Assembly (NCBI GenBank): GCA_017399035.1
Contig: JAFQEM010000019.1
Span: 1 to 45,843 of the forward strand
DNA length: 45,843 nucleotides
Source of the DNA: Clostridia bacterium
GTDB lineage: Bacteria; Bacillota; Clostridia; Christensenellales; Borkfalkiaceae
Direction: 5' to 3'
The translations under genes were made by a program, and so were the position numbers. Shown piece after piece: positions 1 through 45,843 of the stretch (position 1 is the stretch's first letter; every line of letters begins with the position of its first letter). A model generated the notes under the pieces. It was not told the origin of the DNA, did not search any database, and was given only the letters and a program-made list of their open reading frames with translations.

Positions 1-117
1 GGAAATAAAGTTACTAAGTTAAATAGAATAAAAATAGGAAGTCTTACTTTAGGAACATTAAAGCAAGGAGAATATAGATATTTAACAAGTGCGGATATAA
101 AGTTAATATATAAATAA
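1..117 (+). CDS. Pseudouridine synthase, RsuA/RluB/RluF type, C-terminal fragment
   Basis: Only the last 38 codons are in the window; the frame is open from base 1 and stops with TAA at 115-117. The fragment has the closing pattern of the RsuA/RluB/RluF family: L-x-R-I-K-I-G, then L-T-L-G-x-L, then G-E-Y-R-x-L-T. In that family this segment follows the catalytic domain that isomerises uridine in rRNA. The catalytic Asp and the S4 domain would lie upstream of the window, so the exact paralogue cannot be named. It converges on rpsU, with a shared hairpin between them. Confidence 0.6.
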   Translation, partial: GNKVTKLNRIKIGSLTLGTLKQGEYRYLTSADIKLIYK

Positions 118-142
118 AAAGTGGTAAACAAAAATTTACCAC
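111..142 (-). terminator. Rho-independent terminator of rpsU
   Basis: Perfect 8-bp stem GTGGTAAA/TTTACCAC (121-128 and 135-142) with a 6-nt loop. Read on the minus strand it is followed by TTTTTATTTA, a good U-tract. The plus-strand U-tract is weak, so it mainly serves rpsU. Confidence 0.75.
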
Positions 143-150
143 TTATAGTA

Positions 151-324
151 TTAATGTTTTCTTTTTCTAGCAGCTTCTGCTTTTTTCTTTCTTTTAACAA
201 TAGGTTTTTCATAGTGTTCTCTTTTCTTTATTTCTGCAAGCACACCGTACTTAGCACATTGCTTTTTAAAACGTTGCAATGCATTATCTAAACTTTCATT
301 ATCTTTTATTTTTATTCCTGGCAT
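151..324 (-). CDS. rpsU: Small ribosomal subunit protein bS21
   Basis: 57 codons from ATG (322-324) to TAA (151-153). The protein starts [20 protein letters not shown] and ends in a highly basic tail ([14 protein letters not shown]), which is the length and pattern of bS21, the small protein near the mRNA exit of the 30S subunit. An AGGAGGG ribosome binding site lies about 7 bases before the start. It is a single-gene unit with its own consensus promoter and terminator. Confidence 0.95.
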
Positions 325-399
325 ATATATTCCCTCCTTTCAGTGGGAAATACTTATGATTAATATCTATTTATTAAAGTATTCCAAAATTACTTAATA

Positions 400-428
400 A
401 TTATACTATAATATTTGAGACAAGTCAA
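400..428 (-). promoter_or_regulatory. Sigma-A promoter of rpsU
   Basis: On the minus strand: -35 TTGACT (423-428), 17-nt spacer, -10 TATAAT (400-405). It is near-perfect and points at rpsU about 75 bases downstream. Confidence 0.8.
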
Positions 429-567
429 TAGTTTAACGGAATTAATGATGTATAATAAACATAATTAAATATATATTGTATAGTAAAATGGATTTTTAAA
501 ATAATTTTTAAAGTATTTTTTATAGGTTTAAAAAAATACATATTTTTACCATAAATAATTTTTTGCA
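429..567. other. AT-rich intergenic stretch
   Basis: Very AT-rich sequence between the rpsU promoter and the terminator of the hydratase gene. I see no ORF, repeat or RNA gene here. Confidence 0.5.
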
Positions 568-607
568 ATAAAAAACGGTTATACGTTATAAAAAACGCAA
601 ACCGTTT
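568..607 (-). terminator. Rho-independent terminator of the aconitase-family gene
   Basis: Stem AAAACGGTT (572-580) with AACCGTTTT (599-607) around an 18-nt loop. On the minus strand the stem runs into a T-rich tract. It lies about 40 bases after the TAA of the hydratase gene. Confidence 0.65.
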
Positions 608-648
608 TGTTTTTTTGTTGATTTTTATGTATTTTAATTATTATTAAA

Positions 649-2817
649 TTATCCTTTATAATAATTTATCAAACAGCCCTTTAATATAATTTGCTTTTCA
701 GCATCAGTTAAAGAGTCCATTTTAAGAGTTATTTCCCTTGTCTTTTGCCCTATAACTTTTGCCTTAAATTCTTTTGCGCCGTTTTTAAGTTGCTCTTTAA
801 CGTTTTCAACGTAAACGTAATCACCCACGTTAAAATCATTTTTATCCGCTAAAAATGGTAGCATTCCCCAGTTAATAAGGTTACTTCTATAACGCTTGGT
901 AGCATATTCTTTGGCAATGTTTGCAACACCGCCCAAAACTCTTTGGCAAGACGCTGCTTGTTCACGGGCAGAGCCGTCGCCAGGTTTAATAGAGCAAACC
1001 ACGCTACCGTAAGTTGTGGTATTTTGGTCAAAGCCTAACTCTATAGGAAATTCACCGTCTCTAACTGCTTTTGCTCTAGCAACGTAGGTAGGGTCTTTAC
1101 GAGAAAGCGCAAATTCTGCCAACTTTAAGGGATTTGAACGGTAAGAAGACGTTTCGCCCGACGGAATAAGTTCGTCAGTTGTGGTAACTGCATCTTGCAA
1201 AACCGACACAACCTTTAACAATAAATTATCTTTTAGCGCATCCATCTTCGGCCAGTCTGCGATATTAGGACCGTAAACAAGTGATGCTTTATCATCTGCA
1301 TTTTGCACGCCGTTGAATACTCTTGCTTGATAAATTTTTGCATTGAAACGGTATTTTTTTATTTTGTTAGAATATTCTATTTCCATTGCAGAAGTTATTG
1401 CGCCACCGTTTTTAGCAGTTGCGGCAATACTTCTTGCATCCATAAGCGCAACGGCAGAAAGTTGACCGTTTGCAGGCTTACTACCCTCACGACTTTCAAA
1501 GTTACGCGTGGTATGTCTTATAGAAAGTCCGTTATTTTGTGGAACGTCGCCTGCGCCGAAACAAGGTCCGCAAAAAGCAGTTTTTATAACTGCGCCGTTA
1601 TCCATAAGTTTACCTATATAACCGCTTTCAACTAACCCTTTATACACGGGTTGGCTAGACGGATAAACGTCAAGCGTAAAGTCGTTGTTATTGATAGGTG
1701 TTTCGCCTAATATTTGGCTTGCCTCTGCGATATTTTCATACATACCGCCCGCACAACCTGCAATAACGCCCTGCTCAACGTAAACTTTTCCGTCTTTAAT
1801 TTTATCAGTCAACTTAAATTGACCTTTACCCTCTGGTAAAAGTTTTTGACCTGCCTCTTCAGCCTCTTTCAAAAGTTCGTAAGGACGAGAGAGAAAATCT
1901 TTGATAGTATATGCGTTAGACGGATGGAAAGGTAGTGCAATCATAGGCTCTATCTTTGAAAGATTTATGGTTATACCTCTATCATAATACGCTCCGTTTT
2001 CGGGCGCTAACTCTTTATACGCTTCCGCTCTGCCGTGTTGAACGTAATATTGTCTTGTTTTTTCATCAGTAATCCATACCGAAGATAAACAAGTGGTTTC
2101 AGTTGTCATAACGTCAATTCCATTTCTAAAATCCATAGATAAAGATTTAATTCCAGTACCAACAAATTCAAGCACTCTGTTTTTAACGAAACCGCTCTTA
2201 AAAGTTGCTTTAACAAGCGCAAGCGCAACGTCGTGAGGTCCAACACCCTTTCTTAACCTACCTTTTAGATTTACGGCAACCACTTCGGGCATATCTAAAT
2301 CGTAAGTTCTATTAAGCAACTGCTTAACGAGTTCAGGTCCGCCTTCACCAACGGCAAGCGTTCCCAAAGCACCGTAACGAGTGTGGCTATCTGACCCTAA
2401 AATCATACTTCCGCATTTAGCGCGCATTTCACGCATATATTGATGGATAACCGCAAGATGAGGGGGAACGAACGCGCCACCGTATTTTTTTGCAGCGGAT
2501 AAGCCGAACACGTGGTCGTCTTCATTGATAGTTCCGCCAACTGCGCATAGAGAGTTGTGGCAGTTAGTCAACGTATACGGCAAGGGGAATTTTTCTAGCC
2601 CACTTGCTTTTGCCGTTTGAATTATGCCAACGTAAGTTATATCGTGAGAAGTAATTTCATCAAACTTTACGTTAAGCTTTTTGTCGTTACCCGAAACGTT
2701 ATGTGCGGACAAAATTTTATAAGTAATAGTACCCTTTTTTGCTTGTTCAACGTCGCCGGTTGCTTTTACCAACTTTCCATTTAAATAATAAACGCCTTTG
2801 TTTATAAGTTTTACCAT
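649..2817 (-). CDS. Aconitase-family hydratase (YbhJ-like)
   Basis: 722 residues, single gene. The sequence follows the aconitase/IPM-isomerase fold: [19 protein letters not shown] near residue 140 (substrate and cluster region), [10 protein letters not shown] near 355 (first [4Fe-4S] Cys), [10 protein letters not shown] near 417 (CxxC pair of the cluster), then [11 protein letters not shown]. The C-terminal swivel domain has [12 protein letters not shown]. It probably dehydrates and rehydrates a hydroxy-tricarboxylate or related acid. It aligns better in my memory with the aconitase-like hydratases of E. coli YbhJ type than with AcnA/AcnB, and no citrate synthase or isocitrate dehydrogenase gene lies nearby, so the substrate is open. 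Confidence 0.75.
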
Positions 2818-3034
2818 TTGCGTCTCCGTAAAATTGCTTTTTTAATAATGCGATTTTACTACAATTTGTTTTAAAAGTCAATAATCTAACCTCAAAAGGC
2901 AGTTTTGTATTTTATATAAGACTTATATAAATTTTTTATCTGTAAGTTTAAGTTACTATAAAAGACAAAAATATTATAAAACCCCCTTGATTTTTGCCGT
3001 ATTTTGTAATAGAATATAGTATAGGAGAATTACA

Positions 3035-3496
3035 ATGAAAAAATTTAGATTTTGTTATACTTTAACCGTATGGCTCTTGCTAGCGTTAGTTGCCATATTG
3101 TCAACGATAGGGCTTGTTTGGAACATATTCAACCTTTCTCAAACGCTCAAGATAGGCGGATTTAAGGTTTTTTCTTATTCGATTATAATAGTTCTTACTG
3201 CATTTTTATTGATTTTTTCGATAAGCATTGCCGTTTATGGAAAATACGTTGTTAAAGACGGGTGTGTTTATTCTTACTTTGGTTTTGTAAAAAGTAAATT
3301 TAATATTCAAGACGTTTCAGAAATTACACACTTCAAAAAGAGCAATAAACTTGTGGTTTATTTTACGGATAACTCTTATACCGTAATAGTGATATCGCCT
3401 GAATTTTACAGCGATTTTGTGCTTTCTTTAAGAGAACAAAACAAGAGCATTGTTTATAACGTTAAAATAGATGGAGAAGACACGCCTAACAGTTAA
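3035..3496 (+). CDS. Small membrane protein with PH-like (YcxB-type) domain
   Basis: 153 residues. Two hydrophobic helices at about residues 10-31 and 46-68 are followed by a soluble beta-rich segment (YVVKDGCVYSYFGFVKSKF and onward), the layout of small bacterial PH-domain membrane proteins (YcxB/bPH type). AGGAG lies 7 bases before the ATG. A possible promoter is TTGATT (2987-2992), 17 nt, TAGAAT (3010-3015). No function can be assigned. It is a lone plus-strand gene between the divergent hydratase gene and the M-box. Confidence 0.55.
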   Translation: MKKFRFCYTLTVWLLLALVAILSTIGLVWNIFNLSQTLKIGGFKVFSYSIIIVLTAFLLIFSISIAVYGKYVVKDGCVYSYFGFVKSKFNIQDVSEITHFKKSNKLVVYFTDNSYTVIVISPEFYSDFVLSLREQNKSIVYNVKIDGEDTPNS

Positions 3497-3574
3497 AACT
3501 TTATATGCGTTATAAATAGGTAAAAATATATTTTTAACAATTTTAATTTTTTTTATTTTAACACCTTTTGTCGT

Positions 3575-3603
3575 TTGACAATATTATAAATTAGTTGTAT
3601 ACT
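3575..3603 (+). promoter_or_regulatory. Sigma-A promoter of the M-box/mgtE transcript
   Basis: TTGACA (3575-3580), 17-nt spacer, TATACT (3598-3603), placing the start of transcription close to 3610, just before the riboswitch. Confidence 0.8.
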
Positions 3604-3617
3604 AAAGAAAAACTAAA

Positions 3618-3790
3618 CAAATCCGGTAGGTAAGGCTACCATAGGGATACGGATTGCTGCCGCGAAGTAGTGGAGACACTATAAGATGGTATGAACAAAC
3701 CACGTCGAAAACAAGGCGTGATTTAATGCAATTTCATTGCCCTACGGTGCTAAAGCCAGTATGGTTATACGTGAAATTATTGTTTCGCAC
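3618..3790 (+). ncRNA. M-box (ykoK) magnesium riboswitch
   Basis: The conserved M-box blocks are visible in order: GGTAGGTAAGGCTACC, then ATAGGGATAC, then TTGCTGCCGC, a variable hairpin, and the 3' block CCCTACGGTGCTAAAGCC. These match what I know of the B. subtilis ykoK leader. The RNA folds on binding Mg2+ and favours a downstream terminator. Its position directly before mgtE fits control of Mg2+ import. Boundaries are approximate. Confidence 0.9.
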
Positions 3791-3799
3791 AATCTTTTG

Positions 3800-3831
3800 T
3801 ACCTGCCTTTTAAAGTGCGGGTATTTTTTTT
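3800..3831 (+). terminator. M-box expression-platform terminator
   Basis: Stem TACCTGC (3800-3806) with GCGGGTA (3817-3823), followed by eight Ts (3824-3831). It lies between the riboswitch core and the mgtE start, so control is probably by early termination when Mg2+ is high. Confidence 0.8.
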
Positions 3832-3852
3832 ACAAAAACAGGAGGACCGCTT

Positions 3853-5229
3853 ATGACCGAAGAATTACAAACTTTATACGAGAGATTGCAGTTCTATTTT
3901 GAAACGCGTAAATTTGCAGATTTAAGAATTACCGTTTTAGACAGCGAACCTGCAGACGTTGCAGTTTTTATGGAAACAAACCTTTGCCCTAACGATAGGT
4001 TAAAATTTTTTAGACTTCTTCCAAAAGAACTTGCAAGCGACGTTTTCGTTGAAACTGACGCAGATATTCAAGAAGAACTTATACGCGCGTTTACCGACAA
4101 AGAACTTAAAGAAGTTATAGATGATATGTTTCTTGACGACACGGTTGACGTTATAGAAGAAATGCCCGCAAACGTAGTCAAGCGCATACTTAAAAACGCA
4201 GACCCCGAAAACCGAAAACAAATAAATCAATTACTTGAATACCCCGTAGACTCGGCAGGTTCTATTATGACCACCGAATACGTTTCGCTTTCGGCTAGTA
4301 TGACGGTAGAGAGCGCGTTTGACAAAATAAGAAAGACGGGCGTAAATAAAGAAACCGTGTATACCTGTTACGTTACCGATAGAAAAAAGCGGTTGGTAGG
4401 CGTAGTAACCGTTCGTGATATGCTACTTGCTGAAAAAGACGAACTTGTTGCGCATATAATGGATTCTTCGGTAAAAACGGTTGAAACGCTTGAAGATAAA
4501 GAACAAGTTGCCCTAAAATTTTCAAAATACGACTACCTTGCATTGCCAGTTATAGATAAAGAAGGGTGTTTAGTTGGTATAGTAACCGTAGACGACGCAG
4601 TTGACGTAATACAAGAAGAGGCAACCGAAGATATCCAAAAAATGGCGGCAATGTTGCCAAACGAAAAGCCTTACTTAAAACAATCCATTTTCAGCATTTG
4701 GAAAGCGCGCGTGCCGTGGCTACTTCTTCTTATGATTTCAGCAACCTTTACCAGTATGATTTTATCTAGTTTTGAAGGCAAACTTTCCGCACTTGCTAGC
4801 GGGGCGGTGCTTTACGCGTTTATCCCTATGCTTATGGGTACGGCGGGTAACGCAGGCGGTCAAACGTCGGTTACAGTAATACGTGCGCTAGCCCTAGGCG
4901 AAGTGGAATTTAAGGACGCTTTTAAAGTTGTGCTTAAAGAATTGTTGTCTGCTTTAATTTTAGGCTTAACCGTGGCTATCGTATGCTTTTTGAAACTTTA
5001 TTTTATAGATACCCTTTACACGGACGGAATTGACGTTAAAGTTGCTTTGGTTATCTCAGGGGTTTTACTTTGCGCAATACTTATGGCGAAGACGGTTGGC
5101 TGTTTACTTCCATTGCTTGCAAAAAAATGTAAACTTGACCCTGCGGTAGTTGCAAGCCCCTTTATGACCACCATTGTTGACGTTTTATCTTTGGTAATTT
5201 ATTGTTCGGTTGCCATTGCAGTATTATAA
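3853..5229 (+). CDS. mgtE: Magnesium transporter MgtE
   Basis: 458 residues, normal for the family. Order: an acidic N-terminal superhelical domain (residues 1-130), two CBS domains (about 135-255, including AGSIMTTEYVSL and VGIVTVDDAVDVI), a connecting helix, and five membrane helices from about 285. The membrane part contains the pore signature GTAGNAGGQTS near residue 330. It is a Mg2+ channel gated by cytosolic Mg2+ through the N/CBS domains. AGGAGG lies before the ATG. Preceded by an M-box, so regulation is at the RNA level as well. Confidence 0.95.
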   Translation: MTEELQTLYERLQFYFETRKFADLRITVLDSEPADVAVFMETNLCPNDRLKFFRLLPKELASDVFVETDADIQEELIRAFTDKELKEVIDDMFLDDTVDVIEEMPANVVKRILKNADPENRKQINQLLEYPVDSAGSIMTTEYVSLSASMTVESAFDKIRKTGVNKETVYTCYVTDRKKRLVGVVTVRDMLLAEKDELVAHIMDSSVKTVETLEDKEQVALKFSKYDYLALPVIDKEGCLVGIVTVDDAVDVIQEEATEDIQKMAAMLPNEKPYLKQSIFSIWKARVPWLLLLMISATFTSMILSSFEGKLSALASGAVLYAFIPMLMGTAGNAGGQTSVTVIRALALGEVEFKDAFKVVLKELLSALILGLTVAIVCFLKLYFIDTLYTDGIDVKVALVISGVLLCAILMAKTVGCLLPLLAKKCKLDPAVVASPFMTTIVDVLSLVIYCSVAIAVL

Positions 5230-5237
5230 TTTTAAAC

Positions 5238-5277
5238 AAAAAGCCCTACGGCATTTTTAAATACCGTAGGGCTTTTT
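5238..5277 (+). terminator. Terminator of mgtE
   Basis: Perfect 14-bp stem AAAAAGCCCTACGG (5238-5251) with CCGTAGGGCTTTTT (5264-5277), ending in a T-run. It starts 9 bases after the mgtE stop codon. Confidence 0.9.
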
Positions 5278-5307
5278 TTATAACAGTTTTTAGCGACACA
5301 ACTATTA

Positions 5308-5346
5308 AAAACTCAACCGCCCGTTGATTTTTCAACGGGCGATTTT
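5308..5346 (-). terminator. Terminator of mscL
   Basis: Stem CGCCCGTTGA (5318-5327) with TCAACGGGCG (5332-5341) and a TTTT loop; T-rich tracts on both sides. It lies downstream of mscL and could act in both directions. Confidence 0.7.
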
Positions 5347-5377
5347 TGTGGCTTAAATCATATATAAACGATAACTT

Positions 5378-6028
5378 TTAGTTAGTTTCTTTTTTTAATC
5401 CCTTTACTTCAACTTGTTTTTCTAAAAGCTCTTTAATTTGCTTTAACAAGTCTTCGGTTGTGGGATTTGCAAGACGATCTGCTTTTGCTTTTTCATCTGC
5501 AATGCGCTTTTCTTCTGCTAAAGCCTCTTCTGCCTTTTTAGCCTTTTCATCAAAATATGCTTTAACCGCATCTTTATCTTTTAAGTTAATTCCATTTGCC
5601 TTAAGTTCTTTCTTTTGGTCTTTGGTCAATTTGTTTTTCATAAGTGATGCAGTTAATTTTTCATTATCTTCTTTTAATTTATTGATAACTTTAACTATTG
5701 TAAAGAGAACGAAAGCGATAATCAAAAAGTTAATTATTGCGTTAATGAGTGAACCCCAGTCAATATAAATTGAGTTTGCAAGGTCAATGCTTGTTACACC
5801 AGTAGTTGCGTCAGTTACTTCAACTTTTTTAAGATAAGTTAAAATTCCGTCAAGCGAATTACTGCCGAAAATGAGCGCTAAAATCCAGTTGATTATCGGT
5901 TTTAACACAAAATTACTCATTCCGTTTACGATTGCGGTAAACGCGCTACCTACGATAACACCGACGGACATATCAATTACGTTGCCACGGGTTATAAACT
6001 TCTTAAATTCTCCAAAAAACTTTTTCAT
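5378..6028 (-). CDS. mscL: Large-conductance mechanosensitive channel MscL
   Basis: 216 residues. The N-terminus (FKKFITRGNVIDMSVGVIVG) is the classic MscL amphipathic helix and first membrane helix lining the pore; the second membrane helix is near residues 93-113 (INAIINFLIIAFVLFTIVK). The channel opens under membrane tension in hypo-osmotic shock. At 216 residues it is much longer than the usual 130-150: residues 117-216 form a charged Lys/Glu/Ala-rich helix. An AGGAG site precedes the ATG. It may share a transcript with uppP, which ends 68 bases upstream. Confidence 0.93.
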   Translation of the reverse strand: MKKFFGEFKKFITRGNVIDMSVGVIVGSAFTAIVNGMSNFVLKPIINWILALIFGSNSLDGILTYLKKVEVTDATTGVTSIDLANSIYIDWGSLINAIINFLIIAFVLFTIVKVINKLKEDNEKLTASLMKNKLTKDQKKELKANGINLKDKDAVKAYFDEKAKKAEEALAEEKRIADEKAKADRLANPTTEDLLKQIKELLEKQVEVKGLKKETN

Positions 6029-6096
6029 AAGTTTCTCCTTTTTTATCCCTAAAGGGAAAATATTTTTTTCTTAAATTATATCTAAACTAGTCTAAA

Positions 6097-6885
6097 TCAT
6101 ACGCCGAACGCTAGTTTTGTTACGATAGACAATACCGCCATAACTAAAAGATAAACCGAAAACCATCTATATTTTGCTCTCTTTATTACCTTAAGCATAC
6201 CTTTAATTGCAATATAGCCGGTAATAGCGGCAGTTACAACGCCGAATATAAGTGGTGCAACGTCAACTACGATACCCGATTTTAAGCATTTATAGCCAGA
6301 TATTACCGCCGCGCCAAGTATCACGGGGATACTCATTAAAAATGCAAAACTTGCATTGTCTTCTCTATTTAATCCACTCAACACACCTGCGCTTATTACC
6401 GTTCCGCTACGCGATAAACCTGGAACTATGGCAATAGACTGCGCAACGCCCATATAGAGCGACTGTTTTAATTTAAGTGGCAATTCGTTTTTATTTTTTT
6501 GACTAATTTTTTCTGCAAAAAATAATTCAACTGCAGTAAACGAAAAGGTTATTGCAAGCAAAACCGCAGATAAAATATCGCCCCTATAAAACGCGCCCTC
6601 AACCACGTCGCCAAGTAAAATACCCGTGAGTGCGGCTGGTATTGACGCTATTATCAATAGCCCCATTTTAGTAAAAGGTTTTTTAAATAGCGATAAAATT
6701 TCTTTGAAAAAAACTATAAACACAGGTATTAGTGTGCCGATATGCAGCATAACGTCAAAGAATAAATTGCCTTCTTCAACCCCTAACCACCTTTGCATAA
6801 GTATCAAATGACCGCTTGACGATACGGGTAAAAATTCTGCAAACCCTTGAACTGCGCCTAGCACTATTGCTTGCCAAATTTCCAT
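6097..6885 (-). CDS. uppP: Undecaprenyl-diphosphatase UppP (BacA)
   Basis: 262 residues from the ATG at 6883-6885, chosen because AAGGAG lies 8 bases upstream; a longer in-frame start at 6936 would overlap the previous gene and lacks this site. The (E/Q)xxxE motif is QGFAE (residues 13-17), followed by PVSSSGH, and the second conserved segment is PGLSRSGT. Polytopic membrane protein that removes a phosphate from undecaprenyl diphosphate to recycle the lipid carrier of cell-wall synthesis. It begins 4 bases after the LysR stop codon, so the two are probably co-transcribed. Confidence 0.93.
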   Translation of the reverse strand: MEIWQAIVLGAVQGFAEFLPVSSSGHLILMQRWLGVEEGNLFFDVMLHIGTLIPVFIVFFKEILSLFKKPFTKMGLLIIASIPAALTGILLGDVVEGAFYRGDILSAVLLAITFSFTAVELFFAEKISQKNKNELPLKLKQSLYMGVAQSIAIVPGLSRSGTVISAGVLSGLNREDNASFAFLMSIPVILGAAVISGYKCLKSGIVVDVAPLIFGVVTAAITGYIAIKGMLKVIKRAKYRWFSVYLLVMAVLSIVTKLAFGV

Positions 6886-6889
6886 AAAA

Positions 6890-7783
6890 CTACTCCTTAT
6901 CTTTATTAAGCAGTTTAACGAATTCTTTAACTGCAAAAATCATATTTTCGTGTTTCGGAAGTGCTAAACCTATTGCGCGCGACGGCAAAGACGGATTAGT
7001 TTTTATCTCTTTAAGCGTGCCGTTTTCAAGTTCGTGTTTGACAAATTCTCTAGGGATACACGCAATGCCTATTCCGTTCTTTGCAAGTTCGGTCATAAGT
7101 TCCATACTTGCAAGTTCAATTTCTGGATGTAAATGCACGCCTTGAGAATGCGCAAAACTAACTATTGCTTGCCTAGTTGCCGTGGATAATTCAAGCATCA
7201 AAAGCGGATAATCTTGCAAACGTTTTAGGTCAACGATATCATTAAAAAGTTCGCTAAAACTGTCGCTAGCAACAAACGTATCGTGCAGTTGCATAACCGT
7301 ATTTGACAAATTTATATCACTATCGTCAATAGGCAAATTAACAAACCCCACGTCCCCTTTGTTGTTTTTCAAAAGTTCGATAGTATCGCTTGACGTTCCG
7401 TTTAATAAAATTAGGTTTACGTCAGGATATTTTTCGTGATATTCTTTTATGTAAGGCAACAAAAAATGCGTTGCTACGGTATCTGATGCGCAAATTCTAA
7501 CAATACCCGTAGCCGTGTCTTTAAGTTCTGAATATTTACTTTCCGCCTCTTCAAACAGTTTTAGAGCCTGCTCAACGATAGGAAAAATTTGTTTCCCACC
7601 AGTGTCGGAAAGTTCCATACCTTTGTGCGTGCGGTTAAAAAGTTTACCACCAAGTTGGGTTTCTAATTGCTTAATTGCTTGCGAAACAGCGGGTTGCGAA
7701 ATAAAAAGTTCTTCGGCAGCCTTGGTTAAACTGCCACACTTTGCAACCGTGTAAAAAACTCTGTAAAGTTCTAAATTTACCAT
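6890..7783 (-). CDS. LysR-family transcriptional regulator
   Basis: 297 residues from ATG at 7781-7783; the TTG two codons upstream is too close to the AAAGGAG site. N-terminal winged helix (residues 1-60: LTKAAEELFISQPAVSQAIKQLE), then a substrate-binding-like effector domain. LysR proteins usually act as tetramers on nearby promoters in response to a small molecule. Here the neighbour is uppP, 4 bases downstream, an unusual partner for a LysR gene. The effector cannot be read from sequence. Confidence 0.88.
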   Translation of the reverse strand: MVNLELYRVFYTVAKCGSLTKAAEELFISQPAVSQAIKQLETQLGGKLFNRTHKGMELSDTGGKQIFPIVEQALKLFEEAESKYSELKDTATGIVRICASDTVATHFLLPYIKEYHEKYPDVNLILLNGTSSDTIELLKNNKGDVGFVNLPIDDSDINLSNTVMQLHDTFVASDSFSELFNDIVDLKRLQDYPLLMLELSTATRQAIVSFAHSQGVHLHPEIELASMELMTELAKNGIGIACIPREFVKHELENGTLKEIKTNPSLPSRAIGLALPKHENMIFAVKEFVKLLNKDKE

Positions 7784-7856
7784 ACGCAACTCCTTTTTTT
7801 AATTTGTAATATAAATATAAAATCGGTTTAGACACAATCGAAACGAAATCAAACTG

Positions 7857-7976
7857 TAATAAACGGTTTAGTTACAAGCAAGACAAGGAAAACGAGTTTT
7901 TTCAAGGGCGCATACTTTTTGTATGTAATCGCTGAAAAACGCAAGTTTGACACAGCATTGTGCCGTAAATAAATCC
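7857..7976. repeat. Dispersed structured repeat, family 1, copy A
   Basis: Carries the core TTAGTTACAAGCAAGACAAG (7868-7887), also found at 10744-10760 (17 nt) and 10783-10802 (20 nt). It continues with TTTCAAGGGCGC, shared with 10815-10826. It folds into small hairpins: CATAC/GTATG, TTTTTTCA/TGAAAAA and CACA/TGTG. No ORF with a ribosome site covers it. Probably a non-coding interspersed repeat. Confidence 0.7.
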
Positions 7977-7982
7977 TTTATG

Positions 7983-8212
7983 ATTAAACGGTTTAGAAAC
8001 GAGTTAGGCTAGGCTCGTCGTCAGGACTAATATATAATGTCAGCATTTTTCTAAAAAGCAAAATGCAAGACTTTTTTATTGTCCTTCCTCTTCCCAAAAA
8101 ATCTTTTATCCTAAAATCTTTTTTGGGATACCCTTTTGTTTGGGGTGAAATTGACCGTCTGGTCATTGAAGTCCAAATGCTTTTCAGTAACGACCTACAA
8201 TCCGTTTATAAT
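7983..8212. repeat. Dispersed structured repeat, family 2, copy A
   Basis: Bounded by a slightly bulged inverted repeat ATTAAACGG (7983-7991) and CCGTTTATAAT (8202-8212). Contains the 25-nt block at 7993-8017 and the 51-nt block at 8138-8188, both shared with copy B at 10854-10878 and 10885-10935; the 51-nt block differs at one base. A stem CTAAAAAGCA (8051-8060) / TGCTTTTCAG (8178-8187) encloses an extra hairpin TCCCAAAAAA/TTTTTTGGGA (8092-8101, 8119-8128) that copy B lacks. Confidence 0.7.
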
Positions 8213-8216
8213 ACAA

Positions 8217-8252
8217 GAAGTTGGAAACTTGCTTGCAAGGGTTTACAACTTC
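8217..8252. repeat. Two-tier hairpin in the repeat cluster
   Basis: GAAGTTG (8217-8223) pairs with CAACTTC (8246-8252), and inside it CTTGC (8228-8232) pairs with GCAAG (8235-8239). It sits between repeat family 2 and the cloverleaf. Function unknown. Confidence 0.6.
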
Positions 8253-8262
8253 GCCGTATTTC

Positions 8263-8356
8263 AAACTAAAGGTGTAAAAACAACTCTGTTTTTACAGTAA
8301 AACGATAGTTTTACAAATATTTTGACTGCGTCAAAATATTTAACTTCCTTTAGTTT
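8263..8356. other. Near-perfect cloverleaf-forming element at the mnmE 3' end
   Basis: Closing stem AAACTAAAGG (8263-8272) / CCTTTAGTTT (8347-8356). Inside are three back-to-back perfect hairpins with no gap: TGTAAAAACA/TGTTTTTACA (8273-8296), GTAAAAC/GTTTTAC (8297-8314) and AAATATTTTGAC/GTCAAAATATTT (8315-8341), with loops of 4, 4 and 3 nt. The closing stem overlaps the mnmE stop codon. It is not a tRNA (no 7-nt anticodon loop, no T-arm consensus). It may be a terminator-like RNA, a MITE-like unit or a single-strand DNA recognition site. Confidence 0.7.
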
Positions 8357-9692
8357 ATTTGCCTACGCAAAACTTTGAGAATATATTATTTATTATATCC
8401 TCAGTTGCAGTACGCCCTGAAATCTCACCTAAAGCGTCCCAACCGTCTTTTACGTCTATTGCAAGAATATCTAAAGGAACTTGCCCTATGCCGTTAAGGG
8501 CGCAAACAAGTTTTTCTTTAGCGCGGACTAAAGCACTAAAATGACGTTCTTCACAAAGGAAGTCGCCGTTTAGGTCAAGACCTATGCCCACAGTTTTATC
8601 ATATATCAACTTTTTAAGGTTATCAAGGTTATCTTTTTTAAGCGCAGACACGTAAATATCGGCACGGTTGTCTTTTTTTACGACAATATCCGTTTTATTT
8701 ACCGCCACAAGCAAGTTTTTATCCTTTACTAACTCATAAATTTGCTCGTCGTCTTCAGTTAAATTAGAGCCGTCTAAAACCAACAAAATTAGGTCGCTTT
8801 GGTCTACGACTTTTTTAGAAAGAACAACGCCAAGTTCTTCAACTTTATCGCCACTTTCTCTTATGCCAGCAGTATCGGAAAAATTAAAACGAACGCCGTT
8901 TATTTCTATTGAGCCTTCAACGATATCTCTAGTTGTGCCGGCAACGTCGGAAACGATTGCCTTATCATAATCTAAAAGAGCGTTTAGTAGAGAAGACTTA
9001 CCCGTGTTAGGCTTTCCACAAATACCTACGCTAACACCGTTTTTAAGCGTTCTGCCCAAACGATAAGTTTTAAGCAAACTTTCTATTCTTTCAATAACTT
9101 CCGTTAAAGTTTCTTGCACGGCGAGCGTTGACGTTTGTTCTAAATCTTCTTCGGGAAAATCCATATCGGCGTCAACTTGAGAAAGTACGTCAGTTATCAT
9201 ATCTTGCAAAGCATTTATCTCGTTAGTCAGTTTTTCTCTATAAAGATAATACCCCGCTTTTACACCGCTTTCCGACTCACTGTTTATCATATCGATAAGT
9301 CCTTCTGCAGAAGAGAGAGAAAGTTTACCGTTCATAAACGCGCGTTTAGTAAATTCACCGTTGGTAGCAAGACGCGCGCCAAGTGAAATTATTTTTTTTA
9401 ATATACCTTTAGTTATGGCAATTCCGCCGTGGCAATGAAATTCCACGATATCTTCACCCGTAAAACTTTTGGGTGCTTTAAAATATACGCACATACCGAA
9501 GTCGTTAAAACCATCAGCGTGAATTTCGCCCACGTACATTTTATACGGCTCAAAATCAGCAACCCCCGTTTTACCTACGGGGGTGAACATTTTTTGCGCT
9601 ATTGATAGTGGACTGTCTCCACTAATTCTAATAACGGCAACTCCACTTGCTGACAGCGCAGTAGATATAGCCGCAATATTTTCGTTTAACAT
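8355..9692 (-). CDS. mnmE: tRNA uridine-5-carboxymethylaminomethyl(34) synthesis GTPase MnmE
   Basis: 445 residues. N-terminal formyl-tetrahydrofolate-binding domain (about 1-118, with GEDIVEFHCHGG), central helical domain, inserted G domain (about 210-370) with GKPNTGKSS (G1), DTAG (G3) and NKTD (G4), and the C-terminal FCVGK whose Cys matches the conserved FCIGK. With MnmG it modifies U34 of tRNAs in the cytoplasm. The start codon directly abuts the stop of the upstream membrane-protein gene, so the two are coupled. mnmG, often adjacent in Bacillota, is not in this window. Confidence 0.95.
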   Translation of the reverse strand: MLNENIAAISTALSASGVAVIRISGDSPLSIAQKMFTPVGKTGVADFEPYKMYVGEIHADGFNDFGMCVYFKAPKSFTGEDIVEFHCHGGIAITKGILKKIISLGARLATNGEFTKRAFMNGKLSLSSAEGLIDMINSESESGVKAGYYLYREKLTNEINALQDMITDVLSQVDADMDFPEEDLEQTSTLAVQETLTEVIERIESLLKTYRLGRTLKNGVSVGICGKPNTGKSSLLNALLDYDKAIVSDVAGTTRDIVEGSIEINGVRFNFSDTAGIRESGDKVEELGVVLSKKVVDQSDLILLVLDGSNLTEDDEQIYELVKDKNLLVAVNKTDIVVKKDNRADIYVSALKKDNLDNLKKLIYDKTVGIGLDLNGDFLCEERHFSALVRAKEKLVCALNGIGQVPLDILAIDVKDGWDALGEISGRTATEDIINNIFSKFCVGK

Positions 9693-10592
9693 TTATTCTC
9701 CGTCTTTATCTTTTTGGTTGTATTGCCCGAACGGCTCGTCAGGAACTCTCTCGGATTTATCCGCATATTCGTCAAACGGACCTTTTGGCGGTGTTTGTTG
9801 ATATTGTTGATTATATTGAGAACCGCTTTGACCATAACCGTTATTATTGTAAGGACCACGGGGACCGTAATACGGACCGTAAGGACCATAACTGTTATAA
9901 CGTGAACGCAAATAGTCAATATAATTTATCGGCTGTTTGTTTCTGATTGCAAAAATGAACGGACCAGATAACCCCAAGAACACCGACATAACGAACGCCA
10001 AAACGTGGCGTTGTGGCCAGTATTTTCTAAACAAATTATACAAAACGGTAAGTTCAATAACCATATAGGCTAAATCAAAAATCATAGAAACGTAATACAA
10101 TCCGTTAATGATTTTTACCATTTTATAAATATCTTTATAAGGATATACGAAAGATTCGCTTATCCAAATTTGGTTATCGTCAGTCCAGAAAGGCTTAAAT
10201 CCCTGACTTGCGGCATATTCCACGTCAGTAGAAATAAAAATTTCTCTACCCATAAAATAGTTACCCACAAGTGGGAAATATAAAAGAAATTGATAAGTTA
10301 GCGTAAGCAATTCTGCAACTGCAAATACAATAGTAAAAACTATAGCAAGTTTGCCGATTGTAGTTCCAAAGAACTTACTTTCTGCAACTAAACGGCAAGC
10401 GACGTAAATCCATACGCAAGGAATAAACGCCATAATAGCAAACTTAAAATTCTTTCTTTTTGCCAACTTGTAAAGACCTATAGACCTTAAAACGTAAAAA
10501 GCAACGGGTACGATTAAAGACACTATAAGTACGGTTAAAATCATACTCGGTGAAACTTCGTGAGCAAAACCCTCACTAAAAATTGTTATCAT
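9693..10592 (-). CDS. Multi-pass membrane protein with Gly/Pro/Tyr-rich tail
   Basis: 299 residues. About five to six hydrophobic helices: near 17-38, 50-67, 80-108 and 165-220. A soluble tail from about 228 is rich in Tyr, Gly, Pro, Asn and Gln (GPYGPYYGPRGPYNNNGYGQ) and ends in a charged stretch. GGAG precedes the ATG at the usual distance. Located immediately upstream of mnmE with no gap. I do not recognise the family. The tail suggests an exposed low-complexity or self-associating segment. Confidence 0.6.
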   Translation of the reverse strand: MITIFSEGFAHEVSPSMILTVLIVSLIVPVAFYVLRSIGLYKLAKRKNFKFAIMAFIPCVWIYVACRLVAESKFFGTTIGKLAIVFTIVFAVAELLTLTYQFLLYFPLVGNYFMGREIFISTDVEYAASQGFKPFWTDDNQIWISESFVYPYKDIYKMVKIINGLYYVSMIFDLAYMVIELTVLYNLFRKYWPQRHVLAFVMSVFLGLSGPFIFAIRNKQPINYIDYLRSRYNSYGPYGPYYGPRGPYNNNGYGQSGSQYNQQYQQTPPKGPFDEYADKSERVPDEPFGQYNQKDKDGE

Positions 10593-10729
10593 TAAATTCT
10601 CCTATAAATGCAAAATATCTATAATAATATTTTACACGGAATTTATTTAAATACTATTGAAAGAACAAAAAAACTATTACCCAAATTTTTACAATAAACA
10701 TAACTACGCAAAAACGCGAAGTTTACATA

Positions 10730-10835
10730 ACGTAATAAACGAGTTAGTTACAAGCAAGACTAAATTAAATGTTATAAACGGGTTAGTTACAAGCAAGACA
10801 AGAAAAATGAGGATTTTCAAGGGCGCGTACGTCTG
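10730..10835. repeat. Dispersed structured repeat, family 1, copies B1 and B2
   Basis: Two tandem starts of the family-1 repeat, each with TTAGTTACAAGCAAGAC (10744-10760 and 10783-10799). The second continues into TTTCAAGGGCGC (10815-10826), as copy A does at 7900-7911. B1 is cut short after about 30 bases. The rest of 10593-10730 is AT-rich with no supported gene. Confidence 0.65.
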
Positions 10836-10843
10836 CTATTCAT

Positions 10844-10970
10844 ATTAAAACAGTTAGAAACGAGTTAGGCTAGGCTCGAAAAGTGTTTGGGGTGAAATTG
10901 ACCGTCTGGTCATTGAAGTCCAAACGCTTTTCAGTTAACGACGCATAGCGAAGTTTACAACTGTTTTAAT
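10844..10970. repeat. Dispersed structured repeat, family 2, copy B
   Basis: Perfect 12-bp terminal inverted repeat ATTAAAACAGTT (10844-10855) / AACTGTTTTAAT (10959-10970). Inside are CGAG/CTCG and a 13-bp arm GAAAAGTGTTTGG (10878-10890) / CCAAACGCTTTTC (10920-10932) with one G-U pair, capped by GACC/GGTC. The right terminal repeat overlaps the proS stop codon, as the cloverleaf does at mnmE. Confidence 0.7.
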
Positions 10971-12396
10971 AAGCGCGGGCAAATATAACCTTATGTTTAG
11001 CAGGCTTTCCACAAATTGCGCACTTCTCAGGAACGCCCTCTTCATCACACATAACTCTTGCGGTTGCTTGCGCGGTTTCTTTAACCTTGTCTTCACACTC
11101 ACGACAACCACACCAACCTGCTTTAACAAAATTTTTGCCTTCAACCCCTGCTAAAATACCTTCAAGGCTGTCAGCCTCTACGATTTTAGCATCACGGCGA
11201 GCGCGCGCCTTAACTAGCATATCTTTTTGAACGGTATCTAAAAGTTCGGTTAAAGCATTTGCAAGACCGTCGATTGACAACGCTTGTTTTTCAAGCGTAT
11301 CACGACGCATTATCATAACTTGATTATTTTCAATATCTCTCGGACCTATTTCAATACGAACGGGAACACCTTTCATTTCCCACTCGTTAAACTTCCAACC
11401 AGGGCTCATATCACGCGTATCGGTTTGCGCTCTAATACCTGCCGACAGAAGAGCAGTTTCAAGTTCTTTAGCCTTTTCAATAACACCGCCCTTATGCACG
11501 GCAATAGGTACGATAATAACTTGAATAGGCGCAACCTTTGGCGGTAAAACTAAACCGCGTTGGTCGCCGTGCGACATTATAACTGCGCCTATCATACGGG
11601 TAGAAGTTCCCCAAGAAGTGGTATAACCGTATTTTTGAACGCCGTCTTTATCAAGGAATTTAATATCGAACGCTTTCGAGAAGTTTTGACCTAAATAGTG
11701 AGAAGTACCCGACTGCAAACTTTTGCCGTCAAGCATCATTGCCTCTAGCCCGAAAGTTGCAACAGCGCCTGCAAATTTTTCTTTTTCAGTTTTTCTTCCG
11801 CAGAAAACTGGCATTGCAAGAGTTTCTTCCATAAAATCTCTATAGACGTTGAGCATCTTTATAGTTTCTTCCATCGCCTCTTCTTCGGTTGCGTGAACTG
11901 TATGACCTTCTTGCCACAAAAATTCACTTGTACGAAGGAAAGGACGAGTGGTCTTTTCCCAACGCATAACGTTACACCATTGATTCATTATAACTGGTAA
12001 ATCTCTATAAGACTGTATCCATTTAGAATACATAGTTCCTATAACCGTTTCGCTAGTAGGACGAATTGCAAGCGGTTCTTCAAGTTTTGCGCCACCTGCG
12101 TGAGTAACAACCGCAACTTCGGGCGCAAAGCCCTCAACGTGTTCTGCCTCTTTAGTAAAGAAACTCATAGGGATAAGCAAAGGGAAATAAGCGTTTTGAG
12201 AGCCTGTTGCTTTAAAGCGAGCGTCCATATCTTTTTGAATATTTTCCCAAATAGCGTACCCGTAAGGACGGATAACCATAGTGCCTTTTACAGGGCCGTA
12301 ATCAACAAGTTCAGTCTTTAAAACTACGTCAGTATACCATTGCGCAAAATTTTCGTTAATATCTGCAACTTCTTTTACAAATTGTTTTTCAGCCAT
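10966..12396 (-). CDS. proS: Prolyl-tRNA synthetase, archaeal/eukaryotic-like type 3
   Basis: 476 residues from ATG at 12394-12396, chosen because GGAG lies 7 bases before it; an in-frame ATG at 12423 lacks a site. Class II motifs: motif 2 near residue 140 (RWEKTTRPFLRTSEFLWQEG) and motif 3 near 270 (GAVIMSHGDQRG). The anticodon-binding domain is followed by a C-terminal zinc-binding domain with GWCGCRECED and CAICGKPAKH, ending in Tyr. It charges tRNA-Pro. This short form lacks the editing insertion of the bacterial type. Divergent from tkt. Confidence 0.93.
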   Translation of the reverse strand: MAEKQFVKEVADINENFAQWYTDVVLKTELVDYGPVKGTMVIRPYGYAIWENIQKDMDARFKATGSQNAYFPLLIPMSFFTKEAEHVEGFAPEVAVVTHAGGAKLEEPLAIRPTSETVIGTMYSKWIQSYRDLPVIMNQWCNVMRWEKTTRPFLRTSEFLWQEGHTVHATEEEAMEETIKMLNVYRDFMEETLAMPVFCGRKTEKEKFAGAVATFGLEAMMLDGKSLQSGTSHYLGQNFSKAFDIKFLDKDGVQKYGYTTSWGTSTRMIGAVIMSHGDQRGLVLPPKVAPIQVIIVPIAVHKGGVIEKAKELETALLSAGIRAQTDTRDMSPGWKFNEWEMKGVPVRIEIGPRDIENNQVMIMRRDTLEKQALSIDGLANALTELLDTVQKDMLVKARARRDAKIVEADSLEGILAGVEGKNFVKAGWCGCRECEDKVKETAQATARVMCDEEGVPEKCAICGKPAKHKVIFARAY

Positions 12397-12497
12397 AATC
12401 AATCTCCGAGTATAATTTGCCATTATTTATTTGTTCTTATTATATCAACAATATTAAAATATATCAAGTTTTTTTATGAATATTTGCAGAAAAAGGC

Positions 12498-12526
12498 TTG
12501 AAAAACAAACGCACTTGCTATATAAT
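12498..12526 (+). promoter_or_regulatory. Sigma-A promoter of tkt
   Basis: TTGAAA (12498-12503), 17-nt spacer, TATAAT (12521-12526). Transcription would start near 12533, giving a leader of about 90 bases. Confidence 0.7.
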
Positions 12527-12541
12527 ATATATTGTATTGCG

Positions 12542-12596
12542 TTATCGGCTTTGATTTCGGTGCGGTATAAATCTAAACGCAACCGCGTTCCGATAA
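12542..12596 (+). promoter_or_regulatory. Structured 5' leader of tkt
   Basis: TTATCGG (12542-12548) pairs with CCGATAA (12590-12596), and inside it GCGGT (12562-12566) pairs with ACCGC (12582-12586). The fold lies between promoter and ribosome site (GGAGG at 12614-12618). It matches no riboswitch class I know. It could stabilise the mRNA or bind a regulator. Confidence 0.4.
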
Positions 12597-12625
12597 GTCG
12601 AATAAATATTCATGGAGGATTTATT

Positions 12626-14596
12626 ATGGAAGACGTAAAGCAACTTACAATTAACGCCATTAGGGTTCTTTCTGCTGAAGCAATCCAAAAGGCAAACTCC
12701 GGACACCCCGGTCTCCCTCTCGGCGCGGCTCCTATCGGCTACGCTGCGTTCACTAATATGACTTTCAACCCGAAAGACACGGCGTTTGACAACAGAGATA
12801 GATTCGTTCTCTCTGCAGGTCACGGTTCTATGCTTGACTACGCGCTCTATTATCTTTTCGGTTTTGGTCTTACCAAGGAAGAACTTATGAACTTCCGTCA
12901 ACTTGGTTCACGCACTGCAGGACACCCTGAATACGGTGTATGCCCTGGCGTTGAAACTAGCACTGGTCCGCTTGGACAAGGTATCGCAAACGCCGTTGGT
13001 ATGGCTATTGCAGAAAACTATCTTGCTGAAAAGTTTAATAAAGAAGGTTTCCCTATCGTTGACCACTACACTTACGCTCTTTGTGGCGACGGCTGTATGC
13101 AAGAAGGTATTGAAAACGAAGCAGCATCACTTGCAGGCGCTCTTAAACTTGGCAAACTTATCGTTCTTTACGACGATAACGATATCACTATCGAAGGCGA
13201 CACTGATATAACCTTTACCGAAAACGTTGGCAAACGCCACGAGGCTATGGGTTGGCAAGTTATCAACGTTAAAGACGCTAACGATATCGGTGCACTCAAC
13301 CGCGCAATCAAAAAAGCAAAGGCTGAAAAAGAAAAGCCCTCACTCATCATCATTAAATCACTTATCGGTTACGGCTCACACCTCGTAGGTAAGGCTGCTT
13401 GCCACGGCGCACCTCTCGGTGAAGAAGGCGTTGCAACCTTGAAGAAAAACCTCAACTGGACTTGCGAACCGTTTGAAGTTCCCGAAGAAGTATTTAAGCA
13501 TTGCAAAAAGTTTGCTAACAAGGGTAGAAAGGCTCAAAGGGCTTGGAAAGCAATGTTCAAGGCTTATGAAGAACAATACCCCGAACTTGCAAAAGAATAT
13601 ATTTCTTGGAAGAAGAGAGAATTACCCGACCTTGCTAACATTGAAGAATTGTGGCAATTTGAAAAGGACGACGCATCACGTGGATACGGCGCAACCGTTC
13701 TTAACAAACTTGCAAACTACGTACCAAACCTTATCGGTGGTAGCGCAGACTTGGCACCCGCTAACAAATCTAATATGAAATCTCGTGGGGATTTCTTACC
13801 CAACGATAAGAGCGGTTCTAATATGCACTTTGGTATTCGTGAACACGCAATGGCGGCTATCGTAAACGGTATGTATTTACACGGCAGTCTTATTCCCTAT
13901 TGCGCAACGTTTGCAGTTTTCTCTGACTATATGAAAAATGCTATGCGTATGTCTGCAATTATGGAATTGCCCGTTACCTATATTCTTACGCACGACTCCA
14001 TCGGCGTAGGCGAAGACGGACCTACTCACCAACCTATCGAACATCTTGCAGGTCTTCGTGCAATGCCTCATATGAGAGTTTATCGTCCTGCTGACGGTAG
14101 AGAAACTGCTGCGGCTCGGATTAGCGCATTGAAAGGTAAAGACCCCTCTTGCTTGGTTCTTTCACGTCAAACGTTGCCTATGCTTGAAGGTACTGGCAAA
14201 AACGCATTCAAGGGTGGATATATCCTTTGCGACAGCAACAAGAAAACCCCAGACGTTATTCTCATTGCAACTGGTAGCGAAGTAAATCTTGCAGTTTCCG
14301 CAAAAGCAGAACTCGCTAAACAAGGCGTTGACGCTAGAGTTGTTTCTATGCCTTGCGTAGAAGACTTTGAGGCTCAAAGCGAAAAATATAAGGAAAGCGT
14401 TCTTCCCTCTAGCGTTCGCGCAAGAGTTGCAGTTGAAGCAGGCTCTCCTATGTGTTGGTATAAGTACGTTGGTATGGACGGAAAGATTATCGGTATGGAA
14501 ACGTTCGGTGAATCTGCTCCTGCTAAAAAGTTATTTGAAAAATACGGCTTTACGGTAGAAAAAGTTGTTGAAGCAGCACTTTCAGTTGTTAAATAA
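12626..14596 (+). CDS. tkt: Transketolase
   Basis: 656 residues from ATG at 12626, with GGAGG 7 bases upstream; an upstream in-frame ATG at 12476 lies before the promoter. Thiamine-diphosphate enzyme: SGHPGLPLGAAP near residue 27, the ThDP/Mg2+ motif GDGCMQEGIENEA near 154, the pyrimidine domain with FGIREHAMAAIVNG near 405, HDSIGVGEDGPTHQPIEHL near 455, and a C-terminal domain. It moves two-carbon units in the pentose phosphate pathway. Codon use has more C-ending codons (GGC, CTC, ATC) than the neighbours, a mark of high expression. Confidence 0.96.
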   Translation: MEDVKQLTINAIRVLSAEAIQKANSGHPGLPLGAAPIGYAAFTNMTFNPKDTAFDNRDRFVLSAGHGSMLDYALYYLFGFGLTKEELMNFRQLGSRTAGHPEYGVCPGVETSTGPLGQGIANAVGMAIAENYLAEKFNKEGFPIVDHYTYALCGDGCMQEGIENEAASLAGALKLGKLIVLYDDNDITIEGDTDITFTENVGKRHEAMGWQVINVKDANDIGALNRAIKKAKAEKEKPSLIIIKSLIGYGSHLVGKAACHGAPLGEEGVATLKKNLNWTCEPFEVPEEVFKHCKKFANKGRKAQRAWKAMFKAYEEQYPELAKEYISWKKRELPDLANIEELWQFEKDDASRGYGATVLNKLANYVPNLIGGSADLAPANKSNMKSRGDFLPNDKSGSNMHFGIREHAMAAIVNGMYLHGSLIPYCATFAVFSDYMKNAMRMSAIMELPVTYILTHDSIGVGEDGPTHQPIEHLAGLRAMPHMRVYRPADGRETAAARISALKGKDPSCLVLSRQTLPMLEGTGKNAFKGGYILCDSNKKTPDVILIATGSEVNLAVSAKAELAKQGVDARVVSMPCVEDFEAQSEKYKESVLPSSVRARVAVEAGSPMCWYKYVGMDGKIIGMETFGESAPAKKLFEKYGFTVEKVVEAALSVVK

Positions 14597-14614
14597 TTAA
14601 AAATATTCAAATAG

Positions 14615-14649
14615 AAAAGGTAGATTTGATATCAAATCTACCTTTTTTT
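14615..14649. terminator. Bidirectional terminator between tkt and the EamA gene
   Basis: Perfect palindrome of 16 bp per arm (14615-14630 and 14631-14646), ending in T-runs on both strands. It serves tkt on the plus strand and the transporter gene on the minus strand. Confidence 0.88.
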
Positions 14650-14676
14650 GTTTGGTTATAATTTTTTAAATTCCAT

Positions 14677-15612
14677 TTATTCTTTCCCTTTTTTATCTTC
14701 CTTTACGTCGGCTATTCCTGAAAGAATTACCGCAAATAGCGATATTAAACCGCCACAAACAAAAGAAAAAGTTAAAACGTCCATACCCGATATAACTGAT
14801 ATTATACCAGTTACTACTGCGGAAAAGGGCATCAATATAGATACGGCGGTTGCGCTGACGTATTTCATTGCGTACGTTCTTAAAAACCAACAAAGAACGT
14901 TAGACACAAGCGCCAAAACTACTATCAAGCATAGCCCACCTATATCAAAACTGAATTTAATTGCCTCTATCGGCGCGCCGTTAATCTTTACTAATGACAA
15001 CAAAAATGCTGAAATAAAAGATATTATAGTACCTGACCATTGTTGTATCAAAAGATATAAGAGTGTATCTAGTTTTTTAATACATACGCCAGTATACGCT
15101 ATATTTACACCATACAAGACACCCGATAGTGCACATAACAGTTCACCCTTTCCAAAATAAAAACTGCCACCGCCAAAGGTCATACCGCTTAAAACAAACG
15201 CGCCGACTAAACATAAAACACTTGCGACAACAGTCAAAAAACTTGGCTTTTTTCTTACTGCAATAAACAATAAAATAGGAACCACAACAACTGACAAATT
15301 TTCTAAAAAAGCGTATTTAGTGGGCGTTGTATAAAGTAAACCTATTTTTTGCAACAATGATGCTAGCGATAAAAAAATACCCGTAGGAATTGCGTATTTA
15401 AAATACTCTTTATTTAAATTTTTCAACCGTTTTATGCAGATAAAAGTTAAAGTTATTGCAGAAACAAGCGCAATTACGGCAGAACGAAAAGCCGCCGAAT
15501 AGTTTTTATTTAGAATAAAATTAAGTGGTGGCGAAGACCCCCATACGAAAATAACGAAAATCAACATCAAATAAGCAATAACTTTTTTATTCTTTAACAA
15601 GTCTTTTTTCAT
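14677..15612 (-). CDS. EamA/DMT-family transporter
   Basis: 311 residues with ten predicted membrane helices in two homologous halves (EamA repeats, about 12-140 and 155-297), including the FVWGSSPPLNF start typical of the first repeat. Drug/metabolite transporter superfamily proteins export amino acids, nucleosides or other small metabolites; the substrate is not readable. It is divergent from a LysR gene 100 bases away, which probably regulates it. Confidence 0.88.
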   Translation of the reverse strand: MKKDLLKNKKVIAYLMLIFVIFVWGSSPPLNFILNKNYSAAFRSAVIALVSAITLTFICIKRLKNLNKEYFKYAIPTGIFLSLASLLQKIGLLYTTPTKYAFLENLSVVVVPILLFIAVRKKPSFLTVVASVLCLVGAFVLSGMTFGGGSFYFGKGELLCALSGVLYGVNIAYTGVCIKKLDTLLYLLIQQWSGTIISFISAFLLSLVKINGAPIEAIKFSFDIGGLCLIVVLALVSNVLCWFLRTYAMKYVSATAVSILMPFSAVVTGIISVISGMDVLTFSFVCGGLISLFAVILSGIADVKEDKKGKE

Positions 15613-15650
15613 AGCGTCCTCCTTAAACCTAAAATATTATAGCATTTTTA

Positions 15651-15679
15651 TTGACAAATGAGAACCGACAATTTATAAT
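15651..15679 (+). promoter_or_regulatory. Sigma-A promoter of the second LysR gene
   Basis: TTGACA (15651-15656), 17-nt spacer, TATAAT (15674-15679). A perfect consensus in the 99-bp divergent region, with the transporter promoter on the other strand. Confidence 0.8.
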
Positions 15680-15711
15680 AGGGGTGTGAAAAATTTTCAT
15701 AAGAGGTTTTT

Positions 15712-16566
15712 ATGGATACCACAAGAATAAAAGCGTTTTTATTAGCCGTTAAATACGGCAGTTTTTCTAAAGCGGCAGAAGAACTGTCTTACACACCGTC
15801 TGCGCTTTCACACATTGCCGACGCAATAGAACTTGAAGTGGGGTTAAAAATTTTAAAACGCACGTATAGTGGAATTAGTCTTACGGAAGACGGCAAAATT
15901 ATATATGAAAAACTTAACAATATAGTTGAGGCGGAAAACAATCTTTTTAAGGCTGTTGAAACTCTTAAATGCGACGATAATCAACTTATAATAGGCGCAT
16001 ATTCAAGTATTTCTAAATATTTACTGCCCGATATTATTAAAAAATTTAAGACCGCTTATCCTAAAACACAAGTTAGCATTAAAGTTGCAAACGATTTGCG
16101 AGATATGTTAAGCGGTGGAAAAGCCGACGTTGTTTTTGCGGACACCAAACTTGAACACGCTTCGTTTGTAAGCATTATGACCGACCCGTTTGTAGCAATA
16201 GTTCCGCACGACTTATTCCCTCACCGCAAATGCGTTGAGCGTGAAGAACTTTACGGATTACCTTACATATCACACAGCGAAAGTGTTTTGAGAAAATATT
16301 TTGACGAAAATAAATTTAAGGAAATTATTAAATTTGACTCTGTTGACGACGAATCGATAATATCTATGGTTAAAGAAAAAATAGGTATTGCAGTTCTTCC
16401 CTTTTTAACAGTCAACAATGAAAAATCAGTAAAAATATTAAAATTAAAACCCGAACTTTCAAGAAATTTAGGATTTATTTATAAAAACGATAACTACCAA
16501 AAACCCACCGTAATAAAATTTATAAACTTTATCACTAAAGAATATTTGTCTAATTCACGCAGATAA
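15712..16566 (+). CDS. LysR-family transcriptional regulator
   Basis: 284 residues. N-terminal helix-turn-helix (residues 5-60: FSKAAEELSYTPSALSHIADAIE) and a substrate-binding-like domain from about 90 (LIIGAYSSISKYLLPDII). AGAGG lies before the ATG. Its placement back-to-back with the EamA transporter gene is the standard LysR-target layout, so it likely controls that transporter and itself. Effector unknown. Confidence 0.88.
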   Translation: MDTTRIKAFLLAVKYGSFSKAAEELSYTPSALSHIADAIELEVGLKILKRTYSGISLTEDGKIIYEKLNNIVEAENNLFKAVETLKCDDNQLIIGAYSSISKYLLPDIIKKFKTAYPKTQVSIKVANDLRDMLSGGKADVVFADTKLEHASFVSIMTDPFVAIVPHDLFPHRKCVEREELYGLPYISHSESVLRKYFDENKFKEIIKFDSVDDESIISMVKEKIGIAVLPFLTVNNEKSVKILKLKPELSRNLGFIYKNDNYQKPTVIKFINFITKEYLSNSRR

Positions 16567-16579
16567 ACGCTAAAAACAC

Positions 16580-16610
16580 AAAACGGTTCAGAAAATTCTG
16601 AACCGTTTTT
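16580..16610 (+). terminator. Terminator of the second LysR gene
   Basis: Stem AAAACGGTTCAGAA (16580-16593) / TTCTGAACCGTTTT (16596-16609), with a T-run. It starts 14 bases after the stop codon. Confidence 0.85.
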
Positions 16611-16614
16611 ATTA

Positions 16615-16653
16615 AAAATGAAAAACGGCGCGCTAAAATTTTAGCGCGCCGTT
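16615..16653 (-). terminator. Terminator of the 22-kb operon
   Basis: Perfect palindrome AACGGCGCGCTAAAA (16624-16638) / TTTTAGCGCGCCGTT (16639-16653). Read on the minus strand it is followed by TTTTTCATTTTTAAT. It lies 12 bases after the last gene of the operon. I saw no comparable hairpin at any internal gene junction. Confidence 0.88.
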
Positions 16654-16664
16654 ATAATTTATAA

Positions 16665-17231
16665 TTAAAATCTTTGTTTTATACTTTCAAAAATAGCGTT
16701 TAAGGGGTTAGAAACAAAAAGTTTATCTAACTTAAAGAAACTGCCTTGCATTGCTTGATAAACACTTCCGTTTATACCCGTTGTCCAAGCGAGAATTTGG
16801 AATACAGTTAAAAGTATAACCGCCACACAGAAGAAGGCAAGCGCAACGCCCAAAACCTTGTTGATAACTTTCATCACTGGATTGTTTGCGCTAAACGCTT
16901 TATCAATAAGTTTTACGGCTAGTTTTCTTAATAGTTGAACGGCAAAGAATAAAGCAACCGCAAACACAATTAGGTCAAGCCTTATTTTAATAAGTAAATC
17001 GCATATAAAATTTTCGCTTGATGCAAGTGATTGATTTAAGTTTGTCAACGCCTCTTTCACAAAAGGCCAGTCTAGCACTACGCCAAAAAGAAAGTAACAA
17101 ACGAATATTGAAATTATTTTACCAAAAATGCCTTTAGTGAAAAAATTAAGCACTTTTCCAAAACCGCCTAAAATTCCGCCCACTATACACAAAGCGCCCA
17201 CGACAAGCACTATAATATCTATCGTCAACAT
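16665..17231 (-). CDS. CvpA-like membrane protein (operon gene 11)
   Basis: 188 residues from ATG at 17229-17231, preceded by GGAG at 5 bases; a longer in-frame start would overlap the upstream gene. Starts MLTIDIIVLVVGALCIVGGI and has three to four membrane helices (about 4-22, 32-52, 83-103 and 125-150). The pattern of an initial ID-I-hydrophobic run followed by Gly-rich turns resembles the CvpA/colicin V production family. Last gene of the operon, 10 bases after the AAA ATPase gene. It could be the membrane anchor or target of the AAA protein (inference). Confidence 0.6.
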   Translation of the reverse strand: MLTIDIIVLVVGALCIVGGILGGFGKVLNFFTKGIFGKIISIFVCYFLFGVVLDWPFVKEALTNLNQSLASSENFICDLLIKIRLDLIVFAVALFFAVQLLRKLAVKLIDKAFSANNPVMKVINKVLGVALAFFCVAVILLTVFQILAWTTGINGSVYQAMQGSFFKLDKLFVSNPLNAIFESIKQRF

Positions 17232-17241
17232 AATTACTCCG

Positions 17242-18426
17242 TTAATCGTTAATTTTTTCTCTAAAACTGTTATAAGTTGCAAGAACTTCTGCGCTTATGC
17301 TTGGAGGATTTTTCTTAACTGCCTTTTCAAACATTGCTCTACCAACAGGGATAGGCGTGGTTGAGTTTGTTGCCATAAGTTGTTCAAGCGCAAGACGGCA
17401 CGCCTCTTCAATAATACCGCAAATATCTGCAGACGAATAAGAACCACCGCCTAATTCTTGACCGTTAAAAGAAACTTTGGGTGCGCACGCTTGAGTTGTC
17501 ATCAACATAATATCGTCGATTGAAACGTCGTCGGCAAGAGGTATACCTTTAAGTTTGCTTTCAATAATAGCACGCCTTGCCTCTGCGTCAGGCGGAGTTA
17601 TATGTACCATATGAGAAAAACGTTTATATCTCAAATACGCAGGGTCTATTTGGTCGGGGCGGTTAGTTGCGCCTATTAAAATACGTTTTGAACCGTCAAC
17701 ACCAAAACCGTTCATTCTTTGTAAAAGTTCGGTGGTTACCGCAGACTTATAATCTTTAGTATCTGAAGTACGTTTGCTGAATATTGATTCGCACTCGTCA
17801 ACGAAAAGTATTGCGCCTTCTTCACAAGCCTCAATATCTTGGAACAACTGCTTAACCGCTTGTTCTGATTCACCAACGTAAGACTTAAAAATATCTGCAG
17901 GCGTTACCACGAAAAGTGGTAGTTGCATTTTGTTTGCTATTGCCTCGGCAAACATAGTTTTACCCGTACCTGGCGCACCGTACATCAAAAGACCTAAACC
18001 ACCTTGAATTTTATAATACTTTAAAATATCAGGGTTATCTGCCATGAACGCAAAAGACGCGATAAGGTTTTTTACGTCTTGTTGCCCCTTTATGTCGTCA
18101 AGAGTAGTTTTTGGAACTTCCCTTTTCATAATTGCGCCGTATCCCTCGGCTTTATCAAGACATCTCTTATGCAAATCTTTAAACTTTTCTTCTAAAGTGT
18201 CGTCGTTTGCGGCGCGTTCATAAATTTTCTTTGCTATATTTGCAGCGCGCATATATTCAACACGAAGTTCGCGTTTTTCTTCTGCGCTCATTTGATTTTT
18301 ATCTTTACGCGTGCCTATTATTCCACGGATTTTCACCATTACGGCGTCAAAATCACCCTTGAGTTGGTCTATACTAACCTTTGCCTCTCCGTTATCTCCC
18401 TTTACGGGCTTACCTATTCCACTCAT
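17242..18426 (-). CDS. Vps4/katanin-like AAA ATPase with MIT-like N-terminus (operon gene 10)
   Basis: 394 residues from ATG at 18424-18426 (GGAG 6 bases before; the ATG four codons earlier has no site). Residues about 20-100 form a helical bundle ending KRCLDKAEGYGAIMKRE, like the end of an MIT domain (C-x-x-x-A-E). The AAA domain is of the meiotic/Vps4 clade: Walker A GAPGTGKT (150-157), pore loop KSYVGESE (181-188), Walker B ILFVDECE (206-213), sensor 1 GATN (252-255), arginine fingers near LRYKRF. Such ATPases thread or disassemble protein polymers. Preceded by a coiled-coil gene 22 bases away, a natural substrate candidate. Confidence 0.85.
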   Translation of the reverse strand: MSGIGKPVKGDNGEAKVSIDQLKGDFDAVMVKIRGIIGTRKDKNQMSAEEKRELRVEYMRAANIAKKIYERAANDDTLEEKFKDLHKRCLDKAEGYGAIMKREVPKTTLDDIKGQQDVKNLIASFAFMADNPDILKYYKIQGGLGLLMYGAPGTGKTMFAEAIANKMQLPLFVVTPADIFKSYVGESEQAVKQLFQDIEACEEGAILFVDECESIFSKRTSDTKDYKSAVTTELLQRMNGFGVDGSKRILIGATNRPDQIDPAYLRYKRFSHMVHITPPDAEARRAIIESKLKGIPLADDVSIDDIMLMTTQACAPKVSFNGQELGGGSYSSADICGIIEEACRLALEQLMATNSTTPIPVGRAMFEKAVKKNPPSISAEVLATYNSFREKIND

Positions 18427-18448
18427 ATCTTTCTCCATTTAATAATTA

Positions 18449-19171
18449 TTAAAGAATATCGTCGTAACTTCCACCGTCTGAAGTTGCTGCGGCATATGAT
18501 GCGCCAGAAGTTGCAGTACTTGGTGCAGACATACCCCTTTGAGCCCTTGCCTCGGCAAGTCTTCTTTGTGCCTCGCTAGGTTTAGAAGGTGCAACCGGTT
18601 GACCTTTTTTGTTGCCCTTTGCCCCAACTTTCTTAAACGCTTTGCCCATATCGTCAGCAAAACTTTCTAATGATTTAACCATATCGGTCATCATTCTATA
18701 TTTAAAAAGCATTCCGTCAACCATTGCTTTCATTCTGCCTATGTTGTTTTTACGCGCTTTGCGTTGCTCGCGTTTCATTTTCATACGCGCGAAGAAACTA
18801 TAAGACTGCGCAGAAACTTTTCTTGTGAGTTCACGGTCAAAGTTTACGCAAGAATCAAGGAAAGACATAGCCTCGGTTACGCATTCCATAGCCACGTTTA
18901 CCGCTTCCATAGACTTCATAACGTTTTCCATTTCAACGCTTGCTTCATAAAATTTAGTTAAAAGCACAACTAGATAATGTTCGTTACCATATTGTTCTTC
19001 CACTTCAAGAATTTGATTAAGAAGTTGTTCTTGCTTATTCTTAAAGTCAATTTTGCTTTGCGCTTTTGCCTTTTCTAGCCTTTGCTTTTCCATTCTAGAA
19101 TGCTCTTCTTTAATATCGTTTTGCAGAACGTTAAGGTCGTCCTGACGAAACCTTCTTTCATTTTCAGCCAT
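18449..19171 (-). CDS. Coiled-coil protein, possible AAA substrate (operon gene 9)
   Basis: 240 residues from ATG at 19169-19171, with GGAGG 8 bases upstream. Almost wholly helical: charged coiled coil (about 1-60), a Met/Glu-rich helix (80-115), a basic segment (125-145) and another helix up to about 185. Then a Pro/Ala/Ser linker carries SEAQRRLAEAR near residues 199-209, and the protein ends GGSYDDIL. Overall size and layout (basic helical core, flexible tail with a short helix) recall ESCRT-III or PspA-like proteins, and the tail helix loosely resembles an MIT-interacting motif. This is suggestive only; I cannot show homology. Confidence 0.6.
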   Translation of the reverse strand: MAENERRFRQDDLNVLQNDIKEEHSRMEKQRLEKAKAQSKIDFKNKQEQLLNQILEVEEQYGNEHYLVVLLTKFYEASVEMENVMKSMEAVNVAMECVTEAMSFLDSCVNFDRELTRKVSAQSYSFFARMKMKREQRKARKNNIGRMKAMVDGMLFKYRMMTDMVKSLESFADDMGKAFKKVGAKGNKKGQPVAPSKPSEAQRRLAEARAQRGMSAPSTATSGASYAAATSDGGSYDDIL

Positions 19172-19194
19172 TTTATTTTCCTCCAAAATAATGG

Positions 19195-22100
19195 TTATTT
19201 AACATATTTTTCTATCGCTTTTGCGATTAGTTTTCTTTCAGACGCATTGTTATCTACCCAGTCGTGTATATAAGTTCTTACGATATTCCAACCACGATTT
19301 CTCAAACTTTCAACGTATCTAACGTTGTAATCAATAAAATCCGTATTCCCTTCAACCGGTCTTTCGCACCACAATGCAAGTTGCGCTTGTTGCAAATCTT
19401 TTGACAATATTACTATAGGCAATTTTACCGAACCGATATTCATACCGCAATCAATAACAATTCGTTCTTTATCAATGCCCAAAGAAACAACGTAATCTGC
19501 CACTTGACGGATAAAACCTTTACTCTCTTCAAAAGACTTACCAACCCATTGCGCTTTTCCGCCCACGCTAAACCTTTCAACAGTTTTCAAATAGTCGCCT
19601 ATAAACTTAACGCTTTCCCCAGTTATTTCTTCACTGCGAACGGAATGCAAAACCGTTACCGACGACTTTGCACGAGTTACCGCAACGTTGAAAATGCACT
19701 GACCTAATTTATCTTCGTTAAATCCTCTGTTAAGTTCGCCAAAAGATTGAACTATGCTACCCGTTTTGCTTTTTCCGTAAGTAATTGACAAAATAAGATG
19801 TTCACACTCTTGCCCTTGAACGGTTTCAATGGTTTTGAAAAATACAAGTTTTTCAGGCACGTCGTTAAAATTTCTATACGCTTTTTCAATTTTTGCCGAC
19901 AACTCTTTATCTTTTGCGACCAAATTTTCAATAAGCGTTTTTTGTTCTTTACCGAAAGCAACGACACCGATTGACTGCGTCAACTCTTCTTTATTTACGT
20001 CGTAATAGCGCTCAAAAATTTCTTTAAATTCTTTTACGGCTTGCATTGCCTCTTGAACGTTAGCGCCACCGTCGCAACGCCCGTCAGCAATATAAACGTC
20101 TTTAAAGCCCAAACCATCTGCCTTTGGCAAGGTTGCAGGGAAAGTGCGCATATCGGGATAAAATCTCTCTTGTGAAAAAGATATAAGCGACTCAGTTTTA
20201 CTTCTATAATGGCAAACGAATTTTTCGGTTGGGAAAGCGCAATTTTCTAGCGCTAAACTCAACACCGAAGTATTTTGCCCCAAAATTTTATATTCGCCGT
20301 CTTCACTCAATATCGCCTTTTCTGAACGTGATGTAAAGTGCCTTATAGGTGGCATTTGCCACTCGTCGCCGACAAGCACCACTTGTTTGGACCTAAACAG
20401 TACGGGTAAAACGGCAGTGGGTTCAAGTTGGCTTGCCTCGTCTATTATTACTATGTCAAAATTTTCATATTCTTCTCTACCGAAAAATACGCTTGCCGTA
20501 GACGGTGAGAGAATAAAACATTTTTTAAGTTTAAGTATTGCTCGAGCGCGCTCTTTGAAAAATCTTCGCAAGGTTTCGCCTATTGAACGCTCTGCCTTAA
20601 GAAAAGCAAAATCTGCATCGTCAGGGTTTATTCTAGACATACATTGATTTTCTATAACGGTAAGCGTAGCCTTGTCTACTGCGCTTGTTCCCTCAACGTA
20701 TTCTTCATAACCACGGGTTGTTCTTTCGCCCCAACCGTTACGAGCCTCGCCCATAAGCGCTTGATAAAAACTAACCGCATAAAGATAAACCGAGCGTGTA
20801 AAAATTTGTTTAAATGAATTAACGCCCCTCTCTTTAACACCCAACTCAAACGGACGGAAAAATCTTTCAAGAGAATAGGTTTCACTTGAATTTAGAGTTA
20901 TATCTAAATATTCGTTTACTGCGTTAAAAATATTTCTATCAGTGCTTTCGGCAATAAAAATTTCTAAATCACATAAATTTAAATTGAGCGGGCTTTTAGT
21001 ATAGAAAGTGTGGAAATATTTACAGCCAAAACTTTCAAGTTTAACCTTGAGCGCGCTTATCTTTTCGGCAAGACCAAAGCCGTGCTTAAACGCCAAAGAA
21101 CAGCACTTTTCTATAAGATTAAAATCCCCACCAAACGCTTTGTTTTTTGCAAGAGAATAACTTCCAACTATATTTTTTGCAAAATTCAAAAGGTTATCTG
21201 CTATCCGTTGTTCGCCAGTAACAGCGCAAAAACGTTGAACGATAGCGTTTAACTTCTCTTTTGCCTTTGCAACTCTATAAGATTTAACTAAATCAGACAA
21301 GGTATAATCTTCTGCGCAACTAGCCTTTACAACTGCCTTAAACGTTAAATCTTTACTATTTTCAAAATTTTCAACGTACGTTTTAGCACTTATACCAGAA
21401 AGAGATATTTTGTTTGCAAACGCAAATAGCGTTGATAATTCTTCATCAGTAAGTTTAAGCCTAAATTGCGAACAAGTTTTAACCTTTGCCTCTTTAATTG
21501 AGTCTAAAAGTGATAAAATTTGATGATATAAATTTACGCCTTCAACCACTTGCGCAAAATCAAGTTCTTGACCATAACCTAAATTTTTAAGTTTTGAATA
21601 AAGTTTTTTCGCCTTAAAATCAAAAACTTTTGGCGCGGAAACGTTTGTGTCTACGTAAGATTTTAAACTTTCGTAACCATCTATAATAACCGATAAATCT
21701 TGCTCGGATATATCTGAACTAAATATAGAATAAAACGCGTCGTTAGTTTGGGTAAGTTTATCTTCTAACTCTTTTATACTTTGAATTATCTTTTTCAAAG
21801 TGTCAATTCTACCGCTCTCATTTAACAAGTTGAGAATAGAAAAATATTCGTTAAATTTTATAAACTCACTCTTTTTAAGCGATAAATCTAACTTGCTTGC
21901 AGTTAGCCCGTCTGTATATTCTTCAATCGCATCAAAATCTATTTCAATATCTTTAACAAGGGGTTTTTCTTCTTTTAAATAGCACTCGTAAGCAAGTTTA
22001 ACGCCGTCTATTATAGACGCGTTTTCTTGGTCAACAACCGCAGAGAGCAAATTTTCATCTATTTTATTTGACGAAATAAACTCTAAAACGTTTAACGGTA

Positions 22101-23760
22101 ACTGCTTATAACCCTCAAATTCATTTTCAAAAATGCCCTTAACTTGTTCACAAACGGCATAAGCGTCTTTAACCGTGTCAGAATTAAACTCTAACGCGCT
22201 TTCAATATCCGCGCCGTCAAAATCGCCCTCGATAGGATACCACGGGCTTTTTATAAATCCGTGGTCAGCGCTAACTCTATCAAACCATTTGCCAGCATCT
22301 TCAACTTGGTTAGACAAAACGTCAAACTCTTCTTTAGTTAAATTGTATAAATCTTTAGGATGAGCAAAAGGTACGGTTTCCGCCGTATTTTCACACAAAA
22401 CTTCTAAAGCGTCGTAATAACTACCTTGTAATATTTCTTTTTTACCATAAGTTACGTCTACGTAATTTTTTAGCGAACGAACGGCAGAATTTATTTGATT
22501 TAGCCCTACGTCTAACTCACCGTAAACCTTTGCAGAAGAAGAAAACTCTTTTCTTTCACGAAGTAGTTCGTTAAACTCTGCCCTTACGTCGTTCACGTTG
22601 AGTTTTGCGGCTTGAGTTTCCGTTTCACTATCTAGCAACATAACGAATTTGCGCAATTCTGGGGGTAATTTTGCAAACACTTCAAACATTGCCGCCGTTT
22701 TTTGTGATGACAACAATACCCGTTTATTTTGCGCCATAAGTGAAGATATAAGGTTAATAATGGTAAGCGTTTTGCCCGTTCCTGGTGGACCTTTTATAAT
22801 AAGTGATTGCCCTGACGCAACCTTATTTACAATACGCTCTTGAACGCTATCTCTAGGCATTATAAACTGTGCGTTTACCTGTGGGAAAGAATTTTCGTCA
22901 ATAGGCTCGCATTTAGAAAAAATTCTTTGCACTAGCGGATGCGAATAAATTTTTTCTTTATTCTTTTTTATATCGTAATACATGCACAGTTCGTCGTGAT
23001 TATATTGAGCAATAGCCACAACGTTCTTTTCAAATTCAAAGGTGGTTTCTGCGCTTATATCTTGTCTTTTTTGCGAACGGACGTATTCTAAAACTTTAGA
23101 AAAATAACCTTCGCCATTGCCTAGTTTATCTAATTCAACGGGGCTGTCAATATCTATATTAAATCCGTTTGGATGAGGAAATTCTTCAACTATCTTTTCG
23201 CCCATATCTAAACGCAACTTTGCAAAAAAACAAGGGTTAAGATATATTTCGTCGCCTACGAATTCAACGTAAACTGGTGAAGTTTTTCCACCCGAGCGAA
23301 CGAGTTTAATAGGGAACAAAATGAGCGGAGAACTAACTTCTTTTAAAGAAGAATCTTTGCAAACGGTTTTCCAACGAATTGCGCCCACGCTTAAAAATAA
23401 AGGATTGTTGCCCTTTAACGCCAACTCTTTATATACGTTTTCTATGTATTTACGCAAAGCGGTTGAATCTTTATCGCCATAACCGTCTTGCCAGTCAAAG
23501 TCATTTAAATCTTTGCCTAAAATTTGCTCTGAACCACAAACTTCGCTACTTCCACGCAAAACCGTGTTGCCAGTTTTGCCATAGCGAGAACAAATCACTT
23601 CAAGAGCGTATTTTGAAAGGTTTTCCGTTTGGTTTCGGCTTAAAAAATACGTTTTTGAAATATCCCCTGCTTTTAGGTCTATAAGTTTATTTTTGTCAAC
23701 GTCGTTTACGTGCAGAAGGTCTACGGTAAACGCCTCAATATTATCGCTGATTTTACTCAT
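19195..23760 (-). CDS. Very large SF1 (Upf1/Dna2-like) helicase with nuclease-like tail (operon gene 8)
   Basis: 1521 residues. N-terminal 1-250 resembles the DUF4011 region that precedes such helicases (PLFLSVGAIRWK, PLILFPIKLVR). Walker A GPPGTGKT is at 324-331. About 770 residues of helical insertion follow before Walker B IIDEAS (near 1103). Then GDEWQMPP (motif III), CHYRSKTESL (IV), TVQGQECEHL (V) and NVAVTRAKS (VI, near 1362). The last 90 residues (LALWCERP, then LRNRGWNIVRTYIHDW) match the layout of the Vsr/MTES_1575-type endonuclease that ends DUF4011 helicases, but the expected upstream Asp is not evident. Starts 3 bases after the zincin gene, whose stop overlaps its ribosome site. 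Confidence 0.85.
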   Translation of the reverse strand: MSKISDNIEAFTVDLLHVNDVDKNKLIDLKAGDISKTYFLSRNQTENLSKYALEVICSRYGKTGNTVLRGSSEVCGSEQILGKDLNDFDWQDGYGDKDSTALRKYIENVYKELALKGNNPLFLSVGAIRWKTVCKDSSLKEVSSPLILFPIKLVRSGGKTSPVYVEFVGDEIYLNPCFFAKLRLDMGEKIVEEFPHPNGFNIDIDSPVELDKLGNGEGYFSKVLEYVRSQKRQDISAETTFEFEKNVVAIAQYNHDELCMYYDIKKNKEKIYSHPLVQRIFSKCEPIDENSFPQVNAQFIMPRDSVQERIVNKVASGQSLIIKGPPGTGKTLTIINLISSLMAQNKRVLLSSQKTAAMFEVFAKLPPELRKFVMLLDSETETQAAKLNVNDVRAEFNELLRERKEFSSSAKVYGELDVGLNQINSAVRSLKNYVDVTYGKKEILQGSYYDALEVLCENTAETVPFAHPKDLYNLTKEEFDVLSNQVEDAGKWFDRVSADHGFIKSPWYPIEGDFDGADIESALEFNSDTVKDAYAVCEQVKGIFENEFEGYKQLPLNVLEFISSNKIDENLLSAVVDQENASIIDGVKLAYECYLKEEKPLVKDIEIDFDAIEEYTDGLTASKLDLSLKKSEFIKFNEYFSILNLLNESGRIDTLKKIIQSIKELEDKLTQTNDAFYSIFSSDISEQDLSVIIDGYESLKSYVDTNVSAPKVFDFKAKKLYSKLKNLGYGQELDFAQVVEGVNLYHQILSLLDSIKEAKVKTCSQFRLKLTDEELSTLFAFANKISLSGISAKTYVENFENSKDLTFKAVVKASCAEDYTLSDLVKSYRVAKAKEKLNAIVQRFCAVTGEQRIADNLLNFAKNIVGSYSLAKNKAFGGDFNLIEKCCSLAFKHGFGLAEKISALKVKLESFGCKYFHTFYTKSPLNLNLCDLEIFIAESTDRNIFNAVNEYLDITLNSSETYSLERFFRPFELGVKERGVNSFKQIFTRSVYLYAVSFYQALMGEARNGWGERTTRGYEEYVEGTSAVDKATLTVIENQCMSRINPDDADFAFLKAERSIGETLRRFFKERARAILKLKKCFILSPSTASVFFGREEYENFDIVIIDEASQLEPTAVLPVLFRSKQVVLVGDEWQMPPIRHFTSRSEKAILSEDGEYKILGQNTSVLSLALENCAFPTEKFVCHYRSKTESLISFSQERFYPDMRTFPATLPKADGLGFKDVYIADGRCDGGANVQEAMQAVKEFKEIFERYYDVNKEELTQSIGVVAFGKEQKTLIENLVAKDKELSAKIEKAYRNFNDVPEKLVFFKTIETVQGQECEHLILSITYGKSKTGSIVQSFGELNRGFNEDKLGQCIFNVAVTRAKSSVTVLHSVRSEEITGESVKFIGDYLKTVERFSVGGKAQWVGKSFEESKGFIRQVADYVVSLGIDKERIVIDCGMNIGSVKLPIVILSKDLQQAQLALWCERPVEGNTDFIDYNVRYVESLRNRGWNIVRTYIHDWVDNNASERKLIAKAIEKYVK

Positions 23761-23763
23761 AAT

Positions 23764-25728
23764 TTACTCCCAGTCAACCAAATGCCAATGCCCCGTGCTT
23801 TGCATAATACAATCTTTTGCAAACGCTCTAGCATCACTCTCGACGACTTGCACCCTATAAGTTACGCCGTGAGAACTGCTTTTATAATTGCTAAAATTAT
23901 AATCCCACTCGGGAACTCTATACTCGGTAACGCCCAACTCTGCCCAGTGCCACTCTTGCCAACCGTGATGTTGCAAAGTGTGTTGAAATGCGTGATAACA
24001 CTCGTGGCAAACTGCGTCGATTGCCCAGTCAAAACTGTTACAGCAATCTTCTCTATAAATAATTCGCTTACCACCGTCGCAACACATTCCGCCTGCGCTT
24101 TTATCTTCCCACTTATCCACGGGAATAACTTCAACTTGCGGATGATATTCGTTGCCAAGAAGATGCGAAATTAAACTTGTTGCGTCGGATAACCTTGCAG
24201 ATTTTTCGGCTGTGGGTAAGCCTTGCCATACAGACTGGTCGTCGCCCGCAATACAGCAATATTTAACTATTAAACCACACTTAACGAAAAGATTTGCATT
24301 GAGGGCAAGAATTTTTCTAATATTATTTGGATTGACCGATTTAACCGTGTCGTAATCAAATTCCCCACGAGTTTTTTCCACTGCGCGCCCTAGTTGAAGA
24401 TTTATCCAACCAACGTCTATAAACTGCGCTTGCGTGGGTAAATTTCTTAAATAAGATTGCGCTTGTGAATAGTGCGAATCTGAAATATCTTTAGCCACAC
24501 TCTTCCAGTCTTTACCCTGCACGAAGAGTGAAACGGCGGTATTCAACCCCACAAAGCCCATAAAGGGCATATTTTTTTGCACAAACGAATATTCCGCCCC
24601 GTTTATCATACCCTTTTGCTCTAACTCTTCAATAGTTGCGTTATAGTTGGGCATTGTTAGATATTTATAAGAGACGTCAAGAGCGTCTAACCCTTCGCAA
24701 TCGTTTGCAATTTGGTAGAGAACGTCGTATACCTTTCTATCGCCACGCTCGTCTTCTATAATAATAGAGTTTCCGTCTTTTGCAAACTTTAACAAAGTGC
24801 TTAACAATAAATTTTTATTTTCGTCGTGATAAGAACTAACGCCGTATAATAAAATGCTCAACTTTCTATCTGCAAACTCATTGAACGCATCTATTATAAA
24901 CTGCTCGTCTTTTCCAGAAAAAACGGAAACGTGCATAGAAATAAACGACAAAGAGTAGGCTTTTTCATACGCTTTGCAAAATAGCAACACCTCGTCACGC
25001 AATGGCGACATTATAACTATTGCATTTGCCTTGGTTGCGCTTTTATCAGGAAGAGAGGGTTGATAATCAAAAAACTTTAAGCCGTTTTCTTGGTCAAGAG
25101 TTTTTGTGTGTGTTTTAAAAAACTCGTCGTTGACAGTACCACGCAACTCTTTTATAGCGTCGTTTGTCCAGTCTACTATATCTTGCAAATCACAAAGCGC
25201 GTTTTTCTTAAAATCTTCACTTTTAACCTTTTCGCCAAAAACGTTTTCAGTTGAAGGTAAACTTTCAAGTTGTTCAATACGTTTTAAGAAGTTATCTATA
25301 AAAGATTGTAAAACGCTAATTTCTGGCGTGGTAGGGTTGCCGTTTTCATCACGCACTTGATAAATTGCGCTTTCTGCGCCGTCCATAACGCCGTGAATAT
25401 GTTTAGCAATTTGAATTAAATTTTGAATTAGAGCAAGTGTTTTTGCATAACCGCTTTGCTCTGCCTTTTTTTCAATTTCTTCTAAATAAGAAATCAACGA
25501 AGAATAGTCTTCTTCTAAATAACCACCGCAAAAATATTTGTGCGCCCTTGCCTTTGCGCCAACTCTATAAAGAAGGGCTTGTGCGTCTTCACGATTTTTT
25601 GGGTTGGGTTGCATATTAGTTAAAATGTTTTCTAACTCTCTTTCGCCCCTTTCTAGCGCATCAACTTCAACGCTTAAATGATAAACTTTGTTTACTGCAT
25701 TTATCATATCGGGAATATTTACAAACAC
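23764..25728 (-). CDS. Helical protein with C-terminal HExxH zincin domain (operon gene 7)
   Basis: 654 residues from GTG at 25726-25728. I chose this start because the AAAGGAGG site is 8 bases away, whereas an earlier in-frame GTG abuts it. Residues 1-210 are mostly helical; the middle (about 225-470) is an alpha/beta region of unknown type. The C-terminus carries CHECYHAFQHT: HECYH (575-579) is a zinc-binding HExxH, and ESDARAFA about 50 residues later (Glu near 630) fits the third ligand of a gluzincin. No signal peptide, so a cytosolic metallopeptidase is likely. Substrate unknown; operon partners are the obvious candidates. Confidence 0.7.
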   Translation of the reverse strand: MFVNIPDMINAVNKVYHLSVEVDALERGERELENILTNMQPNPKNREDAQALLYRVGAKARAHKYFCGGYLEEDYSSLISYLEEIEKKAEQSGYAKTLALIQNLIQIAKHIHGVMDGAESAIYQVRDENGNPTTPEISVLQSFIDNFLKRIEQLESLPSTENVFGEKVKSEDFKKNALCDLQDIVDWTNDAIKELRGTVNDEFFKTHTKTLDQENGLKFFDYQPSLPDKSATKANAIVIMSPLRDEVLLFCKAYEKAYSLSFISMHVSVFSGKDEQFIIDAFNEFADRKLSILLYGVSSYHDENKNLLLSTLLKFAKDGNSIIIEDERGDRKVYDVLYQIANDCEGLDALDVSYKYLTMPNYNATIEELEQKGMINGAEYSFVQKNMPFMGFVGLNTAVSLFVQGKDWKSVAKDISDSHYSQAQSYLRNLPTQAQFIDVGWINLQLGRAVEKTRGEFDYDTVKSVNPNNIRKILALNANLFVKCGLIVKYCCIAGDDQSVWQGLPTAEKSARLSDATSLISHLLGNEYHPQVEVIPVDKWEDKSAGGMCCDGGKRIIYREDCCNSFDWAIDAVCHECYHAFQHTLQHHGWQEWHWAELGVTEYRVPEWDYNFSNYKSSSHGVTYRVQVVESDARAFAKDCIMQSTGHWHLVDWE

Positions 25729-25768
25729 AAGGCGCACCTCCTTTAATTTATTTAAGTAGTTTTAACTT

Positions 25769-27271
25769 TTATCTATCTTCGTCGCCCAAAACGAAACGTA
25801 TATTTTCTTCAGACGTATTTACGTTTTGCTCTTGCTGAACGGTATTTTCTTGAGGTTTTTCCATAGACTGACCAAGCAAATTAGCAAGGTAATCGTCTTG
25901 CTGTTGTTGTTCTTTTTCCACAACGGTTGGGTCTTTTTGCATTGATGCGCGCCTTTCCATTCTTGCCTCTTTTCTTCTTTGATTGCGAAGTTGACGCAAG
26001 TTTCTTCCACCTTCGTTGACAACTCTGTCGCGTTCTCTTCTCTTTTCTTTAACTTTGTCAAGGATAGTTTGAACGTCAAGCACGTAATCTATATCACTTT
26101 CGCTACCTGCGCCACGCATAACTTTAGTTAACCTTGCAAAATCTAATTCTTCACCTATGATAGACAAATAAATGGGGTCTGCGCGATATTGCAAAATTTG
26201 TTGATTTAACGATTCTAAAGTTGCAAGTACCTTACCCGTAGAACGCTTATCCGATTTAGCGTCTTCAATATCCATTTTAAGTTCTTCAATATCTTCGTTA
26301 AGGTCTTCAACTTGCTCGTCGATTGCAATACACTCGTCGTAAAGGTCTTGCTTTGATATTTCGCCGTTTTGGAACTGTACAACCAACTCTTTTTTCTTTG
26401 CAGAAAGAGCAGTTTTTTCGTCTTTTTTAGCCTGCAATTCTTTTTCGGCATCATCAGTAGATAACGCGTGTGTTTGCATAGCGTTTTTATAGTCTTCAAG
26501 GTTGTTCATAAAGATGTTTATGTCGTTTATAACAGATTCTGACTTGGCAATCATACCCAAGTTATCGTCTTTGTAAACGATTTCGTTTATATCTTTAACT
26601 TTATTGCTCTTAACGAACAAACCAGTTTTAACGGCTGTGTGAACGTTTTTCCAACTTTTTGCGTGTTCTAAAGCCTTGTCTAAAATTTCAAGGTCAGTTT
26701 CGTCGTGCATTTTATCAGAAACAACGTCTGACCACTCTTGCAATTCGCCGATAATAACTTTTGCGTGCTCTAATGCGTCGGTAGTAGAAACGTCGGTAAC
26801 GTCTTTAAGCACTTGCTTAATTTCGTTAAGTTTTTCGTTACCTTTAACGAGAATATGCTTACGGTCAGAGGCAACGTCCATACCCAAAAGCACGTTTGTG
26901 CCTTTTATGTAAGTGTTGATATGCTTATTAACTTCGCCAACCATATCAAACTGGTCTTCTTTAACCTTAACGCCCCTGTCAACTTCCTTGTTGATTTTTG
27001 CAAGTTCGGCAGACAATTTATCATATTTTTTAGCCTTTTTCTCTTCGCAAATTCTAACCGCCATTTTAGTGAGTTTAGTTATACCAGCCTTTAAATCACC
27101 ACTAAAACCGTTATTTATGCCGTATCTTACCAAACTGTCAATATGCTCTAAATTACTTTTCATAAGCCCGTCAAACTCTGCAATGCAACCGTCCTTTTCA
27201 ACGGTAGCAAACTCGGGCGGAAAACTAATTCCGTTGCTACTTAAACACCCTATAATATTTTTAATATCCAT
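25769..27271 (-). CDS. Coiled-coil protein (operon gene 6)
   Basis: 500 residues, highly charged, no membrane segment. Helical throughout, with a strong coiled coil near 270-345 (Lys/Glu/Asp-rich heptads), a very basic Arg-rich segment near 410-440 (RNLRQLRNQRRKEARMERR) and a Gln/Asn/Glu-rich tail ending in LGDEDR. The start overlaps the previous stop by one base (TAATG), so the two genes are translationally coupled. I do not recognise the family. The Arg-rich patch could bind nucleic acid or acidic membrane. Confidence 0.7.
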   Translation of the reverse strand: MDIKNIIGCLSSNGISFPPEFATVEKDGCIAEFDGLMKSNLEHIDSLVRYGINNGFSGDLKAGITKLTKMAVRICEEKKAKKYDKLSAELAKINKEVDRGVKVKEDQFDMVGEVNKHINTYIKGTNVLLGMDVASDRKHILVKGNEKLNEIKQVLKDVTDVSTTDALEHAKVIIGELQEWSDVVSDKMHDETDLEILDKALEHAKSWKNVHTAVKTGLFVKSNKVKDINEIVYKDDNLGMIAKSESVINDINIFMNNLEDYKNAMQTHALSTDDAEKELQAKKDEKTALSAKKKELVVQFQNGEISKQDLYDECIAIDEQVEDLNEDIEELKMDIEDAKSDKRSTGKVLATLESLNQQILQYRADPIYLSIIGEELDFARLTKVMRGAGSESDIDYVLDVQTILDKVKEKRRERDRVVNEGGRNLRQLRNQRRKEARMERRASMQKDPTVVEKEQQQQDDYLANLLGQSMEKPQENTVQQEQNVNTSEENIRFVLGDEDR

Positions 27272-28431
27272 TATTCATCTCCTCCGCAAATTTTATCAAT
27301 TAACATTTCTACACATCTTTCGATATTGTTACCTTTTTTATACATTACGATATCGTCGTCGTAAAACAAATATTCTTGCGCTGAAAAATCTATCAACCTG
27401 CAAAGTTGCTCGTAATAATTCTTTGCAAATTTTGCGCCTGCCTTTTTGATTTGCCCACCGCTCAAATATTGATGCTTACCGTGCGTATTAAAGAAGTAAA
27501 GATAAACGTATTTTTCATCTTCAATACCCGACAATATCTCTTTTGACTTTGCCTCGTTGGGGAAGTTTATAAAATATCTATCTTCACGCTCTTTGGTTAT
27601 AATTCCATTTTCATCACAATCAAGATATCTTATTTCTAACCCCTTGGTTATAAACTTAAAAAGTTCTGGCTTTTTATCTTTTTTGTCTTTTTTAAACTCA
27701 AAAAGGCTTTTAAGTTCCGCACCGCTCAAAAGGAATAGTCCACAGAGTGGGGCGCGCGTTTTATTAAAGCATTTTGCTAGCACCGCATAAACGTTTTTAG
27801 TGCGACTGCCCGCGCTCTTTTTATCATTTTTGCCACTGACGTTAAGGTCGCCGTAAAGTGTGGTTAAACGCTGTTTGTTCTTTTCATAATCAAATTTATC
27901 AATACCTTTAAGCGCTCTAGAATAGTTTGAATAAAGACGCAATAGCGCAATGCCTGCAGAGCGTTTTAAGTCTTCAAATTCTTTATTTGAAATAGGCTTA
28001 ACACCGTCTTCGGTTTTAACTGAAAGGTCGGGCGAATAACATAGCGACGCATAGTAATCAAACGCCATACGAATTCTATCGTTTTCACTTCTAACTGCCT
28101 CTAAATAATGCTCGTTATAAAAGCCCATACGATAAACTGCTTTTGGGTTACCTGCCTTTGCGCTTTTGCTACAATTTTCAATAGCGCAATCAAGCAACTC
28201 TTCAGGCTGTAAGTTAAGCGGTGGTTGGTCGCCTTGGTCATAAGACTTTGGCGACAAATATCTAAAAAAATATAGTTCTGACAGATTAAAAAGTTCTTGA
28301 TTTTCCGCCGTCAACTTAAAGTCCGCAACAACCGACAACTCTCTTTTGCAATGCGGGCAAACTAGCGCGCCGTTAAAAAGTTCAAGTGGCGCGGTAAATT
28401 TCTTTGCGCAATTTGTATAAGTACACTTCAT
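27271..28431 (-). CDS. Zinc-finger protein with Sel1-like helices (operon gene 5)
   Basis: 386 residues. The first 32 hold C3, C8, C25 and C28 (CxxxxC and CPHC), a zinc ribbon-like knuckle. Residues about 80-130 (LLDCAIENCSKSAKAGNPKAVYRMG, then FDYYASLCY) look like a Sel1/TPR helical repeat, a protein-protein surface. The C-terminal half has no family I know. AGGAG lies before the ATG. Coupled to the coiled-coil gene that follows. Confidence 0.65.
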   Translation of the reverse strand: MKCTYTNCAKKFTAPLELFNGALVCPHCKRELSVVADFKLTAENQELFNLSELYFFRYLSPKSYDQGDQPPLNLQPEELLDCAIENCSKSAKAGNPKAVYRMGFYNEHYLEAVRSENDRIRMAFDYYASLCYSPDLSVKTEDGVKPISNKEFEDLKRSAGIALLRLYSNYSRALKGIDKFDYEKNKQRLTTLYGDLNVSGKNDKKSAGSRTKNVYAVLAKCFNKTRAPLCGLFLLSGAELKSLFEFKKDKKDKKPELFKFITKGLEIRYLDCDENGIITKEREDRYFINFPNEAKSKEILSGIEDEKYVYLYFFNTHGKHQYLSGGQIKKAGAKFAKNYYEQLCRLIDFSAQEYLFYDDDIVMYKKGNNIERCVEMLIDKICGGDE

Positions 28432-28461
28432 AATTAACTCCTTGTGTGAGTAAACAACTGA

Positions 28462-31400
28462 TTATTCTATAACTTCGGGAACTTGTGGAACTATAATAGT
28501 AACTTGGAAAGTTTCAACGTCTGCCTTATAGTTGCCGTTAGATAAAATTGCAGTTATAGTTACGATATGTTCGCCAGCAGGAAGACTATTAACGTCTTTA
28601 CTAAATTGACGATTTATTCTAACGTCATCTCCGTTTACCGTTCCTGAAACAATTTCGGGCAACGAATAAGATTTAAATTCTTCTTTAGTAAAGGTTGTTT
28701 TAGTGCCCCAGTCAAGCGTAACCACTCTCTGCTCTATTGTATAAGTGCCGTTTATCGAAGTGATATTATAATTACTGTTGATAGACGTGCAAGTAATGTT
28801 ATAAGTGCCTACGCTAGAAGTTTCGGTTACGAAATGCTTTAAGACATAGGGCATATCATCTTCAAACAAACTTCCACTAGTAACTTGCGCCGTTGCAGGT
28901 TTTTCTTCTTCTCCGTAAACGCTTGAGAGATTATCTACGGTTACGGTAATATTTCTTTTTTCAACGGTCAAAGTGCCTTTTATAGTTTGAATTTCATAGT
29001 TAGCAAGCGTGTAACTACCTTGTTGCGTAAACACAATATCATATTTACCTACGTTGCCACCTTGAATGTAATTGCAAATTAACGTGGGCTTTGTGCCAAA
29101 AAGACTTTCGTCTTCAGCCTGAACGAACCCAACGTATTCAATAGTCAACTCTGGCACTTGGTCGCCATAAGTAATTGTTTTATCTTGTGCATATAAAGTT
29201 AGTGGCGCTTTCTTTACGGTAAATTGCATTTTATAATTTTCGGGTAATTGATAGTTATTAGCCTTTAAACCGTAAATTGAAGTAACTATAACTTCATAAT
29301 TACCTGCCTCACACACTTGGCTTATGCTTAATATGGGGCTACAATCGTCTCCGCTAATAACGTCGTTTAACTTAACCGCTATGTCTTGAGTTAAACCGTT
29401 ATAAGTAAGATTATTGTTTGTTATTGCTGGTGTTATAGACTTTTTATTTATAGTAAACTCGCAAGTTGAGTATACGCCACTAATTTCATAGTTGCCGTTA
29501 GAAAGTCCACTAGGCAGACCCTCACCAGGGCTTTGTGTGGTTGCAGTGTAAGTTCCTGCATCGGTTTGTTTGCCGTATACATAAATAGAACATCTATCAG
29601 TTCCCACTAAACCGCCGTCAGCAATTCTTGCCGTTGGCAAACGTTCACTTCCGTTATAAGTAAATTCGGTGTTAGACCAAACGATATCAACAAGTTTTGG
29701 TTTTATAACGAAAGGACGAGTGGTTTCAGCGCCATCTGCAAACTTATAGTTTTTATCTTTTATAACCGCAGTTGCCGTGTGAGTGGGGTTGCCCGCATTG
29801 TTTGCATTGATTTCCCAGCCAACACCTTGTTGTATTATGCTACCATCTGTATCAACTTTGCCGTAAACCCTTTCTACTTGCGGACCTTGTAACTGACCGT
29901 TATAAGTAAACTCTGTTTCGTCATACCACTCAACCGTTATTTCACGTTGACTAATGGTGTAAGAACAAGTTGGATTTTCTAAAGCGTAATTCATAGACGG
30001 CAATAACCATTGCTCGGGGTCAATAGTTGCGGTTGCTTGATAAGCCGTTCCGTTATTTTTTTCGGTTGCGTCTTTTCCGTTACCACCAGTAATTGTCAAC
30101 TCAAAATAATCTCCGCCAACAACCCCCGTTGGTGTTGCCGTTACGTTCTTTTCAGTTCCGTCGTAAACTAAATTTTCGTATCCTGACCACTCAAGTTGGA
30201 TAACTTTTTTTGCAATGTTTACACTTGCCGTTTGATTGCTTGCTATTTCATAAAGTTCACTGCATAAACCGGTAAGTTCTAACCTAAACTTATAATTCCC
30301 TGCATTTTTAATGGTTCTTTCAAACGACGCAACTTTTTGACCATCGTTCATTTGCATTTCAACGGTAATATTATCGTTATTTATAACGTCAGATTCAACG
30401 TAACTTGCTTTTACCGTTTGTTCTTCTCCGTTATAAACAAAATTTTTCTCTTTGCCGTTGCCATACACTTCCCCCGGCAAAATCCACTCGTTAAAGTTAA
30501 GCGGTTTTTTGCCTATATTTAAAGTTATATCTTTATAACTTTCAGAAGTTAAACTTGTTAGCGTGCTAGAAGACGCTGTTACCCTTATTTCATAATTTCC
30601 TGCGTCACCATTTTCAAGAGCGGGGCTGATATTTGTTTTAGTATATTCGTTTGAGTTGGGTTGGTCTGCCACCGCATTACCAAAGTGTTTCCAAACGTAA
30701 GATAATTCAATGCCTTGGGTAGGCGCAGTTGCATCAACCGTAAACTTTGCAGTATCGCCGTAAATATAAGAGTTCTTATCCAACCTTAAGTCGGTTATAA
30801 CGGGCGCGTTGAGTTTCCAAACAGGGCTAACCGTAACGTCTTGATTAAGAATATTAGTTAGTTTAGTAAATTCAGTTTTTTCCGTTCCCGTAGTTTTATA
30901 TTCCCAACCGTCTAGGGTAAAGCCATCACGAAGAGTAACTTCACTTAAAAGGTCAAAGGGGTCAGAACCAACAACGTAACGAACGCCGTCAATTTTAAAA
31001 AATTCTGCGTCTGCAGTTGCAATGTTGTATAAAGTGTCGTTGCAAACGCTGTCAATGGTAACTTTATATATAGTTTCAAAGTGAACGTTTACGTTAGATA
31101 AATTGCCGTTTACACTTTGACCTAAAATACTTTCTTCACCGTCTTTTAGCGGACACAAAACCTTACCGCGAGAAAGATTGTTTATAAGAAAATCTTCGTA
31201 TGCTTGCGCATCTGAATCGTTAAAACCTTCAACGTAAGAAACACCAGACGCGTGTTGCGTAAGATTGAAAGTATCTCCCTTTTTGCCTATCCAAGTTTTT
31301 ATAGGTTCAAAATTTGAATATTCAATATCTTGATAAGTATAATCAAAAGTTATGTAAACTTCGTTATCTGCAAGTCCGTCGGGAACAATCATATTATAAA

Positions 31401-32241
31401 GGCTCATATAGTTGTCTTTATAATCGTTTTTAATCTCTTTTGCAAAACCTATAACGCGCTCTTTAACCGCATCAATTTCACTTTTATCAACAAAAACTTT
31501 CAAGTTGTCGTTTATGTTATTTAGGTAAGTGCTGTTCAAAATTTTGAATTGCGTTCCACAATCAAGATAAATTTCTTTAATTGATTTATCTTCAAAGAAA
31601 TCGCCGTAAACACCAGTAACCTTTTGACCGTTAAATTCTTTAGCAATAGTTACTTTATCACCCTTTGCCTCGGCAATAGGTTGCGCAACGTAACCTTTAT
31701 CAAGTTCGCTATAAACGTATCTAACCGTTCTAAACCCAACTTCGCCTTGACCAAACACACCGTTCTTTATTGCGTAACCAAAATAAAAACAAGAGATAAA
31801 AACCAACAACGCAGTAAATAGAAAAGCGGTTATTTTAAGCGTGCCACCTTTCTTTGCGCCGTTGCTTACGCTAACTAAAAGCGATATGCCCGACACAATG
31901 CGGAAAACGGCAAAAATTATCATTGCCAAAAGATAAAAAAGTTCAAGGTTAAGAACTAAAGTTAAAACACCACAAACCAACACGGATACGCCAACGTATA
32001 CGAGCGGTAAAATTCTGCTATACTTAAACCTAAAGTTAGACGCTATTACGCCGACAAACAAACCAAGGTCGAACACGGTTATTAAAAACACCGCAAGCCC
32101 TGCCGTAAACGCAAGCCCGCCCGCCATAAGCAATGCAGTTAAAACTACGTCAACAGCCAAAATGGCTATTACCGTTGCATATATAAAAAATTTGTTACTT
32201 TTAAGCCTTTCTTTCAAGACTGAATTATTAACGTTTGCCAT
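28462..32241 (-). CDS. Giant membrane-anchored MBG/Ig-repeat protein (operon gene 4)
   Basis: 1259 residues. The first ~160 hold five to six hydrophobic helices. Next comes a segment with a BspA-like Leu-rich signature (FEDKSIKEIYLDCGTQFK) and a Listeria-Bacteroides type repeat (FTLDGWEYKTTGTEK, ending VSPVWK near 475). An Ig-like domain follows (near 480-580), then at least six MBG-type beta repeats recognisable by Y-N/D-G-x-x-Q/E-x-x-x and GxY. The repeats probably face outward. GGAGGG precedes the ATG. Its position inside a helicase/AAA/protease operon is unexpected; it may be the surface sensor or adhesive part (inference). Confidence 0.75.
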   Translation of the reverse strand: MANVNNSVLKERLKSNKFFIYATVIAILAVDVVLTALLMAGGLAFTAGLAVFLITVFDLGLFVGVIASNFRFKYSRILPLVYVGVSVLVCGVLTLVLNLELFYLLAMIIFAVFRIVSGISLLVSVSNGAKKGGTLKITAFLFTALLVFISCFYFGYAIKNGVFGQGEVGFRTVRYVYSELDKGYVAQPIAEAKGDKVTIAKEFNGQKVTGVYGDFFEDKSIKEIYLDCGTQFKILNSTYLNNINDNLKVFVDKSEIDAVKERVIGFAKEIKNDYKDNYMSLYNMIVPDGLADNEVYITFDYTYQDIEYSNFEPIKTWIGKKGDTFNLTQHASGVSYVEGFNDSDAQAYEDFLINNLSRGKVLCPLKDGEESILGQSVNGNLSNVNVHFETIYKVTIDSVCNDTLYNIATADAEFFKIDGVRYVVGSDPFDLLSEVTLRDGFTLDGWEYKTTGTEKTEFTKLTNILNQDVTVSPVWKLNAPVITDLRLDKNSYIYGDTAKFTVDATAPTQGIELSYVWKHFGNAVADQPNSNEYTKTNISPALENGDAGNYEIRVTASSSTLTSLTSESYKDITLNIGKKPLNFNEWILPGEVYGNGKEKNFVYNGEEQTVKASYVESDVINNDNITVEMQMNDGQKVASFERTIKNAGNYKFRLELTGLCSELYEIASNQTASVNIAKKVIQLEWSGYENLVYDGTEKNVTATPTGVVGGDYFELTITGGNGKDATEKNNGTAYQATATIDPEQWLLPSMNYALENPTCSYTISQREITVEWYDETEFTYNGQLQGPQVERVYGKVDTDGSIIQQGVGWEINANNAGNPTHTATAVIKDKNYKFADGAETTRPFVIKPKLVDIVWSNTEFTYNGSERLPTARIADGGLVGTDRCSIYVYGKQTDAGTYTATTQSPGEGLPSGLSNGNYEISGVYSTCEFTINKKSITPAITNNNLTYNGLTQDIAVKLNDVISGDDCSPILSISQVCEAGNYEVIVTSIYGLKANNYQLPENYKMQFTVKKAPLTLYAQDKTITYGDQVPELTIEYVGFVQAEDESLFGTKPTLICNYIQGGNVGKYDIVFTQQGSYTLANYEIQTIKGTLTVEKRNITVTVDNLSSVYGEEEKPATAQVTSGSLFEDDMPYVLKHFVTETSSVGTYNITCTSINSNYNITSINGTYTIEQRVVTLDWGTKTTFTKEEFKSYSLPEIVSGTVNGDDVRINRQFSKDVNSLPAGEHIVTITAILSNGNYKADVETFQVTIIVPQVPEVIE

Positions 32242-32253
32242 AACACCCTCCGC

Positions 32254-33900
32254 CTATCTCGTCAATTTGCGTGGCTTATCTATATAACCTTTTTCACGCA
32301 CGGCGAGTTTATTGAATACGTATTTGTTTTGACCGACGTTGAAAAGCACAAGTTCGTCGTCTTCAACACCGTATTTTTTCTTAAATAACCCAAACAGCCT
32401 TACTGCAAGTGGTAAAACGCCTTTGTATGCTCGATAAACCGCTTTTGCCTCGGGGGAATCCTCAGAATTTTTCAAACTCATACAAAGTGGGCAATGCTTG
32501 CCGTTTTTCATAACTGAAGTTGAAAAATATCTTCCGCAAGTTTTACACTTAACAACACCGCCTATAAGTTCGTCTTTGGGGTCAACCAAATCCATAACGT
32601 CTTTAGCAAAGAACATATCGGGTGTGTATCTCTTTTCCCCAGAAAGTGAAGTGTAAACAACTTCGGGATAAGGACAATCGCTACATTTGAACGATTTTAC
32701 ACCGTCTGACGTAACTTCAAACACTTGCGAACGGCATTTTAAGGTTTCACAACCAGTTCCACGCGCAGTTTTTGGGCAAACGACATTAAAGAAGTGATTT
32801 GCTAGGTCGCTATAAGTGATAATTTCTTCTTTTTCTTCTTGAGTTAAACCTAAATTGCCCGATAACGGATTTAACGTAACCGTTTTTTCAACACCGTCAA
32901 CAAAATAAGTTATTTGGTTTCTATCAACCAACTTTTCACCCTGATTACAGTTAAGGCAATCTATGGTTAAGTTGTTATTTATACCCATAACAATTTTGAG
33001 CATAGGCGAACCTGCCAAATGCGCCTCGTAAACGAACGCGCTTGCTTTTATGTGGGTTATATAAAGCAAGTCTACTCTGGGGCATTCAAGTTCAATCGCC
33101 TCGTGTGAAAGTTGAGCAAGCATATTGTTTACGGCAACTTTATCCGACTTGTCGCTAAAACATAAATAATCTGCAAAATTGCGCTTTTCGTCGTTAATAA
33201 GACCGTCTATTGCATTGAGCGTTACGTCAATTACACCGTCCCCACTCAAAATTCCGTTCTCTTTAACGTCTTCGGGTATAATTTCGTTTAAGTTGCTGTC
33301 AATATCTTCCGCCGCCACACCTTTAATAGGCGTCATAACTCTGCCCGACTTATTAAAATAAACTTTACCAAGTATAGGTAACGACGCACCAGTTCCGCCA
33401 GAGAGTTCTATTCTCATTGCAACGCCGTAAATATCTTCTATCACTTCTTCGTCTGCCACCTCAACTAAATTTAATTTCTTGTTAAGGGTGGGATAAAAGT
33501 TTTGTGTTAAATTATCTATAATTTCTTTTGCGGTTTGAAAGGCGTTTTCTTTTTCGGCTTTAGTTCTTGCCTGTTGCTGATATTCAACAACCGAATAACG
33601 CTTATGATATTCAATACCAACCGTTTCAATAAACGAAGTCCATATAGCGTTGTCGTTTTCTACGTGTTCACCACGCAAAGCCTTAAACCACGTTGCGCCG
33701 TCTTTAGTGAACGCGTGCTTTACAGCCTCGCTCACCTTTGATGCAGACGTAGAAAGTTCATATTCGTAAACGCCGTCGTTAATAACGTTATTTTGAATAT
33801 ACCAACCCAAACCGTCAAAGCAACCACCGCGGATAAGTTCGCAGATGCTTTCAAACGCTTTGGCGTATTCATTACCTACGTAAATGTGTTTCTTTGCCAT
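32254..33900 (-). CDS. Multi-zinc-ribbon protein of unknown family (operon gene 3)
   Basis: 548 residues, no membrane segment. Cys pairs occur late in the chain: CLNC (near 317), CPKTARGTGCETLKC and CSDC (near 375-405), CKTC (near 455) and CPLC (near 471), enough for two or three zinc sites. The N-terminal 300 residues are mixed alpha/beta with no motif I know. Ends in a basic tail. AAAGG lies before the ATG. It follows the SNF2 gene by 17 bases; a stable complex with that Cys-rich helicase is plausible. It does not look like DISARM DrmB. Confidence 0.6.
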   Translation of the reverse strand: MAKKHIYVGNEYAKAFESICELIRGGCFDGLGWYIQNNVINDGVYEYELSTSASKVSEAVKHAFTKDGATWFKALRGEHVENDNAIWTSFIETVGIEYHKRYSVVEYQQQARTKAEKENAFQTAKEIIDNLTQNFYPTLNKKLNLVEVADEEVIEDIYGVAMRIELSGGTGASLPILGKVYFNKSGRVMTPIKGVAAEDIDSNLNEIIPEDVKENGILSGDGVIDVTLNAIDGLINDEKRNFADYLCFSDKSDKVAVNNMLAQLSHEAIELECPRVDLLYITHIKASAFVYEAHLAGSPMLKIVMGINNNLTIDCLNCNQGEKLVDRNQITYFVDGVEKTVTLNPLSGNLGLTQEEKEEIITYSDLANHFFNVVCPKTARGTGCETLKCRSQVFEVTSDGVKSFKCSDCPYPEVVYTSLSGEKRYTPDMFFAKDVMDLVDPKDELIGGVVKCKTCGRYFSTSVMKNGKHCPLCMSLKNSEDSPEAKAVYRAYKGVLPLAVRLFGLFKKKYGVEDDELVLFNVGQNKYVFNKLAVREKGYIDKPRKLTR

Positions 33901-33917
33901 TTTAACCTTTAACCTCT

Positions 33918-36761
33918 TTAATCCTTATCCTTGTCGTTTGCTAATATAGCCTGTATCTGAGCAACCTTGTTAGTTTCATTTATTAGGTTGGTACAGAAAG
34001 ATTTTCCGCCGTCTTGCTGATAATCGTAAGCCGAACGGATATAAGTTTCAAACGTTCTTGCCACAACGGGTTTTAATATTCCCTTTGCGCCGTTGCTTGC
34101 GCACACGGGGCAGTTTGCTTCCCACTTTTCATTGAACTCAACTACGTGCGGTTTGGGGAAACAAGTTGCTTCCGAACAGGTCATACAACCTTTAATACCT
34201 TCCGCCCCACTACGAACACGGCACTTTTGATGACATACGCCCGAATAAGAACAGTTATCACACAATTCTTCTAAATCTGCGTCGGTTGCCGACGGATTTT
34301 CTTTATAGTAGTTAAGCGCCTCACACTTGCCTTTAAGCGGTCCGCTAATAAACCTTTCACAATGCGATATTGCGCATATCTTTCTACAATAAAGTTGCCT
34401 ATCGCCCTTGACGCCTGCGTTACACATAACACCGCTACCAGTGCTGTTTACTGCAAGACAGTAATATTGACCGCCGTCGTCGGAATTTTGTCTTTTAATA
34501 ACGCTACCGCAGTTATCACACTTAACTTCGTTGCCGTTGATTTCAACCATCAACATACCGCGTTGGTTCTCTAGACGACATTTTTCGTTATCGCTACAAT
34601 AAATTTCGTCAAGGTCGTTTTTCTTAAACGCCTCGTAATCTTCTTTAGACATAAGTTTAACGTTTCCACAAGCGGGGCAACGTATGGTAACCATATTGTC
34701 GTTGTTACTGCCCGCAATAATAGCAGCATCACCGCTGTTACTAGTCATCAAACCTATTCTTGTAAAATACATCAACACGTAACCTTCTAGTTTACACATA
34801 TCTGCAAACGAATAAATGACTACGTCGTTTTCTTGACCCAAACGGAAAATACGACCTATGCTCTGTTCCATACCCAAGGGGTTAGGCGTAACTTGGAAGT
34901 TGACTATAACGTTACTCTTTTGTAAGTTTGCGCCTTCAGTAAATGCGTTTGTAGTAACCACCAAAATAGCGTCGTCCGTTTGATTAAACTTCATTTCTAT
35001 CTTCGCTTTATCCGAATTGTCGCCAACTATAATTCTATTTTTATATTTAGCGTCAGCGCGCAATTCTTCAAGCACTTGTTCGTAACACCTTTCACTCTTT
35101 TTAACGTCGTAATCAAAGAATACTATAACTCTGTCTTTTTTATATTTATCAAGAATTTTCTTTAATTCCGCCATCTTTTTATCAAACACGTTTTGACCGT
35201 CAAATACGGGGCGGAAAGATAAGCCAACGTCGTTTGAACTTGAACCGATTGCGGTATTTTGCATACCACGCATCTCTTGCCAGTAGAAAGTCATTGAATT
35301 TTTCTTTAAGAAACTTTCGTCTTCTAACCCGAAAGAGTGAAGTATTCCGTTTCCACCAAAGAATAAATCTGCATACGCAAGATTATACGACATATTGCCC
35401 TTATGCTCTTGAACGTATTCTGAAATTGAATATTGAGAATCTTCGGTTTTAATTGCGCCGTCGCCGTCCATATCGTCTACGACAAGCGTAACCGTTTTAT
35501 TTGCCATACCCGTAATTTCAATTTGCTTTTGAGTGTTTTTTGCAGGGAAGAAGAAAACGTTTTCTATATGCTTACCCTTTTTGATTCTGTCGTTAGGTTG
35601 ACGAATCATTATTGAACGCAAAACACCGTTGTGGTATGCGTTTGCAATATTGAGCATTATTTTGTTTTTAACCTGCTCGTTTTCTTCAAGGAATTGGTCT
35701 ATAATATTTTTCTTTTCACCGTCAAGCAATTCGTTGAACTCTTCAATTTCAGGCTTACCATTAAGCCTTGCCCACGTTTCGTATTCGTCGGCAAAATTCT
35801 CTTGTATTTCTAAAATCTTTACCTTGTTGATAAAGTCCATAACCGTATCTGCGCCACGGCAAATATGTTCTTTATAATACTTCTTTTCTTTTCTATATTC
35901 TTCAGTTCTAGCAACGTCTTCTTTTTCATCAAAATCAGAGGGCAAACCGCCTTTGCAACGTATAAAATACCAAAGTCTAAACATATTTTCTAAATTGCCA
36001 GAGTGAGGGGTTGCAGATAACAGCACGCAATAGGTCTTTTTTGCCTTCTTTTTGGTTTCCATCATAATAGACAAAAGTTTCATTGCCCTTGCTGAAGAAC
36101 CTTCTTCACCGCAAAGGTTATGAGCCTCGTCAACCACCACAACGTCAAACAAAACGTTTGAAACGTCGTGCTCTTTCCAACATACGAAGTCCTCGGTTTT
36201 TACTATTATAGGTGCGGTGGGGCGCATCATAGAATCTTCGCCAACTGCAAAATTTTCATCAGAAAATTCTTTGCCCAAGGTTTTCAAAACGCCTTTACCT
36301 AAACCAAAACCGTTTTCTAAAACTTCTATCCAAGTGTTATAAACTTGAGAAGGCACTATAATGAGTGCGGTTGCAATTTTGCCTTTTGCTGCAAGTTCGC
36401 TTAAAACTGCGCCCGCCTCGTAAGTTTTACCACTACCAACAACGTCTGCAAGCAACCCAAAGCCACGCAATTCTTTCAAAAACGCTTGCGTTGCCTTAAC
36501 TTGGTGCGGTAACAAACGCTCGTCGCCCATATGGAATTTGTTTTTCTTTATACCGTAGTCAGTGCCTTTATTAGCATAATCAGACGGCGACAACGTGAGC
36601 GAAGAAAATTCGTCGTATCTATCTAAAACTTCTGCGGCTTTATTCATTTGAGCAACGTGTTTAGTATATTTTTTACAATCGTGCAGTCCTGCCCTTTCCA
36701 TATCTTTATCGAAAGCGCCGGCTGAAAACTTTATTTTGAATTGTACGTTCTGTTCTTTCAT
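33918..36761 (-). CDS. SNF2-like SF2 helicase with long Cys-rich tail (operon gene 2)
   Basis: 947 residues. Helicase motifs: LLPHQ (Q-motif-like, 83), Walker A DVVGSGKT (106-113), DEAH (211-214), SATPHSGN (249-256), TTNAFTEGANLQ (603-614) and GRIFRLGQ (636-643). This is the SNF2/RapA order, so the protein likely translocates on duplex DNA or remodels a nucleoprotein. Residues 695-923 contain 22 Cys, many as CxxC, suggesting several zinc ribbons. The first lobe has a long charged insertion. GGGAG precedes the ATG. It follows the Hsp70-like gene by 13 bases. Confidence 0.88.
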   Translation of the reverse strand: MKEQNVQFKIKFSAGAFDKDMERAGLHDCKKYTKHVAQMNKAAEVLDRYDEFSSLTLSPSDYANKGTDYGIKKNKFHMGDERLLPHQVKATQAFLKELRGFGLLADVVGSGKTYEAGAVLSELAAKGKIATALIIVPSQVYNTWIEVLENGFGLGKGVLKTLGKEFSDENFAVGEDSMMRPTAPIIVKTEDFVCWKEHDVSNVLFDVVVVDEAHNLCGEEGSSARAMKLLSIMMETKKKAKKTYCVLLSATPHSGNLENMFRLWYFIRCKGGLPSDFDEKEDVARTEEYRKEKKYYKEHICRGADTVMDFINKVKILEIQENFADEYETWARLNGKPEIEEFNELLDGEKKNIIDQFLEENEQVKNKIMLNIANAYHNGVLRSIMIRQPNDRIKKGKHIENVFFFPAKNTQKQIEITGMANKTVTLVVDDMDGDGAIKTEDSQYSISEYVQEHKGNMSYNLAYADLFFGGNGILHSFGLEDESFLKKNSMTFYWQEMRGMQNTAIGSSSNDVGLSFRPVFDGQNVFDKKMAELKKILDKYKKDRVIVFFDYDVKKSERCYEQVLEELRADAKYKNRIIVGDNSDKAKIEMKFNQTDDAILVVTTNAFTEGANLQKSNVIVNFQVTPNPLGMEQSIGRIFRLGQENDVVIYSFADMCKLEGYVLMYFTRIGLMTSNSGDAAIIAGSNNDNMVTIRCPACGNVKLMSKEDYEAFKKNDLDEIYCSDNEKCRLENQRGMLMVEINGNEVKCDNCGSVIKRQNSDDGGQYYCLAVNSTGSGVMCNAGVKGDRQLYCRKICAISHCERFISGPLKGKCEALNYYKENPSATDADLEELCDNCSYSGVCHQKCRVRSGAEGIKGCMTCSEATCFPKPHVVEFNEKWEANCPVCASNGAKGILKPVVARTFETYIRSAYDYQQDGGKSFCTNLINETNKVAQIQAILANDKDKD

Positions 36762-36774
36762 AAACCTAACTCCC

Positions 36775-38712
36775 TTAATTATCTCCTACCGTAACGAATC
36801 CGGCAAGCCCTTTGGTAACTATTTCAATCTTTCTTGCATAAACTTTAATTGCTCTGTCTGGGTCTGACTTATACGCAATAGAAACTCTTTTGCTCTCTGC
36901 CGAAACGTTTCTTATAATCGGGGTTGCGTTACCGTGAGAATCAACCCTTATGCCTTGGTCAAAATCGACTTCCCCACCTTGCAAAATCTTGCAATCTCTA
37001 CCGTTATATCTAAAATAAATTCTTCCGTAATTACCACCAGAAACCGTTTTAAGCGCAAAATCTTTCATTGCCTTTTTTCTTCTTGCAGTTCCCTCTTCGT
37101 CAACGATTAAGCCCTGATTTTTAGGTGTGTAACTCCACAATCCTCTATTTTTATTTCTCTCTATGTCCGACCTTGTTATGTGTGTAGAGAACAACTCTTC
37201 TTTAGTAGTTCCCTCACCACTTACGTTATAGGTGTTTACGAACTCTCTACCGCCGTCTATAACTTCACCACGTTCAGCGAATATTGATAAACATTTTACG
37301 CCGTCTATATACGCCCAAGTTGCATAAGAGAGTGAAAGTATTGTTCTTATATTTATATTTTTCAGCGACACTATCGCCCCGCCAACGGCTGGCGCAAACA
37401 CCGAATCTTCATAACTCTTTATACTAAATTCGTCTTGTTTAGAACAGTCGTTGTCAAACGTTAAAACTTGCACGTTAGGAACTTCCATCGCCAAAACTTG
37501 CTTAATATAGTTTAGCAACGAAAAGGTTTCTACAAGTCCGCCAGACACGAAAATTTTTTTAACGTTTTCGTTTATAGGTTTTTGAACTTCTTCTAAAACG
37601 TAGTCAACTATATCTCTAGCAACACCCTCGCCCGATTCAATGCCTATACTCTTTCTAAACTCTTCTCTGGTAAGTCTACGCTGAATACATAAATCCCAAC
37701 TTAAGGTTATAGGCACGCCACTTTGAAAAACGCTGTCTTCTTTTAATTCTTTGCTCAAAATAACTTTTGCTTTTTTGATATCTTTCATCAAAAGATATTG
37801 CTTACTATAAACGCCACTTTCCGATATATGACCGTCTTGCCCCGACGACGGAGAACCTATAGTTTCTCTATCCGCAATAGCCTCGTAAACGCTGTTCACT
37901 ATTGCTTGGTCTATATCTATACCACCTATTGACAGAGGTTCGTTATGCCCCTCGTTTCCGTCAACGATAATTTGATTTCTAAAAATGCTTGCTCTAGCAA
38001 CCGAAATATCTTCTTCGCCCATATCGAAAACCAAAAAGTCGTCGCCGTTAGAAATTGCGCCACGTTGCACGGCGTAAGAAGTTAGCGCCTTGGTAGAAGA
38101 AAGCACTTTAAAAGGCTTATAGCCGAACGTGAGAAAAATCACTTCGGCTAATTCTTTAACGTATTCTTCGCCTACGCTAGACGGATGCACCAGCGCAATT
38201 TTATAATCGTCAAACTGTTCTTTTAATAAAAAGTTAAGTTCGTTTCTTCTTTGGTCAACCAAATTTTTTAAGTATCTAAAAAAGTCTACGCAAATTTGGT
38301 GCGGTGTTTTATCTGCACAACAAAAGGTTCTGCCCTCTTTTACCATAAGGTCAAAGTTATCGAGCATCTTTCTTCTTACGGGAAAATAGAATTTAGGAAA
38401 TTCGTGTCCGTAATAGTAATAATTTTTATTTTCTTCCCAAACGTATTCGTCTTCTTTTGACGCAATTAAGGACATCAAACTTTTAATTTTGACAACCGTT
38501 ACAAAAGATTCGCTCTGTTTAGAAATATTGTCGCCAAAAACCCACTCGTTAGTTCCCACACGATAATATGCAACTGCAGGTATAGCAACTTGCGTAAGTT
38601 TACTTTTCCCCGCAAACTTGCCGTATATAATACCCGAATCGCTATCTATCGCAAATGCGACTTTTACGGTATCACTGCCAAGGTCTATACCGATATTCAA
38701 AACTTTTCCCAT
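36775..38712 (-). CDS. Hsp70/actin-fold ATPase (operon gene 1)
   Basis: 645 residues. Actin-fold motifs: phosphate-1 GIDLGSDTVK (8-17), phosphate-2 LVFDMGEED (227-235), adenosine motif KKIFVSGGLVETFSLL (385-400). The phosphate-2 loop replaces the Hsp70 DLGGGT by DMGEED. The last 230 residues do not show the normal DnaK substrate-binding domain and lid, and no EEVD/GGxx tail is present, so it is a divergent family member and not DnaK. First gene after the operon promoter. It probably acts as an ATP-driven switch or remodeller for the operon's other products (inference). Confidence 0.8.
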   Translation of the reverse strand: MGKVLNIGIDLGSDTVKVAFAIDSDSGIIYGKFAGKSKLTQVAIPAVAYYRVGTNEWVFGDNISKQSESFVTVVKIKSLMSLIASKEDEYVWEENKNYYYYGHEFPKFYFPVRRKMLDNFDLMVKEGRTFCCADKTPHQICVDFFRYLKNLVDQRRNELNFLLKEQFDDYKIALVHPSSVGEEYVKELAEVIFLTFGYKPFKVLSSTKALTSYAVQRGAISNGDDFLVFDMGEEDISVARASIFRNQIIVDGNEGHNEPLSIGGIDIDQAIVNSVYEAIADRETIGSPSSGQDGHISESGVYSKQYLLMKDIKKAKVILSKELKEDSVFQSGVPITLSWDLCIQRRLTREEFRKSIGIESGEGVARDIVDYVLEEVQKPINENVKKIFVSGGLVETFSLLNYIKQVLAMEVPNVQVLTFDNDCSKQDEFSIKSYEDSVFAPAVGGAIVSLKNINIRTILSLSYATWAYIDGVKCLSIFAERGEVIDGGREFVNTYNVSGEGTTKEELFSTHITRSDIERNKNRGLWSYTPKNQGLIVDEEGTARRKKAMKDFALKTVSGGNYGRIYFRYNGRDCKILQGGEVDFDQGIRVDSHGNATPIIRNVSAESKRVSIAYKSDPDRAIKVYARKIEIVTKGLAGFVTVGDN

Positions 38713-38811
38713 AAACTACCCTAGTCCAACTTATTAGATATTCCAGTTTTTTCATAAACTTTTAAAGTGATTAAAAAAGCGTTTTTTGACTGAAATATAA
38801 TTATGATAATA

Positions 38812-38840
38812 ATTATATCACAAACGCTCATAATATGCAA
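38812..38840 (-). promoter_or_regulatory. Promoter of the 22-kb operon
   Basis: Minus strand: -35 TTGCAT (38835-38840), 17-nt spacer, extended -10 TGATATAAT (TATAAT at 38812-38817). The leader is about 93 bases. No operator-like palindrome is obvious, apart from a short AAAAAACGCTTTTTT in the leader. The rest of 38841-38929 has no gene that I can support. Confidence 0.75.
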
Positions 38841-38929
38841 GAATTTAGCGAATTTTGTAGAAGTTTACACCTTATGTCAATTCACAAGTATTTTACAAGC
38901 ATTTTACTCGTTTACGAACAGTAAACACG

Positions 38930-38970
38930 CGAAAAAAATAAAAAACACCGTGGCAAAACTTTTGCCACGG
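38930..38970 (-). terminator. Terminator of the DJ-1/HAD unit
   Basis: Stem CCGTGGCAAAA (38948-38958) / TTTTGCCACGG (38960-38970), followed on the minus strand by TGTTTTTTATTTTTTT. It separates the DJ-1 unit from the 22-kb operon. Confidence 0.85.
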
Positions 38971-39026
38971 CATTATTGTATTCGAGTTTTGAACTCACTA
39001 AAACACTATATTTATACGTTGCTAAA

Positions 39027-39548
39027 TTAAAAATTAGGTGTAACGCCCAAATAGTTACATATAGCAATAGAAAATTCCATTGCCGACTTTGGACCGTTTG
39101 CGGTTATCAAATTGCCGTCAATTTCGACGTTTTTGTCAGAAAAAACACAACCGTTTAGCATTTTTACAAACACTTCAGCAGGATAACAGGTAACTTTTCT
39201 TCCCGATATAAGACCGTTATTTGCAAGCACCACGGCAGGTGATGCGCAAATTGCACAAACCAACTTGCCGTCATTGAGCATTTGTTTAATTGCATCAATA
39301 ACCTTTTTGTTGTTTGCTATATTAGTTGCACCAGGCACTCCGCCGGGAATAACCAAACCGTCGTATTTAGAAAAATCAACGTCTTCTACCACTGCATCCG
39401 CCTTAACGGTTATAGCGTGTGAACCTTTTGGAAACTCGCCGTTTACCGAAATCAAATCACAATCAACACCTGCGCGCCTTAAAACGTCTACGGGTGTCAA
39501 CGCCTCAATCTCTTCCGTTCCACAAGCAAATAAAACTGCTATCTTCAT
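39027..39548 (-). CDS. DJ-1/PfpI (YajL/ThiJ-like) family protein
   Basis: 173 residues. Glu in EEIEALTPVDVLRRAG, the nucleophile-elbow Cys in CAICASPAVVL (near residue 100), and a late His are the DJ-1 marks; VIPGG is the glycine loop. DJ-1 family proteins act in oxidative or carbonyl stress, often reported as glyoxalase III or deglycase. The start is 11 bases from the HAD gene, so they share a transcript. Exact reaction not readable. Confidence 0.9.
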   Translation of the reverse strand: MKIAVLFACGTEEIEALTPVDVLRRAGVDCDLISVNGEFPKGSHAITVKADAVVEDVDFSKYDGLVIPGGVPGATNIANNKKVIDAIKQMLNDGKLVCAICASPAVVLANNGLISGRKVTCYPAEVFVKMLNGCVFSDKNVEIDGNLITANGPKSAMEFSIAICNYLGVTPNF

Positions 39549-39559
39549 AAATTACCCCC

Positions 39560-40270
39560 TTATTCATCTAATAGAAATTTTAATTTATCTATTACCGTGC
39601 GATAATCTTCAATATTTATATAATCAAGCCCAAAAATTCTAACGTGGCTATCCCCACCACCGTCATCAAAATCGTCGCCAACGAATAAAATTTCTTCTCT
39701 GTTAAATGAGTTTTCTTTTGCATAAGTTATAATTGCGTCGTATTTATTATATTTTTTTGCGCTGAAATCAAAAGACGAAGAACCGCCTATATACACGGTG
39801 TAATCTTGAAAAAGTTCTACCACTTCACTATACATTTTTCTGCGTTTTTCTCTAGTCGGGTCAAAGATAAGTTTATCTTTAATATCCGCCTTTGTTCCAA
39901 GTAACGGAAATGTTACCATACCCGTTTGATGGAACTCTACGCTATCGCCCGCGTATTTAGTATATCCATATTTTTCACGAAGATATTGTGCCTTTTCTAA
40001 AAAATATTCTTTATTTGGTTGCATTGTATCTTTGCGAACGACAATAAATTTTCCATCAACTACTTTTGCTTGTTGCATACCGTAATTTCCAAGAATATCT
40101 ATAGGATATTCTCTCATTTGTTTATAAATTCTTTCTGCAGCCCCTGCGCCCACCATAAGTAATTTATATTTGTTTTTCAACCTATCCAAAAACTTTAACA
40201 CTCTATCTTCAATCGGCGTGCGGTGCTCGGTAAGCGTTCCGTCTAAATCAAAACAAATAAGTTTCTTCAT
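39560..40270 (-). CDS. HAD phosphatase-like, eukaryotic phosphomannomutase type
   Basis: 236 residues. Starts LICFDLDGTLTEHRTPI, the HAD DxDGT motif. Further motifs are typical of the eukaryotic-type PMM family: VEFHQTGMVTFPLLG (near 111), VYIGGSSSFDFSAKKYNK (near 160) and FVGDDFDDGGGDSHVR (near 196). PMM converts mannose-6-phosphate to mannose-1-phosphate. A eukaryotic-like PMM in a bacterium points to transfer or to a diverged HAD phosphatase using the same fold. In operon with the DJ-1 gene. Confidence 0.7.
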   Translation of the reverse strand: MKKLICFDLDGTLTEHRTPIEDRVLKFLDRLKNKYKLLMVGAGAAERIYKQMREYPIDILGNYGMQQAKVVDGKFIVVRKDTMQPNKEYFLEKAQYLREKYGYTKYAGDSVEFHQTGMVTFPLLGTKADIKDKLIFDPTREKRRKMYSEVVELFQDYTVYIGGSSSFDFSAKKYNKYDAIITYAKENSFNREEILFVGDDFDDGGGDSHVRIFGLDYINIEDYRTVIDKLKFLLDE

Positions 40271-40442
40271 TAGTATTTCTCCTTGCCTAAACTTAACTTT
40301 ACAATTACATTATATCAAAAATTATCGTTGCAACCAACCGATAAAATTTTATTTACGCCCTGCTCGCGTTTTTGTTAAACGCTCAAAAAGTATGCTCAAA
40401 AATTGTAAAACGACAAAATATTTAGATAAATATTCTAAATGT

Positions 40443-40471
40443 ATTTTAACATTTAACTATCTACTTGTCAA
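40443..40471 (-). promoter_or_regulatory. Promoter of the HAD/DJ-1 unit
   Basis: Minus strand: TTGACA (40466-40471), 17-nt spacer, TAAAAT (40443-40448). Leader about 165 bases, without an evident structure. Confidence 0.7.
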
Positions 40472-40486
40472 TAATAACTTTAACAT

Positions 40487-40521
40487 AAAAACCGAACCCA
40501 CGCCAAAGTTTGGCGTGGGTT
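40487..40521 (-). terminator. Terminator of the DUF1294 gene
   Basis: Stem AACCCACGCCAAA (40495-40507) / TTTGGCGTGGGTT (40509-40521), followed on the minus strand by CGGTTTTTATG. Confidence 0.8.
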
Positions 40522-40525
40522 AAAA

Positions 40526-40822
40526 TTAAAAATTAAAAACGAACGCTATGCAATAGGCAAGTACGCCGTAAAGCACGACACCCAACAAATTTAAAAAAGA
40601 AAAATACCAGTGTTCACTTGCCGTCTTGTGACGAAACAAATTCATTGCAATATAACCGCCAACAGCACCGCCTAACATACTTAAAGTCAAAAGCGTTTTT
40701 TCACTTATTCTATACACACCGTATTTGGCTTTGATTTTATCTATGCCGTAAACAATAAACGTTATAAGTGACAGCACGCCAATATAAATTCCGTAAATTA
40801 TTAAAACCGTTTGTCTATCCAT
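40526..40822 (-). CDS. DUF1294 membrane protein
   Basis: 98 residues from ATG at 40820-40822, with GGAGAG 6 bases before it; earlier in-frame Met codons lack a site. Three membrane helices and the DUF1294 pattern YGIDKIKAKYGVYRISEKTL, then LGGAVGGYIAMNLFRHKT. Function unknown in the family. Lone gene, close after tsf/rpsB unit. Confidence 0.85.
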   Translation of the reverse strand: MDRQTVLIIYGIYIGVLSLITFIVYGIDKIKAKYGVYRISEKTLLTLSMLGGAVGGYIAMNLFRHKTASEHWYFSFLNLLGVVLYGVLAYCIAFVFNF

Positions 40823-40871
40823 AACATACTCTCCATTAAGTAAAAAACGCATTTTTAATCTAAATTTAATC

Positions 40872-40899
40872 AAAAAGGCTGTCTTTTTGGACAGCCTTT
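40872..40899 (-). terminator. Terminator of rpsB-tsf
   Basis: Stem AAAGGCTGTC (40874-40883) / GACAGCCTTT (40890-40899), followed on the minus strand by TTTTTGATT. It starts 18 bases after the tsf stop codon. Confidence 0.88.
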
Positions 40900-40916
40900 A
40901 ATAATTAAAGCAAAAA

Positions 40917-41798
40917 TTATTTTTTCATTTGAGCTTCAACTTCTGCAGCAAAGTCGTTACTTTTCTTTTCTAAACCTTCGCCCATTTCAAATCTGGTGAA
41001 ACGTTTGATTGAAAGAGTTTTGCCCATCTTGTCGCCATAACTCTTAACAAGTTTTTCAATGGTCATAGAGGGGTCTTTAACGAACGCTTGATTGAGCAAG
41101 CAGAATTCGTCGTAATACTTCTTAACTCTACCTTCAACCATTCTATCAACGATAGCAGCGGGCTTACCTTCGTTAAGCGCTTGTGCTTTAAGAATTTCTT
41201 TTTCGTGTTCGATAACTTCTGCAGGAACTTCAGATGCGTTCAAATATAAGGGTTTTGCAGCAGCAATTTGAAGAGCAACGTCGTGAGCAAGTTCTCTTGC
41301 GCCGTCGCAAGTGCAACCTTCAACTTCAATTAAAACGCCAACTTTTCCGCCCATATGAATATAACTTTCTACAACACCGTTATCAGCGGTGTATTTTACA
41401 AAACGACGGATAGCAATTTTTTCACCGATTTTAGCGGTTGCTTCAACCGTTTCGTCATTCTTTTGAGCAATAAGTGCGTCAATATCAGCAACTTCGTTAT
41501 CGCAAACGTATTCAGCAACGCTGTTTACGAACGCTTTATATTGGTCACCCTTTGCAACGAAGTCAGTTTCGCAGTTTACTTCAACCAAAACACCAGTTTT
41601 GTCTTTAATCAATGCAGAAACAATACCTTCAGCAGCAATTCTTGATGCCTTTTTAGCAGCGGTAGCAATACCTTTTTCTCTCAAGAAGTCAACAGCCTTT
41701 TCCATATCGCCGTCAGTTTCTTTCAATGCTTTTTGGCAATCTGCAACACCTGCACCCGTTTTTTTACGGAGTTCCATTACGTCTTTACTTGTAAACAT
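40917..41798 (-). CDS. tsf: Elongation factor Ts
   Basis: 293 residues. Starts [20 protein letters not shown], with the UBA-like N-domain; [18 protein letters not shown] near 74 is the conserved TDFVA signature that contacts EF-Tu, followed by the core and dimerisation subdomains. It is the nucleotide exchange factor of EF-Tu. GGGAG lies before the ATG. Pairs with rpsB upstream in the usual order. Confidence 0.97.
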
Positions 41799-41824
41799 AT
41801 TTCTATTCTCCCTTAAAATCTAAA

Positions 41825-42589
41825 TTATTCTGCTTTTTCTTCTACTGCAGGTGCTTCTTCGGTAGCAACTTCTTCAGCGGTTTCTTCGCTAACTGCAAAT
41901 TCTTCGCCTTGGTTAGCCTCGATTACAGCGTCTGCAATAACTGATGCGATAAGTTTAACTGCTCTAATAGCGTCGTCATTACCGGGGATAACGTGGTCAA
42001 TCATATCTGGGTCACAGTTAGTGTCGGTAATTGCAACGATAGGAATATTAAGTTTCTTTGCTTCTAAAACAGCAATGTCTTCTTGAGCAGGGTCAACGAT
42101 AAACATAATACCAGGAAGAGTTCTCATCTCTCTGATACCACCGAGATTCGTTTGAAGTTTTTCTCTTTCTGCTTTCAAAAGGCTAACTTCTTTCTTGGGC
42201 AATAAATCAAATTCACCCATCTTTTCCATATTGTCAAGTTTGTTAAGTCTTTCAACTCTTGACCTAATGGTTTTGAAGTTGGTGAGCGTACCGCCGAGCC
42301 AACGGCTGTTTACGTAATATTGACCGCATCTTTCAGCCTCTTCTTTAATAGCGTCTTGCGCTTGTTTTTTCGTACCAACGAAAAGAACGCTCTTACCTTG
42401 TTTTACGGTTTCAACCACGAAAGGATAAACGTCTTTTTCAATCAATTCAACCGTTTGTTCAAGGTTGATGATATGAATACCGTTTCTTTCACCGTAGATG
42501 TACTTTTTCATCTTCGGATTCCAACGTCTGGTCTGATGACCGAAGTGAACTCCCGTTTCAAGGAGTTGTTTCATTGTGATAACTGCCAT
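41825..42589 (-). CDS. rpsB: Small ribosomal subunit protein uS2
   Basis: 254 residues. [19 protein letters not shown] (near 13) and [15 protein letters not shown] (near 93) are signatures of uS2, followed by [16 protein letters not shown]. The last 28 residues are an acidic Glu/Ala extension. AACGGAGG precedes the ATG. First gene of the rpsB-tsf operon, with a structured leader. Confidence 0.97.
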
Positions 42590-42630
42590 AATAAATACCT
42601 CCGTTATTCCTCCCCGTCGCCGATAAAATT

Positions 42631-42681
42631 AAGGTTACATTTACGCGGATAAACTGTTTTTTGCGTAAACACGAAAACCTT
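42631..42681 (-). promoter_or_regulatory. Hairpin leader of rpsB
   Basis: Two nested stems in the 5' UTR: AAGGTT (42631-42636) / AACCTT (42676-42681) around TTTACGC (42640-42646) / GCGTAAA (42663-42669). Ribosomal protein operons are often autoregulated by such leaders, but I cannot match it to a named one. Confidence 0.45.
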
Positions 42682-42713
42682 ACGAACGCACGGGTGCAAA
42701 TTTTTGCTTACAT

Positions 42714-42742
42714 ATTTTAGCACAAAAACGATATATATGCAA
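42714..42742 (-). promoter_or_regulatory. Promoter of rpsB-tsf
   Basis: Minus strand: TTGCAT (42737-42742), 17-nt spacer, extended -10 TGCTAAAAT (TAAAAT at 42714-42719). Leader about 118 bases. Confidence 0.75.
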
Positions 42743-42774
42743 CCGTTTTAACGCCGTTTTTAAATAAAAACGTG

Positions 42775-42806
42775 AAAAAAAGGCGCAAACTCACTCACGC
42801 CTTTTT
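42775..42806 (-). terminator. Terminator of the ruvX-DUF1292 unit
   Basis: Stem AAAAAGGCG (42777-42785) / CGCCTTTTT (42798-42806), with a T-run on the minus strand. Confidence 0.78.
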
Positions 42807-42835
42807 CCATAACGGTTTACCGCTTTAATTTTTTA

Positions 42836-43222
42836 TTATTTATCAAGTTGTTCTGCTTCTTCAGCAAGTTCGTCTTCTTCAAGAACACGGCAGAATTCTT
42901 CAAAAACAGCGTCTAAAAGTGCCTCGTCTTCTACGGGAAGAAGGTCTGCAGTTTCTTCGTCATCACCAGCAAGTTCAAAGATAATAAGGTCGTCGTCTTC
43001 AATGCCGTCAATTTGTTCTGCAGGTTCAAAAGCAGAATAATTTTTACCTTGATATTCAATAGTTCCTACAAAATAAAATTTAAGTTTCTTTCCGTCTTCG
43101 GTAGTGAGTTCAACGATATCGTCTTCACAACCGCAATCACATTCGTGTTCTTCACAGTTACAGTTGCAATCGTGTTCGTGTTCGTCGCAACCGCAAGTGC
43201 ATTTCTTTTCTTTTTCGCTCAT
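42836..43222 (-). CDS. DUF1292 protein with Cys/His-rich N-terminus
   Basis: 128 residues, very acidic. The DUF1292 core is DDIVELTTEDGKKLKFYFVGTIEY to DDDLIIFELAGDDEE. Residues 8-32 are a run of Cys and His (nine Cys, four His) that could bind metal; the usual DUF1292 proteins lack it. AGGAG precedes the ATG. Downstream of ruvX, as is common in Bacillota; function unknown. Confidence 0.85.
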   Translation of the reverse strand: MSEKEKKCTCGCDEHEHDCNCNCEEHECDCGCEDDIVELTTEDGKKLKFYFVGTIEYQGKNYSAFEPAEQIDGIEDDDLIIFELAGDDEETADLLPVEDEALLDAVFEEFCRVLEEDELAEEAEQLDK

Positions 43223-43234
43223 AATAAATCTCCT

Positions 43235-43657
43235 TTATTTTTTAACGTTTTTGTCGTTTAAAAATCCTTGTAAAATAGTTGCTGCCGCAAGGCTGTCTAC
43301 AAACTGCTTGCGCTCTTGCCTACTTTTACCCTGTGAAATAAGCACGTCTTCTGCCTCACAAGTAGAACACCGCTCGTCCACCGTGTAAACTTCAACGCAC
43401 AACTTTTCTTTAAGTTTATCAATAAAAAACAGAGCCTTTTGAGTTTGTATAGACGGCGTTCCGTCAAAATTTACAGGTAGACCGCACACAAGCGCAGTTA
43501 CACATTTTTCTTTAACGTATTTTTCAATCCGCTCCAAATCTAACCTTAAATTCTTACGAACGTAAGTTTCAACTGGCAACGCGTAAGAATTAAAGGGGTC
43601 GGAAACGGCAACGCCTATTCTTTTATCGCCTATGTCAAGGCACAAAAATCTTTCCAC
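43235..43657 (-). CDS. ruvX: RuvX/YqgF-type pre-16S rRNA nuclease
   Basis: 140 residues from GTG at 43655-43657. RNase H-fold: LDIGDKRIGVAVSDP (near 7) carries the first Asp, GLPVNFDG (near 59), the conserved VDERCST (near 93), and the last Asp in FVDSLAAATILQGFL. Family members mature 16S rRNA 5' ends and were earlier named Holliday-junction resolvase-like. No ribosome site is seen before the GTG; the promoter overlaps it (see promoter entry), so the mRNA may be leaderless. Followed by DUF1292. Confidence 0.92.
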   Translation of the reverse strand: MERFLCLDIGDKRIGVAVSDPFNSYALPVETYVRKNLRLDLERIEKYVKEKCVTALVCGLPVNFDGTPSIQTQKALFFIDKLKEKLCVEVYTVDERCSTCEAEDVLISQGKSRQERKQFVDSLAAATILQGFLNDKNVKK

Positions 43658-43663
43658 GTTTAT

Positions 43664-43692
43664 ATTTTACCATAATTTGCATAATAATACAA
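43664..43692 (-). promoter_or_regulatory. Promoter of ruvX with start at or near the GTG
   Basis: Minus strand: TTGTAT (43687-43692), 17-nt spacer, TAAAAT (43664-43669) with an upstream TGG extension. Only 6 bases separate the -10 from the GTG, so transcription should begin at the start codon. Confidence 0.55.
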
Positions 43693-43772
43693 TCGTTTTA
43701 AATAAAATGACGGAGCGTAAACGCTAATAATTTATAATTGCGCCCGCCCCGTCTGCTTGATAATGCAAAAAC

Positions 43773-43934
43773 TTATTGACTTTTCTTTGAACTTTCTTTA
43801 TTTAGTTCATCAACTTTTTGCTTAACCTGCTCTTGACCCTCTCTAACCATCTGCCTTGCTTTTGCAGAGTTGGTTGCTATAACAGCACCACCGATTACGC
43901 CAAGAAGCATACCGCATAAAAACTTGTCGTCCAT
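43773..43934 (-). CDS. Small YtxH-like membrane protein
   Basis: 53 residues from ATG at 43932-43934, preceded by AGGGGGA. One membrane helix (FLCGMLLGVIGGAVIATNS), then a charged helix (KARQMVREGQEQVKQKVDELNK), the layout of YtxH-like stress proteins. No function assigned. A longer in-frame start at 44000 lacks a site. Confidence 0.6.
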   Translation of the reverse strand: MDDKFLCGMLLGVIGGAVIATNSAKARQMVREGQEQVKQKVDELNKESSKKSQ

Positions 43935-44223
43935 AAATCCCCCTTTATCCGCCTTTACTAATATGCGCAACTTTTGTCGAATTATGCAAAAATGTAACAA
44001 GTTAAAGTTTCGGCACTAAATCAACCGCTTTAATTTTCAATTTATTTTTCATAATATCATTTTTTGGCTATAAATCATCTAATATTTGACTAGAAAAATG
44101 AGTATTTTGGCGATATAATTTATTTGATTTTTTACAACTTTAGACCTTTTAATAAAGTTATGAATAATTTTTTACTAAACCAAACATATATAAAAATGCC
44201 TATAAAGGCATAAACTTTAGCCA
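43935..44223. other. AT-rich divergent intergenic region
   Basis: Between the YtxH-like gene and the plus-strand gene at 44278. Very AT-rich; apart from the promoter at 44224-44251 I see no RNA gene, repeat or ORF. Confidence 0.5.
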
Positions 44224-44251
44224 TTGCTTAAAATTAGCCGTGTGCTATAAT
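44224..44251 (+). promoter_or_regulatory. Extended -10 promoter of the 44278 gene
   Basis: TTGCTT (44224-44229), 16-nt spacer, TGC-TATAAT (TATAAT at 44246-44251). The ATG lies about 20 bases after the expected start of transcription. Confidence 0.7.
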
Positions 44252-44277
44252 ACAATAAAAATTAGTTGGAGAACGAT

Positions 44278-45843
44278 ATGCACAATCAATTTTCATTAGA
44301 TTTTAGAATTGAAATGGGTTACGTATATACCTATTCAAGACGACATTATCACCCCGTTTATATTTGGGACGGAAATTTAAGTGTTTCTAACGGCGAAATA
44401 TGCAAGACTTTTTTAATTAACCACACCGAAACATTATCTGGCTTAACCAAAAGTCCAACTATAACACCGCTAGAAAAACCCGAGTGGCAATTTTCCACCA
44501 AACGCAAGGTGATGGGCGTGCAAATTATTGCAAAAGTCAATGAAAATTCTGTTTTCAATTTAAATACGGCATCTTTCGACTGTACCTTTACAGCTAAAGA
44601 CGTGCTTGAAAAAGGTAGATTAGTTTTTAACGTTGGACCTGAATATCAAGGATGTTTAGTTACGGTAAACAAAACCGGTTATCAGTGGTTTGCGCCCCAA
44701 CCACAAAAAGGGCAAACCATTTTGCGTGCCGACAATTTAGGCATTGAAGTTCACGAATGGGCTCGCCATAGGTTGGCATTTTTAAAGCCACGAGAACAAG
44801 TATCATTTGAATATCAAGTTAAAAACCCAAACAAAGACTTTTTTCAGACACTTATAAATATAACGGCTATGGCAACACCCGTTTATTGTCAACCCGAAAC
44901 GCCCGTAGTTGGAAAAATTCCCTTTGAATTATATTGTGATGGTAAACTCGTTCACACTTTTTACCGCCACTACCGTTTTCACGATATCGACGCACAACTT
45001 TTAGAAGATTTATGGGAAAGAGTTTGCTTACCCGAAGGTAAACACACTCTCACTCTGAAAAACCTAAACGACGATATTTGTTGTGGAATTGAAAAAATTT
45101 CTCTTTCTGAACACGGTTATGACCACGGACAACTTTCATTGCCACCGTGGTGTATTAAAGGTCAAGAAGAAAAAGGTAAAGTTTTTTCTATAGAAAATTG
45201 TGAATTAACCATTGATATAGAAAGCAAAAAGATAAAAATACAAGCGGAAAAAGGTTGGAACGAATTTTCTTTTATTGCCGACGGCGAAAACCAAATGCGC
45301 TTTTCAGTCTTAAACAACACCGCAGTTACCGAGATAATACAACAACACGGCGGTCTTCCCACTAACGTGGGTTACGATATGACCACCGTTCCACATGATG
45401 ACAGCGGTTATATGGACTGGTTGCTTGACTATACTTACCGAACCAAACTAGGTAATTACGTTCTATTTAGAAACTTTCTTAATATATACGACCCAAAAAC
45501 TGGGCCTTTGACAGACGAACAGATTAAAAGGTGGGCAACCTTTTGCCGTGAACATAAAATTTGGGTATCAACTTGCCTAGAATATGAAAACCCGACTTGG
45601 GAAAAGTTTGCAGGCGAATATTTCCACGATAGCGGTAGACACGAATACCCCGGTGCTGTTTATGCTCGTAACCCTGCCGAGCCGTGGTCCTCTTCAAATA
45701 TGAAAGAGGCAATGGAAAACTATATAAAATATTTACGTCTTGAAATTGCCCCTACGAAAAAAGCGTCGTCTAAAGTAGCATTTGGTGATGCGGCAACTGG
45801 AACTAGATACACCTATCTTGCAGGCGTAGATTACGTTAGAGCA
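44278..45843 (+). CDS. Large protein, possible glycoside hydrolase, 3' end outside the window
   Basis: ATG at 44278 with GGAG 6 bases before; 522 codons remain open to the window edge. No signal peptide. The first 350 residues look beta-rich, with a segment like a carbohydrate-binding sandwich (PFELYCDGKLVHTFYRHYRF, then LPEGKHTLTLKNL). From about 375 the sequence turns to alternating strands and helices (GYMDWLLDYTYRTKLGNYVL, then WVSTCLEYENPTWEKF), as in TIM-barrel enzymes. I do not recognise the family with certainty; a carbohydrate-active enzyme is the best guess. The catalytic residues may lie beyond the edge. Confidence 0.4.
   Translation, partial: MHNQFSLDFRIEMGYVYTYSRRHYHPVYIWDGNLSVSNGEICKTFLINHTETLSGLTKSPTITPLEKPEWQFSTKRKVMGVQIIAKVNENSVFNLNTASFDCTFTAKDVLEKGRLVFNVGPEYQGCLVTVNKTGYQWFAPQPQKGQTILRADNLGIEVHEWARHRLAFLKPREQVSFEYQVKNPNKDFFQTLINITAMATPVYCQPETPVVGKIPFELYCDGKLVHTFYRHYRFHDIDAQLLEDLWERVCLPEGKHTLTLKNLNDDICCGIEKISLSEHGYDHGQLSLPPWCIKGQEEKGKVFSIENCELTIDIESKKIKIQAEKGWNEFSFIADGENQMRFSVLNNTAVTEIIQQHGGLPTNVGYDMTTVPHDDSGYMDWLLDYTYRTKLGNYVLFRNFLNIYDPKTGPLTDEQIKRWATFCREHKIWVSTCLEYENPTWEKFAGEYFHDSGRHEYPGAVYARNPAEPWSSSNMKEAMENYIKYLRLEIAPTKKASSKVAFGDAATGTRYTYLAGVDYVRA

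Follow-up and report, generated by a model that had tools for sequence, protein, structure and literature searches.

Hhe, ProA and PDC-S37 depend on a Vsr-like nuclease with its catalytic acids, DISARM requires Drm core genes together with a DNA methyltransferase, BREX requires PglZ, BrxC and PglX, and the AAA protein IetA is partnered by an IetS-type serine peptidase. In the parts of the literature drawn on here, and likewise for the three accounts that follow, Zorya is presented as a membrane sensor with the cytoplasmic helicase ZorD (PMC11890865); CoCoNuT systems bring together Hsp70 homologues, coiled coils and zinc ribbons, and SNF2 ATPases are one of the domain types listed for the genes around them (PMC11090510); chaperones of the Hsp70 or AAA kind occur within the large operons of GTPase-tubulin-HSP70 and MoxR-vWA conflict systems (PMC7159879); and bacterial Vps4-like AAA proteins stand beside a TPR/6TM partner, while PspA or Snf7 accompany other AAA proteins (PMC11237479). 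Here we analyse an operon in a 45,843-nucleotide stretch of DNA from a Clostridia bacterium (the window). No named system matched its conserved unit in PADLOC, NCBIfam, Pfam or the literature searched, and an informative PADLOC match was missing for seven of the ten proteins, which agrees with the initial annotation of an undescribed operon of co-travelling families.

Layout of the operon

Eleven minus-strand open reading frames run end to end from 38712 down to 16665 (ORF list and translations), with gaps of 3-31 bases or an overlap, as the initial annotation had it; the overlap is of 1 base, at 27271. P0011, read from the ATG at 17231, begins 10 bases after P0010. The features of the region are as follows.

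38944..38974, minus strand: terminator-like site between DJ-1 and gene 1 (terminator scan)
38812..38840, minus strand: candidate promoter, TTGCAT-17-TATAAT, the -10 preceded by TG (sequence)
36775..38712, minus strand: P0001, gene 1, predicted Hsp70-like ATPase, 645 aa (hhalign, PF00012)
33918..36761, minus strand: P0002, gene 2, predicted SNF2 translocase of 947 aa, zinc sites in a Cys-rich C-terminus (Pfam)
32254..33900, minus strand: P0003, gene 3, zinc-binding protein of a family not recognised, 548 aa (invariant Cys)
28462..32241, minus strand: P0004, gene 4, 1259 aa, presumed surface protein with a membrane anchor (hydrophobic N-terminal bundle, MBG repeats)
27271..28431, minus strand: P0005, gene 5, zinc ribbon at the N-terminus, Sel1-like repeats, and a C-terminal region with invariant DD (profile and alignment)
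25769..27271, minus strand: P0006, gene 6, rapidly evolving coiled-coil-like protein of 500 aa (conserved order)
23764..25737, minus strand: P0007, gene 7 (optional), zincin, HExxH and downstream ExDA (invariant residues)
19195..23760, minus strand: P0008, gene 8 (optional), DUF4011 SF1 helicase with Vsr/MTES_1575-like C-terminal domain (PADLOC, NCBIfam)
18449..19186, minus strand: P0009, gene 9, helical adaptor of 245 aa whose low-complexity tail closes with a DDI-type motif (alignment)
17242..18438, minus strand: P0010, gene 10, classical AAA ATPase, 398 aa, helical N-terminal region (PF00004, 1.6e-33)
16665..17231, minus strand: P0011, accessory small membrane protein, roughly four hydrophobic segments, presumed to share the transcript
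16624..16653, minus strand: intrinsic terminator, 13-bp stem, 8 of 13 pairs G-C, then TTTCATTTTT

The terminator at 16624-16653 was confirmed with its 13 pairs; terminator-like sites in 16400-19300 numbered 15 against 2.7 expected. The promoter that had been annotated at 38812-38840 is less secure: the TTGCAT-17-TATAAT arrangement is present, but its -35 matches at 3/6 positions and it is absent from the list of a consensus scan, which returned other candidates instead, the best of them on the minus strand at 38880-38852. The terminator-like site at 38974-38944 sets the operon apart from the upstream genes, and no non-coding RNA was found in 14000-43700 at Rfam gathering scores. The operon is real, but its eleventh gene did not hold as a member of the conserved unit: none of the other loci has a P0011 homologue next to it, and the unit therefore comprises ten genes. 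A likeness between P0011 and a CvpA-family protein of genome G887 was not significant (E 0.32).

A conserved ten-gene unit in a long and a short form

By our own count the unit is present in 39 genomes. The duplicate records G637 and G656 were set aside, and seven loci whose length and coordinates show them to be the contigs of G002, G005, G098, G115, G127, G128 and G146 were counted once. Order and strand are the same in every one of the 26 loci whose two ends fall on a single contig; 12 of these are long (genes 1-10), 13 are short (without genes 7 and 8) and one is short with an extra DUF4011 helicase upstream. Of 204 pairs of adjacent members, 199 are separated by 60 bases or fewer, and the gene order is far beyond chance. 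Co-occurrence of at least six families as neighbours had been proposed as a check on the operon; the 26 complete loci each carry eight or ten, and P0010 is present in 20 of the 21 genomes that had been chosen for P0001, so the homologues clearly do co-occur. This order held while mean identity of the ten proteins across loci fell to 22-60%, which suggests that the gene products probably work as one assembly. Pairwise distances among the ten families correlate with r 0.64-0.95, against 0.47-0.81 with RpsB or Tsf, ranges that overlap. The short form has eight genes in about 14 kb, and the G002 locus retains genes 1-5 only.

Twenty-one P0001 orthologues aligned with two Hsp70-like proteins over 237 columns (hhalign, prob 85, E 5.9e-6), the two references being themselves weak matches to the P0001 family that were read as Hsp70-like by eye. 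PF00012 was matched by 5 of 21 members (E up to 0.05, best 0.0014), and a PDB profile search was weak (DnaK 0.33). Together these matches predict an Hsp70 nucleotide-binding fold, in which the phosphate-2 motif, DLGGGT in an ordinary Hsp70, has diverged to DMGEED. P0002 exceeds the Pfam cut-offs (SNF2_N, PF00176, 5.1e-11, 42.7 vs 24.9 bits; Helicase_C, PF00271, 1.5e-12, 48.2 vs 23.5) and is assigned by sequence to the SNF2 family; it is DrmD/BrxH/RapA-like, with NCBIfam scores far under the cut-offs, and its GSGKT, DEAH and many C-terminal Cys are invariant in 8/8. In P0003, residues C315, C318, C384, C389, C406, C409, C452, C455, C470 and C473 are invariant in 20/20; its window copy has no Pfam family above cut-off, and such zinc-finger matches as were obtained are weak. 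P0005 matches Sel1 structures (best 2.3e-5, profile) and has Cys3, 8, 25 and 28 and D359-D360 invariant in 17/17. Zinc-rich proteins are thus present as annotated, but with the zinc ribbon of P0005 they number three and not two.

P0004 matches PF18676 (2.1e-17). In 24 of 27 rows hydropathy indicates four to seven segments, some of which overlap and nearly all of which fall within the N-terminal 170 aa; the window copy has three, and two truncated copies have none. The lengths of P0004 span 763-1748 aa over 25 rows, the shortest being truncated by the end of the fetched stretch, and in most loci it is the largest short-form protein. P0006 has a mean identity of 22% over 22 rows, and its distances track those of P0009 (r 0.95); homology of the two was rejected on a profile comparison (prob 0.1). 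The C-terminus of P0009 reads DDI or DDV in 20 of 25 rows, with a variant in four and none in one. It gave a PADLOC match to REase_I at 0.0012; no ESCRT-III/Snf7 or PspA appeared among the matches listed (25 of 43 Pfam families, 19 members; PDB profile search), and an ESCRT-III identity has no sequence support in those Pfam and PDB profile matches.

P0010 is 57-82% identical to 16 of 17 aligned orthologues and 50% to the remaining one. It had been annotated as a Vps4-type AAA protein; classical AAA stands, but 'Vps4-type' is not decisive, as the protein is about equally close to CDC48 (150 bits, the top NCBIfam match), PAN (132) and CdvC (131, spanning residues 82-396), all under cut-off (650 for CdvC). 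In Pfam, Vps4_C reached 17.3 bits against a cut-off of 21.3, and there was no MIT match.

The optional genes 7 and 8 include the sole predicted protease of the unit. P0007 has H578, E579, H582, E633 and D635 invariant in 12/12, and its downstream glutamate fits a gluzincin; SprT-like matches were found in 3 of 12 members (best 0.0029), the one score noted being 17.2 against a cut-off of 25.6. The gene is duplicated in G005. A dead AAA domain in its middle part is not claimed (against the P0010 profile, prob 0.6, E 0.1). P0008 matches PDC-S37 in PADLOC at 2.6e-108, for which PADLOC sets no cut-off, and ProA and Hhe in NCBIfam at 4.1e-106 (356 bits vs 1500) and 3.1e-77 (260 vs 2000). In its Vsr-like domain the catalytic Asp is replaced by Pro and the Glu by Trp, Met or Tyr in all ten copies aligned (10 of 19 rows, those shorter than 1300 aa and those gathered later being left out), whereas both acids are retained in 4/4 plasmid DUF4011 homologues. 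With these acids gone, no nuclease is recognisable in the unit, nor is a toxin effector among the ten proteins. G887, which lacks genes 7-8, has another DUF4011 helicase and a CvpA-family protein directly upstream, which hints that the helicase may be replaceable; 6 bases lie between the CvpA-family gene and gene 1. The acid-less domain in 10/10 copies and the upstream helicase of G887 were counted for the reading that we prefer below.

Distribution, exchange and flanking genes

The unit is known so far from gut Christensenellales-type bacteria and a few Bacilli. It occurs in 19 of 297 genomes of the order, in 3 of 296 of the class of a Bacilli MAG, and in 1 of 398 of a phylum sample, that one being the window's own; a scan for P0001 gave 8 positive genomes among 151 of the order, the window genome included. 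Three weak matches (E 4e-4 to 5e-4) from one occurrence scan were set aside: two were judged by eye to be ordinary Hsp70 homologues, and the third is L054. Overall the unit is rare and its occurrence patchy, but a single genus has it as near-core (13/17 genomes), where it lies largely at one chromosomal region among the flank rows listed.

The unit has moved between lineages. An operon tree of 25 genomes conflicts with an RpsB+Tsf tree of 29: G005 groups with G525/G526 in the former and with the short-form genus in the latter, and in both directions the swapped grouping fails the AU test (p 0.0006 and 0.002). Grouping G534+G665 on the marker data (p 0.006) or G127+G665 on the operon data (p 9e-5) is rejected likewise, the groups having been chosen after the trees were inspected. 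Carriage by phage was rejected, since scans of viral contigs for the unit (three family queries, pattern-limited) and of phage records for P0001 were empty. Same-genus genomes gave no clean empty site: in G042 and G680 similarity breaks off immediately past tsf, leaving no insertion boundary to be read. Integration at tRNA genes was rejected as well; tRNAs occur in 6 of 37 stretches scanned, and the nearest one noticed by eye is a tRNA-Thr of the G002 locus, some 700 bases ahead of gene 1.

Flanking genes were scanned in 107 of 260 ORFs (the nearest two per side, at least 180 aa, length-limited, P0011 included), with ORFs below 100 aa and overlapping ORFs left out of the analysis. By Pfam they are mostly housekeeping among the matches listed (25 of 86 families). 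Against PADLOC at 1e-10 the 107 proteins gave 13 families of one or two members each, by name mostly generic, as raw counts; PDC-S01 and mad3 are included with one member each, and we take the clear match to be the G887 helicase. By these raw counts the flanks do not appear to resemble defence islands. Invariant order at low protein identity, the distance correlations, rarity with patchiness and lineage exchange were counted for the reading preferred below, as were the resemblances of P0008, P0002 and P0010 to Hhe/ProA/PDC-S37, DrmD/BrxH and IetA. The nature of the flanks, the near-core state in one genus largely at one chromosomal region, the empty viral and phage scans and the lack of a recognisable effector were counted against it.

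Candidate functions and comparison with known systems

Our tentative preference is for a ten-gene unit that may form an envelope-anchored, ATP-driven machine, with motors or chaperones of four families, that dismantles nucleoprotein, most likely against invading DNA of phage or plasmid; its topology, contacts, target and role in immunity are what we infer. P0004 would sit in the membrane and read the outside or the wall, with P0001, Hsp70-like and altered in its ATP site, as switch or adaptor. P0002 would move on dsDNA at the membrane, held by the zinc proteins P0003 and P0005, and the co-evolving helical P0006 and P0009 may form a scaffold. P0010 would grip P0009 by its conserved tail and recycle or unfold the complex, while the 7-8 cassette would add a protease and a second helicase to a core able to work without them. 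Since no nuclease is recognisable, blocking would come from displacing or unfolding bound proteins and stalling incoming DNA, not from cutting. In this reading the exchange between lineages carried the unit as one block, which in places was then kept. The initial suggestion of a conflict system or large machine finds relatives in Hhe/ProA, DrmD/BrxH and IetA and agrees with patchiness and exchange, but the flanks, the near-core state and the absence of a nuclease qualify it, and it stays a suggestion. We consider it unlikely that the unit defines a new class of bacterial system, a single machine made of a surface protein anchored in the membrane, an Hsp70 whose ATP site has been rebuilt, a SNF2 motor and a classical AAA ATPase, which would defeat incoming DNA without a nuclease by stripping and unfolding nucleoprotein at the expense of ATP, with an optional protease-helicase cassette.

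The main rival, which we regard as somewhat unlikely, is a physiological envelope machine with no part in immunity that builds, displays or turns over P0004 or remodels the envelope, its Hsp70, AAA and coiled-coil proteins serving as assembly factors and its SNF2 protein as a RapA-like regulator of transcription or of nucleoid attachment. The near-core genus with its largely single chromosomal region, the mostly housekeeping flanks (among the matches listed), the prominence of P0004 as largest short-form protein in most loci, the likeness of P0002 to RapA (2.1e-23, NCBIfam) and the missing nuclease all fit such a machine, but rarity in the order (19/297) and exchange between lineages do not, and a dsDNA motor with a DUF4011 helicase would be odd in envelope assembly. 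Those two DNA motors find a place in a bacterial analogue of the Spartan/Wss1 and p97 pathway, which clears proteins stuck on DNA; here the CDC48-like P0010 and the zincin, with its weak SprT-like matches in 3/12, would act with the SNF2 and SF1 motors. That reading is improbable, however: the protease is missing from all 14 complete short-form loci (13 and G887), the one SprT-like score noted is below cut-off, its downstream glutamate fits a gluzincin, and the membrane protein is left unexplained.

We hold as quite improbable an ESCRT-like remodelling of membranes, in which P0009 (and P0006) would form polymers and P0010 would disassemble them, its N-terminal region reading the P0009 tail motif. 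The helical protein and the AAA protein adjoin in 26/26 complete loci, the CdvC model covers P0010 from residue 82 to 396, the P0009 tail is conserved and the P0006 and P0009 distances correlate at r 0.95, but P0009 lacks Snf7 or PspA among the matches listed, P0010 has no MIT match, and comparing the profile of P0006 with that of P0009 gave no match (prob 0.1). A remote branch of CoCoNuT/McrBC type IV restriction systems is very improbable indeed: the Hsp70-like protein, coiled coils and zinc ribbons, and the SNF2 ATPases in CoCoNuT neighbourhoods as described in the part of PMC11090510 used here, are set against ten proteins without a McrB or McrC match in the tables listed and without a HEPN or other nuclease match. 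Should the unit prove protective, it would represent an immunity that works without a nuclease and is tied to the envelope; otherwise it would be a novel bacterial machine that connects a dsDNA motor with the cell surface. The short form is small enough for direct cloning.

For the combination of Hsp70, SNF2, classical AAA, zinc proteins and surface protein we found no description. P0008 shares DUF4011, the SF1 helicase core and the Vsr/MTES_1575-like domain with Hhe/ProA/PDC-S37, but membership was rejected, as it scores far below the curated cut-offs (260 vs 2000 and 356 vs 1500 bits), lacks the Asp and Glu in 10/10 and is a droppable part of a ten-gene operon. P0002 is an SNF2 ATPase of the same broad group as those of DISARM and BREX (best PADLOC match DrmD, 1.3e-32), yet the ten proteins include no other Drm or Brx match beyond SNF2-type; both systems were rejected, DISARM on partial SNF2-type matches (112.5 vs 950 bits) with no methyltransferase in the tables listed, and BREX on BrxHI/BrxHII-type SNF2 matches confined to P0002 (among the matches listed, 25 of 44 families), with no BREX core component matched in Pfam or NCBIfam. 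The absence of a DISARM/BREX methyltransferase and of ZorAB, which the initial annotation had claimed, is borne out in those tables. P0010 resembles IetA (1.3e-31, PADLOC) but has no IetS-type serine peptidase match beside it in the unit. CoCoNuT and McrBC type IV systems were rejected, the McrB GTPase (NxD motif) and McrC not being among the Pfam or PADLOC matches listed and HEPN having no match in the tables, although the Hsp70-like domain, coiled coils and zinc ribbons are shared. GTPase-tubulin-HSP70 and MoxR-vWA systems are likewise large operons with Hsp70 or AAA chaperones, but the unit has no TRAFAC GTPase, tubulin or vWA match. In ESCRT-III/Vps4 and PspA neighbourhoods, as in the unit, a helical protein adjoins a classical AAA protein, whereas no Snf7/PspA is among the unit's matches listed, and the neighbourhoods in the part of PMC11237479 used here differ from its gene set. 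Zorya was rejected as well, with no ZorA or ZorB among the matches listed, no nuclease effector and weak matches to ZorD-type SNF2 (ZorD carries the name SWI2/SNF2 in PADLOC), but it is comparable in how the unit would work, a membrane sensor acting with a cytoplasmic helicase.

The operon in the window and the conserved unit

The initial annotation described an undescribed eleven-gene operon with one promoter and one terminator, and the sequence of the window (contig 15 of a 1.53-Mb draft genome that is 69% complete) bears out both the run of same-strand ORFs and its terminator:

38974-38944: terminator-like site that sets the run apart from the upstream genes (rpsB, tsf, a HAD hydrolase and a DJ-1 protein, as read)
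38712-16665, minus strand: eleven ORFs, 3-31 bases apart or slightly overlapping
16653-16624: 13-pair terminator that closes the run
16580-16609: a further 13-pair inverted repeat, just downstream of the operon terminator

The proposed promoter (TTGCAT-17-TATAAT with TG) is present in the sequence but was absent from the list returned by a consensus scan. The number of genes needs amending, since ten are conserved in one order but the eleventh ORF, P0011, is not.

Strong evidence that these families travel together, as had been suggested, comes from other genomes. P0001, the product of gene 1, occurs in 8 of 151 genomes from the order, and the 28 loci from named genomes belong to gut-type Clostridia or Firmicutes MAGs, including Borkfalkia (Christensenellales in the NCBI taxonomy), and to one MAG titled Bacilli; searching with P0010, the product of gene 10, added ten genomes to give 39 in total, the window's own counted. 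All gene maps show the single order 1-2-3-4-5-6-(7-8)-9-10 on one strand, with neighbouring members at most 60 bases apart in 199/204 pairs. P0010 was recovered at E < 1e-60 in 20 of 21 genomes chosen for P0001. Conversely, in the order sample, the window's own genome excluded, maps or matching coordinates place P0010 beside other members in 16 of 18 genomes, the other two (G629 and G146) having P0010 no more than about 350 bases from a contig end, where neighbours cannot be judged; in G146 genes 1-3 lie on a different contig.

Both ends fall on a single contig in 26 loci: 12 have the long form, 13 the short form, which lacks genes 7 and 8, and one (G887) is short with an extra upstream DUF4011 helicase that scores as a distant P0008. 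That helicase aside, genes 7 and 8 are present or missing together in all 26. In G887 (L142:15998-19800) the helicase precedes a gene for a CvpA-family membrane protein (Colicin_V, 1.1e-11) that ends 6 bases before gene 1, and this pair is a possible counterpart of window genes 8 and 11. Local departures include a tandem duplicate of gene 7 in G005 (L013:2429-6256), with HExxH and the downstream glutamate kept in both copies, and a doubled gene 9 at locus L036 (L084:6308-7698), the second copy being shorter and without the DDI tail. Gene 8 reads as two overlapping ORFs (L046; L093 in G541), a frame change or assembly error where the long-form unit is otherwise complete. G002 has genes 1-5 only, with more than 15 kb of mapped contig beyond, and a tRNA-Thr gene lies about 700 bases before its gene 1 (L016:8122-8197). 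In the Bacilli MAG G543, tandem Sel1-repeat proteins directly follow gene 10 (L095:1231-2598, L075:548-1489); Sel1-like repeats also occur in P0005.

Predicted properties of the proteins

P0001 is, as judged from sequence, Hsp70-like. Profile alignment against two proteins that are themselves Hsp70-like gave a probability of 85 and E 5.9e-6, a test that is not independent, as both had first surfaced as weak matches to the P0001 family; PF00012 matches 5 of 21 members, and a profile search of the PDB gave a weak result (DnaK, 0.33). The phosphate-2 motif is altered, with G232 and E233 invariant in 21 sequences, and ATP hydrolysis may therefore be changed. P0002 is an SNF2 motor whose motifs are intact and which is rich in invariant cysteines. 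In P0003, ten cysteines are invariant in 20/20 sequences. P0004 combines an N-terminal hydrophobic bundle with MBG repeats, and in P0005 Sel1-like repeats accompany a zinc ribbon. P0010 is a classical AAA protein with its Walker A and B motifs and arginines conserved.

P0006 and P0009 look helical, and their distances correlate at r 0.95; a profile of one against a profile of the other gave no match. The C-terminus of P0009 is DDI or DDV in 20 of 25 rows, a variant of it in four and nothing alike in one, and the ending of P0006 resembles this tail in G098, G115, L036 and L039.

In the long form, P0007 is a zincin (HExxH and downstream glutamate invariant in 12/12) and P0008 a DUF4011 helicase (Walker A and DEAS motifs invariant in 10/10). 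In all ten aligned copies, the C-terminal Vsr-like domain of P0008 has Pro in place of the Asp and Trp, Met or Tyr in place of the Glu; four plasmid homologues retain both acids, which we take to be the catalytic residues. With both replaced, no nuclease can be recognised in the unit; the short form likewise has no recognisable protease.

Exchange between lineages, rates of change and distribution

The unit has been exchanged between lineages, a claim that we place chiefly on G005. Between genera, a tree of P0001+P0002+P0003 (25 genomes) conflicts with one of the markers RpsB+Tsf (29 genomes). In AU tests, on groups chosen after the trees had been inspected, the marker data reject G005+G525+G526 (p 0.0006) as well as G534+G665 (p 0.006), and the unit data reject both G127+G665 (p 9e-5) and a grouping of G005 with the short-form genus (p 0.002); these results are to be read with long-branch warnings in both trees (G146 and G887 in both, G127 and G665 among those in the marker tree) and odd-composition warnings in the unit tree, among them G127 and G526. 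Among themselves, the pairwise distances of the ten families correlate at r 0.64-0.95; against RpsB or Tsf the values are 0.47-0.81. This pattern broadly fits block transfer, though the ranges overlap and the distances of P0006 track those of Tsf (0.76) better than those of P0010 (0.64). The members are fast evolving: genes 1-9 have mean identities of 0.22-0.46 and gene 10 one of 0.60, compared with 0.57 for Tsf and 0.66 for RpsB. EF-Ts itself occurs in two lengths among the relatives, 219-257 residues in seven genomes (L162-L165, L167-L169), where matches lack roughly residues 91-167 of the window protein, and 281-311 in most others.

P0010 was found at E < 1e-90 in 19/297 genomes of the order and, at E < 1e-80, in 3/296 of the class of the Bacilli MAG, in 1/398 of a phylum sample (the window's own genome) and in 13 of 17 genomes of genus g73; P0001 had strong matches in 2/391 of a class sample. 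The unit mostly occupies one region in the short-form genus, with local variation, as far as flanks, several of them too short to judge, allow: glutamyl-tRNA synthetase lies upstream in six tracts, different genes lie upstream at L031, and an MFS transporter lies downstream in ten tracts, including that of G005 from outside the genus.

Possible role and relation to known systems

The unit was initially read as a conflict system or large machine. Our tentative preference is for a membrane-anchored machine that would dismantle nucleoprotein, most likely that of invaders, and we infer the sequence of events proposed for it. In favour of a role in conflict are the patchy distribution, the transfers and the kinship of three parts with anti-phage proteins; the lack of obvious defence neighbours, the missing effector and a near-core presence in one genus argue against a typical one. 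The main rival, a physiological machine of the envelope, we consider somewhat less probable.

PADLOC gives nothing informative for seven of the ten proteins (six without any match, P0009 with a single weak one at 0.0012), and the literature searched, which left most subscription journals and bioRxiv outside, where a description is possible, contained no description of the gene combination. As the initial annotation held, no named system that we compared has the same gene set, and we regard the unit as new as a system. Nearest among named things are counterparts of single parts of the unit (Hhe/ProA, DrmD/BrxH and IetA) and systems that resemble it in general character (Zorya, CoCoNuT and the HSP70-GTPase-tubulin systems); the literature compared comprised PMC11237479, PMC11188069, PMC11090510, PMC10250203, PMC7159879, PMC12839542 and PMC11890865.
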